From Actinomucor elegans (taxonomy: Eukaryota > Mucoromycota > Mucoromycetes > Mucorales > Mucoraceae): DNA of 64,000 nucleotides. The position numbers and the translations under genes were made by a program. Location: the NCBI GenBank assembly GCA_026027325.1, contig JAMSLZ010000002.1:1054001-1118000 (forward strand), given 5' to 3'. Positions 1-64,000 of the stretch are shown in pieces; the stretch's first letter is position 1; each line of letters begins with the position of its first letter. Under the pieces are notes generated by a model. That model worked only from the letters and a program-made list of their open reading frames with translations, was not told the DNA's origin and did not search any database.

Positions 1-404
1 CTCTTCTATCGAACAGTTTATCACCTGTATGAAATTGAATCATGATTATCATAATATTGTAAAAAAGATCACTTTTGTTTGAAAATTCCAATCACTATCA
101 AAATCATTGCGTATTTGTAGCACATTTCCAACAATTGGCGCTACTATACCGACAAGTGCAGATACTAACTTGTTCAAAAGGAATTGAAACCAGTGTAGTC
201 AAGGCTTTATATGTTTTACCAACATTTCTCCCATATTTCAAAGCCATCCCTTACTCTCCATTCTCGGTATACAGCTTTTGTACTTATAAATATTGTCGCA
301 TTCTAGAGGAACTTATTTTGAACAATGAGCTCTGAAAACTTGCAGAAGATAATTTCAATAAGTTGACAGAGTTTCTATGTCTACGCGAATTATCTGTGAA
401 GTAG

Positions 405-1639
405 TTGATGGCGTATGACTATAAACATATAGAATATATTCTGAGGGTACGGTCAAATCTGGAAGATTTCAGTATAAAGCTTACTGAAGATTGCAGTATT
501 CAGGAACTTGAGGCATCCGTGTCTGACTATGATGCTGCGAAGGGAGCGTTTCGACTTATGTCTGAATCCTATCGGACAATTTCTTGGATTCGACAATATC
601 TGAGAATAAGACGCTTGTTACTTGAAGCTCAATTATCTGACACTGGTGAAAAAGAAGAAGCCTTTTTTGAAGGCTTGCATAAATTTTTACATAAATTCAA
701 TAACCTGAAACGATTAAAACTGATTACCGATGGCCTCTATGATACGCTGAAGAAAGGAGATAAAAGAAACTTAGTACTAGAAGCACTCAAACATCTCATT
801 GATTACATGAATTGCCTACCTTGTTCAACTTTTGTTATCAGGTTTAATTATCTTAACCAGTTTGACTATATGACGGTAGCCTTAATTATATTTAACTCTT
901 TTTACTAATTACATTATGGAAATTTACATCTTTAAAAATCGGGGTCATTCAATGTGAAGATCGAAACGCTCCTGAAATGTCAAATCTCGCCCTATAATAC
1001 ACTGCTTTCAAGTCTAAGCATCGTGAATTGACTATGCTGCTACCTAAATTTGAATCCGATTATCCAAATATCCGTGTTACTTATGTCAATGCATTTGCAT
1101 CTTTTGTTAGCATGTTAGAAATCAATTACTCTTTATCTTCTGGAGCCAAGCGCTACCGCATCACTACAGAAGAAAAAGCATGTGAGCCCTTGATATGCAT
1201 TGTGCTTTCTCAATGAATTTTATTGCATTCTCTCACTATAATTTATGGTACTTGTTTGACCAGCCTTCCACCAATTGAAAGCCATATTACGTCGTTCCAA
1301 TCGTTGATTCTTGATCACTGCCTTACACCATCTAAATTTCTAGAGTCACTCTCGACTGCCTGTATCCACCTGTGCAAATTCACTTTATCTGCTAATGAGT
1401 TCTTAGATAAGAAACATATCATAATGTCACGAACAGAATTGGAACACCTGAATCTGAATTTGGAACAGTTTAGCAAAGAGCAATCATCACAAGAGATATT
1501 GATAAAGCTTAACGATAATGAAAAAGAATGTTATTTATATACAGACTTTGAAAATAATCAATATATAATACCAGGAGAAAAGGAGATACAAGAAAAAGGA
1601 TGTCAAGTAATATTGGAATTTAAAAATATTGGCAAGTGA
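405..1639 (+). pseudogene. Decayed F-box/LRR-like protein gene (tentative)
   Basis: Three successive open stretches (405-908, 1028-1216, 1223-1639) on one strand look like pieces of one gene, but stop codons and frame changes separate them. I found no splice sites that join them cleanly. The first piece is leucine-rich and helical; the last contains LRR-like text such as SLILDHCLTPSKFLESL and ELEHLNLNLEQF. This resembles the large, fast-evolving F-box/LRR-like families of Mucorales. No F-box itself is visible. An upstream open stretch at 75-335 may be a further fragment. Assignment to the F-box group is by general resemblance only, and it could instead be a live multi-exon gene whose introns I failed to resolve. 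Confidence 0.35.
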
Positions 1640-1744
1640 GGTTCTTTTATCTGGACCAGTATGAAAAGACATTTCAATTAAGCGCCAACTAGTAAAACTG
1701 ATCAATTCTTTTCTTCGCTAAAGGTTTTGGTAGATATAGTAGTA

Positions 1745-1828
1745 CATTTTTCACATGATCTACTAATTAGATGTGACATTGGACTGGAATTTGTCGAGAG
1801 ATCTATAGATCATTAGATCGAGGCTATA
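1745..1828 (+). repeat. GATC-palindrome repeat, copy A1
   Basis: One of the best-preserved copies of the dispersed repeat. It has the blocks TGTGACATTGGAC, GTCGAGAGATC and the perfect 12-bp palindrome GATCTATAGATC (1800-1811), followed by ATTAGATCG. The next copy (A2) begins 172 bp further on in the same orientation. Confidence 0.75.
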
Positions 1829-1916
1829 CACAATGTGTGTCCTTTATAGTCAACTGCTAAAACGTAGTACACTCATCGAAATTCACCAGATAACTGCTTC
1901 AATATATGTAATAGTC

Positions 1917-1980
1917 CATTCTGAACATGTAATAGTCATGATGCAACACTAAACTGGAATTGTTTGAGAAATGTAAAGAT
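1917..1980 (+). repeat. GATC-palindrome repeat, copy A2
   Basis: Diverged copy starting CATTCTGAACATGTAATAG and continuing through AAACTGGAATTG. The palindrome itself is lost (GAGAAATGTAAAG in its place). It starts 172 bp after copy A1 starts. A T-run begins a few bases after it. Confidence 0.55.
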
Positions 1981-2350
1981 GCTTTTTTTTTTTTTGTATA
2001 TATGAATGAAGATTTGTTAAAAATAAACTAATTAAAGGAGAAAGAAAGGCCAAGTGTGAGGAGACAGTGAATTGTCTTGAAAAAGGTTTAAGTATCTACA
2101 AAGTGTTGAAGGCAGATGTGAAGGGAAAAAAAGATGGATTTCAAAGGTATGCCTCTCAGGTATAGCTTTTTTTTTTTGCAGAAAATGAAAAACAGACAAA
2201 AGTAAAATTGTGTACTAATGAATATATTCTTTTTATATCATTCATTCGCTATGTTTTGGAAACATTGTTTTTTTATGTTCTCAAAAAAATCAAAATACAA
2301 CAGTTAGACTTTAGCGTACACTCAAGAAATTGAAATCAACCATTTTCAAC

Positions 2351-2407
2351 GCAGCCTCGGCTGATTCTAGTTTAGTCATCGCTGATGACTATTACATGTT
2401 CATAGTG
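2351..2407 (-). repeat. GATC-palindrome repeat, copy K (minus)
   Basis: Read on the minus strand it begins TATGAACATGTAATAGTCAT and continues GACTAAACTAGAATC. It is closest to copies A2 and C1. It lies 168 bp beyond minus-strand copy L in the reading direction, which again fits a unit of about 170 bp. Confidence 0.5.
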
Positions 2408-2510
2408 AACTACTGTCCTTACTAAAAATCATTACTGACTACAGTACTATGTGTTTTATTGCATTTAGCGATTGGGCTATAAAGACTTGGATTTCACATA
2501 AGTTAGATTT

Positions 2511-2575
2511 GTAGATTTTTAGATCACAATTAATTCCGCTCTAATGTCACATGTTAGTAGTTCATGTATAGAATG
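2511..2575 (-). repeat. GATC-palindrome repeat, copy L (minus)
   Basis: Read on the minus strand it begins CATTCTATACATG and continues ACATGTGACATTAGAGCGG, then GATCTAAAAATC where other copies have the palindrome. Copy K follows 168 bp further along the same strand. Confidence 0.55.
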
Positions 2576-2905
2576 AGCTATTGTATATACTAAAATATTT
2601 TTAAAAAAAGAGTGTATTCTCAATAAATGAACTTAACCCGTTATGTTTAGCGAATTTTATGTTGATCATTACACACAACACCACCGCTTCACGAACAAAA
2701 ACTTTGGATAAACTATTATGCTTATCGTATTTCAGAATTTCTTTTATTGTAGCTGTATGAAAACAGTTTATTAGCATTTACTAGAAGGAAGCAATACATG
2801 CATTAGCAGTTATAGTTATGAACGAAGAATAAAATAGAGAGTTATATACAGATTGATTACTAAGAGTTTGAAGTAAAGGGCACCTACAGCTTAAAAGGCT
2901 TGTTT

Positions 2906-4411
2906 CTACACAGTATCAGATGACTCTTCATCTTTGTAGGGAAACTTTTCTTTCTTGCTACTTTGGGTACTTTTTTCATCGTCAAAGATGCGTTGAGCGC
3001 CACCTAATCGCTTATGCTTAGCCAGTTCATCCTCGACATCCGTGCTATCATAGGGTAATACCATATTCAAAAAGATAGACATGATACCAGCAATAATGTA
3101 ACTAGTACTGACACATGTATCGACGGCTTCCATCAATCCAGCAAGCGCTTCATTTTCATAAACAGGCAATACATGATCAAACCAAGTAGGCACAATGGAA
3201 ACACCGAGCGCTAGAGCCAATGAAGCAGCAACAATAACACGGTCACGACGCGTCCAGTCCAAATAGCCTAAGATACGGATACCAGAAGTAGCCACAGAAG
3301 CAAATAAAAAGACGGTCATCCCACCAATTAAAGGAGCTGGGATGGCTAAAAATGCGGCCGAGATCTTTCCAAATACACCACAAATGATCAACAGAGTAGC
3401 ACACACAATACCCGCGCGACGATTAGCACATCGTGTTACGGCAATGATACCATTGTTCTGACTAAATGTAACAACGCCCATGCTCGTAGCCAGACCTGAA
3501 AAGACCCCCGAGATGCCATCCGCCAAAAGTCCACCTTGACATCGTTCTTCAAAGGCCTTGCCTTCAATAGGCAACCCAGAAACATCACTAGCCGCTGTCA
3601 AATCGCCTAGACACTCAATAATCATATCCAACTGCACAAACAAGAAGGGAATGATACCAGGGCCATAGACAGACCAATTGAAATGCTTGACCCACAAAAA
3701 AGTACCCACGGGAGCAGCCAAGACGCCCGAGTTATCAAACATGCCCACCGCTGCAGCAATGATACAACCGCATAGCAAGCCAATCACTACAGAAATGTTT
3801 TTAAGAAAGACAGAACCAATAAGTTCAATGAGGATGATCGTGAAAAAGACAGAGGCACCCAGTGCAAAATTGACAGGTCCACCCCAGGGCTGAGCGTTGG
3901 GTGCTTGAATGTTGGGACAGTTAACGAATTGGCCAGTAGTAGGTCGACTCATACAAGGACCAGCTCCACCGCCCCAGTTCTTCATACCGGAACCCAGCAA
4001 TGAGGTGCCAATGACGGTCAATACAATACCCATTACTATCTTGGGGAACAGTTTACGTATCATACGAGGCGGTAAGAAGCTAATAGCAATCGACAAGAGC
4101 GCGCAAACCATCTGATTGAAGTATTAATATCATTACATTTACTTGCATTCATTATACTTGCCTGTGTACCAAGGACTGCACCAAAAGCATCAGGGCAAGG
4201 TAAATGTTGGAGAGTACCATCAGCCAACACTTGAGTAGGACAGGCACCACTTTTATACATGTTCCCAATGATAGCTTGAGCAGCTGGCATATTGCAAAAC
4301 GCAACACCTGTAATTTGCAGTAAACCAGCTCCGATGTAATACTTGGTCTTGGGAATGCGTATACGAATAATCTGAACAAGGCTGAATAGAATGTGAATAT
4401 TGTGTTACTAA

Positions 4412-4452
<41 letters not shown>

Positions 4453-4999
4453 TAGAATCTTACCTCATGAGTCCAGATGTGATGAGAGAAGCAGAAACCA
4501 TGTAACGGCGTGTGTCTTCTTCCAAATTCAAAAAAGTGCTACCTTGACCAGAAATCATGATAGTTGGAGAAATAATACCCCCAATGACAGCCAAAAAATC
4601 TAGGAACAAAGGTTTAGTTAATTACTTTTTTTTTTTAAAAAAAAAAAGGCATTTATGTCATAGTTACGTTGAAGACCCATCAGAACAGTAACAAGAATAG
4701 GAATCTCATCATCAGGACCATAGAAAGGTGAGCTGTTGGCCTTTTGAGATAAAAATGGAATGTGAGGCATACTGGAATAAGCTTTTAGTGTATCAACCTA
4801 TGTAATCAATTATCTTATTTTCTTACCAAAGCGCACGGTAGTCGTAGTTACCGATCCAACCGTCCCTGGTTGACACTTTATGTTTGATTCGAGTCCAAGC
4901 AGTAGTAGGTGGGGCAGCTAGTGTGTAAAGACCTTGCATTTGCTGTACATTTTCAATCATTATTTCATCCTGAGTGTGTTTTTTGTCTGTTAATGACAT
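2906..4999 (-). CDS. Xanthine/uric acid permease, NAT/NCS2 family
   Basis: Purine:H+ symporter of the nucleobase-ascorbate transporter family (UapA/UapC-like), a plasma-membrane protein. Five exons: 4827-4999, 4668-4771, 4464-4599, 4162-4381 and 2906-4111, giving 612 aa (UapA is 574 aa). The family signature Q-N-x-G-x4-T-R is intact as QNNGIIAVTR at about residues 429-438. The upstream acidic transport motif ECLGDLTAASDVS lies near residue 377. Many hydrophobic segments are visible and the N-terminus has the YDYRALCMPHIPF entry motif. Intron 4 (4112-4161) has a GC donor (gcaagt), and intron 3 carries a 38-nt homopolymer. The start is the first in-frame ATG, 44 bp below a TATATAAAG box at 5043-5051. 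Substrate (xanthine, urate or both) is inferred from the family. Confidence 0.93.
4413..4450. repeat. Poly(A) tract of 38 bases inside permease intron 3
   Basis: Uninterrupted A on the plus strand, so poly(T) in the transcript sense. It occupies almost half of the 82-nt intron 4382-4463, between donor and acceptor. Confidence 0.95.
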
Positions 5000-5229
5000 G
5001 GTTTAGAGTATAGAAAGACAAAATAAATGTTATTTTCCATCTCTTTATATATCTTTTTATTAAACTACTATCAAACGTCTCTTGTCTATCTCGCCAAGTA
5101 ATGATAAGTTAATCTCGGGCTGTAGATACACAGTTACACCCTAGCTTTTTGATATGTAATCCCCGATTGAACTGATATAAAGCTCTTATTCGCTCCATCT
5201 CTTTCGCTTACCTTTTCTTTCTCACAATA

Positions 5230-6174
5230 ATGTTATCTATTATCTTTCTTATCACGGCTTTTGCGTTAAATCTGGTAGTTAGTACAGGATCAAATCCCTG
5301 CCAATCCCTATCAAATCAGCTTGAAATTGATGAATGTTTCATGAGAATTGCACTTGAATATGGGTTAGAACAGAACCCTCGAGCTCCTTTTGGTACTTTG
5401 ATTGTAGATCATAATACGAACTCTATCACTTGTATTGGTGTAAACGATAATAGAAAGAATATCTTGTTACATGGTAATCCAGAAGAAATATAGAGTGTAT
5501 ATATAACGCGATTAACCATTTATGTTGACAAGGTGAAGCAGTTGCATTTACAAAGTACGCTTGATTATACCTACTATAATAGAACATATCTTATCATATG
5601 AAGTAAACTATACTAACTTTATTTTAGCTGTACAGAGCTTTATCCCTCTCCCACCAACGATGACCTTTATAATCCTGGCGTAGCATGGACCAACCAAACC
5701 CTGTATACTACAGGTGAACCAGTAAGTCCATACTGTATTTACATTAAAACAATAACTAAATATTATGACATAGTGTCCTATGTGTGCTGCTCAAATTGCT
5801 TACCGTAATATCAAGCGCGTCGTATGGGCTACATCGATGAAAGATGTCAGCAAATTTGGACGTATGCCTCAGTTGACTGTGGATATGTAAGCGAATAGTT
5901 GATATATAAAAAAAAAGTCAGACTTTTTAATGCTTTATTCTGCCTTAGACATGACGTGGTTTACTCAAAAAAGGTCATGGGAAATGAACCATCTGAATAC
6001 CCAATCTTGGAAGGTGGTATCTTACAGGAAGAGTGCGACCATGCGTTTTGGTGTGCATTCAAGGACTTTAGAGACCAAGAATATATGAGACTGATGGAAG
6101 AAAATGGTGAATTGGACTATGTACTGGAGCGTAATCAAAAATTCCCATGTGTAACTGTGCCATGGAGAAAGTGA
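5230..6174 (+). CDS. Secreted cytidine/deoxycytidylate-type deaminase
   Basis: Zinc-dependent deaminase of the CMP/dCMP deaminase-like fold. Five exons: 5230-5473, 5533-5554, 5628-5721, 5774-5886 and 5949-6174, total 232 aa. The zinc/catalytic motifs are present: H81-G-E83 (H-x-E; the Gly82 codon spans the first intron) and PCPMC with C121 and C124. Residues 1 to about 19 form a typical signal peptide (MLSIIFLITAFALNLVVS), and N-x-T sites (NCT, NQT) follow, so export is likely. Exon 2 is only 22 nt. A TATAAAG box lies about 48 bp upstream. It is divergent from the purine permease (230 bp between starts), so shared regulation is possible. The true substrate (cytidine, guanine, adenine or tRNA-like) cannot be told from the motifs. 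Confidence 0.85.
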
Positions 6175-6479
6175 TTGGCTACTGAATAAATATACTATAA
6201 TACAAAAGATCTTGGTAATCTATATAGTACTGTCTTGTCTATAGAAATACACTGGATTAAACAATAAACCGTTTTTTAATGATCCATCCTGCGAATCTAC
6301 TGCAGCCAGCTGGCTATTCGTTTTGGCGTCTTTTTGACAGTCTCATCACGTGTGTATATTTAAGAGTTCAAAGAATCGGTATAATCAGGATACCTGATTT
6401 GCCTCTTTCTGTTCTTATCAGTTAAATATACTGCTTGTTTTACCCCACTTTTCATTGAGCCTAAATTAGGCTTCTTTCC

Positions 6480-6490
6480 TATATAAAAAG
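6480..6490 (+). promoter_or_regulatory. TATA box of the 2OG oxygenase gene
   Basis: TATATAAAAAG stands 68 bp upstream of the ATG and is followed by a pyrimidine-rich stretch (TTCCTCTCTTTTTTTTTC) of the kind seen near fungal transcription starts. Confidence 0.6.
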
Positions 6491-6557
6491 GGCTTGGTGC
6501 CCCCCCAATATCGTGTTCTTTTCCTCTCTTTTTTTTTCACTTTCACTTATCTTATCA

Positions 6558-7670
6558 ATGAATGATTTCATGAGGATCGATTTATCAAATTTCGATAATC
6601 GCAAAGAAGAGATCTCTCGGGACTTGATGAAAGCAGCCTCAGAACATGGATTCTTTTATGGTAACTGATCAATCATCCATTGCTACAGTTATAGTAATAC
6701 TTTTATTAGTCGTGAACCATGACATCTCTATAGAGGATATTCGTGCCATGTTTGATGCTAGCCATTCTTTTTTTGAACTATCTGAAAACACTAAAGAAAA
6801 CTACCTGATGGATTACCCTCGCAATGCCGGATGGGAAAAATTATCGCAGGTATAAAATAATAGGGTGACAAAACATAATTGAATTAGCGCAACCTAATCA
6901 CTATAATACCCAAGATTCGCCCTTCTACAGGTGTAGCAGACCTTAAAGAATCAATTCAGCTCACCTTTCATAATTCATCCGACTTGAGACCCACAGAAGA
7001 TGATGCACCAGGCTTTGATACAACTGCAAATATCTTTATGGAGCAATGCAATAATGTATCTCAACAGCTGCTTATCTGCTTTGCCATTGGCTTGGGATTT
7101 CCTCAAGACTTTTTTACTCGATGCCATGATATTAGTCAGCCAGACTGTCTCAATTCGTTGCGCTGCATGCGTTATTTCGAACACAAGAATCAAACACAGC
7201 AAACCAAATCATCTAACATTGGTGCCTGCCGCGTCGGTGCTCATTCAGATATCAACACCTTTTCATTGCTTTTTCAAAAGCCTGGTCAACGCGGTCTTGA
7301 AGTGTTTCATGATAATGAATGGACTGCTGTTTGTCCTGCAGAAGGCGAAATCGTTTGCAATGTCGGTGATATGATTGTGCGATGGTCTGATGATCGTCTT
7401 CAAAGTAAATCGCATCGTGTTAGAAGTCCTAGTGCTGAAGAAGAAGAATATCAGGGTCCTCGATATGCACTTGAATACATTAATGAGGCTAACCGATCCG
7501 TCATTATCCAAGGTCGTACCAAATATACCCAGCCCATCACTGCCGGTGAATTCCTCATGATGGCTATGGAAAAGAATTACAAAAAGACTTTGAAACCAAC
7601 TACACAAGATAAAGATAATGCCAAATCAGATGAAAAGAGCGTGTCTCCACCTGTTTTGGTCTCTGTCTAG
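6558..7670 (+). CDS. 2-oxoglutarate/Fe(II)-dependent dioxygenase
   Basis: Non-heme iron oxygenase of the isopenicillin N synthase-like/plant-type DIOX group. Three exons: 6558-6660, 6710-6849 and 6915-7670, 332 aa. The N-terminal DIOX_N region reads AASEHGFFYVVNHDIS across the first splice junction. The iron triad is H191-x-D193 (GAHSDINT) and H248 (SKSHRV). The 2-oxoglutarate-binding arginine is probably R264 in PRYALEY, where most relatives have R-x-S; here the third position is Ala. The NVGD motif before the distal His is typical. Cytosolic, with no signal peptide. The substrate is unknown; no biosynthetic cluster surrounds it. Confidence 0.9.
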
Positions 7671-8592
7671 ATTCCCTTATTATATTTTGTTGTAGATAGA
7701 CTTTTTTTTTATCTTTACGTTTATTTCTTTTCTTTAAAAAACAGAATCTTGCGCGGGATGTTTCCATTGTGCCCTTTATGCGACTCGCTGAATAGCAAGC
7801 CTGTACATTTTTTTTTCTATATTCTAATCTCTTATTTATTATCCTTCCGTATCATCTATCCTCTTCTTGTTGTTTTTCTTATTAAAACGTTTTATTTCTT
7901 CAACTAAATAACGGTATATTTCATATAAGCAGATCAATTGTAATAAGTCGATCATCTTAAAATATTGTAGTGCAAGCCTTACGTTGACATATCAATATAC
8001 AGTCTAATTTACTAAAAAGAGCATTGCTATATATTTTCTCCGATAATTATTGATATATTTCGATGCATTATTGAATTGGGTATGATTTAGTGAGTATAAC
8101 GAGGACCAAGAGCTACTAACCACTTTTAAATCCCCGGTATTCCTGGTATATGTACCTCTAATGTTTACATAAGCCTATGCTTAACAATTCACACTAACTA
8201 ATTAAAACGAGCTTTATTGTTTCTATATTTTTTTTAAAGGCATTGGTATATCTTGGTCTTTTGTTGATTTATACCCGGTTTTGCGATTTTAATGGGACCA
8301 TTGATTCAATTGCCGCTTTAATGTATGCATTACAACGCACATTGACCTCTGGCGCCTGAGTATATTGCTTTATTTTCAGGGCAGCAATACTATCTCAATG
8401 AACAATTTGCTTACTATACTTTTTCGAGAACTAAAACTATAGCTTAGCCTATTATTGAGCTGATACAATTTTGCAATTTCAAAGTAGTAGGGATATATTC
8501 AATCTCCGGCAATCAATGAAACAAGCAGGCCTATCCTTCAGTACTCGTCAACGTGATGAATGGTTTTGGTTCTTTCTTGTTTGAATATTCCA

Positions 8593-8623
<31 letters not shown>

Positions 8624-9797
8624 AGTAAGGCATACCATTTTATTGAATTTTTGCATACGCTCATACATGTTGCATTTTTTTTATTGAAAACGTCAAAATC
8701 GTTTATTTGATCCGATATAGACTACTAAAACTGATGCTATGCATACAAAGAGTATAATTGTACTTTGTTTGGTTTCAAATAGACAGACAGTATATTTCTG
8801 AACCCTGATTGTTAGGCATCATTATATTGAGTTCCAACGTCATCCAAACTTATATTTAACTTGATATAGAATATAGAGTAACATTTACTCTCCCAAGTGC
8901 AGAATCGTAATCCAGTTGACGGTGGGAATTTCGCAAGTGGGGACCCTTAATATTACAAATACGTTACTTGATTAGATACTTTGGCACATTCTACGATTTT
9001 CTTTGTTTTCTACGTATACGCTTGAACTTCTGAAGATTCTATCTTATGCACAATAAACAGATGGTTCATGCGTGCTATCTATAGATCGGATCCAGTCAAT
9101 TGATTCTCTATCTAACACAAAACCATATTGACGTGGTTTCATATATGGATGTGGCATGGGAAATATTGATAGAGTATGGCTCTTAAAAAGGACATCAACT
9201 AGGCTTAACTCAAGCTGAATAAACTTAAGTTATAATATAGAGGGTATATCAACTCTTGCGAGAGTTATCGATAGCGGAGATGGTGTTTGAATAACCAGAA
9301 TTTGCATACAAATACGTGGTATATTACAAGATTGTTTATAACCATATTGTATTTGAATATATGAGTTATCTCGTTAATACAGGTTTATAAGTCGTTTTCC
9401 AGTTATATACGCCCTTTCTAGCTGTTTACATTATGCTACTAATAGGCCCTTCTATATTTGAATGGCCAAAAATAGCTGAACTTAAAGGTCATTCGCTTCC
9501 GGCTTTTGCTTTTGAAATGAATCCAGTACCATCACCATCTGTTTCTGTCATATCAAAAATAAACACCCCTTAAGCAAACCACTATGTCTGGCTCACATTT
9601 TCTCTACGCTAGTTCACACACACACACACGCCCTCTCTCTATTTTTCCATTGAGTTATATCTCCTACTAGAGAATAATTTTATGATATCTTCTTTAAGGT
9701 TGAGATTCATGATGAGTTCAGTGATGTGTATAAGCGAAGCGAATCGCTACACATTCTTTTTTTATAGATTTTCTTAAACTATCATTAGGCTCAGTAA

Positions 9798-9870
9798 CTC
9801 ATTTTGAGTATGGGCCTCTAATTAGAAGCAATATTTGACCGAGATCAACTGAGATATATATATTGATAGT
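9798..9870 (+). repeat. GATC-palindrome repeat, copy I
   Basis: Reads CTCATTTTGAGTATGGGCC, then ATTTGACCGAGATCAACTG, then GAGATATATATATTGATAG, aligning block by block with the better copies. It is the first of four copies spaced 172, 158 and 172 bp. Confidence 0.6.
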
Positions 9871-9969
9871 TTGTTCTAAGTTGTGTAAAAATCTGAATTA
9901 TTTGCAGTCGATTATGAATTAATATAATATATTGAATATACTAAAGATTAGCAAAGATTATAATAGATA

Positions 9970-10035
9970 CATTCATTACTATTTGGAGCGGTCATTATTA
10001 CATTTGACTAAGATTATCTGAGAGATCTATTGACC
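9970..10035 (+). repeat. GATC-palindrome repeat, copy J
   Basis: Contains ATTACATTTGACTAAG and then ATCTGAGAGATCTATTGACC, the latter matching the palindrome block with one change. It starts 172 bp after copy I. Confidence 0.6.
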
Positions 10036-10127
10036 TATAAAATTAGATAACTGATAGTTAAGTATTGACAATTAAAGTAATCTGATAGTACCTTTACTAG
10101 GAAATCATTACAACACATTCATTAAAT

Positions 10128-10188
10128 TGTTCTGAGCATGAAACACGTATCCTATGCGGCAATTGGCTAGAATCAAGTAAGAGATATA
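10128..10188 (+). repeat. GATC-palindrome repeat, copy M
   Basis: Reads TGTTCTGAGCATGAAACAC, then GCAATTGGCTAGAATC, then AGTAAGAGATATAC. It is recognisable mainly through CTGAGCATG and CAATTGG at the expected spacing, 158 bp after copy J. Confidence 0.5.
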
Positions 10189-10299
10189 CTGATTGTTAGA
10201 TCTAGCTCCTATGAAATACATGCATTTTATAATCAGTCATTAAAATATGATGAATTTATAGCACTTTAGTCAAATAAGGCTTCTATTAAACGCAAAAGT

Positions 10300-10359
10300 T
10301 CATTTTAAACATACATTAATTATCAGATGTGATCCCAGAAAATTTGTCAAGATATCTCT

Positions 10360-10363
<4 letters not shown>
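10300..10363 (+). repeat. GATC-palindrome repeat, copy O
   Basis: Reads TTCATTTTAAACATACATTA, then ATCAGATGTGATCCCAG, then TTGTCAAGATATCTC. It ends directly against a 36-base T-run. It starts 172 bp after copy M. The preceding CACTTTAGTCAAATAA block recurs at 55550-55565, just after copy D. Confidence 0.55.

Positions 10364-10399
<36 letters not shown>
10364..10399. repeat. Poly(T) tract of 36 bases
   Basis: Uninterrupted T-run adjoining the 3' end of repeat copy O. It may mark an element boundary or be an independent homopolymer expansion. Confidence 0.9.
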
Positions 10400-10400
<1 letters not shown>

Positions 10401-11944
10401 TGAAGAGATAGATGGTTAATAATATAATGACATCATAAAAACCGATATCATGGATGGGCATATATCACATAATTAACTTTGTTTCATCAGCATTGGTATT
10501 GCTTGTCGTTCTTAACTAATGCCAATTGACTCCACTCTGACTTCCGATGCGATGCTGTTGACCGTAGAAGAAAAACCGAATCGTTGATAGCTGTAGTGGA
10601 TGATACTCAAGATGAGGGCTTGTAGTAAAACTTTTCAAACGTAGTTAAATTCAGACTTCAATATGTATGAATTTTTACATCTTGTATAGTGTGCCCAAGT
10701 TCGACTGTTTGCGCTTAAAGCTGGTCTAACTGAATGTGCTTAAAAGTAGATTGTTTCGATGTAGCTGCTCTCATCGTTGTCTTTATCCAATCTGTTACAG
10801 TTGTAGATCTGACTGACGTTAAATGGCACTTTCTTTTTCTAGGTACATCGCAGACAGTAGAGTACGAAATTTTAGCTATTAGTTTCTTATTTTCAAGGAC
10901 ACTTTTTTTTTTATTAAAGTGCATGAGAAATTGATAATCTTATTGATTATTATATGATAGTAGTAGATGTGTTGAGCAATACAAAGAAAAGACTGGTATA
11001 AATGAAAAACTTGAGACAAGAAAATCTTGGGAGCGCTAAACAAATCTATATTATATGAATACCAAGAAAAGTTGAATACTGATTATGGATTAGGTAATGC
11101 ACACACATTGGATAGTGAATCACAACAAGTAGATAAAGTAAGGGGACCGAACCCTTATACATTTTATAAACAAGGTGTACATGCCAACTATTATTCCACT
11201 TTAGTTATACTCCAAAACCCTTGAGGGTGAAAGAGCACATTGGATTGCTAGTATTTCTAGAATAAACAGTACCTAAAACTTGCTTGACGTCAGTAAATTG
11301 GATTAGTTTCTTAGATTAAAAAAACGCTTATTATAATCCATAAGCTAGCAATCTTGAATATCTAGGACTATTCAAAATGAGATATACAGACAAAGAGTTA
11401 GTCAAATCCCTTTTCATAGAATAATAAAAACATTCAATACTTGACTTCTTTATTATTTAAATGCACTACTCTCATCTATAAACCACTTCTTTTGTTTTCT
11501 TATAGCATGCACTTATGTGACGCAAAATGACACCCTTTTCTCGTTCAATTCACTTCAATAAAGTGAATAGGTGGTTTCAAGGGGTCCAGCTTAGAGACCA
11601 TTCAGCATCTGATTGAAAAGTGTTTTGAGAAGCCTTTTGAAAAGCCATACCCATACGAGATTCTAATTAATAGCAAAAACGTTAGAGGTTTTAATGAAAA
11701 AATGGGATAGATTATTGTTCAGAGGTGAAAACTACGCGAAAAAAAAGCGTTTTGAATGGGGTATAAATGAAAAGAAAACATGTAGACAAAGCTATAAGCG
11801 TATATAAGCTTGTTGCGCAGCAATAGCACATAAACGTCATCTTTGACATAATGATAGAAGTTATAATATTGACAAATGGCCACATATTATCCAATGCAAT
11901 GATAGAACTGGAAAAATATATTGAGTTTCATCTGACACATCAAT

Positions 11945-12020
11945 TTATTCTAAGCATGGAATACTAATCTGATATGATATTGGACCGAAATCGATCAAGG
12001 GATCTATAGATCATCATACG
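11945..12020 (+). repeat. GATC-palindrome repeat, copy B
   Basis: Well-preserved single copy with TTCTAAGCATGGAATACTA, TATTGGACCGAAATCGATC and the perfect palindrome GATCTATAGATC at 12001-12012. No tandem partner is recognisable at +/-170 bp. Confidence 0.7.
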
Positions 12021-13546
12021 CTATTTTTATTTACTTATTTTAATATTGCTATTGTTATTAAATGAGTATTTATTGAAGGGTCGACTATCATCTTCTAGAT
12101 TATAGCTATTACCAGAGTGGTTCACAGGTAAGACGGCTACAAGGTGCAAATAATGGACTGTGTTGCAGTAGACATCTAAAGAGAAGGAGGTATGGCAGGT
12201 ATACAGATGTAATGGTAAGTCCAAGTTTTTTGAAATATAGTGCCTATCAATTGAAGATGGCAGTTAATGTATTTTTGAGGCAGCTCATCAGACTCTGGGT
12301 CATTATGGGTAGGCCCTATGGATCTATCTATCTCTCGATCGGCCTCATTTGAATGCCATACCCAAATAGAATGAACTACTACATTTATTATAGCACCAAA
12401 AATGGCTGTAGAAGACATGCAAATAATTGAGAACATGATCTATTCATATTAATATTGATCTCCATTAACCCCCTCTCTCCATCCCTTTATGTCTAATATA
12501 TGTAAAATGAAATACATTTCTTTAGGTTTTTAGCATATACAGCAAACGCATAACGTGAAAATATGTTTTTTCAAGTTATGGTGTTTATAACTAAGGTAAA
12601 ATATGTTCATGAGATATATAAAATCAAGATTTGGTACCCTACTAGAAATATCATTGTGTTCATTTTGTTCGACTTTTACTCGAGTTTCATTAACAAATGA
12701 ATGGTTCCAAAGACCGAGTAGTATTATATGTAATAGTTTTGTTGAGATACGCATACTAAATCAAAGGTCCCTTTTTTATTGTAAATTGATGTTTATTGAG
12801 AAATATATTATTTTAATTACACAATGCTGAAAGGCGCAATTAGAAACGAAGTGGAGGAAGACAATAATGCAAATATAGAGGAGATTTAAATATAAGACAC
12901 TAAGTTAATGTTGAATAAGAGAGAAAGCAGATGAAGTAAGGACAAGAATAAAAGTATCATGAACGATCCTCCTCAGGATTAGGAACCAACCTATTTGCCT
13001 GGAGATGATTTGAGATGGAACGCAATATTGAGTAAAAATGACAGCTAAGTGGACATATTGATAAGCTGTTTGTTAAATTTTCCATAGGGTAGTAGAAAGA
13101 ACTGAGAAATATATGGATGTCTTATAAACGCCATGTTGATATATGGGGGGAAGCATAAACTACATAGTATTTCAGGAGAAATGGAAAGTAAGGGAAATTA
13201 GTATGCCAGGATTTTGTATAAGAGCTTTTATTTGGGAGCCTACTCAACCTGGAAATGTTCACATACATGGCATAAAGCTAAAGATACAGTACCTAGATTG
13301 TATAGAAGCTGGCAAGTTAGGAATGCAACCGGTGGTTGCTTTAAAGTAAATAAAGGTTCCTGGATTGATTTGTTGCCAGTCAAAAAACGTCCTTGGCCAA
13401 TGAGATTTTGCTCTCAGATGCGAAATATCAAAGCTGACAATTGCAACAATTTCTTTTCTTTCTTTTCTTTGTATATGTACATATATATCTAAGATAGATA
13501 AACACTTTTTTCCTATTACATATTTATAAACAAGTACATTTTCCTC

Positions 13547-14448
13547 ATGTCAAGTGCAATTCAACGATTTTTTGGCAAAAAGACCCCAGATGAACTTGTA
13601 AGCCTTTTTTTTTTACGAAATGCTTGGCAAAATTGTAATTAATTACGCTTCAAGGTCAAAAAATGGAGACAAGAAATTCGAGCACAACAAAGAGGCATTG
13701 ATAGACAAATACGAGCTATCGATACTGAAGAAGCCAAAGTAAAAAAGTCTATTAAACAAGTAGCCAAGAAAGGCGATATAAAAAACTGCAAAATGCTAGC
13801 CAAGGAGCTGATACGTTCCCAGAGACATAAGAATAGACTATATACCAGTAAAGCTCAAATGAACTCCATCATTATGCAATTAGAACATCAGTTGGGTAAA
13901 TTCCTTATATAAAAACGTTTGTATTTTGGGGCTTTAACACAATTACTTTTTTCATTTTAGCGACGATCAAAGTAGCAGGATCACTTCAAAAAAGTGGAGA
14001 AGTTATGAAACTCGTTAATCAGTTGGCTCGATTACCCGAAATTTCGCAAACTATGCAGCAAATGTCTATGGAAATGACCAAGGTATGACATTGCTCAACT
14101 GAATTTGACGTGTTTTAAACTATTTTTGCTTCTTCTGTATAAAGGCTGGCATTATGGAAGAAATGATTGGTGATACCATGGATATGATGGATGATGATGA
14201 TATTGAAGAAGCTGCTGATGAGGAAGTGAATAATGTTTTGTTCCAAATTACAGATGGTATGCTAGGAGAGGCTGGATCAGTTGGCCCTGCTCTTGAGGCT
14301 AAGCCTGTAGTTGAAGAGGAAGAAGAGGAAGACGAAGAAGAAGGACCAGAGCTAGACATGATGCAAAAGCGCTTACAGGTATTGATCGCCTATTATGATA
14401 TGTAAGATGTATATTTATTCTATTGGTTTATAGGCGTTGAAGGGATAA
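13547..14448 (+). CDS. VPS24: ESCRT-III subunit Vps24/CHMP3
   Basis: Charged, coiled-coil Snf7-family protein that polymerises on endosomal membranes and drives inward vesicle budding and scission in multivesicular body sorting. Five exons: 13547-13597, 13655-13895, 13961-14082, 14145-14378 and 14434-14448, 220 aa (human CHMP3 is 222). The basic N-terminal half contains [15 protein letters not shown] and the DRQIR / EEAKVKKSI segment. The family stretch [14 protein letters not shown] is followed by [14 protein letters not shown] and [16 protein letters not shown]. The acidic tail runs into a C-terminal MIM1-like helix ([13 protein letters not shown]) that recruits Vps4. The last coding exon is only 15 nt, so a naive gene call would misplace the C-terminus. 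Confidence 0.95.
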
Positions 14449-14966
14449 CTGGGATTTTCGTTTTTGTTTCATTCTACAGTGTTCACGATGCTAATTGGCG
14501 GCTTGTAAAAATAAATAATGGATTTTTAAATCTCAATATATCACATAATATTAGCTGTTGGGTTTTTTCAGAGATCATTTCGAATATCCCTCTCACGAAA
14601 CAGACTTAAAAGGCATAGCTACGGATATCATGTAAATTGTAGAGTGTGGGAATTTGTACCTGGAAGGAGAATTGTAGTGAATCAAGGATTAATAAAAGCA
14701 GATGCCTTATTTAATTAAGCGTTTGTTTTTATCTGAGAGATTATAGATTAAACTGTGCCATAAAAAGTCTTTCCCTACCAGTAGTTATTATTCAAGGTAC
14801 AAAAAAAAAAAAAAAAAAAATAGCATGAATATCGATAGCCAATCGCTGAAAAGGACTAAAAGTCGGACAATAGGAGAAATGAGTCTAGTGTTCACTAATG
14901 CGACTTGACTATTTATTTGTTTTGCTTTATTTTTACTTTTTTCTTTGATATCTATACAAAAAAGTT
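14449..14966. other. Intergenic, Vps24 to aldo-keto reductase
   Basis: No gene seen. It holds the Vps24 3' region, an A-run of about 21 at 14801-14821 and the aldo-keto reductase promoter. Confidence 0.5.
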
Positions 14967-16180
14967 ATGGCTCTTGACAGAAAATTGAGTAAGGACCAAG
15001 GAAGCTAGAAAAAAATACAGTTATTCAACTTATATAAACCCTTAGAATTAAACAACGGTGCTGAAATCCCTGTGGTTGGTTTGGGAACTTGGCTATCTAA
15101 GCCAGATGAAGTGAGAAAGGCTGTCAAGTATTCATTAGAAATTGGTTATCGTCATTTGGATTGTGCCTATGTTTACTGTAATGAAGATGAAGTCGGTCAA
15201 GGTATCCGAGAATCAGGCGTACCTCGTAAAGATATCTTCATCACTTCAAAGGTTAGTTGTTGTTTCAACATCTCAGGAACTAAGCTGATCAAAGCCTGTA
15301 TAGCTCTGGAACACCCATCATCGCAAAGAGTATGTCAAATCAGCAGTCAAGGCTTCTCTCAAGGCTTTGGGTGTGGATTATCTCGATCTTTACTTGGTCC
15401 ATTGGCCTGTTTCTTTTGCCGTAAATTTTTGTAACACCACTAAGTATATAGAAGTATTCATTTAATTCTCTATGTATGTAGAATCCTAGTTCGCCCGAAG
15501 ATACTCCTGTAGTGCCTACTATGGCCTACCTCATTCCCAAAAAGTTAGTATAAATCATTCTCTCTAATGTAAAGATTACTTAACCAAATGCATTAGGGAC
15601 GGTATTCTTCAAATCGAGCAAGTCGATCCTTTGGAGACTTGGAGAGCTATGGAAGAACTTTATGACGAAGGATTAGTTAAAGCCATTGGTAAGTCCTTAT
15701 ATTGTGTATATCTTGCCACATATAACTGAGTATAAGACAGGCATTTCAAACTTTAATATTGAAAAAACTCAATACATCTTGGATAACTGCAGAATCAAGC
15801 CTGCTATGAATCAAATTGAATTACACCCTGCACTTCAGCAACCTGAACTAGTTTCATTTTTACTCAAGAACGATATTCAAGTAACAGCCTATTCTCCCCT
15901 AGGAAACAATGTGTATGGTGAAGAAAGAGTAGTTGATCATCCTACTATTGTTTCAATCGCTAAAAAACTGAACAAGTCACCTGCTCAAGTCTGTATCGCG
16001 TTTGCTGCACAAAGAGGACTCATTGTGATCCCAAAAAGCGTCACTCCCTCGAGAATCAAGGAAAACTATGAAGATTTTATTCTTTCTCAAGAAGATTTCG
16101 ACGCCGTTGCTAGCTTGGGCTCAAAGAACATTCGCTATAACGATCCTGGAGTTAAAGATTGGAATTGTTCAATTTTTTAA
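14967..16180 (+). CDS. Aldo-keto reductase (AKR family)
   Basis: NADPH-dependent carbonyl reductase with a TIM-barrel fold. Six exons: 14967-14988, 15046-15251, 15304-15420, 15482-15543, 15597-15688 and 15741-16180, 312 aa. The catalytic tetrad is complete: D46 and Y51 ([11 protein letters not shown]), K76 (ITSK) and H109 (LVHWP). AKR signature 3, [13 protein letters not shown], binds the NADPH phosphate. The first exon is 22 nt and encodes MALDRKL. The fit is to the aldose reductase/D-xylose reductase/glycerol dehydrogenase group; the exact substrate cannot be decided. Cytosolic, with no targeting signal seen. Confidence 0.93.
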
Positions 16181-17988
16181 ATATAGCTTCTATTTTACTT
16201 TTTACAATACTGAGGTAATAAAACTTTGATTGATTGTTTCATCATTGTTCTATAAAAGGCAGGGAATGGCTACTTATGAACCTTAAACCTAAATTTTCTA
16301 AAATTGCTCATTTTTTATAGAGCACGATGGCAACATTTTAGAAATATAGTAAATTACTAATGTCAGTCCAGTATATTATTGCATATGTAAATACTCTTTT
16401 TTTTTAGATTTTACTGTACACCGTATATTTAATAGCTGTATTTTTTTAAAAATTAAATTTATCACATATAAATCTATTAATTGAACGAAGTATATTTAAT
16501 TTTGCACAATTCGACGCATAATTGAATCTTGGAGTATAAATTTTGCTAAGGTTCTCAGCATTGACATTTTTTTAATATTATTAAATGAACAATGAATTCG
16601 AAACTCAGAACAAGAAACTATTATTCCCGAGGTTTGAGCGAGCTTTAGCATAAGAATGTAATCCTAAATCAGTTACAACCAATAGATATTGAGAATACTT
16701 CGAACAGCTTGCATTTATATCATTTTTTGACATGGAAGCATTTATAATCATAATTCCTAATGCGGCTTGGGTCTGTATAGTTACAAACATATAATAATTG
16801 TATAAAAGGTAACATAGCCCAAACTAGCAAATTTAAGGAGGGGCGTAGCTTCCAAGTTAGACGCAGCCAGTTGTCTGATATTTAACAAGCCATAACAACC
16901 ATTTTTTTTTAATTGCATATCACACTATCTCATTGATATTTGTCTTTTAACCTGTTTTTGAATTCCACTATTAGTTTGGAAGCGTATATAAGGCAGAATC
17001 ATCACTCAACTAAAGTACAATGAATGCATTGTGCCTGATAATGGATTTTAGTAAACTTTATACGCATATACTATTGTAGCTACTATCTAACATTAAAAGC
17101 CTACTATAATCTTGAACAAATGTCAATTGATACTGCTAATACCTTGTCTTTGTAGGACTTCGAATGGCTCGACCCTGAAGCCCTTTTATAACTTTTTCAT
17201 AATTCGGATGCGACCGTGATTCACCAAAAAACAGCGTTAAATCGTGTTATATACACGTTTTATAATCCAATTAATACTCTATATAGTACATTACTTGCCC
17301 AAAAAGACCAAATATAGACTGCCAAGGTCGCGGTTGGAAACGTACAATTGCACTGTAAAAGGCATTAATATGGATATTTGCATAGTAAAGGTCTTCTTAA
17401 GGAAGCGAGAAATAAGTATGTTTATATAAACCCTGCCTTGTCAAGTGTGGTGTTACCTTTGAGTGCTTTCAAGTTTCTTTGTATGCAGCTTCTTCTTCAT
17501 GCTGTGTTATGCTAACTTGAGTATCACCCTCGTTTCCTCCTGCAAGCAAGTTCTTTTATGGTAATATAAAAAAAAAGTCATACGTTGGTGTTCGATCTTT
17601 TGTTCTTATTCATCTGTATTGAGTTGGTTGTTTAATTATATCAAGGTGTCGGTGATCCAGACATAACCATTCGGATATACTGTCGTCTTTGACAGGATAT
17701 GTCACAATTGTGTTGTATATAAACGCGTTTAATAAGGATATATACGGTCTTGATGGCATGTACATTTTTTTTTAATTAGATATAACATGTTATATATAAC
17801 CTTATAATCTTACCAATGTAACTTTTTTCTAATGAGGATCGCACGTATTATCAATATATAGTCAAACATCCAAAGGCCCCTCAGGTTTCAATTGAGAACA
17901 TCAGTCTATTTACCCCTTTAATGCCCTTAAATTTATATATAAGCTTTGTGCTTCTTTCTTTCTCTTTTAAACCATTTCTTTCTTCGCT
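16181..17988. other. Intergenic, aldo-keto reductase to disordered-protein gene
   Basis: About 1.8 kb without a supportable gene. Short open stretches at 16605-16790 (minus) and 17244-17429 are not convincing. A TATATATAAG box at 17934-17943 probably belongs to the next gene. No copy of the GATC-palindrome repeat was found here. Confidence 0.5.
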
Positions 17989-18882
17989 ATGGATAACAAG
18001 TTTCAGCTATGGTCTCCACCTTTATTGGACTTATCATTGGATTCTTTCTCAAATGACCTGTTTCAAGAGTTTGACAAGACAAGATCAACCATTCACATAT
18101 CTGGTACTAATGAAGAAGAAAAAGAACAGCAAGAGCAAACCAAACTAGATGAAGCTATCTCTTCATCTGTCACCTTATTACAGCCCCCTAACAATAATAC
18201 TTCAGAAAGCATTGAACTTGATCAAAGGGCTATTAATTCCTCCTCTGTGTTATCCCAGTTACCTGCAGAGGAGGAAGCAGAGGCAGAAGCAGATACAAAG
18301 GTCGAACCAGAAGCAGAAGCAGAAGCAGAAGCAGAAGCAGTTGAAGAAGAAATAGCAGAGCATGAAGAACAAGAACCTTCTTCTACATCCAACCTGTTCC
18401 GTAAATCATCTACCTTTTTGAAAAAGAAACTACAAAACAATAGAAACAGCACTGTATCCACCTCACCGTCTTCCATTATCACAGCAACTACTACTACTAC
18501 TTCGGCTGAAATATCAAGCATTGTATCTCGACAGTATCCTCCTAAACCATTACAGTATTCACCTATTGTAGAGCCTCCTACTGATGATATCAAGGCACTT
18601 GCAAGAAAAAGCAATAGTGTAAACGGCAGCAGTACAAGAAATAGTCGTGATAGCAGTCAACTTATATTAACAAAGACTTTAACAACAACGATGGATCCAC
18701 CTAGCGCTGTGTATCAAACAGCCGTCAAGCCAGTGACTATTGCAGTGGCACCTACTGTCATAGAAACACCAAAAGTAACTGAAGAAAACAAGCACAGCCA
18801 AACAAAACCACCAACAACTGATCGATCCCTTACTAATGCAGCACCAAAAAGAAGATCTTTCTTTTCTTTGCGTTTTTGCTAG
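17989..18882 (+). CDS. Intrinsically disordered Ser/Thr/Glu-rich protein
   Basis: Single-exon ORF of 297 aa with no domain I recognise. It begins MDNKFQLWSPPLLDLSLDSF. An acidic low-complexity block of (EA)n from a GAAGCA microsatellite lies at about residues 89-118. A basic/serine segment (NLFRKSSTFLKKKLQNN) follows, then Ser/Thr/Pro-rich sequence. It ends in a basic tail, KRRSFFSLRFC. A TATA box about 48 bp upstream supports expression from this ATG. Coding is supported by the long open frame and by the translated repeats being charge-coherent. The role is unknown; scaffold or regulatory functions would be guesses. Confidence 0.7.
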   Translation: MDNKFQLWSPPLLDLSLDSFSNDLFQEFDKTRSTIHISGTNEEEKEQQEQTKLDEAISSSVTLLQPPNNNTSESIELDQRAINSSSVLSQLPAEEEAEAEADTKVEPEAEAEAEAEAVEEEIAEHEEQEPSSTSNLFRKSSTFLKKKLQNNRNSTVSTSPSSIITATTTTTSAEISSIVSRQYPPKPLQYSPIVEPPTDDIKALARKSNSVNGSSTRNSRDSSQLILTKTLTTTMDPPSAVYQTAVKPVTIAVAPTVIETPKVTEENKHSQTKPPTTDRSLTNAAPKRRSFFSLRFC

Positions 18883-19204
18883 TCAAGGTCTATTTTTATG
18901 GTGCATACGGATACATTATCTTGAACTTGTTAGTTTGTAAAAAGGGTTTCTTTTCAAGGGACTGAAAGGAGCACAGAGACGAACTAACGCAAACTTTCTT
19001 CTTTTAAATTTATTATCTATTATAACTATTACTATTACTACCTATTTATTGACTCGAACTATTGACTATTTAACTTTGAAATAAACTAAGCCTAAAACGC
19101 GTCGCGTAATCTAACTGAAAAAAGCTTACCGAGTTTTCGTGTCTGATTAAATATCCAGTTCGGTACCCGATTTACATAGCTTCTTCTTTCAGTATCCAAA
19201 CAAA

Positions 19205-22200
19205 ATGGTTGATAACTGTGGCAATCCTCTTTTACGAGACTGGGTAAAAGAGTGGATGGAAGCTTCTCAAGGTCTACAAAGTAAATCTTACTTTACCTAC
19301 AAAAAAGTATATTCATACATAATCTAGTTGAGATTTACCGAGATCTAACCGAAAATAAGGCGTATACCTCATTATGTAAATGCCCTGTCTCATTTAGTCA
19401 TCCTTCAGAAGCTATAGTCTTGGACGGTATTGGTACAGGTCTAGTCAAGAAACTTGAAGATAGCATGAAGAACTATTGTAAAGAGAACGGCTTGCCTATG
19501 CCTCCTAAACCCGGAAGAGGTAACTGAAAAAATTTCTATAAAGCAAGTCTGCAGAAACTGAACTGCCTTTCTTTTCTTTTCTTTTCTTTTTTATTCCTTC
19601 TCGTATCAGCAACAAAGAAGAAGAATGTGCGCGCTGCAGATGAGGATACCGACAGTATCGAATTCGATAAAAATGGTGCGCCCGTACCATTTCGACCTAA
19701 ACCAAAAAAAAGTAAGCCATATGTGCCAGGATATAGAACAGGTGGCTACGCAATCATGTTGGCATTGTTGGATATCCATAATGTAGGTAGACAGTCTGCT
19801 ACCAAAGAACAGATATGTCGATTGGCGCAACCGCATTGTGATGCATCACTTACCTTGGCTGATCCCGGCAAAAGTTACACTGCATTCAATAGTATGAAGA
19901 CGCTTTGCGACAAGGATTATGTATATAAAAATGGAAAGCCTGCCAAGTTTCAATTAACTTCAACGGGTATTGAGATGGCTGAAAAGTTGAGAGAAGTCAA
20001 TGAATCGAGAGGAGGTCAATTTGCAGCAAGCAGTAGTAGTAATGGTGGCGTTGGTAGTACAAGAAGAGTGGGAGGTTCTTCAGCGGTTATAACAGCTGCA
20101 GCTGCAGGAGGAGCGTTTTCGTCAGGAACTGCATTTGCTGCAGCCATTGGAGATGATAGCGATGATGATCTAGGTGAAACAGATATGAGTTTATACGTAT
20201 TGAACCCTTCTCAGCATCAATCGATTTCAATGAATGGCCAAACATCTAGCAGAAATCCATCAACGGCTAGATCGAGCAGTACTAGAAACAGACGAACCAC
20301 TGAGGGTTTACTAGACTTGGATTTGTTTTCCGATTCAGCATCTTCACCTTCTGCTCTTGAGAGTAGAGACAGATCGACTATATCTTCGACTGCTGATATA
20401 TTTGCTGCTCTAGCGGAGGAAGCGCCAGCTCCTAAAAGACAAAAAAACTATAATCGAACCTCAAAATCGAAATCAAGGTCGGCTACTAGTGCCTATCTTG
20501 ACAGCTTGTTAGAAAAAATGGATAACGAGAACCCAAATGAACTTGATATGAGCATGTATGTATTGAATCCAAGTGAACATCAATCAATCTCACTGAATGG
20601 ACAAACTATAATCAACAAGAACACCACTGTAAATAACGACTGCAGCAATTCTGCCGCTACAACTATACCCAAAAGACCTAATACACCTTTTAATTCCAAT
20701 GCTTCTTCTGTCACCAATTCCCACGTATCTTCATTTGCAAGAAAAGTCATGGATGCAAACGATAATAACGAGTTTGAAGATTTGCGCTTGAACAATTCAA
20801 GATATAGAACACCAGCTACGTCTTCAATTCTTCAAGCAGATCCCAAAAAAAAAGCAGCATCCAATAAGCGCAAGTTTAATGTGGATGAATACCAAGTGGA
20901 TCTAACGTCTTCTTCTTTACCCACATTCAACCATACTGATGATGCCGCCAATGAAGATATTGTGAGTCTTTTATCTTCGCCTGAATCCTCACCTGTATTG
21001 CGACCTAAAAGTGCCCCATTGACACAAGAAGAGCAGTTCTTGTTTGGAGATGATTTCGATCCAAACAAAGACTACTTTCCATTGTCTCAGTCACGCACAA
21101 AGCAGATTACTAATGAAACTTTCCAATTTACTTATCTTGACACAGAAAAGGAGCCAGTTCATCACGCATCGCAAGCTGCTATTCTTATTGACGAAGCCAG
21201 TTCCAGCCTCATGTATCTAGTGAAGTTCTATTCTAGTCAAGCAAACCATCCGAAAGTCAAACAGATAGTAAAGCAATGCATGGAAGGCGAATTTACTACA
21301 GGTTATTTACCAGAAGCATATGTAGTGAGTACATGTCCTGGATTACCTGCCACACCTGTATTGCCATTGCACCGAGAAGAGGAAGATTCGTTCTGGCCTG
21401 CTCAACAGCAACCGCTCAGTCAAACAATTAGCCAAGCATCGCCTCTTCCTGCCTCTCAACCTCTATCGATATCTTCCTCACAGCTGCAAGATCTTAACTC
21501 CCAACCTTTCTTTCCAAGCCAACAACCCTCTATCACAGATTATACAGATTTGATTGAGCAGCAAGAGCCGCTGGAGTGTCTTTTACCTGGAGAATACGAG
21601 ATTGTGCTTGTATTGGATAGTCGAGAGATTCAAATGAAGGGTAATCGTGATTATTTCCAGGAGAGTTTAGCCGCCAAAGGCATTCAATGCATCACGCGCT
21701 CTATAGATCTAGGTGATGTCATTTGGATCGCTCGCAAGAAGACCAGCAGCAGCAGTCAAGCTAGCAACAACCCAACTGAGGAATTGTTTCTAGATTACAT
21801 TATTGAACGCAAGCGTCTTGATGATCTCGTGAGTTCCATCAAAGACGGTCGATTTACAGAGCAAAAGACACGTCTCAAGCGTTCTGGCGCTGAAAAGGTG
21901 ATTTATGTAGTGGAAGAATATAACCGTGAAGAAGCTGAACGATTTGGTATGCAAGCAATTCAGACTGCCATGTCCTCTACACAGATCATTGACGGTATCT
22001 ATCTCAAGCGTACCAACAATGTTGATGAAACAATTGATTATCTCGTATCTGCTACCAAACTCATCAAACGTATCTATGCCAATACGACACTATATTCAAT
22101 CCCTGGTCATATCATTACACGACAGAATTACTTGGATTTGAAGGCCGCTTACAAATGCAGAGCATCGTCTATAAAGAAAGAAGCTTTTTTGGTCAGCTAT

Positions 22201-22518
22201 ACATTGTTTGGCCAACTTAATTCCAAGAACGGATCTACAAGCTTACATGAAGTATATCTACGCATGTTGATGACGATCAAAGGCTGCAATGCAGAGCGCG
22301 CCTTGTCTTTGATCAAGGTTTATCCGACACCACGGGCCTTATTAAACGCGTTCGAAGGGAAATCGCCTGAGGAAGCAAAGAATTTGGCCAAAGAAGCAAC
22401 CCGAAACCAAATAAGTCGTCGTCGATGGGGTACTCAGTTGAGTGAGAAACTGTATAATATCTGGGGCGCATTTATATACCCAGCGAGCGCTCATAGTGAT
22501 AGTGATAGTGATGAATAA
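19205..22518 (+). CDS. MUS81: Crossover junction endonuclease MUS81, extended
   Basis: Structure-selective nuclease (with an Eme1-type partner) that cuts stalled forks and recombination intermediates in the nucleus. Three exons: 19205-19280, 19328-19519 and 19610-22518, 1,058 aa. An N-terminal HhH region spans residues 1-90 (NPLLRDWVKEW...VLDGIGTGLVKKLED). A winged helix follows at about 120-205 (YRTGGYAIMLALLD). The ERCC4/XPF nuclease domain spans about 760-900 with D792 and the catalytic ERKRLDD at 822-828. A C-terminal HhH region completes it (MLMTIKGCNAERALSLI). The protein is about twice the usual 550-630 aa because of a disordered insert of some 500 aa between winged helix and nuclease. 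That insert contains a duplicated 21-residue motif. The terminus is an acidic SDSDSDE tail. Confidence 0.95.
20182..20607 (+). repeat. Duplicated 21-residue motif within MUS81
   Basis: Two copies of a motif with key text YVLNPS.HQSIS.NGQT begin at residues 281 and 402 (nt 20182 and 20545). They are identical at 18 of 21 positions and differ only at L/M, Q/E and M/L. Each follows an acidic Asp/Glu stretch. The DNA has drifted more at synonymous sites than the protein, which suggests selection on the peptide. Confidence 0.85.
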
Positions 22519-22527
22519 ATAGTTTGT

Positions 22528-23381
22528 TTATTGCTCAAAGTATGCGTTTGCATCTATATAAGAGCTTAATCCGCCTACGTCAATACGACCCGATATGGGA
22601 TAAGTACAAATTGGGAATCGAGAATAGAGATAGGCAAGGCATTTGCCAGTAGCATCATAAGCTTCTTTCGGTGCATTGGCTTCTCGACACTTTTGAATAA
22701 ACTCTTTGATCAAGGGTATCGATTTATGATGAAAGAGATAAAAACAAGGACATGCTGAGCGCGCTTGAGTGGATGTAACATCTGGTTTTTCTAAAAAACT
22801 AGTAATCACACCTTGTTCGTTTGTCTCAACAATGCCAACTTTGTGCACCTCTTGATCTGTTACCTGATAAGTGGTAACCAAACAGCTGTCTTGCTTGAAG
22901 GCTTGCAAGAATCGATCCAAATCAAAATCGCGTAAGAACAAGGTATCGCCTCCAACAACGAGTACGTCCTCCTGCTCCAGGTGGAAATGATCAATACCAA
23001 ACGCGATATCAGGTACAGCGCCTAAGCGGGTTTCGTTGCTTACAGTACCATCGCTTACGATGTGATCAAGAGGAATATGATGTGTAGTTGCCCAATCACA
23101 AAAGCGTTGATGACATTGCGCGTTAGTCACGACGTAAATGTCGTGTTCAGGTGAGATGCCATGGGATGTGAAAAGGTCAATCCAGTGGGTAATGAGAGCA
23201 TCGCGTTGACCCAGCGGCAATAAAGCTTTCGGGATACCAAGCAAGTGTTGATAATCTTTAGAGGCAAGAAGGTCGCGTTGAAGGCGTGTACCATAGCCGG
23301 CTCCGAGAATAAGAACTATAAGAGAGGAGTTGAGTAAGTGTGTATTTTAGTTTAAGAAGGTACCGATTAACCTTTAACCAT
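22528..23381 (-). CDS. Nucleotide-sugar-type nucleotidyltransferase
   Basis: NTP_transferase-fold enzyme that transfers a nucleotidyl group to a sugar or polyol phosphate. Two exons: a 10-nt first exon (23372-23381, coding MVK and one base) and 22528-23315, 265 aa. The nucleotide-binding signature is VLILGAGYGTRL at residues 4-15, followed by GIPKALLPLG with the conserved Lys. VVGGDTLF is the metal-binding GD motif, followed by the VGIVETNEQGVITSFLEKPD block common in sugar-phosphate nucleotidyltransferases. There is no left-handed beta-helix extension, so it is not a standard fungal GDP-mannose pyrophosphorylase. The substrate is unknown. Its stop is 9 bp from the MUS81 stop (convergent), so the two 3' UTRs must overlap. 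Confidence 0.85.
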
Positions 23382-23759
23382 TATCTTTGCGCAAAAGATG
23401 AAACGACTGGGAAAAGGCTGGAAATTAAGAAGAGATGCTATTACTGCCGGTTGTATCCATTGTTGCTACTAAGTGCTACTAGATTACAAAATAAGGTTAT
23501 AACAGTGGTTACAATGGTATATTCATTTTTAAAACTAATAGTAAGAGAAAAATTGAAATGGATTTAATCGAATAGTATGCTGCACACACAAAGAACCAAT
23601 GCAAAAATAGACAACTTGAACAAGCATGTCTGCCCAATTCGTAAGTAAAAGCTGAGCAAAAACATTAAATCTGAGCATAATATTTACACCAAGAACGTCT
23701 GTTAGATAGATCGCTGGTTGCTTTCAGTCTTATAGGGGAATTCCTCACCATCAGTTAAG

Positions 23760-24245
23760 GCGCTTAAGGTTCTGAGTAGCTGTCTGTTCTTTCAGTAAGT
23801 ATAGAATTAAAATTATATCTTTGAAGTCTATTAAAGCAGCCAAGATAATTTTTCTTAAGAAGATTACAAGATCTAAAGTCTTTTTCAAGCACATGAGCGA
23901 TAGTTGGTAAGCTGACTATTCTGCTTATCACTTTGGCTAGTGCTTGTTGGGAAGCTCTGTATGGGCCATAAGAATTCTTTTAACTATACACTTCAATAAA
24001 CGAGCGTTCCGAGGGATAAGTGCTTTAGGTCTTCCTGGATGAGACTGAGTAACTTTCCGATCCTATCTACGGCACTTCATTACTATATCTTCAATAATAG
24101 TTGAACTTGAAATGTCAAGTTCTTTTGAAATCTCGGTTTGTTTCCATTTAACCTTAATGGCTAAACTGCAAATCATACCACAAGTGAAATCGTCAAGTTA
24201 TTCCCTCCTCTTATTCGTTTTGTTCGCAATACCTGAGCGTGTCAT
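23760..24245 (-). pseudogene. Dead Tc1/mariner transposase, N-terminal part
   Basis: On the minus strand, starting at an ATG (24245), one frame gives MTRSGIANKTNKRRE, a stop, and then an HTH region (LAIKVKWKQTEISKELDISSS). The linker GRPKALIPRNARLL is typical of Tc1/mariner paired-like DNA-binding domains (G-R-P-K). At least two in-frame stops precede about 23950, where a +1 frameshift moves the reading to VISRIVSLPTIAHVLEKDF, the second HTH. No DDE catalytic core follows and no inverted repeats were found. It is a truncated, non-functional relic. Confidence 0.75.
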
Positions 24246-24944
24246 GGCTGATTAAGTTTTATAATGTTCTTTGAAAGGTATGCAAAAAGCGAATGATTCA
24301 AATTTTCGAAAATTCTGATCATTTATTTTGTGAATATTTGCTTATTGTTCAGCAATTCATTTTATGTAGCTTATATCGTATTATTAGATAACGGCTATTT
24401 TGATGCGTTCATATTTCCTACCGGTATAATGATGATGTGTATTTTAAATCAAAAGCTCAAGGTGCTATTGGTGATTTTTAATGGAGTTATGTTTACGCTT
24501 TTTGAGTCTCTACTGTGGAAAGTAAGTTCAACATCATTATGATAATATGGATTACCGGCAAGACATCATTGGTTTAAACAAATAATTAGAGTTACATTCT
24601 ATTGGGCAGTTTAAAATTTTATCCAGGAATAAGAGGTTTATTTCACCAAATTCATCGAAAATGGTGGTTTGATCCTGAACCTTCCCAAGATTATCATATA
24701 AAATATTCGTCTTTCAGTTTGGAGCTGATAAAAGCAGCAATGACTTGGTTTTCACATGAAAAATTATTATATATATACCTGACTACGTATTTCATAGCTT
24801 TGAATTAAGAACTACACCTTTAAAATGCTATATTCGCTCGTTTTTAAATAAGATCTGTAAATTGTGGAATAGAGAGTTCTTTCTTCAAAAATTGATATTG
24901 TCCATCCAAAAAGAAAAAAAATATATTTATTACACTCATAGAAA

Positions 24945-25254
24945 ATGACAATAGACTCATCGAGAGCCAAAAACTTTATTTCGGCTTTTCATAGGCAGAA
25001 TTTGAAACTCTTGTTGTTGACCAACATTATAGGTCTATTGTCCAATAAAATCAGTGCTTCTTCTACATGATACCACAGTTGCTTCACTGATAGAGAGTTG
25101 CAAAACAGCATATCCTGCTGCAATGCGTACAACAACCAAATACAAGCCATTTGGCTTGGATACTGAGTCTATACAAACTATAAAAACAGCCCTACCTTTA
25201 TGCCAAACACAAGATTTGAATTGCGCTTATCGATATGATTCAAAATTTACGTAA
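24945..25254 (+). CDS. Possible small two-exon gene (87 aa)
   Basis: An ATG at 24945 opens a 29-codon frame (MTIDSSRAKNFISAFH...). It joins in frame, by an intron at 25033-25078 (46 nt, GT..CACAG), to a second open stretch ending at 25254 (VASLIESCKTAYPAAM...). The product would have 87 aa with a short hydrophobic stretch (LKLLLLTNIIVASLI) and three cysteines. The donor GTCTAT is weak. No homologue is recognised. The junction restoring frame is the only support, so it may be chance. Confidence 0.25.
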
Positions 25255-25448
25255 CTCACTAAAATAAGGTCTGTATACTTTAATGTCAAGTTTTATTGGT
25301 ATAATATGTCTAAATGATTTCTTCATTAATCGATAATTTCATCATACTAAGCCCGCTAACAGCACTGTTATACCCACATGATATTAATAATAAATAGAGA
25401 GAGAAAGAGAGAGAGGCTTTCAGATGATGGGGAATATCTATCGGTTTT

Positions 25449-26515
25449 TTATAGGGCATCGGCCACAACAATGTATCTATAATTCTCAAGTTCATTAGAG
25501 CTTACCGATCCATAATATAGACCGCGCGGACTTACCCTTTATCAGCCACTACGCTTCTGCACTTGAAAAAGACATTATACTTTAATACCCAACGAGGCTT
25601 TACTTGAGCTGCATTCTTTTTGATCACGCCATGATTACTTAATAGAGTAGACAAAGATTCTGTTGTCAAGATCTCTAGTAGATGCAAAAAAAAAAAAAAA
25701 AAAAAAATGTTGAGCTTTCTATTGGTTTCAGAGGTGATTTGATCTCCGTTTACCTGTTGTGTCGCCGTTAAAAGTCATTTCAATATTGTGCTGTTTACCA
25801 AGCTCGATCAATGGCTGAGGTAAAGAGCAGCACTGATCCACATGCACTTGATCAATAGAAGGCTTGACTTTCAGGTCCTTCTTGGCAAGGAAAGCAGTTA
25901 AAGCCTCTACATCAAAATCAGAGACACCTAATTTTGAAATGACGCCCTTCTCATGATAGGCTTCCAAGTCCTTCCACGCCTTATCGATTGAGACATGGTT
26001 TTCTGTAGTATCAAAAGAAACAATAAAGGTATCAATGGATTGGACGTCCAAGAGCTGTTGGAGATGATGAATGGCCTTGTCAATATGTGATACGTTGCTA
26101 CAGTGGTCTAGGTAGAATAATTTGGCTTATATAGAGGTTAATGAAACGGTATATGACATTCAAGTCGATCCTCACCTGTAACTTCAACGTCGTTACGATC
26201 GTCAGGATGGATACGACTGCTTAATCTCAAGTCAGGGACTTCCAAAAGCTCGGATTCTGTATAATATCGATAAGAAGGTTCACTCGGGCCATGTAGCGAA
26301 GTAACCAGTGTATCAGAAATGGCTTGCACCAACTGTACATATTTGTTAGATGGCTTCCATTGCTCTTATCTAGGTTATAACTTTACCTCGGCATTGGATT
26401 TTTTATTCCAAAATTTGGCTGCAGTAGTAGCAGTGCGCATTACATTGCCTGTATAGAGAACCAATTGCTTAAACTCTGGCACAATGGTTGGGTCTGGAAA
26501 ACTTTGAGAAGGCAT
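25449..26515 (-). CDS. GCLM: Glutamate-cysteine ligase regulatory subunit (GCLM)
   Basis: Modifier subunit of gamma-glutamylcysteine ligase, the first step of glutathione synthesis; it has an aldo-keto-reductase-like fold without catalysis. Five exons: 26387-26515, 26176-26332, 25754-26125, 25536-25674 and 25449-25476, 274 aa, the same length as human GCLM. Recognisable blocks are KLFYLDHCSNVSHID, QSIDTFIVSFDTTE, KPSIDQVHVDQCCSLPQPL and the C-terminal VKPRWVLKYNVFFKCRSVV...KGYIVVADAL. The 28-nt last exon restores the conserved KGYI ending; reading through instead gives a stop right after KG. A TATATAAAA box lies about 70 bp upstream. Intron 3 has a 22-base homopolymer. S. pombe Gcs2 is a known fungal relative. 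Confidence 0.92.
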
Positions 26516-27549
26516 CTTAAAAGAAACAAACTATTATAGAATAAAGTAAGAAGAAAAGAGAGACCTTTTATTTTATTTTACTATTTTATATATGATCCCC
26601 CCCAAGATGAATTTGTCAGAAAAAAAAAGATCCCCAGTCACACTGTCATTCAGTAGGTATAGTAGCAAAGATTCGCTGGTGAATATAGCTGTTATATACT
26701 ATAAGAGCGAGTTCTTGAAAGAATAAACCTTTTAGAATATTAAGTTTGAAGCTTGGCTTACAGCTCAGTAAGAACAGTAGTTTACTATTTCCTGTTTTTT
26801 TGTTGGTATTTGTTATGCCCAATGTTGGATTATAAATCAATAAAAAGCCCTATTCTTGCATGACACAATAACTCCGATAGAGTTTGAACTCTGTTTGGTA
26901 ATATGAACGCGTCAGTGTGAGCAGTTTCTGCTATGCTTATATCGGGTGACTGGTCTGAATAGCATTCTAGAATAGTTGGGAAGCGTAGGATAGAAATACT
27001 ACGGCCAAGTATTATACTCTTAATATAAACTGTAGAAATCTAAACTTTTTTTAAGCAATGTAAGTTTTTGTAAGTAGCTCAGAGAGCAAAAAAATGATAT
27101 AGTTCTGAAATCATCTAGTGTTTGATTAATTTAGTATCTAATCACAAAAATCGATTTATCAATAATATATCGTTAATTTATATATATTTTCCGAATAGTA
27201 AAGCAAACTTTTTAGTTCATTATAGATTAATGAAAAGCTTTCATGATCTACCTGGTGTATCGATTTATCGACCAAGGATCTACATAATTCCATTTTCGAG
27301 CCAATGACACACATTACCATATATATTTAAAAGACCGCAATGTATATTGATCATTTTAATTCATTACAACTCCGATTTACTCGGCAAAATGATTGGAAAA
27401 TAACATCCAATAGCACTCATACTTCAATCCAAGCTCGTTAGGTCCTGGCTGGCCTCGCTTGCCCCGTTAATTGAGAGGTGATGCATATAAACAAGATATG
27501 TACATTCTTTATACTTTCCGTCCCCTTTCTTTTCTTTGTCCTTTTTATC
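26516..27549. other. Intergenic between GCLM and NIPA genes
   Basis: Divergent promoter region of about 1 kb. There are TATA-like boxes for GCLM (26583-26592, minus) and for the NIPA gene (CATATAAAC, 27484-27492, plus). No other gene is seen. Confidence 0.5.
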
Positions 27550-28975
27550 ATGGCACTTGAATCAAAATATATTGGATTGATTCTTGCCATTTGCTCCAGC
27601 TTTCTGATTGGTATCTCGTTTGTTATTACTAAGAAAGGTTTACTGAACTCCTCTACCGAAGAGCACGGTAATTTATTTATTCGGAGCCATGTTGCACAAT
27701 TATTTACCTTCTTTTTTTTGAAAAAAAATAAAATAAAATAAAAGGACGTGCATCTGAATCTCATCGGTACTTGAAGAACCCCATCTGGTGGATAGGATTG
27801 ACCGTGATGGTTCTTGGTGAAGTATTGAATTTTATAGGTATAATTCATGATGAGTTAAAGCAAAATAGCATTATATATTAAAAGGTCTTGTACATAAGAT
27901 TAGGATACACATTTGCGCCGGCTATATTAATCACACCCTTAGGGGCTCTCAGTGTTATTATCGGGTAAATATGCTCCTGTGTGTTCAAATGAGAAAGATC
28001 AAACTAATACATATACTATCTTGTTAAAATAAAAGGGCTATTCTGGGTGCAATTTTTCTAAAGGAAAAGTTGGGGCCTATAGGTATTATTGGCTGTTTAT
28101 TATCTGTTATTGGTGCAGTGGTCATTATTTTTCATGCACCAGAAGACCCAGAAGTACAAAGCGTTCAAGAGCTAGTCACATACATGCTGAAACCTGGTAT
28201 GACCAAGCAAAGAAAAAAAAGAAGCTTCCAGCGTCTAATCGGTAATAGGATTTTTGGTGTATGGTATTTTGGTAGTGTTAGTCGTAATAGGTATGATATG
28301 GAAAGTAGTACCAAGATGGGGCAACACGACGCCTATTGTGTACCTTTCGATATGTTCATTGGTTGGGTCTTTATCAGTAATGGCAGTAAAGGCATTTGGT
28401 ATAGCTGTCAAATTGACAGTTGCTGGTAATAATCAGTTTAATCAGCCTTCTACCTATATCTTTGGGTTTATGTGTGCTTTGTTTATACTGATACAAGTCA
28501 ATTACTTCAACAAAGCTCTAGATCTCTTCTCTACCAACGTGTAAATATAGAAAAAACATCATATGATCCATAGTGTATGTTACTCATGTTTCTTAGTGTT
28601 AACCCCATCTACTACGTATGCTTTACTACTGCAACGATTATTGCTTCAGCCATCATGTTTCAAGGTTGGCATACTAGCAGCGTTACAAACACTGTGAGTT
28701 TGATATGTGGATTCCTTATTATCTTTTCTGGTGTTTATCTGTTGGATATGGTTGCACCTTTGACCAATGTCACATCCAGCTCATTGCTTGAAATGCCCTT
28801 TTCGTCTTCTTCTTGTAGGGTATCCACAACAAGTGAGAAAAACGGTGCTCGATGTTTCGAGATGAGCACTTGCAGTAGTAGCATATACATTATAGATCAT
28901 GGCCAATCGTCTTCAGGGCAACATCCGAATAGTATGAGAACAGTAAGAAGAACTAAACGAGCCCTGTCTGTGTGA
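27550..28975 (+). CDS. NIPA-type magnesium transporter
   Basis: Membrane protein of the NIPA/DUF803 family (drug/metabolite transporter superfamily) moving Mg2+ across plasma or endosomal membranes. Six exons: 27550-27667, 27745-27837, 27904-27964, 28036-28196, 28249-28540 and 28597-28975, 367 aa. Family text is clear: YIGLILAICSSFLIGISFV, ITKKGL, PIWWIGLTVMVLGEVLNF, YTFAPAILITPLGALSV, then AILGAIFLKEKLG, YLSICSLVGSLSVMAVKAFG, and YFNKALDLFSTNVVNPIYY. About nine membrane segments are visible and the tail is Ser-rich and basic. The start at 27550 was preferred over an in-frame GTG at 27478 because the TATA box lies between them. Confidence 0.93.
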
Positions 28976-29134
28976 ATATTCCAATACATCACATCATCAC
29001 GTCGACGTTTGGGACATGACTCAAACTAAATAAAGCTTAACTCTAACCCCTATAATATAAAAGACCACTACTTGAACATTTGATTTTATTTCTTTCTTTC
29101 CTAATTGTCCTCTACTAGTTTACGACTATTAACA

Positions 29135-29330
29135 AGTAAGTGCATTTTCCTATGTGGAGATTCCAATAGTCTAATAATTTATTTGATACTACTAGTGAGA
29201 GAAAAGTGGAAGAAAAAGGTACGTTATTATACGTAAAACTTTGTATGCATTTCTAATCTATTGTTGAAATTTATAGCGCGTTAGAAAACTCAAGGCCAAG
29301 AGAAAGGCTCAAAAGAAGAGATTCCATTAG
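29135..29330 (+). CDS. RPL41: Ribosomal protein eL41 (RPL41), 25 aa
   Basis: Tiny, extremely basic peptide of the large ribosomal subunit. Exons: 29135 (only the A of the ATG), 29196-29218 and 29277-29330. The start codon is split A|TG by the first intron (donor gtaagtgc at 29136, acceptor ctag at 29195). The product begins MREKWKKKRVRKLKAK and ends QKKRFH, 25 residues, exactly the family length and pattern (MRAKWRKKR in yeast). A TATAATATAAAAG box lies at 29051-29063. It is too short for ordinary ORF callers. The split start is supported because the region has no other upstream in-frame ATG and the splice sites are good. Confidence 0.9.
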
Positions 29331-29674
29331 GTGGCATTATACCATACCGTTACTCTCGCTCTATCATCCTGGGTGTATTGCTAATATCTCTATGTCATTC
29401 CGGTTATTTTCCTTTCGCTATTGTAACCATATATAACCTATAATAACCTATAACCTCAATAAATGCAAATGCTCTTTTGTTATTATTACTATAATCTAAA
29501 CCTTTTTTTTTTTATTCAAACAAGAAGAGTTTTAATGGGGATATGAGAGAGAAAATGCTCAATAACAAAAAGAGAGTGTGTATATATATTAACAAGGTGA
29601 AAGTTTCTAAATGTTTGAAGTTGTATTATTATGCTTGAGTGTAATATGAAAAAAAAAAAATGAGCTATTATCAA

Positions 29675-29905
29675 CTAGAATTCTTTGGTTTCAGCAGTCG
29701 CTGCGTGTCCGCGACTTTTCTTCTTTTCGTCCTTTAAGCCTTGGTGCAGTTGGTGAAGTTGAGCAGCCACTGTGTTATTGGCAGCGTGAATGGCGATGCC
29801 TTCATGCAAGAATTTGTCTAAAAAAGCTGTAGCGCTGTTAATAGTGGCTTCTTTGCTGGACTCAATCTTCAAATTGAGAGGTACAAGTTCAGGCTTTCTG
29901 CTCAT
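29675..29905 (-). CDS. Small hypothetical protein, 76 aa
   Basis: Single-exon ORF with ATG: MSRKPELVPLNLKIESS at the start, a helical middle (SATAFLDKFLHEGIAIHAANN), and a charged tail (LKDEKKKSRGH). No domain is recognised. It is convergent with RPL41 (345 bp between stops). Balanced amino-acid composition and a clean ATG argue for a real gene. The N-terminal style recalls small nuclear or mitochondrial accessory proteins, but I do not assign one. Confidence 0.55.
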   Translation of the reverse strand: MSRKPELVPLNLKIESSKEATINSATAFLDKFLHEGIAIHAANNTVAAQLHQLHQGLKDEKKKSRGHAATAETKEF

Positions 29906-30484
29906 AATTGTAATGTAGATCTTTCTTGAAGAGAAATCCGTTAGCTTTGCTTTTCATGAAATTTATTAGAGAAAAATTCTAAGCCACTTGGTGACTTGAG
30001 GTAGATCAGAAAAGCTCATTGAAATGGATGTTTCAGTTCAATCTACTTTTGCCAACAAGCTTCTCTCTTTGGTAAAGCTTCACAATTTTTTTTCTATTAT
30101 TTTAATCTGCATCAACGCAATACAAAAGAAATATTGCTAAATACCTTTAGCCAACTCTTATGATACCATGTCAAACTAAAGATACACGAGGTTCCTTAAT
30201 GATACGTGTAACAGTATCAGTTTCAGCTCTAAATAATTAATAAAACGCGTAAAGTAATAAAATAAAAAAATAAAATCCTTAATACTGAAAAAAGCTATGT
30301 AGATATGCATCAAGGACAATCATAGCTTGTATAAAATGCAACAGGAGCTTTGTCAATACTGTAGAACGAGGTGACTCCTAAAGAGTATAAAAGAAGCGAT
30401 TCGCTTTCCGCCCCTTTTCTTACAAGTTATCTTGTTTTAAGCTTTACTATTACTCTTTTTCCTTTTTCTCCACAAAAAAAAAGT

Positions 30485-31389
30485 ATGGCTTCTGAAGACA
30501 GTAACAATAACGAGAGTAAGTGTTCCAATACACATTCAAGTCTCACTATAAACTAATCAAGTTTGCAGATGGTGGTGGTTCACTTCGATTAGGCCGTCCA
30601 ACCACGGGTGCCGATATTGGCGAGTTGCAACAAAAAATAAGCCAGGCCGAGAAAGAACTGAACCAACTCAAACTCGAACTCGACCAAACGAAACAACAGG
30701 CCAAACAAGCCGAAGTATACGCGCAAGAAAGTGGGCGCACTAATCGCAAGCTCAAGACCGAGATTCAAACTCTCACTGATATGAGTAATCGTAAAGACCG
30801 ACAAGCTGAAAATTCCAAAGCAACTGCTTTCTTTTTCGAGGGACAAGTCAAGAAATACATGGACGAGATAGAGACGGCCCGACAAGGCATGGGCCACTTG
30901 AAAGAACTGGATGATCAGTTGAACCAAGCCAAAGCAGAACAAGCCCAGTTAGAAAAAATTTCCAAAGAAGAAGCGCTTCGTGTCAAGGCCACCATCAAGA
31001 CCATGCAAGATGCCCACAAGCAACAAAAAGATCAAATAAAGGCAGATATTGATGCAGCATATGCAGAACTTGAGAAAGCTTCAGCACAAGCTTTGCAGTT
31101 GCAGCAGGAGATCCAGCAAAAGATGGAGGCAGAGTTACAGCCTGGCTTGGACATTCAAACATTGGAAAGAGAGCACCGTGCTTTGGAACAAAAGCAGATG
31201 GAGGCTGTTAAACAAGTGTATGAGGAAGTTGATTTGCTTAGAAAGAAATTGGAGCAATCCGAAGCTTCTACGCTGTCTCATGAAGAAAGCATGGTGGTTG
31301 TTAAGGAAGAAATGGATCGTATTATGCGTCGACTTCGTGCTATTGACCAATTATCTGCAAACAACACTACTACAACTACTACATCCTAA
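30485..31389 (+). CDS. Long coiled-coil protein, 283 aa
   Basis: Two exons: 30485-30515 and 30569-31389, joined by a 53-nt intron. After a glycine-rich start (NGGGSLRLGRPTTGADIG) nearly the whole protein, residues 25-270, is Gln/Glu/Lys-rich heptad coiled coil, for example QQKISQAEKELNQLKLELD. It ends in poly-Thr (NNTTTTTTS). A GTATAAAAG box lies at 30385-30393. The SLRLGRP lead followed by coiled coil might be a cytoskeletal, tethering or scaffold protein, but no specific family is recognised. Cytosolic, with no membrane segment. Confidence 0.8.
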
Positions 31390-31536
31390 TACTTTATATC
31401 GCTTTATATATAATTATCTTTCTTTTATACCGTTTCTTTTTATTCCGATAAACTCGAAAAGCTAGAAATCAAGTAGACTTGCTTTGCTGAAGATGATGAT
31501 GATATATGTACCATCTTACTTTTTACAGTGGAATTT

Positions 31537-31905
31537 CTATTTAGTGATATTGTTTAATAAGAATAGGCGAAAAATACGGCCTTCCTGCAACGCTGTGTAG
31601 TAGTTCATTATCATGCACTTTGTTAATGTGTCTTTTTTTAATAATAGCACTTTTAGATATTTGAGTGGATTCATTTCATTGGGCGATGATGATTCAACAT
31701 CTATGCCCAAGATATAGTTCAACAAAGATACTAAGGATAGTACAATCCTATCAATATCAACGGCTAGGAGGTGTATAACTTTTATTTTCGGTAAATGCAT
31801 AGAACAAAAACCTTCTATTTCTAATGAACACGCCTTTATATGTTTATATGAAAATTGACAGACATTGGATTCTCCCAGTGAAATATTTTTTAGGCCTTGA
31901 AACAA
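31537..31905 (-). pseudogene. LRR/F-box-like remnant (tentative)
   Basis: Open frame of 122 codons without upstream continuation. The text (SYKHIKACSLEIEGF, LPKIKVIHLLAVDIDRI, MNPLKYLKVLLLKK) has the leucine spacing of degenerate LRRs like the remnant at 0.4-1.6 kb. There is no F-box and no convincing start context. Family membership is a guess from style. Confidence 0.25.
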
Positions 31906-32437
31906 TACTTTTATATGTATCCTTTCATGATACTTACATCATGTGAAAGCTAATTCGATATCTACAGCCTGTGCCAATGACAAGAATCATTTATTTACGC
32001 GTGTTACATTTTACCAAGACAAGTCAGTTTATTGGCAATATTAGTAACTGCCAAATGAATTGACTTTATTGATTGGCAAAATTGAACCGAAAGTCTATGT
32101 TCATCTTGATAAACTTTACATTTATAAAAGGTCAACACAGAGTCAACAGAGATCTCTGAAACCTAGGAAATACGTAAATTAAAAAGTATTTTATCTAATA
32201 AGCTAGATGACAAAGATATAAGTAAATGTCAAAAGGCGCTACAAACCCCCCTCCCCGATATACTCGTATTTCTGTTCTCTGGAACCTCATTTCTTTTAAT
32301 TTTTTCAAGAATCGCATTCCATTTAATAGAGAACAAGATGCATCCTGTCTTTTATTAGCAAGTGATAATTTCTGTGTTTGACATAAATTTTAAAGTTGAA
32401 AAAAAATCACTGTAGTACATTCATTTGCTTGGAGGAT

Positions 32438-32487
32438 TGCTACTGATTCCGGTCCAATGTCTCATCTGATTAGACTTATGCTCAAAA
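32438..32487 (-). repeat. GATC-palindrome repeat, copy G (minus)
   Basis: Read on the minus strand: TTTTGAGCATAAGTCTAATC, then AGATGAGACATTGGACCGG. The left and middle blocks are well preserved. The palindrome block is missing, so the copy is truncated. Confidence 0.65.
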
Positions 32488-34017
32488 TAAGCTGGTACAT
32501 ATAATAAGAGCCTCAATCTCACTTCAATTCAACAAATGTCCTATACACATGTGTCGATTTATAGACTTCCAATGTCAAACAGTAATGTTACTTACTTGCT
32601 AAATAACGTACCATGAAATAGCTACAACTGTTAGTCTTGTCTTCCTTGAAATTTGCTACCGATTAAGAGCTTTCTGAATCCATTGCGCGAGCGGCCTGCT
32701 AATAACAGTGGCTCGGGTGACCAGAGCCTGAAATATTGATTATATCTCAACTGTGAGTAGCTTTTTGGCGGTTGGATACTGAAGTATGGGTAAGGAGCCT
32801 TTTGTTTACTGATCTTTTGAGTAATACGCGGTCAATACACTCAGTACACTTATGCTGATCATTGGGCCCCCAAAATGTTCCAGTTTGAATTATCCGCTCA
32901 AGATATCCAAACTCCGTATAACCGGTTGCATGGTACCTAAAACCGTTTTGCACGAGCATGGATCAACACGAGATCTTTAGTGACTCTCGGTTGCATCAGA
33001 TCATCTGATAATAACCAATGCATACCCTTACTCAATCTATAAGCCAATAAGTATATACAAAAAAAATTCTGTTCATACGAATACCCATTGATAGCGTTGG
33101 CGAGAAGAATCCATTCAGTATAGGCAAAAAGGCACTCTGATTTCATTGTATAGCAGGATCAACTCAAGATTTATGTGCTCTTATATTGGGCACATCACAA
33201 ATTGAATCAAAAAAATATGTACTACAGCTCTTTCTCAGAATGAAATTCTGTACTCTTAAAAATTAAAAGGTAAAATAAATCCTATTCTGTCATTTTGGTG
33301 GTAAACCAAGTAGATCTCATTCAGTGCAAAAAAGGATATCTCCGCCTCAGTAATACTGTGATCTATCTGTTTGAAACAAAAAAATACTTCAAAATGATTT
33401 TTAATACAACTTCCGAACCGGATATGCAGGCCGGTACTACTGGAAGTGATCCCCCAACAAACGCATCTTGGCTTACGTGATACTGCACTATAGAGATAGA
33501 TATCAATGTGAAAATATGAGCCTAATATTGCACCCGAATGTATTATATAAACGTTCTCTTTTTTTTTATACTTATTTATGCACTATACTTATTAGGATCG
33601 TAGTAGCGAGGACTATACCGCTTGCTTTACGCCCTATAACGATGAGATATTCACGAGAAAATCTATGAGAGGACGCTATATCTTAGAAGTTCTTTTTTGT
33701 TGAACGTTCCACTGTTGTGTATAGTGAAATATACACTCTAGAACCAAATCATATATATTCACCCGGACCTTATTGTTATAAAGTTTAAATGGGCTCAAAT
33801 ACAAGGAAACAGTGTTACACTGAAAGGGCCCTGTTTACTAAATCGTAGGTATAGCTATAATCCATGAAAGCGATCTCGACTCTTTGGATAAAAAAAACAA
33901 AGCTTACATGAGAACATAAGGTACACCACATATTGGTCATACTTTGAGCATAAAAAAGGGAATTTGCACTGTTTCTGTTTTATTTAGCTTTCTCTTTCTC
34001 TTTTTTCTTTTCTTATT

Positions 34018-35244
34018 ATGCCTTTTACCAAATCTTTTACATCCGAAGAAGAAGAAAAGTCTTTTCAACAAAATTTTATGTCAGAAGATGGCAACTATCA
34101 TGCCGGAAGATCCTATCACGGTGTCGAAAGCTCAGCTTATTGGCTGCCAAGAGACGAAGAAGAACAGCTTCGATTAACTGGTGTATGTGTGTACGATTGC
34201 AACCACAACAAAACAGACAACTCAGAATATATATATATTTTTTTTTTCTATTGTAGTCTCATTTTGCTGCAAAAGAAACATTTGGCGGGTAAGTGTTTAT
34301 ATTTACACCATATTACATGTCCACTAAATCCAAACAGAAATTACCAACGTGAAGTAGATAATTATATCTCGTTCCGAGATGGTGTAGACTGTCTTGATAT
34401 TGGTTGCGGCCCCGGCACTTTTGTCATGGATATGGCCAGTGAATACCCAAACTCTAATTTCGTCGGCGTTGATATTTCTGCTATGGTTAATGTCAGTTTC
34501 AAATTACCGAATGTATCCTTTTCATTAGGAAACGTAGTGGAAGGTTTGAATTTTCCAGATAATAGCTTTGATTATATCCAACTGCGCATATTTGTCAATG
34601 CTTTGAGAACAGAAGAGTGGCCTATTGTGTTAAAAGAAGTGTATCGGCTGTTGAAACCAGGTGGATGTTTAGGATCCTATGAACATGAACCCCGAGTATG
34701 CAACTATAATATTCTGGAACATAGTATACGTTTTAACATATAGGCTAATAGGAAACAGGAAATGAAAGTTGTAAAAAAGTGTTTCGAGCAGGTAAAAAAA
34801 AAGGGGAGAGGAAAAAATTACAAGTGATATTAGTCATTGCAATTTCTTATAACCATAATAGTTACAAGTCTGATGAAATCTGCTGGCCAAGAACCTCTGG
34901 CTGGTATCAAATTGAGAGAATGGGTAGTTGATGCAGGGATGGAACTTATTGTCTCAGAAGAAACAAGACATGATTGCGGTATGTAGAATGAAAAATAAAA
35001 GCATCGATGAGTGCTAATGCCTTTCGGAATAGGCCCTGATACAAGTCTGGCAAAGCGATGGAGATGGATTTGGGAACAGGCTTGCACAGCAATGGGACCT
35101 TACCTAGCACCTTGTTTGGGTGTAAAAATAGAAGATTGGCCTGAATACTTGGATAATCATATCAAAGAAATGGTCAAATCTCATGGCTGTTTAACCGTCA
35201 TTAGATCAGTTGCTCGTAAACCCTTAACTCCAACCAAAAAGTGA
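34018..35244 (+). CDS. Class I SAM-dependent methyltransferase
   Basis: Rossmann-fold methyltransferase of the Methyltransf_11/25 type common in Mucoromycota. Six exons: 34018-34182, 34257-34288, 34338-34695, 34752-34791, 34862-34978 and 35033-35244, 307 aa. Motif I is CLDIGCGPGTFVMDMA (about 84-99), motif II acidic is FVGVDIS, and post-motif is EGLNFPDNSFDYIQLRI; LKEVYRLLKPGG is motif III. The N-terminus (GRSYHGVESSAYWLPRDEEEQLRL) resembles LaeA-type/velvet-associated proteins in the F/Y-W-LP-D-E pattern, so a regulatory or secondary-metabolism role is possible but unproven. The exon 1 donor was chosen at GGT|gtatgt because it preserves TGSHFAAKE. The last intron is 54 nt; an alternative 33-nt acceptor was rejected. 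Confidence 0.88.
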
Positions 35245-35314
35245 ATTATATAAATATACCATCATCATCGGCTCTTAGTTTAGTAACATTTTGATACTGT
35301 GAGCGTATTACTTG

Positions 35315-35341
35315 AAAAAAAAAAAAAAAAAAAAAAAAAAA
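35315..35341. repeat. Poly(A) tract of 27 bases
   Basis: Uninterrupted A-run shortly downstream of the methyltransferase stop codon, about 80 bp before repeat copy C1. Confidence 0.9.
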
Positions 35342-35423
35342 GTGCAGCTATTTGGAACATCCTTAGTATCGTGAATTATTTGCTCTCTTTAGTTCAACAA
35401 AAAATTCCGATAAATACAATCGC

Positions 35424-35495
35424 TCATTCTGAATATGTAATAGTCATTGTATCCGGCTTTAAACTGGGATCGGTTGGAAGATCTGTAGAACACTA
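35424..35495 (+). repeat. GATC-palindrome repeat, copy C1
   Basis: Reads CATTCTGAATATGTAATAG, then AAACTGGGATCGGTTGG, then AAGATCTGTAGAACACTAAG. It is closest to A2 and K in the left block. Copy C2 starts 157 bp later. Confidence 0.6.
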
Positions 35496-35580
35496 AGTCT
35501 GGTTTATATGAAAGGTATGAAATCAGTTGCAATCATTGGAGACTTGAACATATCTATTATATTCCAGTAGATGCAGCACT

Positions 35581-35658
35581 TCATTTCGGATATGGAATAT
35601 TAATTTGACATAGCAATAAGGCAGAATCAGCTCAGGGATCTATTGATCATTAGATCGT
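35581..35658 (+). repeat. GATC-palindrome repeat, copy C2
   Basis: Reads TCATTTCGGATATGGAATA and ends GGGATCTATTGATC then ATTAGATCG, one mismatch from the palindrome. A linker block GTAGTATACTCATTG follows at 35706, matching GTAGTACACTCATCG after copy A1 at the same distance. Confidence 0.7.
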
Positions 35659-37850
35659 TGTTACATGAAAATGTTAACCATTTAATACAATCATACATTA
35701 ATGTGTAGTATACTCATTGTATACAGTTTCTTTAGAAGTAACTGTGTTATATTTAATTACAGGATTGTTTTCATTCAATGCGCCAAAATGCATTCCTGAA
35801 TTGTCAATGTTCATGATGAACTTTGATCAACTTGAACAAATTATGCTAAGCCATGAAAATAGGACATTCAAAAAAAAAGGCCATTCATTCAACAGCAATC
35901 TCTTCGCGAATTGTCAACGTCAAAAAACCAAAGAGAGTTCATTCAAATTTATCTCTCAAGTAATCGTCAAGACTATAGCACTCGCTCTTATCATGATTAA
36001 TACAAATAACAATATTACGTTTATAAAATAATATTACCTTCATCTTATAGCTATCAATAAAATTTCCAACAGTTAATAACATAACAGATAGACAAACCTT
36101 TTTTTAGCGTGTCACAATGAAGGAAAGAAAAGAAATTGGGTTACATATGATGAGTATGGGATAGTTGTGGGGTACATTAAAAAATATATAGGGTGATGAT
36201 GTTGATGTGTCAAGTGTGGCACCTTTGGGGCGGGTAAAAGAAAAGCATTGTTAGTAGTGGTTTCTGCAATGATAGCAGGATCTGCTATGAAAAAATCTTC
36301 CTCACCAGTGGCACCATGATGAGGGTTTCTTGTACCGAGAACCAATGTTTTTAAATTATCCTTCGGTGACAGCATTATTCTGAAAGAACTCTTTAGCAAT
36401 AGAGAATTGGGGATTAGAGCTTTTGATCCTTTACAGTATATGAACAAGTCGCTGTTGGTATACAGTGGTAACAGGTTGTTCCTTTTCCTCGTCGGTAAAT
36501 AAAGCTACCTTCAGATTCCCTAAGGATAGCGATGCAGGTGGGGTGTTAGTTAGAAAGAGGCTTTACTGGCAAGTATCGGTACTAGAGTGTCTGGTAGTTC
36601 ATGCGATTAATTGTATGTGGAAGCAAAAAAAAGCGTTCTAGGGCAATCTATTCACAGTAAATGATGAAAATATCTTCTATCCAGATACAAGTCAATCAAG
36701 AGGTCTGTTATGTTTTTTTGCTCTACTCCTTTCTTTACTACTTCTTACACATTTAATAGACTATATTTAACCCCTCACATTTCTGTGTATTATAACCTTC
36801 AATTGAAGTACCAAAAACCGCGCTTTGGCTGCTTGTTGAGAAAAACTCGCCTATCTATTAACGATTACTTTAATTTTCACAAAATAGTGATCGAACTTTC
36901 TCAATTAACCAGTAAACTTTTCTCATTTATTTGGAAAATACAGCACTTAATTTCTGGTAGCCAATAGAGTTTACGTGGAATGCCCTAGAAGCGCCGTACT
37001 ATTATTCAATCTCAGATTCCAATTAAAAGTTTGCATGAAATCAAGCATGCAATGGATCCAGATGGATCGCACAGGATTCAAGCATCTAATAAAAAGCATT
37101 GAAGCAACATTTTCACCTCATTCAATGTGCAATTAGATTCTAAAAAGGGCTTACTAATAGACCTTACGTTGATTGCGTCGTTTTATTATATAGAAAGACA
37201 TGATAAAATAGCCACCTCACGAAATCTCAATATTGCATATTAATGTAAGAAGCACTCGCATGCCCCGCTTATATCGCGTACGGTTCGGGATTGTAGCACT
37301 GTAATTTTTTTTTTTTTTGTACGCGTTAGTTGAGGTATCACAATTCACTTATTGAAACAAGCACAATATTCCTGCAGCATAATAAGCAGTTGCTCTTGAG
37401 TTTCAATGACGAGATTTTTCCGTCAAAATAACACGCGTATTTATCATGAACTCAAGTGAAACCAGAATATTACGCTCTATATAACGCGTATTTTAGTTGG
37501 TTTTTATTTTTTAAAGCCGCGTTCAAGCAGGAGCTGCGACGTAGGAGATAGACCCAATTGTTTGAATCTCCGTTGTTTTTTTTTTGGTTAAAAAAAAGTA
37601 GGCCGAGGTTATTCACGACCTGCTTTTTCTTCTTCTTGGCTCTCTTTCTACTACTATTATAGTCTATATAAAAAAAACAAAAGCTATCAGTAAACCAAAA
37701 GAAAGACTCTATTTATTCCATCAACTATTTTTTTTTTGTTATTGAAGTAAGTGAACCAAATACAATAATTTATTTTTTGTATACTAAACCTATGGAAAAA
37801 GGAAAAAAAAACTGCGTATACATATATAGTTTGTACATATAGTGTGATTA

Positions 37851-40800
37851 ATGAAGATCAAAAAATCACTTTCCAAGAAGCTTGCACCTTTGGTAAGTAG
37901 AACCAAGTTACAGCTGATATATAAACATATATATTAACGTATTTTTATAGCCACGTCAGCTCAATGACTTGATCAAAAGGCTCGAAACCGATGCAGAAGA
38001 TCAGATTCCCATTCTTGTCCGAGATTTAATTGATTGGCCTTATGCTCGAAGTGATATGTTCTACTGGGTAGCAGTTCTCGACCGATTTGATTCTATTTTC
38101 TCGAGAGTTTGCACTGAATACAATTTGAAAGAGATACAGACCAAGCGCTTTACTGTAGAAACCAAGCAACTTGTATTATCCATGCTTGAATTCTCGCGTA
38201 CACTATTTGAGAACAGTACCAATCGAAACATTTATAATTCATACGATGTAAGATATAAGCTGTTTATCACTTGTAACCTACTAACAATTTGATAGAACTT
38301 GTCCTTATTATTGAACACGCTTGATTTGGATGTTTTGAAACAAGTGCTCTATCTAATGGTGCGAGCTGCTCAAAGAGTCACGAATCCCAAAGCCATACGT
38401 TCTTCGTTCGTAGCCCCACAAGATAGAATTGTAGAATTGGCTCGAGGCTGGACTAACGTACAAGTAGAACTATTACGTATTGCAAAAGAAAACCTGGAGG
38501 TTACACCTAAAATGATGACTTTGAATCTCCAGTTCTATCGTACATCCACTGCTCAAGAAGGACACCAGATCATTACTGAAGTATTATCAACAGAAGATTT
38601 GCAAAAAGACGACATAGATATCTTTACAAAATTAGTAAAACAGTACGATATACCAAAAGAATATCAGTTCGAGTTAGCCAACCGAATTCGTATTGCAAAA
38701 TATATGAATGACACTGAGAAAAGAAAACAGTTACTGGGCATTCGTTTGTTGGCTATGACTGTCATGTGTAAGTATAAAAATTTATGAGTGCGTGCCAAGC
38801 ATACTTACGGATACACTATAGCCCATGCTGTACCAGAAAGTACTGCTCAAAACAAAGTCTTTATATATGAACCTTACTTGATCCCTCAGATGGCTGAATT
38901 GATTTCACCAGAAAACCAAGTCGATACAGTGAGTTTACTTTCAATTATTTTATATTCAAGAAACTAACACTATTTAGGATATTCAAACATTTGTTTTGTA
39001 TGCTTTTGATGGTATTGCAAGGCATAGAAATAAGCTTTCAGAGGTCTTTACTGCGATCAATGCTTCTGCTAATCATGGCACCATTATGCAGATACTGCGT
39101 AGAACCAATACAAGCAACGTCTATCCTCAACCTTTCTTGGATGCTTTATATACGTTTGTCAGTTACTTGTTACAAACTCCGCCAGGCGGGCAAATGCTCA
39201 TGACTGCAGGTATTATTCCAACCTTGGTTCAAATCATTGGCAATCATCAATACACACACGTCAAGAACATTGGAAAAATAGTGGGTTTGACCGATACTGT
39301 TGTTATACCATATGCTACGTCTTTTACTGCCTTCTGCAATGTAAATGGTCTAGATATATTATTGAATCGCATCAAGGTAAACATACCATAGTTACAAAGT
39401 AGTGATGAACTAACCTTTTTTTTTGATAGTTTGAAGTAGAGATCTGTTCAAATCAAGCCATACAAGACCAATTTGCTCCTCATGATCGTCTATCTACCAT
39501 TAAAGCTATGCTTCGATTCTTACTGCGCATGATGGAATCTTCAGGCACAACCGACGGCCTTCGCAATCTCATTGATTCCAGCTTACCTCAATCACTAAAA
39601 ATTATCATGGAAAGCCCCAAGCTTTTCGGCAATAGCATTTTTGCTATTGCCATCAATGTCAGTACTACCTTTATTCATAATGAACCTACATCTTTGCCCA
39701 TCTTGCAAGAAGCAAAGCTTCCTCAAAGCTTTTTGCATACCATTGCCATGTATGAATCACCCGATAGCGATGTCTTATTAGCTGCAGTCAATGCTTTTGG
39801 CGCCATGTGTTTGAACTCACAAGGCCTAGATATGTTTAACCAGGAAAAGCCTTTGCCTCACTTTTTCGACTTGATGGCGTCGCATGATTTCCTTAGAAAC
39901 CCGATAGATATTGATAGAGCAACAGGCCTAGGCTCAACAATGGATGAACTAATTCGCCATCACCCTTCATTAAAGCCTGCTGTGTTTCAATGCGTTACAG
40001 CTCTGATTAAAAAGGTGATCGTGATGGGCACAGATGAACAAGGGCAAGGTAAACCAAGCGACAATAGTCACTTATTGCAAGCACGTCAAGAAGGCGCTGT
40101 AGTGGAAGGTGATGAAAAACCTGCTGACAAAGTGGAATGTTTGCTCGTTTCATTTATTGATCTCGTATCGCGCTTCTTGGAAGGCTTGTTTCAAAACCAA
40201 TCCAATATCAAAGACTTTGTTCAGGAGGGATGCCCTGAAATGCTGTTGAACTACTTTTCTTTGCCTCTTTTGCCTGCTAATTTCTCGGCCACCATTGCTT
40301 CAGATTCACTGTCTTACCTGTTCCGTATGATTGCTGAGGTAAGTCCATTACCTACCGTCTTGGCTATCGCCACCAAGGTCCGAGAATCGCTTGATTTCAT
40401 TACACAAAAGGGTGATGATTATGATGCAAGTACTTTACTGGAGTTTGTTGATGTCGATGCAAAAGATACTGAGAAACTTGAACGTGGTAATAAGGTACTG
40501 CGACAAATGATTGAATTACATGGCTACACTGGTCTTTTATCCAGCATTTGCTGCTCTTCAGTGCTTTCTCATGGCAAGAACGGTGCTTCTCTGGTGACTG
40601 AATTCTTGCAAGACTCAGAACAAGACAATATCATCTTGTTGTTCGGCCGGTTACACCGTGCTATGGTTTGGGAGAACTTGCTATTGAAAGAAGCTTTGCC
40701 TCCTGCTTGGTACGCGTTCAAGGCCTCTTTTAATACATCCAACCCTAGCAGAAGAGTCACCAACAGCATGAGTGAACATCCTTTAGGTATTTACAGTACA

Positions 40801-43800
40801 TTAACAAACACTGTAGAAACCAATGCCGATCCAGCTGTCGAAGCTTCTACTGCTGTCAGTGGTGATGCTAATATAGATGCTTCTACAACTGACAAACAAG
40901 CAGACAAGGCTCCTTCTTCTAAAGACCCTCGCATGATCAACATTAGACACTTTAAAGTCCTGCTTACTGAAGTTGCTCAGCTCTTGGTACCCATCTTTCA
41001 AGGCCTTATCAAAGTCTCTGTTAGTCGACGTACAGGCAGTACGCTTCCCAAATCACAAACTATGAAACTAGCTGAATACATGTCAGATCTGCTCAGGGAG
41101 AGCATGACTTGGTCACCTATTACCAAGCCCACTGCACCCGCTTGTAAATATGATTATTTGACCTCTGTTTATACCATGACCTCGCTATTACTTCGTGATG
41201 AACGTACGCAATCATCTTTACAAACGCCTTTAGCCATTGCTTTTGAACGCCAAGGTGGTGTGGATCGTTTGTTGGAGCATTTTAAAGACTTGTGGGATAC
41301 GTCAATCACAGTTAAAGATGATAAAGCGCTTGTTACACGCATCCATACCGCCATGGAAAGTCTGTTGAATGTCTTGCTACATATAAGTTCACCCAAATCC
41401 CTACGTGAGTCAGCTTACACCGCTACACTGATCCAGAAAGACAAGAAAGCAGATGATTATTTTGATCCTGCTGAATGGATTGTAGCTCTAGAACTCAAAC
41501 TGATTCCGCTGAAAAATTATTTGATGAGTGATCAATTGCATTTGCTTTCAAAGACGGTGAATCAGACATTGATCAAGATATTCCAACAGATAATGAAAGG
41601 AGAAGGTAATTTGGCCAGTAGTATGAGTGGCAGCGGTGGACCTTCAGCTGCTGCTGCTGCTGCTGCTAATGCGTTACGTGGTGGTGTAGAAGATCCATTT
41701 GGTAATTTGCGCACACCCTTGATGACTTCGCCTTTCACGCTGTTGCGTGCACCTGTAGTAGCTGCAGAACGTAACATTCAGACATTGGTGGATATGGGCT
41801 TTGAAAGAGCTTCTGCAGAGCAAGCTTTAGTGCGTTGTAATAATCAAGTTTCCAGAGCTGTTGATTATCTGTTCAACCATCCTACACCGATGTTTGGTGC
41901 AACTTCTGCTAACACGGCTCCTAATTCTACTACTTCGCCAGCTAATACAAACCCTTCAATTTCTCCAAACCCAGCAGCCGAAGGTTCTTCTTCTGAAGCA
42001 CCTGCTCCTACTACTTCCAACGAACAACCATCTACTCAAGAAACAGACCATGATTCTGCAGACCACGATAGTAATCACAACAGTGAAGATGATGAGGATG
42101 CTGACTCGGATACCAACATGGAAGAAGCCCGTGATAGCTTTATCGAATCATTGGCTAACGAATACGACCTCATGCGCAATGATACACCATTGGGCCCTAC
42201 CTATCTTGCACCTACCTCAGGCTCTGGTTCTGGATCCACTTCTGCCCCTTCAGACAATGTCAAGGAACTCAAAGGTGTTCGCCAGGAGTTGTGTGCTGAT
42301 TTACCTGCAGCATTACTAGCCTTAGCTGATCAACGCGAAGATTTGGTCTTTGATATTCGTGACCTGTTGGTGATCTTGGGTAAATATGAAGATAATGATG
42401 ATCCAGATGCTTTACCTGCATCTATGTCATCTTCACCTACGAAAACTACCAAGACTTCTGTCAAGATTGTTACCATGTTGGTTGATCAAATTGGCGAAAT
42501 CCGTAATGATGCGTCCAAATCCGTGTTGCTCAGTAGTCGATTGCGTCTATTGGCCTTATTGTTACGTGAGCCCCCAATGCAGGCTGCTATGAATCAATTG
42601 GCTGATCGCTGCTTGTTCTTGTTTGACATGCTGAACTTTGCTACTGTAGGCGAAGAAGAAACTTTACCTGCTTGGTCTGCAACTATATTTTTGGTATTGG
42701 AAGCGTTCATTGCTCAAGCGGATGAACCCAAAAAAGTGAAGCTTATTAAACATAGTGGTCGACGCAACATATTTGATACTTCTTCTTCTTCATCAGAAGA
42801 GGATGATGATGAAGATGACGAAGAAAGAAGAAACCGTCGTAGTAATAACGAAGAAGATGATCCCATGGAGGATGTCACTTCTACTTCTAATCCTGTGACT
42901 GAAATCACACAAGAACAACGTGGTAAATTACTTCAATGCTGTGTTTCTTTGCTTCGCAAATCCAAGCTGTCTCGTGATGATATTTATGCTATACTGCGTA
43001 TGATTGTTCGATTGACCAAGAACCACGACTCGGCGCTTCACTTTGTAGGCATTGGTGGTGTACCTCTCTTGTTTTCTAAACCCCGTTCTAGTTTGGAAGG
43101 TTTGCAAGGTCAACAAGCTTTTATCATCTTGATCTTACGCCATATTGTCGAGAGTAATGCTGTATTGAAAAGCACCATGAAGGATATCATTACCAACTGG
43201 TTTACTAATCCTCGACCTCGCAATATGGACATTAGCTCCTTTGTTCGCAGTAATGCGCATGTAGCACTTCGTGAACCTGCTATCTTTGTAGAAGTAACTA
43301 CGGATATTTGTCGCTTGGCTCGCTATGATGAATTCGAGATCAACCGTCAAATCAAACTCAAAAAGCAAGACGAAAGTGAAGAAAACAAAACTGATGACGA
43401 ACCAATTCAAGTCAAACAAAGCTCATCTTCTGAAGTAGTAGTCTACTACTTGTTAAATGAAATCATGACAGTGCGCTCAGAAGTAACGGCAGCTGCTGCT
43501 GCCGCTGCCGCTGCTACTGCTACTGCTACCAAGAAAGACGAAATAAATGAAGAGGAAAAGAAGCAAGAAAACATCAAATTTGTCTATACTGGATTCCTTT
43601 TGCAATGCCTTGTAGAGCTGATCTCCTCCTATCCTTCCTGTAAATACGACATCTTCAACTTTTGCAAGAAGCAAAACGGACAGCGTACCACAACATTAGA
43701 TGGCAAGCACCGTTCGTTTGTCTCCATGCTGATCAATGATTTGTTGCCTTACAATCACATCAACCCTTCGGCTGAAGAAACACGAAAACAACAAGGCTTG

Positions 43801-46800
43801 TCTACGTGGACCGCTTCGACCTTGGTCGCTATGTGCTACGACGCTACGTCCAGCCATGATTTAACAGCGCAGCAAAAGAATGAATTGATTCAAGTGCGCA
43901 AATACGTGTTAGAAGCCATTGTACGTTCGTTGAAAGAAGCTGTCGCCTCCTCGGATCCAGCATCTACCAAATACAGCAAGTATTTGGCCTTGGCCGATCT
44001 CTGTAATCGCATCTTGAATGCTAGACCCAACGTAGGTTCTTCGATTCCTCGCTCATTGGCTGGTAATGCAAGTAATAGTAGCGCAAACAAGGAAGATGTC
44101 GCATTGAGTAATGCCAAAATCATGTTGGACAAGCATTTTGTCGCTGTCTTGACGTCTGCTATTAGTGACATTGATATTAATTATCCTCATTCAAAAACCA
44201 TTTTGAATTCCATGTTGAGACCATTAGAGCAGTTGACCAAATTGGCTATCAAGACTGAAGAAGATATGGCTGATGAAGAAGGTCAGGACAAGATGGATAC
44301 AACTGAAGAAGGCTTGCATGTACCTAGTACGCCCGCTGCAGAGGGTGATGAGGCGCCTGATTTGTATCGCAATTCAGCCCTTGGTATGTTTGATGCGGGT
44401 AGTGTTATTGATGAAGATGAATATAATAGTGGTGAATACAGCGATATGTTTGGTTCCTCTGTTGACGAGGAAGAAGAGTAAGTTTGTATATCCCTATGTG
44501 TGTGTATATGTACGTAATTATCATTTTATTCACTCTTTTGTCATTAGTTTTGATGAAGAAAGCGGCAGTGATTTATCAGATAGAAGTGATGACGAAGACG
44601 AAGAGGCGGATGAAGACATGATCTATGGCTCAGATGAAATGGATGAGGACGAAGAGGATCCTGATGACATTGATGCCGAAGCGCAACTCATTGATGACGA
44701 TGAGGAAGATGAAGATGAAGATAATGGCCGTGAAATGACCTGGCATTTGGAAGATATTGAAGAAGAGCCTGGTATTGTTCATGCTGAAACTGTTATTGAC
44801 ACTGGTGACGAAAGAGATGAGCAAAGCCATATGAGACACCTGTCTGACCCCTATGATGAGGTAACTAGTGGAACTTTGTAATAATATGCAATTGGATTGC
44901 TAAATAGTTTTTAACAGGAGGATGAAATGGACGCTTTATCAGATTTTGATGATGCCTCTGAAAACTTGGATGGTGATTCTGATAACGATATTGCTGATGG
45001 TATGTTACTGGATGCAGAAGACCTCGATACTCCATTCTTGCGCGAAGATCTTAACGATGAATTGGTCATGGAAGGTGATGAGTTTGAAAGAGCACGTCCT
45101 ATTATCCCTGTTGGAATCAGAAGACGTTTCAATAACGGTAGACGTTCTTTTATCGAAGGAGGTAAAACATTATTAAAAAAAAATAGCTATATCTAATGTA
45201 TAACTAACACTTTACATTACATAGTGAGTAGAAACTTTAGAAACCAAGGAAATACCCAAGGTCAAGAAGATGTGATTACACATCCTTTATTATCCAACAG
45301 CACGGGTGCCCAACCTTCTGGTAGTAGTGGCTCTCGTAATTTGATGGATGAAGCTTTCTCTCGTCGTAACGATGGTCCTGGTTTAAGCAACTGGCAGGAC
45401 TTTGAAGATATTATTGGTGGTAGCGCTGTTCGTATGCTCGAAAATCTCTTGACCAATGCCCCTGCTGCTGCTCAAGCTGGCCCGTTACGAGTCGATATTC
45501 AGTCAGGTCCTGGTGGTATATTACGCACTTTTGAATTTGATCGCGGTATTCATTCCAGTACCAGTCATGGTCATCGTTCTTCTGCTGGTACTGGCACTGC
45601 AAATGATCAGGTACAAGAGAGTTTAGCTATTCTACATGATTTCCAGCCTATGTCTTCCGGCGAACGCTGGAATCAAGAAGCTCGTATGATGTACGGCGCA
45701 AATCTCAGTGATAAGGCATTGAAGCTGGTCAATGCGATATTGAACATCCTCATCCCTATTGCTATTGAAGATGATAAGAAGGCTCGTGCTGAAGAAGAGA
45801 AGAAACGTCAAGAACAAAGACGCAAGGAAGAAGAAGAGCGTCGTAAGGCCGAGGAAGAGAAATGGCGTCTTGAAAAGGAAGCACGTAAAGCTGCCGCTGA
45901 AGCTGCTGCCAATGCTGCTGAAAGTTCGGCAGCTTCTGAAGAACCAGCCTCTACTGTTCCTGAGACTGCTGCAACTGCTGAATCTCAAGTCCAAACAGAA
46001 GCCACAGATGAAGCTAGTACTGAGAAGAAGCCAGATGAGACTACTGAATCAGAGGCTGTCACTACTGAGCCTTCTGCTGAGGCAGAACGTACGACTGTAA
46101 TGATTAATGGTGAACCTGTTGATATCTCTGGTACTGGTATTGATGTAGAATTCTTGGAAGCATTGCCTGATGACTTAAGAGAAGAAGTATTGAACCAACA
46201 TATGCGTGATAGACCTACACCTGTCCAACCAGCTGAAGATGATTCTATTAGCCCTGAATTTTTGAATGCTTTACCACCTGACATTCGTCAAGAAGTCTTG
46301 CATCAAGAGGCCATTGAACGTGAAAGACGTGAAAGACAGAGTCGTCAAGTTCCTGCAAACACTCCGGCATCAACTAATACACCTACGAATGCTACGAATA
46401 CTGGAGCAAACAATACTGCTGCTCCTTCAGGTACGGATTTGATATACTTATGCATTCTGATTTAGATACTAATAATTGTTTTGATAGTTGACGAAGCCAT
46501 TTCTTCTCGAAGAAGACTTGCTCCTACAGATGAGGATGATGAAAAGACATCTGGATCAGCCAAAAAGAAGGCTAAAGCTCGTCGCCCTGACGGTGCTGTT
46601 CAACTTGTTGAAAAGTTACAACTCAGTACATTGGTTCGATTGTTGTTTGTTCCTCAAACGATCTCCAAGTCCTTGCTGAATCGATTGCTTTTGAACTTGT
46701 GTGAAAACAGCAAAACACGTAGCGATCTCTTGTCTTACCTCGTGTGTGTGCTTTACGATGGTGATAATGACCTGGCTTCAGTCGATAACAGCTTTGCTCT

Positions 46801-49228
46801 CCTGTCATCTGGTAAGAGTAATAAAACAGCTCAAGCAAAGCCAAGTAAAGCCCCTGCTACTACTTCTGCGATCTCTGTCAGCGAAAATGTGCCAAACTTC
46901 ATTGCTCAACGCTGTTTGGAAACCTTATCATATATAGTGTCTTGCAATGATCAAACGATGACCTATTTTTTGACAGAAAGCGAGTCTTTGACAGGTTTGA
47001 AGCGATCTGCTTCTACAAAGAAGGGCAAGAGTAAAGAAAAAGTACCCAATAGCTGGAACAAGTATCCTATCTTGGTATTGATGAGCCTGCTCGATCGCCC
47101 CGTATTCATCAATAACTCTACTTTGATGGAACAACTGATGGACCTGCTTTCTACTATGTGTCGTCCTTTCCCAATCTTGGTTAAAAAATATCAAGAAAAG
47201 GTAGAGAATAAGCAAAAAGATCCTAGCTTATCTGAGAGGCCCATGCCTAAACCACCAACAATTCCTGATTATTATTTGAAGTTGGTTGTACATGTTCTCA
47301 CCAATGGTGAATGCTCCAGTAAGACCTTCCAGTATACTCTCAACGCGATATCTCACCTGTCTGCTTTGGATGGTGCTCAACAGACTATTGTCAATGAATT
47401 GGTTGAAGATGCCAAGCGATTAGGCACTCAAATTCTCAAGGATCTCGAAAGCTTATTAGAGGTATTGGATACTGCTATGGCCGGCACAGAAATTAGCAGT
47501 ACAGTGCTTACTCCGTTTGCTGCTGCCACGTCTTATCAAGCCAAGCTTCTGCGAGTCCTAAAGGCCTTGGATTACATGTTCTCTCGTAAATCTGCCTCCA
47601 CCTCTAATGAAACTAGCGAGGAAAAGACTGCTAATGAATTAACTCAGAGCAAAAATGAAAAGCGCGTACTTCAAATTTATGAAGACCTGGACTTTTTGCC
47701 TCTATGGGAAACGCTCGGTAAATGTTTATCTGTCATTCGTGAAAAGGAAGACTTGATTAATGTAGCTACGGTGCTTTTACCTTTAATCGAGTCCTTTATG
47801 GTGGTATCTAAATGTACTGCAGAAAAGGGTCAAAACAATGAAAAGGCGACTACTGCACCTGTAGATCCACAACTTCCGCTATCCTCTTCTTCATCTGAAT
47901 CAGTTTTCTTTGTGTTTACTGAGAAACATAAGAAGGTGTTGAATATCATGGTTCGAAACAATCCTACTTTGATGAGTGGTTCTTTTGCTTTATTGGTGCG
48001 TAATCCCAAGATGCTTGAATTCGATAACAAGAGAAATTACTTTTCACAACAGCTTCATAAGCGTACTACACCTCGTGATAGTTTTGGCATGTTACAGCTC
48101 AACGTGCGTCGTCAATACGTGTTTGAAGACTCGTATCATCAACTTCAAGGTCGCACTGGTGAGGAGATCAAGAATGGTAAGCTGGCTGTTCGATTCTATG
48201 ATGAAGAAGGCCTGGATGCTGGTGGTGTCACTAGGGAATGGTTCTCAGTTTTGGCTAGACAAATGTTTGACCCCAACTATGCTCTTTTCATTACCTCTGC
48301 TGCTGACAAGTTGACTTATCAACCCAATCGCGACTCTGCCGTCAACCCTGACCATTTGAGTTTCTTCAAGTTTGTAGGTCGCGTCATTGGCAAGGCCATC
48401 TATGACGGCCGTCTCTTGGATGCTTACTTTACCCGTTCATTCTATAAACACATTTTGGGTCGTACTGTTGACTATCGCGATGTGGAAGCATTAGATCCTG
48501 AATATTACAAGAGTTTGGTGTGGATGCTGGAAAACGACATAACAGATATCATTGACTTGACATTCAGTATCGAAACCGATTTCTTTGGCACCAAAGAAAC
48601 TGTGGATTTGAAACCTAATGGTAGAAATATCCCTGTTACTGAAGCCAACAAGTGTGAATATGTTACTCTAGTGACTGAGCAAAAGTTAACTACAGCAATT
48701 AAGGATCAAATCAATGCATTTGTTCAAGGTTTCCACGACGTAATTCCAGCTTCTTTGATTCAAATCTTTAATGAACAAGAATTGGAACTCCTGATTTCGG
48801 GTCTTCCAGATATTGACATTGATGATTGGAAGAACAACACTGAATATGAAGGATATACACCTGGATCTGCCCCTATTCAATGGTTCTGGCGTGCTGTTAG
48901 AAGTTTTGATCAAGAAGAGCGCGCTAAATTACTTCAATTTGCTACAGGTACGTCCAAGGTGCCGCTAGAAGGATTTAGTCAACTTCAAGGCTCAAGTGGT
49001 GTGCAAAAATTCCAAATCCACAAAGATTATGCCGGTGAAAACCGTCTTCCATCCGCTCACACATGGTAAGTTCATTTCTTTCTTTTTGGAAGTTTATCAT
49101 AGATACTAAAATATCTTTTTCATAGTTTCAATCAAATAGATTTACCCAATTACGACTCGTACGAAAGCTTACGTACTAATCTCTTTAAAGCTATCAGTGA
49201 ATGTTCCACTGGTTTTGCTTTTGTATAA
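37851..49228 (+). CDS. TOM1: HUWE1/Tom1-type HECT E3 ubiquitin ligase (3,602 aa)
   Basis: Giant HECT ligase acting on histones, ribosomal proteins and other substrates (known for Tom1/HUWE1). Eleven exons: 37851-37892, 37951-38247, 38296-38767, 38822-38928, 38978-39376, 39430-44477, 44548-44860, 44918-45161, 45225-46430, 46488-49065 and 49126-49228; all junctions keep frame. The N-terminal armadillo-like DUF908/DUF913 region covers about 90-900. A UBA domain lies at about 1218-1258 (NIQTLVDMGFERASAEQAL). Long acidic tracts lie at about 1330, 1560 and 2120-2230. Two ubiquitin-binding motifs occur near 2600-2670 (DVEFLEALPDDLREEVL, SPEFLNALPPDIRQEVL). The HECT domain is at about 3245-3602 with catalytic Cys3569 in HTCFNQIDLP. 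There is no WWE or BH3 segment, as is usual in fungi. Yeast Tom1 is 3,268 aa. Confidence 0.96.
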
Positions 49229-52200
49229 CTCTTTGTCTCATTTTTTGTTATAAATACTTTTTTTGCTTTTTCCTATCAATCCATATCATCATCATAAAAT
49301 ATAATATAATAAAAAAAACCCCCTGCTCTTTCAAGCATAAAACTCTGCATTTGCTTCAAACATTACGACAAAACGAAGCTTCAGCTGAGTATAGAATTTT
49401 TGGAGTGTTCGTTAGTACAAAGACCTCCAGAATGAAAGAAAGCGAACTCGATCTACTTTTTAGTAAAGCTCCAACTGATACGTTGTCATCTTATTCTATG
49501 TACTACATATCATGTGCCATTAACCGAAATTAGTTAAAATATATTGATCATTAGATAATGGGCTACTAATTCTTATTCAATGTAAAATGTTCATTGTGTT
49601 AATGAGGCCTTGTAACTGTATGGATAAATATGGCAATATTAACTAAAAACATCTCAATGTACAATAGTGTATGTGTAACACGCGAAACATGTTACACGGG
49701 AAGCGATCAAAACTTTAATATACTTTTTTTTTTTTACTTCTACGTTATTCTTTCCTTTTTTTTGCTAAAAAGCTATGTAATAACTTTTCAGTTGATATTC
49801 CGGCAATGAGTTCTGTGGTTGCAAAAGTGATTCAAGGATGGTCTCTAAGAAGGTATAAATAGGGCCCTATTTTTATCTTTTCTTTCGCTTTTTCATCAAA
49901 AAAATAAAATGGACAGACCCTTTGATTAGGTTGACTACCTGAAATAAAAAATTACTGAAATTGGTTGACTTCTTTCATTATTGAGTTTACTTAATCCACA
50001 AACTGTCTTAGAAAGTGCTGTTCTTTTTCATGTCTTTTTTTTTTTGGGTAGAAAAGATGTTTATCCTTGTCTTTAAAGGAAGGGAAGGCATCTTCCTTTA
50101 TTTACGAAAGTGAAAGGCTGTCATTTATTTATTTTCTTCTCTTTTACAAAAGGTTGGTTTTTACTTTCCTCGCTTTTTATAAGGAAAAACTATTGTTTTT
50201 TTTTTCTCAAATCGGATCAAGACTTGAAAATGATCACAATACAAATAAAGTCGAATATAATGAAAAAGTTGCCCCCAACGTAACCTATAATTCGATGTAA
50301 CAAGCAAGATTTGTTTACAACAATGAAATTACTAAGAATATCAGTTGTTTAAATTGCCATTGTAATAATGTTCGCCTAAACTATACAGAAATGAAGCAAA
50401 ATATATGAATATTTAACAAGATTTATATTTTATACATAAAAATTTATTGGGATGTTGATTTAAAAATAAAGACTTTTACTAAATAATAATCAACATATCA
50501 ATCTGTTTCATTCAGCGTTTTTGTATCATTTCCTTTGGAACGGTTGAGTGTAGAGAGTCGTTATAAAGAATAGACGTAATAGTAGAAAATATCTTCAAAT
50601 CTCTTTTTTTTTGAGTGATTTATTTTAAAGCAACATAGACTTCAAGATGCATCTATATATTCTCTATTAAAACCGCTAAAGGAAAATGGTATAATGCAGT
50701 AGGTATTATTAGGCAGACAAAATGCTGTCTTATATTTATAGCAACTGATAATAATCAAGAAGAGAGAAATTGAGTAGCATACAGCTGTATATAAGAGGCT
50801 TACTATTGCAAAACAAGAAGTACAAAAGCGTATAGATCGCAAGATAACACATTTTATTAGAATATCATTGCGCTCTTTTTTCATATTAATCGAAACTGCT
50901 GTAATTTGCTGACAGATAATATACTGTTATTGATGCTCATCTCCTTATAAAAATTAAACGTAACTAATTATTCACCACTTCAGTATGAAGCCTCTGCCAC
51001 AGACCCTCTTCTACCTTATCAAACGATGTTTCTCATAGTTAGATGTTTGACTCACACTTTATAATTCAACTGAACTAGATTTGAGCGAACTCAATGAATT
51101 ATGAAGTGCCTATGCTATTTCCAGAGGAGGCAGTTTTTTTATATATAAAATCCTTAACTTATTTTATTTTTTTTGATATATGGTATCCCATGAAAATGAG
51201 TTTATATAGTTATAATCCCAATAAATGATCTTTCTGCCCTTCTATATGCCTTTCAATTTTATAGAAAATTTGTTGGTACTATTTGTTGTATACCTGCGTT
51301 TGTCTTTACAGTTCCAATGAAAAATTAATTGTTTGGACCCTGAACAGACGTCATGTAGCGGGCTGCATTATTTTTCAAATCTATACTATCCAATACAAAT
51401 TGGAGTGTTCGCGTTACAACAATGATGTACATTATTATACTAGAGGTAGATACTATAATATAATCTTGCCTTGTATACATTAAAGTATATGTCCATATTT
51501 TTGTTGTATTTTTCCAGTAATTTAAGCCACGCAACTTAGCATAAAAGAGGAATCACAAGTAAATTAGACAAGGATCTATCCTAGTCTTCAATATGGTATT
51601 CCTGAGTATACATCTCGTTTGAAAATGATCCAAACAGTCCTTTGATATAAAATTTCTGAGGCAGCAATTTTCAGTGATGATATACCAAAACTACTAGATA
51701 CATATTGTTAATTCAGTGATTAATATCAAAATTACTATTAGGCACAACTGATACGTAGCAAGAACAAAGACAAAGAAATAGGAGCATCAAGTGTCTTATT
51801 AGATGAAAAATTAACTAAGGATAATAATTCCAAGGGGCACTATAATTGCCTATAGCTTTTTTTTTCAATAGAGATGCAAATGGCCTTATCCTTTACACAA
51901 AAAGACAAATGTTTCGCAAACCTTACTTTGTACGAATCTCTGAATAATTGCTATGTAAAATAATGGTAGTATGCATTGGTGCGCGCTATCATACCGGGTC
52001 CTCGCACACATAAGTCGCTAGTTGCTATATAATTTTTACTATGTGTCTTATTATGATTAATTGTATTGTATCGTTCCTCTGTTTATCACTACTATTCTTC
52101 CAAGGGGATTAAGCCATTCAACTCAATTAACTTACTCTTGTCGTATCAAAGCTGCTGTTAATACAGTTGGTCTTCAGATTACAGTTATTAATTATGTTAT

Positions 52201-52370
52201 GTTTCAGATTTTCCAACATGCTAACTCTAACAAAGAAAGCTCAACTCATTAATCTATCGAATTGGTAGGTATGGGTATAGCTAGTACCATTATACTTTCT
52301 TTAAAGAACGGAAATAGACCAATATTTATTATAATATACATATAACATAGAAAGTAAACTATATTAACAT
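49229..52370. other. Gene-poor tract, HUWE1 to SET-domain gene
   Basis: No gene supported in about 3.1 kb. A promoter-like GTATAAATAG at 49853-49862 is followed by a pyrimidine-rich leader and an ATG at 49908 that opens only six codons. One repeat copy lies at 49490-49560. Other open stretches (50067-50300, 50642-50884, 51283-51534) look random and AT-rich. Confidence 0.45.
49490..49560 (+). repeat. GATC-palindrome repeat, copy H
   Basis: Reads TTATTCTATGTACTACATA, then ATGTGCCATTAACCGAAATT, then ATATTGATCATTAGAT. All blocks are in order and at the right spacing, but it is moderately diverged. Confidence 0.6.
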
Positions 52371-53006
52371 TTAAGCGTCACGCTTTTTGATGAGCTCTTG
52401 GATATGATTACTTAGTTCAAATTGCTTCAATACTTCGGTAGGAAGATAGTGAGCACCTTGAACAGTTTCAATACACTAAATAAAGCATTAGTAATCATCC
52501 TTTTTCATTTTATTTATAGAGTTTACTAACCTTTGATGCACCACACCAACAAGAGAATGGTTGAGCTATTATAATTAAAGTATGTCGATCAGATTATTGT
52601 TTCTAAAAAAAATTATGTTATACGGTAGCTTACCCATATCCCATTCCGTGGAGGGGTAGAAGAACGTCAACTCATCGCCCGCAGCAAGATCTCTTGTAGC
52701 AGACACAACCATACGATCCACATCCATAAGAGTTGAAGGGTTACATGAATGATTCATAAAGACAAGGTCACTATTTAATTCAATGTGTTCTGTTTCTGAT
52801 ATTTGTACAGTAGAATAGCGCTTCGCTCCTGGAGTAAGGCCTTCCAAGGTGGCAATAGTTGCGCCTTTAGGGAATGCGCGCACTGCGACAAGCTTACTAG
52901 AGAAAGATTCAGGAGGACCTTGACGAACGACCTTGAAATCACTGGGATGTGTTGGCTTACCGTTAATGATTATATCACCGTAGTTTTCAGGAATTGTATT
53001 GGGCAT
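52371..53006 (-). CDS. Small SET-domain protein with post-SET
   Basis: Putative lysine methyltransferase-type protein of only 170 aa. Three exons: 52634-53006, 52531-52565 and 52371-52475. SAM-binding motif NHSCNP is at residues 85-90 and the catalytic-type Tyr in GDELTFFYPSTEW at 117. The post-SET zinc motif C-W-C-x4-C at 130-137 is split by the last intron, and a short helix follows (NHIQELIKKRDA). The pre-SET region is absent and the SET-N part is abbreviated. Similar stand-alone small SET proteins occur widely in fungi; substrates are mostly unknown. The TATAAAAGA box about 65 bp upstream supports the start. Activity is inferred, not certain. Confidence 0.88.
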
Positions 53007-54797
53007 AGTATGAAGATGGATAGATTAACGGGAAAAGAAGGTAGATGTAATAAAATTTAAGGCATCTCTTTTATATGATTGATTAGAGCTAGCGACAAGT
53101 GGGGCCCGAATGAATAGCGATTTCCTCACATCATATTGGCTTACAGAGTCAACGGCGCACAACCCCACAACCAAATGTAGAGATTTGATGTAGATACTCC
53201 GATTCTTGTATGTCATCGTATATAATGGTAACATTATTGACTTTTATAGTAATCTCTGTACCAAATATGATGGAAATCTTGAGACACAAACCCGAATTAA
53301 ACAGCAGATCTTTCTTTAACATTAGTCCTTAATCGTGTACCTCCAAAACGATACGCTAATGGAGTTAAAACTCCATAAAATATCTTTGGTAACCCTTTTA
53401 CATTACCGTTGAACATTCTTATGTTTTCCATCTAATATTTCTCATTCAATACTTAGTCTAAAACATGTAGATTTTGTAAGTCGGTTTGAAAGCTACTCGG
53501 CATTCCATAGTGGAGAAGGGTACTACGCAGCAGTTTTATTTAGACATAATCATATCAATGATTCACCTGCTTCTAGATTTTGAAACGTGCAAAATATCAA
53601 ACTAGAATGGCTGCTACAGTATGCGAAAGGATGATTGACATGTAGTAATATATATAGTTTTTAGCCTAATATATTCATGAATAAAGAGTGTATAGATAAT
53701 ATTAATATAATTGCACATCATGCTACAAAGATTCAAGGGTCAGAAATCAATCCTGGACCTTAATAGCTGTAGTGTATGCTATATCAAGAGATACTTTTCC
53801 ATTCTACATTGATAATATACTACTTGTGTGCCATTAAATGCGTATGTATGCATTGATGATTGCATCTTTTCAGGGTTTTGAATTATATGAATTAAAATAC
53901 AAATAGAATCATAGCAATATCCTACACCCATTCAATCAGTGTTACTGTGAACTAAAAGTAACTTAATGATTTAATCTAAAGAGGAGAGTTTGTTATTTAA
54001 CCTTAAACAAAGCAGGTTCTCTTAAGTAAAGGTGGCCTCTCAACAATTAAACCCAATAGGTAAATCATAACCAGTGAAAAAAGGAGCTAAAAGCATTTAA
54101 AGATGTCCTGTGATGCTTTGGATTATCAATTAATAAGCGAATATGTTTGGATTAGTCAATGTTATAATAAACAATAATATGAACTTGGTTTTTAGCTGAA
54201 GAAGTGAAGTTGTATTTCTTTTTCCAAGATTAATAGGATACATGAGTCCTTTCCAGCTCTGGTGTACATAAATATATTTAAACGCGCCCATCTTGGTTGG
54301 ATAACGTAACTAGCTTTCATGGAAATACATTCTTTAAAATCTTCGAATAACGCTGCTATATATGAAGGGTTTAAGAAACCTTTTTTTGTTACTGAATTAT
54401 GTTAGTAACATCGATTTGAAATCATGAATAGTGATGAGCAAAACCTAAGGATACAGACAATTTATTAGATGTGTAACACCAACGCAATCCTAATTCATGC
54501 TAACTTTCCTCATAGCACAAAGATTGAGATTATCTGAAAACCTTAATCACTACAAGAATATTTACAAATGATCCCAGTTCAAGCATAGCCCAAAAAATAG
54601 AGTTCTTTATTAAAACACACCTGACATATTAATAATACATCGAATGTTTATATTACTCTATCCAAAATCAATGAAGTGACAAACGATTAGTGTTCAGAGG
54701 TTGAACCCAAGCATACTACAGAACTGCAAAAATTAATAAGGCAGTTCTTCAGTCTGCGCTACATGCACTATAACAAACGAGCAAAATCAAAAAAATA

Positions 54798-54869
54798 TTC
54801 CCTGACGGGGAATTGAACCCCGGCCGCGTCGGTGAGAGCGACGAATCCTAGCCACTAGACCATCAAGGA
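54798..54869 (-). tRNA. tRNA-Glu (anticodon CTC)
   Basis: Minus-strand cloverleaf of 72 nt. The acceptor stem TCCTTGA pairs with TCAGGGA with one G-U. The B-box region is GGTTCAATTCC and the T-arm is CCGGG/CCCCG-type. The anticodon stem CGTCG/CGACG closes the loop CTCTCAC, giving anticodon CTC. No intron. Downstream in transcript sense lies a T7 run (54787-54793), a Pol III terminator. Confidence 0.93.
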
Positions 54870-55418
54870 CTTGTTGATATATTAAACAATAAAATCTATA
54901 TGTCACATTAATTTAAAGCAAGCACGTGATTTGCCGTGTTTCCGATCCAATTAAAACGATTATAAGATTCTGAGTTTGTATTTTTGTATTGTCCTCGTTC
55001 AAACATTGCCTAACAAAATCGATTTATTAATTGTTTCTATAGATTTGTTGCGGGGATGGGACAAGTAACTTGAACAAGTTTTAGCTAGATAAAATAAGCC
55101 CTTGAGATGCTCTTATTGCCATAATAATACAAATATCTGATCGGCTGAATGAAAAATTAAACAATCTCAAGTACCTAAAACCTGCTATTATTATTCATCA
55201 ATATAGGGGTTCTAATAAAAGCATTAATATATTTCAAACAAATACCATTAATGATATGTACTGTTGGACTGAGGTTAGACTATAGTTCCATTTATGATTA
55301 TTATTAGAAATTATTTTATCCATATATATGTTATTCATAAAACCATTGTTGATAATAGAAATGTAGCTATTTTAATTATATTACAATTAAATAATGTCTC
55401 TGGTAGATGTATAAACTT

Positions 55419-55490
55419 ATTCTGAGTAAGTAATAGGTATTAGGTGCGGCACTGTATCGAGATTATCGATCGAGAGATCTATAGATCATA
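55419..55490 (+). repeat. GATC-palindrome repeat, copy D
   Basis: Reads TATTCTGAGTAAGTAATAG, then CGAGATTATCGATCGAGA and the perfect palindrome GATCTATAGATC at 55476-55487. The linker after it contains CACTTTAGTCAAATAA, shared with the sequence before copy O. Confidence 0.7.
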
Positions 55491-55711
55491 TTCATATAAA
55501 ACATATGTCATTTACAATTAACCTTTAAATATAGTAAGCCCATAAAACACTTTAGTCAAATAATACTTGTAATATGACCAATGATTGAATTTGGACATAC
55601 ACTGATCATCAGGCATAACATTAAATTAGCGTCAGTCGAGGAATTAAGAGATGTTAAAAATAACTAGACTCCAAAAAATCAAGGTCATCCTTTTGGGCTT
55701 AAATGCTTTAC

Positions 55712-55716
<5 letters not shown>

Positions 55717-55747
<31 letters not shown>
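55717..55747. repeat. Poly(T) tract of 31 bases
   Basis: Uninterrupted T-run in the gene-poor tract, about 230 bp after repeat copy D. Confidence 0.9.
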
Positions 55748-55748
<1 letters not shown>

Positions 55749-57521
55749 TAGAGCCCAGAAACGATGTTTTCAAGGCATAACTTGATGCCGTAGGTTGTAA
55801 CCCCTAGAAAGTATACATTTTATATACATATACGTATATTAAAATATTCAAGCTATTAAAAATCATACTTATCACAGATAACTCAATCATTTGACAAAAA
55901 TGATAAGTAATTTTTGCACTACAGGATGCATGATTAAACTAAACATGAGCTTTAATAAAATATATTATAAATATTGATATTGCTTTGCTATAAAAAGTAA
56001 TATAAAAGTCCTTACAAAAGAATACTAAGTGACTCTGGAAAACGTAGTTCATTTCTGATAGCCAATAGAGATCGAAGTAATCCTATAATATAGTGATGAC
56101 ATGCATTTAAATTTGATTTTTGATGGTATTAAGGCTTTTTTCGAGACATAGTGTATAGTACAATGTAGTTTACAATATTTGAAAAAAAATCTATTTAAGT
56201 ACATGCATAAACACCGGGTTAGCATAATGCGGTTATCAGATGCTTAATAAACCATATCAATATTTTTACACATCTTTTCAATTCTATAATATTTAATGCC
56301 ACTGATAATGTTCAACCAGTTTGTTAACTTCCCTTATAATGACTCTTAAGGTAATTAATATCACTTAGCAGATAAAAATAACGTATCGTAATGTAATGAT
56401 AGCTTGCGTATAACATAGCTCAGTAAAAAAAACCAGTACTGTTTGCTATTAATACAAGTTTTGTCTCTATTCAATAAAGAAATTATGAATATAGTGTGTC
56501 CAAGAATGTTTTTGGCTTTGATAATCCTCTATAACAGATCTTTTGCATTGGAGTATCCATATAGCCAATTTGAATAAAGTTTTATTAACGGTAACAGCAG
56601 AAAATCCAATCTAGTGCAAAAATTATTGGGTAAGCAAATAATTTTCAAATAAATCACAAAGGAAAATATGCATTTCTGTATAAAACAACTTTCAAAATTG
56701 TATATAATAAATTTTCATGTACTAGAGATAGCATATTTTTAAATACGAAAAATGAATGGGTTTACACAGATGGTTCACATTGGTATTGCAAAATTATGCG
56801 TAACTTAATAATGAGTTAAGGAACATCAACAATTTCCCAGAATAATGTAGAACGGTTTTTTATAACCATATTCATCAATACGAGCGGATGCTAGAGGCTA
56901 ATATACTCTGAAGTCTGTCTAATCAACAACAAACAGGCGTATCTCCCACTGGTTTTTCGTATGCTAACAAGTTAAAACAAAACTAACTGGTATAGCGCTT
57001 AATCCCAAGCAAGTAGCTTGTATTCTAGCGAGTTTTAGAAGGCATTCAAGTTGAATTCATATAGCTTCCCCAAAAAATGCGTCTGATAACAATAATCGAG
57101 CAACCGTTCTGCAAACTCAAACTATAATTATATTTCAGCTACTTGTACCTTTTAATGAATATTCCAAAATTTCTCACTCAATCCTTATCCAGTACATTTG
57201 TTTTGAAGATTAATATTTTCGCAACCTGGTTCACATGATATTGTAAAGCAAAATAACTTTCCAGGACCGTAATGTTTTTCTACGAGAGATATCACTCACT
57301 GATACAGATAGAGCTAACTGTAGATGTCGAACGTGATTCGGTAATTTCTTTTGTATTATAGTTGTAATGTAAAAAAAAAAAATCGGAGTGTGTGATGTAT
57401 CTAATTTCCCAACAAGTTATTAGATAATATGAAACGTATGTCGTTCATGGGTTAGCTATTGGTGATTAAAAAAATACATCAATTGACTGCACTTAAATAA
57501 TGGTTATATGGATCAAACAGT

Positions 57522-57600
57522 TCATTCTAAGCATAAAATACTAATCAGATGTGAGATTAGGCCAAGATCGTCAAAGAGATCTATTGATTATTAGGCTCTA
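57522..57600 (+). repeat. GATC-palindrome repeat, copy E
   Basis: Reads CATTCTAAGCATAAAATACT, then AATCAGATGTGAGATTAGGC, then GTCAAAGAGATCTATTGATT. It is very close to copy B in the left half. It is the first of three copies spaced 168 and 172 bp. Confidence 0.75.
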
Positions 57601-57689
57601 GATTAGATTGAATACATGTCTTTTAGAAACTAACTATTAACAAAATATCCCTTTTAAAACAGTTAAATATCAGTTCTAATAGATTTAGT

Positions 57690-57760
57690 GGCTCATACAG
57701 AGTATTTGCTAGACAATAGATGTAATTTCAGAGTGATCTGTAGAAAGATCTATAAATTTA
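57690..57760 (+). repeat. GATC-palindrome repeat, copy F
   Basis: More diverged: GGCTCATACAGAGTATTTG, then AGAGTGATCTGTAG, then AAAGATCTATAAATTTA. Position and order fit a tandem unit, 168 bp after copy E. Confidence 0.5.
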
Positions 57761-57861
57761 AATGTTTTACATGAATTGTATGTAATTTACCATCTGGCAT
57801 CATTATGTAATGCAAGTGCCCTAGTTCAGCTAAATAATTGCTCTAGTGGTAGGCATAGTAT

Positions 57862-57926
57862 TTCATTCAGAATACGCACTACTACTAATCAAATGTTACA
57901 TTTGATTTTCGATCATAGATCTCATG
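57862..57926 (+). repeat. GATC-palindrome repeat, copy N
   Basis: Reads TTCATTCAGAATACGCACTA, then AATCAAATGTTACATTTG, then TTTTCGATCATAGATCTC. It starts 172 bp after copy F. A GATATACTCATAG linker follows at about 57968, similar to the one after A1 and C2. Confidence 0.55.
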
Positions 57927-59427
57927 CCAACTTTCTGAGGAACCTCTAGTAAATTGATTTCATTGGTCTATTACATATGATATACTCATAGAATGTGTGA
58001 AACGACCAAACAAAAAAGCTTTGACTAAAAGGTTTACACAAAGATGTTTATGACGACAGATTAACGTCATTAGATTCCAGAACTCCGAGTATATCCTTTA
58101 GTATAGCATTTCTCATATATTTATATTAGTTTAAAATGAATTGAATCCTTGAATAGTTTATATTAATCGTTCAATGTGAAAATTTACATTCCTAGTCTGC
58201 TATTGTTTGATTTCTTTTTAGTATATAATTTCAGTTTCTGAGCCATATTAGACTTTTTAAATTTCGAGTTGGTTAGGATGCCTTGTTTTAATTACGGAGA
58301 TTTCAAGCATAGAGCTACTATTGGATGCTGAGAATAAATATCCAAAAAGCGTCTTGCTCCTTGACTTTACAAAATTGCATTTATCTCAACAACAAAAAGA
58401 GATTTACGTGTTATTTTCAGTGAAGATAGAGAATAATAGATTCTGTTTGTAGTATACCAATCCTTATAACCCTAAAGCGATGCAATAAGTCGTTGTAGAA
58501 GCTTTAATATATGATTTTTTGGTAGCATTAATAGGATATAACGCCGATAATTCGGCTATAATCAAATTCTTTTCAATTACAGTGTTTTGCCCTATCCTAT
58601 ACCTCAAAAAAGATCGAAGTTTTGCAGGAAAAGGTATTATTGAACAATTAGCATGAATTTTCTAAGATACACAGAATCACTATTTACAGTAACACTATAA
58701 GACTTTCTGATGAGCCCAGTTTTGGGGAATCCACACAAAAAAGGAACATTATTCGAGTTTTAATACCCTTTCACTTTCTGTTTTCTTCCTAAAAACCCCA
58801 ACATACTATATCTTGTCCAACTTTTGCAGGCCTTCCGAGATGAGTCATTGTTCTGCATGATATCCAATGATAATCTACAGCTTAAATAATATGGCGCGTC
58901 AAAAAAAAAGGGAATATCGTTATCGGGAAAGGTGCAACGTTGATTTCATACCAATCACCGAGATATTTCACACGATGACAAGATAGAAAGGCCCATTGTG
59001 TCAGGTTAAAGGAACAAAAAAAACGACCCCTTCTAAATGGAGCTCTAATCTATAACGTTTAACCGCAAAATGCGGGGAATCCTACTCCGCTATCAAATCA
59101 AACAATTCTAAGGTGATCTCCAAAACCTATAAGCGAACTAGACCCCCCAAATAATTTTTGATGTGAATAATGGCTTTTTTTTTATTGAGAAACAATAGTA
59201 AAAAAAAAAAAGAGAAGAGCTTTTGATATGGAAAAGGGAAATGGTATTATTGTAACAAAATAATGCTAATCTATCACCGTTTCTTCAAGAAACAAGCAGT
59301 TGAGCATTATCTTTTTTTTCTTTTTTTTTTTTGGTGTGTATACTACTTGCCTCAATGATATACATATATACTATACAATTTTAAGAGTGGAGTGGGGGGA
59401 ATGGTTGAGATGGTAGTAATGGTTGTT

Positions 59428-61148
59428 TTAAGCCTTGAATTGATCTTCGGTAACACCCTTACCCATGGCAGCAGTAGCAGCTACACCACCAGTAACGACC
59501 TTGATAAGTTCATCAACATAGTTGGCACCAGACCATTTTTGATGTTGGAGAACGTCGATACCATGTTCACGTTCCTTACGTTGAACTTGGCTGACATAAC
59601 CAAGCATACCTTGTTCCTTGAAGGCCTTGGCAAAGGTACCAGCGGCCAAAGCGTTGGCGTGAAGACCACCCAAAGTAATGAATTGCCAGGCGAAACCAAG
59701 CTTACCCAAATCAGCAATGTAAGTCTTCATGTTGTTATCGTTCAAACCAGCAGCATCCCTAATAACGTAAAGTATGAGTACAGTATTCATTACTCATTCC
59801 CCAAAAAAAAAAAAAAAAACTTACCAGTTGAAAGAGGGAGACAAGTTATAACACAACAAGACCTTAGGATGAACAGACAAGACACCTTCAGAGAATTGCT
59901 TAGCTTGAGAGAGGATAGGCTTCTTGGTTTCCATCCATAACATATCAGCATAAGGAGCATAAGCAATAGCACGAGAAGTAGCAGCTTCAGTACCACCTTC
60001 ATAACGGTAAAGACCTTCACGGACACGAGGAAGATCCCAATCCCAGAAGATTTCAACACCATACTCTTTGGCAATAGCGCGAGCTTGAAGGTTGGACTTG
60101 TAGTGGATCTTTCCAAGGAATTCCTTAGCGGCTTCAGGCTTACCAGCCTTGATGAGCTCATCAGCAACAGCAGTACCATAACGCTTAAGGCCAGCCTTGG
60201 CGATCCATTCATCTTCAACGGCTTGAAGAGCAGCACCAGTCTTGCCAGCTTGTTCAGCTTCGTTCATCAAGGTAGCCAAAGCACCAATGTTGGGGTTAGT
60301 AGTACCAACAATGAATTCATGATCACGAGGATCAATGTTGGAAGTCAAGAGAGTAGCAGCTTCAGCATCGGAACGGGCAACGATCAAGTTCTCGACACCC
60401 ATGATATCATATTGAACACGGATAGCAACCAAACGGTTGATGTGTTCTCCAATAGGGACCAAGACCTTACCAGCCATATGGCCACACTTCTTGGTAGAAG
60501 GAGATTGATCCTCAACTAATTTAAACATTAATATTTACTATATACAGCAAATGTTTAAGACTTACCGTGCATGCCAGCAGCACCACGCTCAACAAACATC
60601 TTGGCGAGCTTCATAACAGCAGTGATACCACCATGACCAGTATCACCATCGGCAATGATGGGTCTCAAGTAATCAATAGCAGGAGTCTTAGCACGCTCCT
60701 CGGGAGTCATGGCAAGACGAGCTTCACGTTGCTTACGGTCATGGAAGAGTTGAGCAAAGAAGAGATGTTCAACCTTGTTGGGAACAGTATCCATGGGGTA
60801 ATCAGCAAGATCAGGTCCAGGCTCATTGGAAGTAGAGGCAGTAGAAGAACATTGCCAGCCAGAAACATAGACGGTTTCAAGATAAGGAGCCATTTGAGTG
60901 ACTTGGACAGGATCAAGAGCACCGAAAGTATGAGAAGTAGTGCCATTGGCCTTGTGGTTTTGAAGGAGCTTCCAAACCTTCTTGGCCTGAACATCAGAAC
61001 GGTAGTTGATGGGGAAATAACCACGCTTGGAAACAATAGCTTCAGCAGTATAAGGACGCTTGACATTGGCGAAACGAGGAGTGGCCCACCATTGCTTGAC
61101 CTTTTCAACTTCTTGAAGGAAGAGTTCTTGTTCGTGGTCGACAGTCAT
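59428..61148 (-). CDS. ICL1: Isocitrate lyase
   Basis: First enzyme of the glyoxylate bypass: cleaves isocitrate to succinate and glyoxylate for growth on acetate or fatty acids. Three exons: 60566-61148, 59825-60515 and 59428-59758, 534 aa. The catalytic loop KKCGHMAGK lies at 203-211 with Cys205. Other family blocks are [41 protein letters not shown] and the long eukaryotic insert between ([14 protein letters not shown]). It ends EDQFKA, so no C-terminal SKL-type peroxisomal signal is visible. A TATA-like element lies at about 61203-61212 (minus), and a cluster of GC-rich boxes is about 165-200 bp upstream. The third exon begins with a single base completing Trp. Confidence 0.97.
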
Positions 61149-61311
61149 TATGTTATATAGTTATAAAGTAAAGAGAGAGAAAGAAGGCAGTTTCGAACCT
61201 CTTTTTATATTAAATCAATCCAAATACCGATGCTGGAGAAACTCGGAGAGCCAGAATTCCTGCTACCAGAGCTTTAATGCATGTGATACTAGTTTAAAGA
61301 CCGAGCGAATT

Positions 61312-61350
61312 CCCCACGTGAAATGCTGTGGGGGAGACTTGTATCCGGGG
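61312..61350 (-). promoter_or_regulatory. GC-box cluster upstream of isocitrate lyase
   Basis: Three SYGGRG-type hexamers lie within 39 bp: CCCCAC (61312-61317), GTGGGG (61328-61333) and CCGGGG (61345-61350). The first overlaps an E-box CACGTG (61315-61320). Mig1/CreA repressors bind such sites and isocitrate lyase is a classic glucose-repressed gene, so catabolite repression is a plausible reading. This is inference from motif and gene identity only. Confidence 0.4.
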
Positions 61351-61428
61351 TCTCCGCAATAGAATACCATTTGTCATCTCTTTACACAAACTTATCTTAT
61401 CTATTTTATTACTAAATTTATATGTACA

Positions 61429-62116
61429 CTATTGCCATTGATTAATATGCCATCCATTCTCTGCTGTAATACGGTCAGTAGCTTCTCCCAATAATGCAGT
61501 AGAAAACGCGTTCTTTTCAACAGCTTCTTGAAGATATTGATGAGCAACTCGCTTGATGTCATCTTGAGTCACCTTTAAGAGTGCTTCACGTCGCCTAATC
61601 AATATCCGTTAGATATAATATTCCCATATGATAATTAAACCAATACTTGCATTTGTCTCATTTCATCAGATACACCATTAACAAACTGAAGCATGCCTTC
61701 TTCAGATACACTTTGAGGCGCATCCACACCTTGGAAAATAGACAGCTTGGATTCTGTAATCTCTTGATCAGTAAACTTGCGCTGTTGGACCCAGTCAACA
61801 GACTTGCTATAAGTATCTAAAGTCTCTAATGTACGAGGATCTCTATAGGAATAAAACGAAAACAAGCCATTCAATCCAGCATAACGTGCTCCTCCACCAT
61901 AGGCACCATTCTTTTCTCGGATTTCTCGGTGAAGGTAATGGTTGGTCATTAAAGAAGACAATACTTGCAAGCTGGCTCCGTCAGCATGCGTATAAGGAAC
62001 ACCTCGAAGTACTTTAGCTGAAAAGTTGACTTGGAAAGGCAATGGAAAGAAAGTTTTCTTGTATTGAGGTACAAAGACATTCTATATAGATGGTATTATT
62101 AGCATTTGATAAATTT

Positions 62117-62149
<33 letters not shown>

Positions 62150-64000
62150 CTTACGGAAGGTGTGGAGATAGTTTTACCCTCCGTAGGCAAACCTTCAATA
62201 AAGTTTACTAAAGCCTTTGTATTACTTTCGACGGCATCTTCGCCGGAAGTAATAGCAATACGAAGCGAAGACTGAGTTAAAACAGCTGAAGCGATTTGCT
62301 TGAGCTTGTCTACCACATCCGATATATCTTGTTGAGCAGCCAAACGGCTCATAAAGTTGACTTGGGTCATACCACTCATAAGTTCTGCGTTGTGCATACC
62401 AGGCGTTAAACTAGCTCCAGCATATGTACGTGCAAAAATATGACCAGAATCTGCAATTGAGTTGACCATGGATGAAGCATTCTATAAAACAGTTAGAAAT
62501 CATTGTAACTATGATCAAATCAGTATTACTTACACCATTAATCAGAGTCTTTAACTTTTCTGTATCATCAAAGTTGGTCTCGTGAATCAACTTGGCCAGA
62601 ATACTATACATTCTATCAATATTACGATCCAAGCAGTTACCTACCAAAGCAATGCCTTCTTCGATATGATCAATATCAGAATGGTTAGTCGTTAACGTGG
62701 TAGAGGCACGAAGACCACCTGTATACAAGCGAATTTCATCATCGATTTCAGCCATAGACTGTTGGCGCGTGCCTAACGATAAAAGAGAGTCACAGAATAA
62801 AGGCAAGTACATTTTGAGATCATCAGGGAGTGAAGGCAAGGTACTAATGGCTCTGAAATACGTGATGCCGTTGGTAGAAGTGGTTCTCCATTGAACAGGT
62901 GTATTACAAAGGCCTGTATGCTCCAATACTGTATGCTTAGCTTTGAGGGCAATGTCGCTCAGCTGCAAAGATGGAAGACAAGAAAGGTCCTCCGTGGTAT
63001 CTTGAGAGGCGAGCAAATCTTGACCGTCTTTTGCGATTTGCTTCTTGTCAGCGTCTGTTAAAGACTCAATCTTTTGATTCAATCTGGATTTTTCTTCAGC
63101 TATCAAGTCGGCGGTGTATTTTTCATCAGGACGCATCGTGAATGAGAGTGTATGAGGATTGTTGAGTAGGTACTTGTCAATGCGGCTCTCAAAGAAGTTG
63201 CCCTGAGCCAATTCAGATTTGAGACGATCGATATTCTATATACAAAAATACTTGTTAGTAAAAGGCACTTACTGTAGCAGCATTGGACGTACCTTGTTGA
63301 TCTCTAAAAGATCAATTGGATCAACACCATTGAACCATCCAGAAGTGATGCCATGCATAAGAGTGAGACCAAAATCAGCAGTTTTCTATATAGAAGTTAC
63401 TATCTATAGTTTCTAACCTTCTAATTAGATGGCTTACATGCTTTTGGCCGAGTTCCATTTGATGAATAGCAGCTTCAATTCGCTTGGGGTCAAACCCTTC
63501 TTGTTTCACTTGTTCAAGCACAGATTTGATGGTTGATTTCACCTTGTCTACATCAGTGTCCTTTACACCTTGTAACCCAATAGACATTGAGCTTGTACTA
63601 TACAAAGCATCAATAACCACACATAATGCATCGCACTAAAACAAACGTACCTGGTGCTATTATCATAACCTGTGTTGGAAGAAAATTCAGATCCAAGATT
63701 GGTATCAATCAAAGCCTTGTACATGGGTGAAGCATGTCCATCCAACAAGAGATACGATAATAGGCGCATCGAAAATGTTTCAAACGTATCCTATTACTCA
63801 TCAGTATATAGCACAAAATATCAAGTAAACAAGACTTACAGTAGATTGATTGGTAAGGTAAGATAATGAAAGTTTTGTCTGTCTATCCATTGGGCTCACT
63901 ATAGTATATGTATAAGTAATATTGCTCTCCATTCCAACCAATGCTACTTACTAGGGTCCAATGCACATGTTGTCTCTACAGATTTGGGTCCAGTCCAAGG
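61429..64000 (-). CDS. CYM1: Presequence protease Cym1/PreP, C-terminal part (cut by window edge)
   Basis: M16C zinc metallopeptidase that degrades targeting peptides in the mitochondrial matrix. Nine exon pieces are visible: 63952-64000, 63840-63898, 63651-63790, 63438-63597, 63293-63385, 62534-63235, 62155-62481, 61651-62081 and 61429-61594. They encode 708 residues up to the stop; the N-terminal ~300 residues with the H-x-x-E-H site lie beyond the edge. Recognisable text includes LLLDGHASPMYKALI, GSEFSSNTGYD, SIGLQGV, WFNGVDPID and the C-terminal substrate-binding GAYGGGARY...FSFYSYRDP. The last intron (61595-61650) needs a GC donor (gcaagt). The intron at 62082-62154 holds a T10A26 run. 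Confidence 0.93.
62124..62149. repeat. Poly(A) tract of 26 bases inside a Cym1 intron
   Basis: Preceded directly by ten T, forming a T10A26 tract within the 73-nt intron 62082-62154 of the Cym1 gene. Confidence 0.9.

Follow-up and report, generated by a model that had tools for sequence, protein, structure and literature searches.

Repeat units in the window

The window, which is the whole 64,000-nucleotide stretch of Actinomucor elegans DNA analyzed here, contains 19 copies of a diverged repeat unit, identified with a held-out profile built solely from copies outside the window and applied with a cut-off of 15 bits (top score 79 bits). At this cut-off, the profile detected no units in 20 dinucleotide shuffles of the window (top score 8.9 bits), a control that the original prediction had named as able to refute it, and none in 322 kb of reversed sequence (top score 5.9 bits), demonstrating that the repeat family is real. 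Sixteen of the ~17 copies initially listed were recovered by the held-out profile and had E<1e-3 with the full model, but the copy at 49490 was marginal (14 bits), and three units (12305-12394 on the minus strand; 55198-55301 and 55548-55670 on the plus strand) were absent from that list. The copies had also been listed singly; the units are real, but many belong to arrays and some to mirrored pairs, as detailed below.

1707-2611, unstranded: imperfect palindromic (foldback-type) copy; two inward units, inner region, inverted tail, two inverted units
1719-1833, plus: repeat unit with exact GATCTATAGATC at 1800; 83 bits (held-out model 79 bits)
1867-1991, plus: repeat unit, tail-adjacent type by sequence; 63 bits
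2157-2398, minus: tail of inverted arm, starting within the last unit; tail profile 87 bits
2356-2453, minus: repeat unit, tail-adjacent type; 40 bits
2485-2605, minus: repeat unit; 58 bits
9782-9884, plus: unit 1 of 4-unit array (9782-10357); 55 bits
9928-10051, plus: unit 2 of this array; 34 bits
10083-10222, plus: unit 3 of this array; 57 bits
10255-10357, plus: unit 4 of this array, with a stretch of 36 T after it; 52 bits
11924-12036, plus: repeat unit, type C, with exact GATCTATAGATC at 12001; 77 bits
12305-12394, minus: repeat unit, inverted relative to 11924-12036; 34 bits; no BLAST inverted-repeat alignment of the two
16280-16831, plus: tail without a detectable unit, plus downstream continuation; tail 52, continuation 80 bits
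32441-32538, minus: single repeat unit; 47 bits
35388-35517, plus: repeat unit; 70 bits
35561-35674, plus: repeat unit; 63 bits
49498-49560, plus: marginal match at the previously listed 49490; 14 bits only
55198-55301, plus: unit 1 of 3-unit array (55198-55670); 29 bits
55373-55489, plus: unit 2 of this array, with exact GATCTATAGATC at 55476; 67 bits
55548-55670, plus: unit 3 of this array, tail-adjacent type; 45 bits
55596-56237, plus: tail and continuation after the 3-unit array; tail 101, continuation 102 bits
57484-57600, plus: unit 1 of 3-unit array (57484-57921); 75 bits
57646-57763, plus: unit 2 of this array; 40 bits
57823-57921, plus: unit 3 of this array; 33 bits

In the palindromic copy, the units at 1719-1991 form a mirrored pair with those at 2356-2605; the segment 1707-1960 pairs with 2364-2611 in inverted orientation (63.7%, E=3e-19), and RNA folding of 1707-2611 gave z-scores of -6.7 (20 shuffles) and -4.5 (12 shuffles). 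The perfect 12-mers GATCTATAGATC lie at the positions originally given (1800, 12001 and 55476). Allowing up to two mismatches, the window contains 16 matches to this 12-mer compared to 3.9 expected, a number reached in 0 of 100 shuffles, and the genome as a whole has 228 exact occurrences of it, compared to 2 for a reversed control. Homology to a second dispersed repeat, X, spans 10844-12026, and the unit at 11924-12036 sits at its 3' end.

Unit types, tandem arrays and the tail

Loci L002-L020 were chosen by a query holding the exact 12-mer and were therefore excluded from density and unselected 12-mer counts, which used the window and 20 stretches (264 kb) as an unselected sample. This sample contained 62 units in 32 arrays of 1–5 units. 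The repeat unit is ~170 bp long and is arranged head to tail in these short arrays, with 34 of 39 unit spacings within arrays at 138–187 bp and 31 of 39 at 149–178 bp. Median divergence from the consensus was 32% in the unselected sample, mean pairwise unit identity was 55%, and the best identity between loci was 76% over at least 70 core columns. None of the 62 unselected units lies more than half inside a stop-to-stop frame of ≥150 amino acids, compared to an expectation of 19.5, so the original description of the repeats as diverged and outside long ORFs holds. CpG-directed decay was rejected as a cause of this divergence, as transition counts (345/1029 at CpG vs 1043/3482 elsewhere) carried hardly any CpG signal.

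The 12-mer had been proposed as the core of the family. It is one stretch inside the ~170-bp unit rather than the element itself, and of the 37 unselected units in which all 12 columns aligned, only 3 carry it without a mismatch. Inner units do have GATCTATAGATC as their consensus at this place, but the tail-adjacent type differs, and conservation spans the unit plus a tail of ~210 bp. The two unit types are defined by position (24 tail-adjacent and 61 inner units): column 107 is A in 17 of 19 tail-adjacent units vs 12 of 54 inner units (p=3e-7), the tail-adjacent type is without the 12-mer, and 0 of 1000 label permutations reached the observed within-minus-between identity, a test that is not fully independent of tail finding because the tail profile takes in part of the last unit. 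These differences between tail-adjacent and inner units indicate that multi-unit arrays were copied whole.

The conserved tail reaches ~210 bp beyond the last unit (tail profile of 271 positions), and the information content of its first part is comparable to that of the unit. In some pairs, single-arm homology continues until about 350–600 bp after the tail begins. When the far end of the element was sought by homology and with a continuation profile, which is partly contaminated by mirrored arms, no sharp border was found. At the opposite end of arrays, first units match the consensus at 0.32–0.41 in columns 1–20 compared to 0.45–0.55 for later units, and the two are about equal from column 33.

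Mirrored pairs and searches for coding or structured sequence

Among arrays no more than 1.5 kb apart, 13 neighbors were convergent (tail to tail) and 2 were divergent (P=0.004 against equal odds; 4 vs 1 in unselected sequence alone), with the fair comparison being confined to these two orientations because the definition of an array joins same-strand neighbors separated by less than 350 bp into one. BLAST aligned the arms as an inverted repeat in nine of the 13 convergent pairs and gave no such alignment in the other four (L017, L036, L042 and the window pair 11924/12394). Seven of the 13 pairs were folded as RNA, and all had z-scores between -2.9 and -60 (12 shuffles each), compared to -1.9 to 1.3 for eight of eight single arrays and -0.3 to 1.0 for four of four random stretches (12 shuffles). 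The eight folded single arrays contained no palindrome. Palindrome centers differ between copies.

The MULE transposase domain (PF10551) had no genome matches at E≤0.001 in a search that ignored introns and that was positive in 3 of 14 control genomes; any such transposase could also have disappeared from the genome over time. The P-type transposase domain (PF21787) likewise had no matches in the genome, but it had none in the 14 control genomes either, making this search uninformative. Downstream of the tails, eight regions contained 31 sense frames of ≥55 amino acids, and the 10 of these that were scanned for domains had no transposable-element or reverse-transcriptase domain, although a reverse-transcriptase frame may have been deleted from these copies. 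The clear matches were to a FAD-binding domain (L035) and, with scores below curated cut-offs, to WD40 (L033), and we read both frames as host genes.

Two other candidates were rejected. A 379-bp, 97.6% inverted repeat surrounding the units at L036 was considered as a set of young terminal repeats, but it is formed by a different element, which we take to be DIRS-like and which is present there as two copies in opposite orientation. That element has a frame with a weak phage-integrase match, and no reverse-transcriptase domain was found in it. Repeat X was considered as a coding body and had no consistent coding signal: substitutions were roughly even across codon phases in six of seven alignments (44/21/21 in the remaining one), and 19 of 65 gaps were multiples of three.

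A foldback-type transposon as candidate source

We favor, with a probability of about 0.55, the interpretation that the copies descend from an ancient transposable element, non-autonomous and high in copy number, of which they are the remnants. This element would be a putative member of the foldback-type transposons with internally repetitive arms. Each arm would have its outer end near column 20–30 of the first unit and would continue through 1–5 tandem ~170-bp units, the last of them distinct, into the conserved ~210-bp tail and some 150–400 bp more. In complete copies, a second arm in mirror image would produce the foldback-type inverted repeat. Two arms would be the ancestral state, and single arms would be decay products of two-arm copies. 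The element may have moved as a DNA transposon using a transposase supplied in trans, and it has presumably been inactive for a long time.

A possible, albeit doubtful, alternative is that the element is directional, in which case the arrays with their distinct last unit, the tail and the sequence downstream would together make up one terminus of a different, decayed transposon, with LINE-like promoter monomers and an internal tandem repeat as two examples. The mirrored pairs would then be secondary. LINE 5' monomers vary in number and have a special last unit, as do the arrays described here. Moreover, an inverted partner is present in only 7 of 27 tail-bearing copies, leaving 20 without one in the sequence examined, in which many loci reach only ~1.5 kb on each side; single-arm homology can run well past the tail; and none of the eight folded single arrays formed a hairpin. 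However, the 13 to 2 excess of convergent over divergent neighbors argues against this reading, as does the domain scan, in which 10 of the 31 downstream frames yielded matches read as host genes and no transposon domain.

It is improbable that the units are functional intergenic elements under selection, such as dyad protein-binding sites or nucleosome-length modules. The spacing within arrays is mostly in a range (149–178 bp) near the nucleosome repeat length, the units lie outside long ORFs, and intact 12-mers exceed the number predicted by independent decay (8 vs 1.8 among 85 units; 3 vs 0.9 among the 37 unselected units). This excess is small, however, and can be accounted for by the existence of unit types and by the use of a 12-mer-bearing query in choosing loci. 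In addition, palindrome columns match the consensus at 0.74 compared to 0.66–0.69 in the remaining columns, the first part of the tail is about as informative as the unit, and the tail-adjacent type does not have the 12-mer. Dispersed satellite DNA, in which units were amplified locally and later scattered, would explain head-to-tail units of similar length, but unit type is set by position beside the tail, the 32 unselected arrays contain at most five units, mean pairwise identity is low, and Tandem Repeats Finder reported no such array in the window; we therefore consider this explanation very improbable. Short tandem arrays and dyads within the unit could also suggest a family of structured RNAs or self-cleaving ribozymes, an idea that is scarcely credible given that alignment folding of 70 units gave no consensus pairs and that searching the window and 10 loci against Rfam yielded, apart from a tRNA, nothing but matches well short of threshold.

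Several known systems resemble the proposed foldback element. MITEs are non-coding, high-copy and intergenic, and some copies form hairpins. The fungal repeat shares each of these features, but its arms are much longer and consist of tandem units, and no short terminal repeat was identified. Tetris of Drosophila virilis, a foldback transposon for which, in the passages cited, no transposase was found, is described there as having inverted arms in which ~220-bp tandem repeats vary in number and are accompanied by an inner domain. Its middle part has no obvious coding potential, rearranged copies occur, target-site duplications measure 8–10 bp, and an external flanking domain can reach 866 bp (PMC4079207). 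The fungal unit is ~170 bp, no outer domain was identified and most tail-bearing copies show one arm, and the likeness to Tetris is one of described architecture. Galileo, a Drosophila element of the P superfamily, is described in the cited passages as having long inverted arms, with about 210-bp tandem repeats in one subfamily, and as occurring in both two-arm and solo-arm copies, but some Galileo copies carry a P-type transposase (PMC3573991). According to the Tetris passages, foldback elements are known from animals and plants, and most seem to belong to the Mutator superfamily (PMC4079207). Our searches of open-access papers met no fungal foldback with such arms and no description of the repeat family, in keeping with the original statement that no described element was known. 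For other Mucorales, the passages cited report repeat contents of 20% of the Rhizopus oryzae assembly (PMC2699053) and 4.7% of the Lichtheimia assembly (PMC4133162), and name LTR, LINE or non-LTR, DIRS and DNA elements; these passages describe no tandem-unit or foldback repeats (PMC2699053, PMC4133162). A bolder proposal, which we consider quite unlikely, is that the copies represent an undescribed foldback superfamily of early-diverging fungi, with arms of position-specific ~170-bp modules, that once spread through a large part of the intergenic DNA of this genome; its arms would later have been recruited there, either as promoter or chromatin modules or to supply hairpin RNA to the RNAi machinery.

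If the sample of 62 units in 264 kb is representative, extrapolation gives ~8,000 units, or about 4% of the 36.5-Mb genome. With a family profile, the intergenic sequence of related moulds would be easier to annotate, and an old transposition wave could be dated. Identity searches are poor for this repeat family, as indicated by the few matches they returned: at least 20 in the genome for a 160-bp unit query, and at least 3, one of them the query itself, for a 751-bp query of four units.

A dispersed, degenerate repeat family

Compared with the genome by BLAST, one unit of the ~170-bp repeat (160-bp query) matched at least 20 places on ten contigs, the query's own place counted. Unit profiles (150 columns) were seeded from these places and then iterated, and they detected units both in the window (C12:1054001-1118000; the eukaryotic genome has 27 contigs totalling 36.5 Mb) and in 14 of 20 ten-kb stretches at set places, which together with the window form our unselected sequence. 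Five stretches at contig ends (L021, L030, L031, L037, and L038; 50 kb) held no units, and 15 internal stretches (150 kb) held 43. A MUS81-like protein encoded in the window is 81% identical to a metagenome protein and 57% identical to a Mucor circinelloides protein; its named fungal relatives, Cokeromyces among them, belong to the Mucorales.

For a fair test, we built a profile without the window's own copies and set a cut-off of 15 bits. This held-out profile found 19 units in the window, compared to none when the window was shuffled 20 times with dinucleotides preserved (top score 8.9) and none in 322 kb of reversed sequence. The exact palindromic 12-mer GATCTATAGATC occurred at 228 places genome-wide, whereas the reversed control gave 2. 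These counts bear out the original prediction of a degenerate family, which had named a shuffled-sequence control as its refuting test. The predicted placement of the copies outside genes also held as regards long frames, with 0 of 62 units lying within frames of at least 150 aa compared to 19.5 expected.

The family is real, abundant, and ancient. Median divergence from the consensus was 32% of core columns (58 unselected units), mean pairwise identity was 55%, and the best between-locus pair reached 76% over 84 columns; two units inside one locus, L047, were identical. Substitutions comprised 2255 transitions and 1337 transversions, with little CpG excess. Palindrome columns were slightly more conserved (0.74 match to consensus) than columns elsewhere (0.66-0.69), and palindromes were jointly intact in 3 of 37 unselected units and 8 of 85 units overall, compared to 0.9 and 1.8, respectively, predicted by independent decay. 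Because unit types and locus choice may explain this excess, and because the first part of the tail, the conserved stretch beyond the last unit, is conserved to a degree comparable to the unit, we see no clear sign of selection.

Arrays, unit types, and tails

Spacing between units was 149-178 bp in 31 of the 39 cases listed, and the 32 unselected arrays comprised 15 with one unit, 8 with two, 6 with three, 2 with four, and 1 with five. The tail lies 3' of the last unit and carries the motif AAGGGTATACCCTTAAGCCCAAATTTT. Its profile spans 271 positions, the first 60 within the last unit, and pairwise comparison extended homology to about 350-600 bp past the tail start in some copy pairs. A 24-letter tail pattern, allowing up to 3 mismatches, occurred at 26 places in the genome, compared to 0 for the reversed control. 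In three arrays, a T run directly follows the last unit or lies no further than about 50 bp from it (window 10364-10399, 55717-55747, and 1982 onward).

Features in the window
2398-2157, minus strand: tail (tail profile)
55596-55857, plus strand: tail (tail profile)
16280-16432, plus strand: tail without a detectable unit (tail profile)
1707-1960 with 2364-2611, inverted: inverted arms, 63.7% identity
10844-12026: repeat X, a second dispersed repeat (also in L005, L011, and L053-L054)

In tail-bearing arrays, the last unit is of a different type from the inner units. Many columns differed between 24 tail-adjacent and 61 inner units. At column 107, for example, 17 of 19 tail-adjacent units carry A compared to 12 of 54 inner ones (p=3e-7), and at column 95 the corresponding counts of A are 19 of 23 and 15 of 57. 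Within-type identity exceeded between-type identity by 0.038, a difference reached by 0 of 1000 label permutations, with the caveat that the tail profile takes in 60 last-unit positions and tail detection thus favours that type. The 12-mer proposed earlier as the family's core is the inner-type sequence; the tail-adjacent consensus at the same columns reads GAAATGTAAAGATG instead. Subject to the same tail-profile caveat, separate expansion of units at every locus would hardly produce arrays with an ordered last unit, which argues that a multi-unit element was copied as one piece.

Mirrored copies and origin

We compared orientations in the 15 pairs of neighbouring arrays separated by up to 1.5 kb: 13 were tail to tail and 2 back to back; unselected sequence alone gave 4 and 1, respectively. 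BLAST aligned the arms as an inverted repeat in 9 of the 13 tail-to-tail pairs and gave no such alignment in the other four (L017, L036, L042, and window 11924/12394). Folding, with z calculated from 12 shuffles per sequence, covered 7 of the 13 tail-to-tail copies, all of which gave z between -2.9 and -60; single arrays (n=8) gave -1.9 to 1.3 and random stretches (n=4) gave -0.3 to 1.0. Dense, mutually overlapping self-inverted repeats about 1 kb long, without a unit, occur at L024 3065-4173.

We consider the family most likely to be a fossil transposon of the foldback type. Such a DNA element would be non-autonomous and have long inverted arms, each internally repetitive, as in Tetris and Galileo. 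A transposase made elsewhere would move it, unequal exchange would alter unit number, and deletion would remove arms to leave solo arms. Our observations concern its anatomy, from which this movement is inferred. Against this two-arm reading, an inverted partner was present within the sequence examined for only 7 of the 27 copies with a tail, and the palindrome centre varies among copies: of six worked out, L023, L044, and L009 agree at about tail position 416-425, and the remaining centres fall near 300 (L046), 260 (window), and 207 (L047). L047 is a palindrome (90% over 828 columns), near-perfect at 1204-2020 (G000:C26, near 1034048-1034852), with arms 98% identical over 332 bp. Because copies elsewhere are old, this identity suggests that an inverted duplication or gene conversion took place recently.

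The MULE transposase domain had 0 matches in the genome (E<=0.001, introns ignored), and a P-type search, which gave 0 matches here but also 0 in the 14 control genomes, carries no weight. No transposable-element domain was found in the 10 frames scanned of 31 downstream of tails. Tetris has arms with tandem repeats (~220 bp) and likewise lacks a known transposase (PMC4079207), and Galileo has solo arms and, in one subfamily, ~210-bp tandem repeats inside the arms (PMC3573991). As in the original prediction, which knew of no described element with this sequence, we met no description of one in fungi in our searches of the open-access literature, with a Repbase/Dfam entry or subscription paper possible; excerpts of the Rhizopus oryzae (PMC2699053) and Lichtheimia (PMC4133162) genome papers contain no mention of such a family.

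Neighbouring elements

Repeat X is at least 2.5 kb long and carries one unit type at its 3' end. Its copies are mostly 67-81% identical to each other, a search for a consistent coding signal in them found none, and several matches lie on C12 between 0.53 and 0.93 Mb, with a few on C1 and C22. Repeat X may be an outer part of the foldback-like element described above or the host of one unit.

Directly after a 4-unit array, window 10364-10760 is a relic that shares 65% identity with the ends of a repeat in L036, which is retroelement-like and which we take to be DIRS-like. At that locus, a 1306-aa frame (3828-7748, minus strand) matches phage integrase weakly (E=2e-4, below the Pfam cut-off), and 656-1025 and 3622-4000 form a 379-bp inverted repeat of 97.6% identity, which is due to two copies of a single element in opposite orientations.
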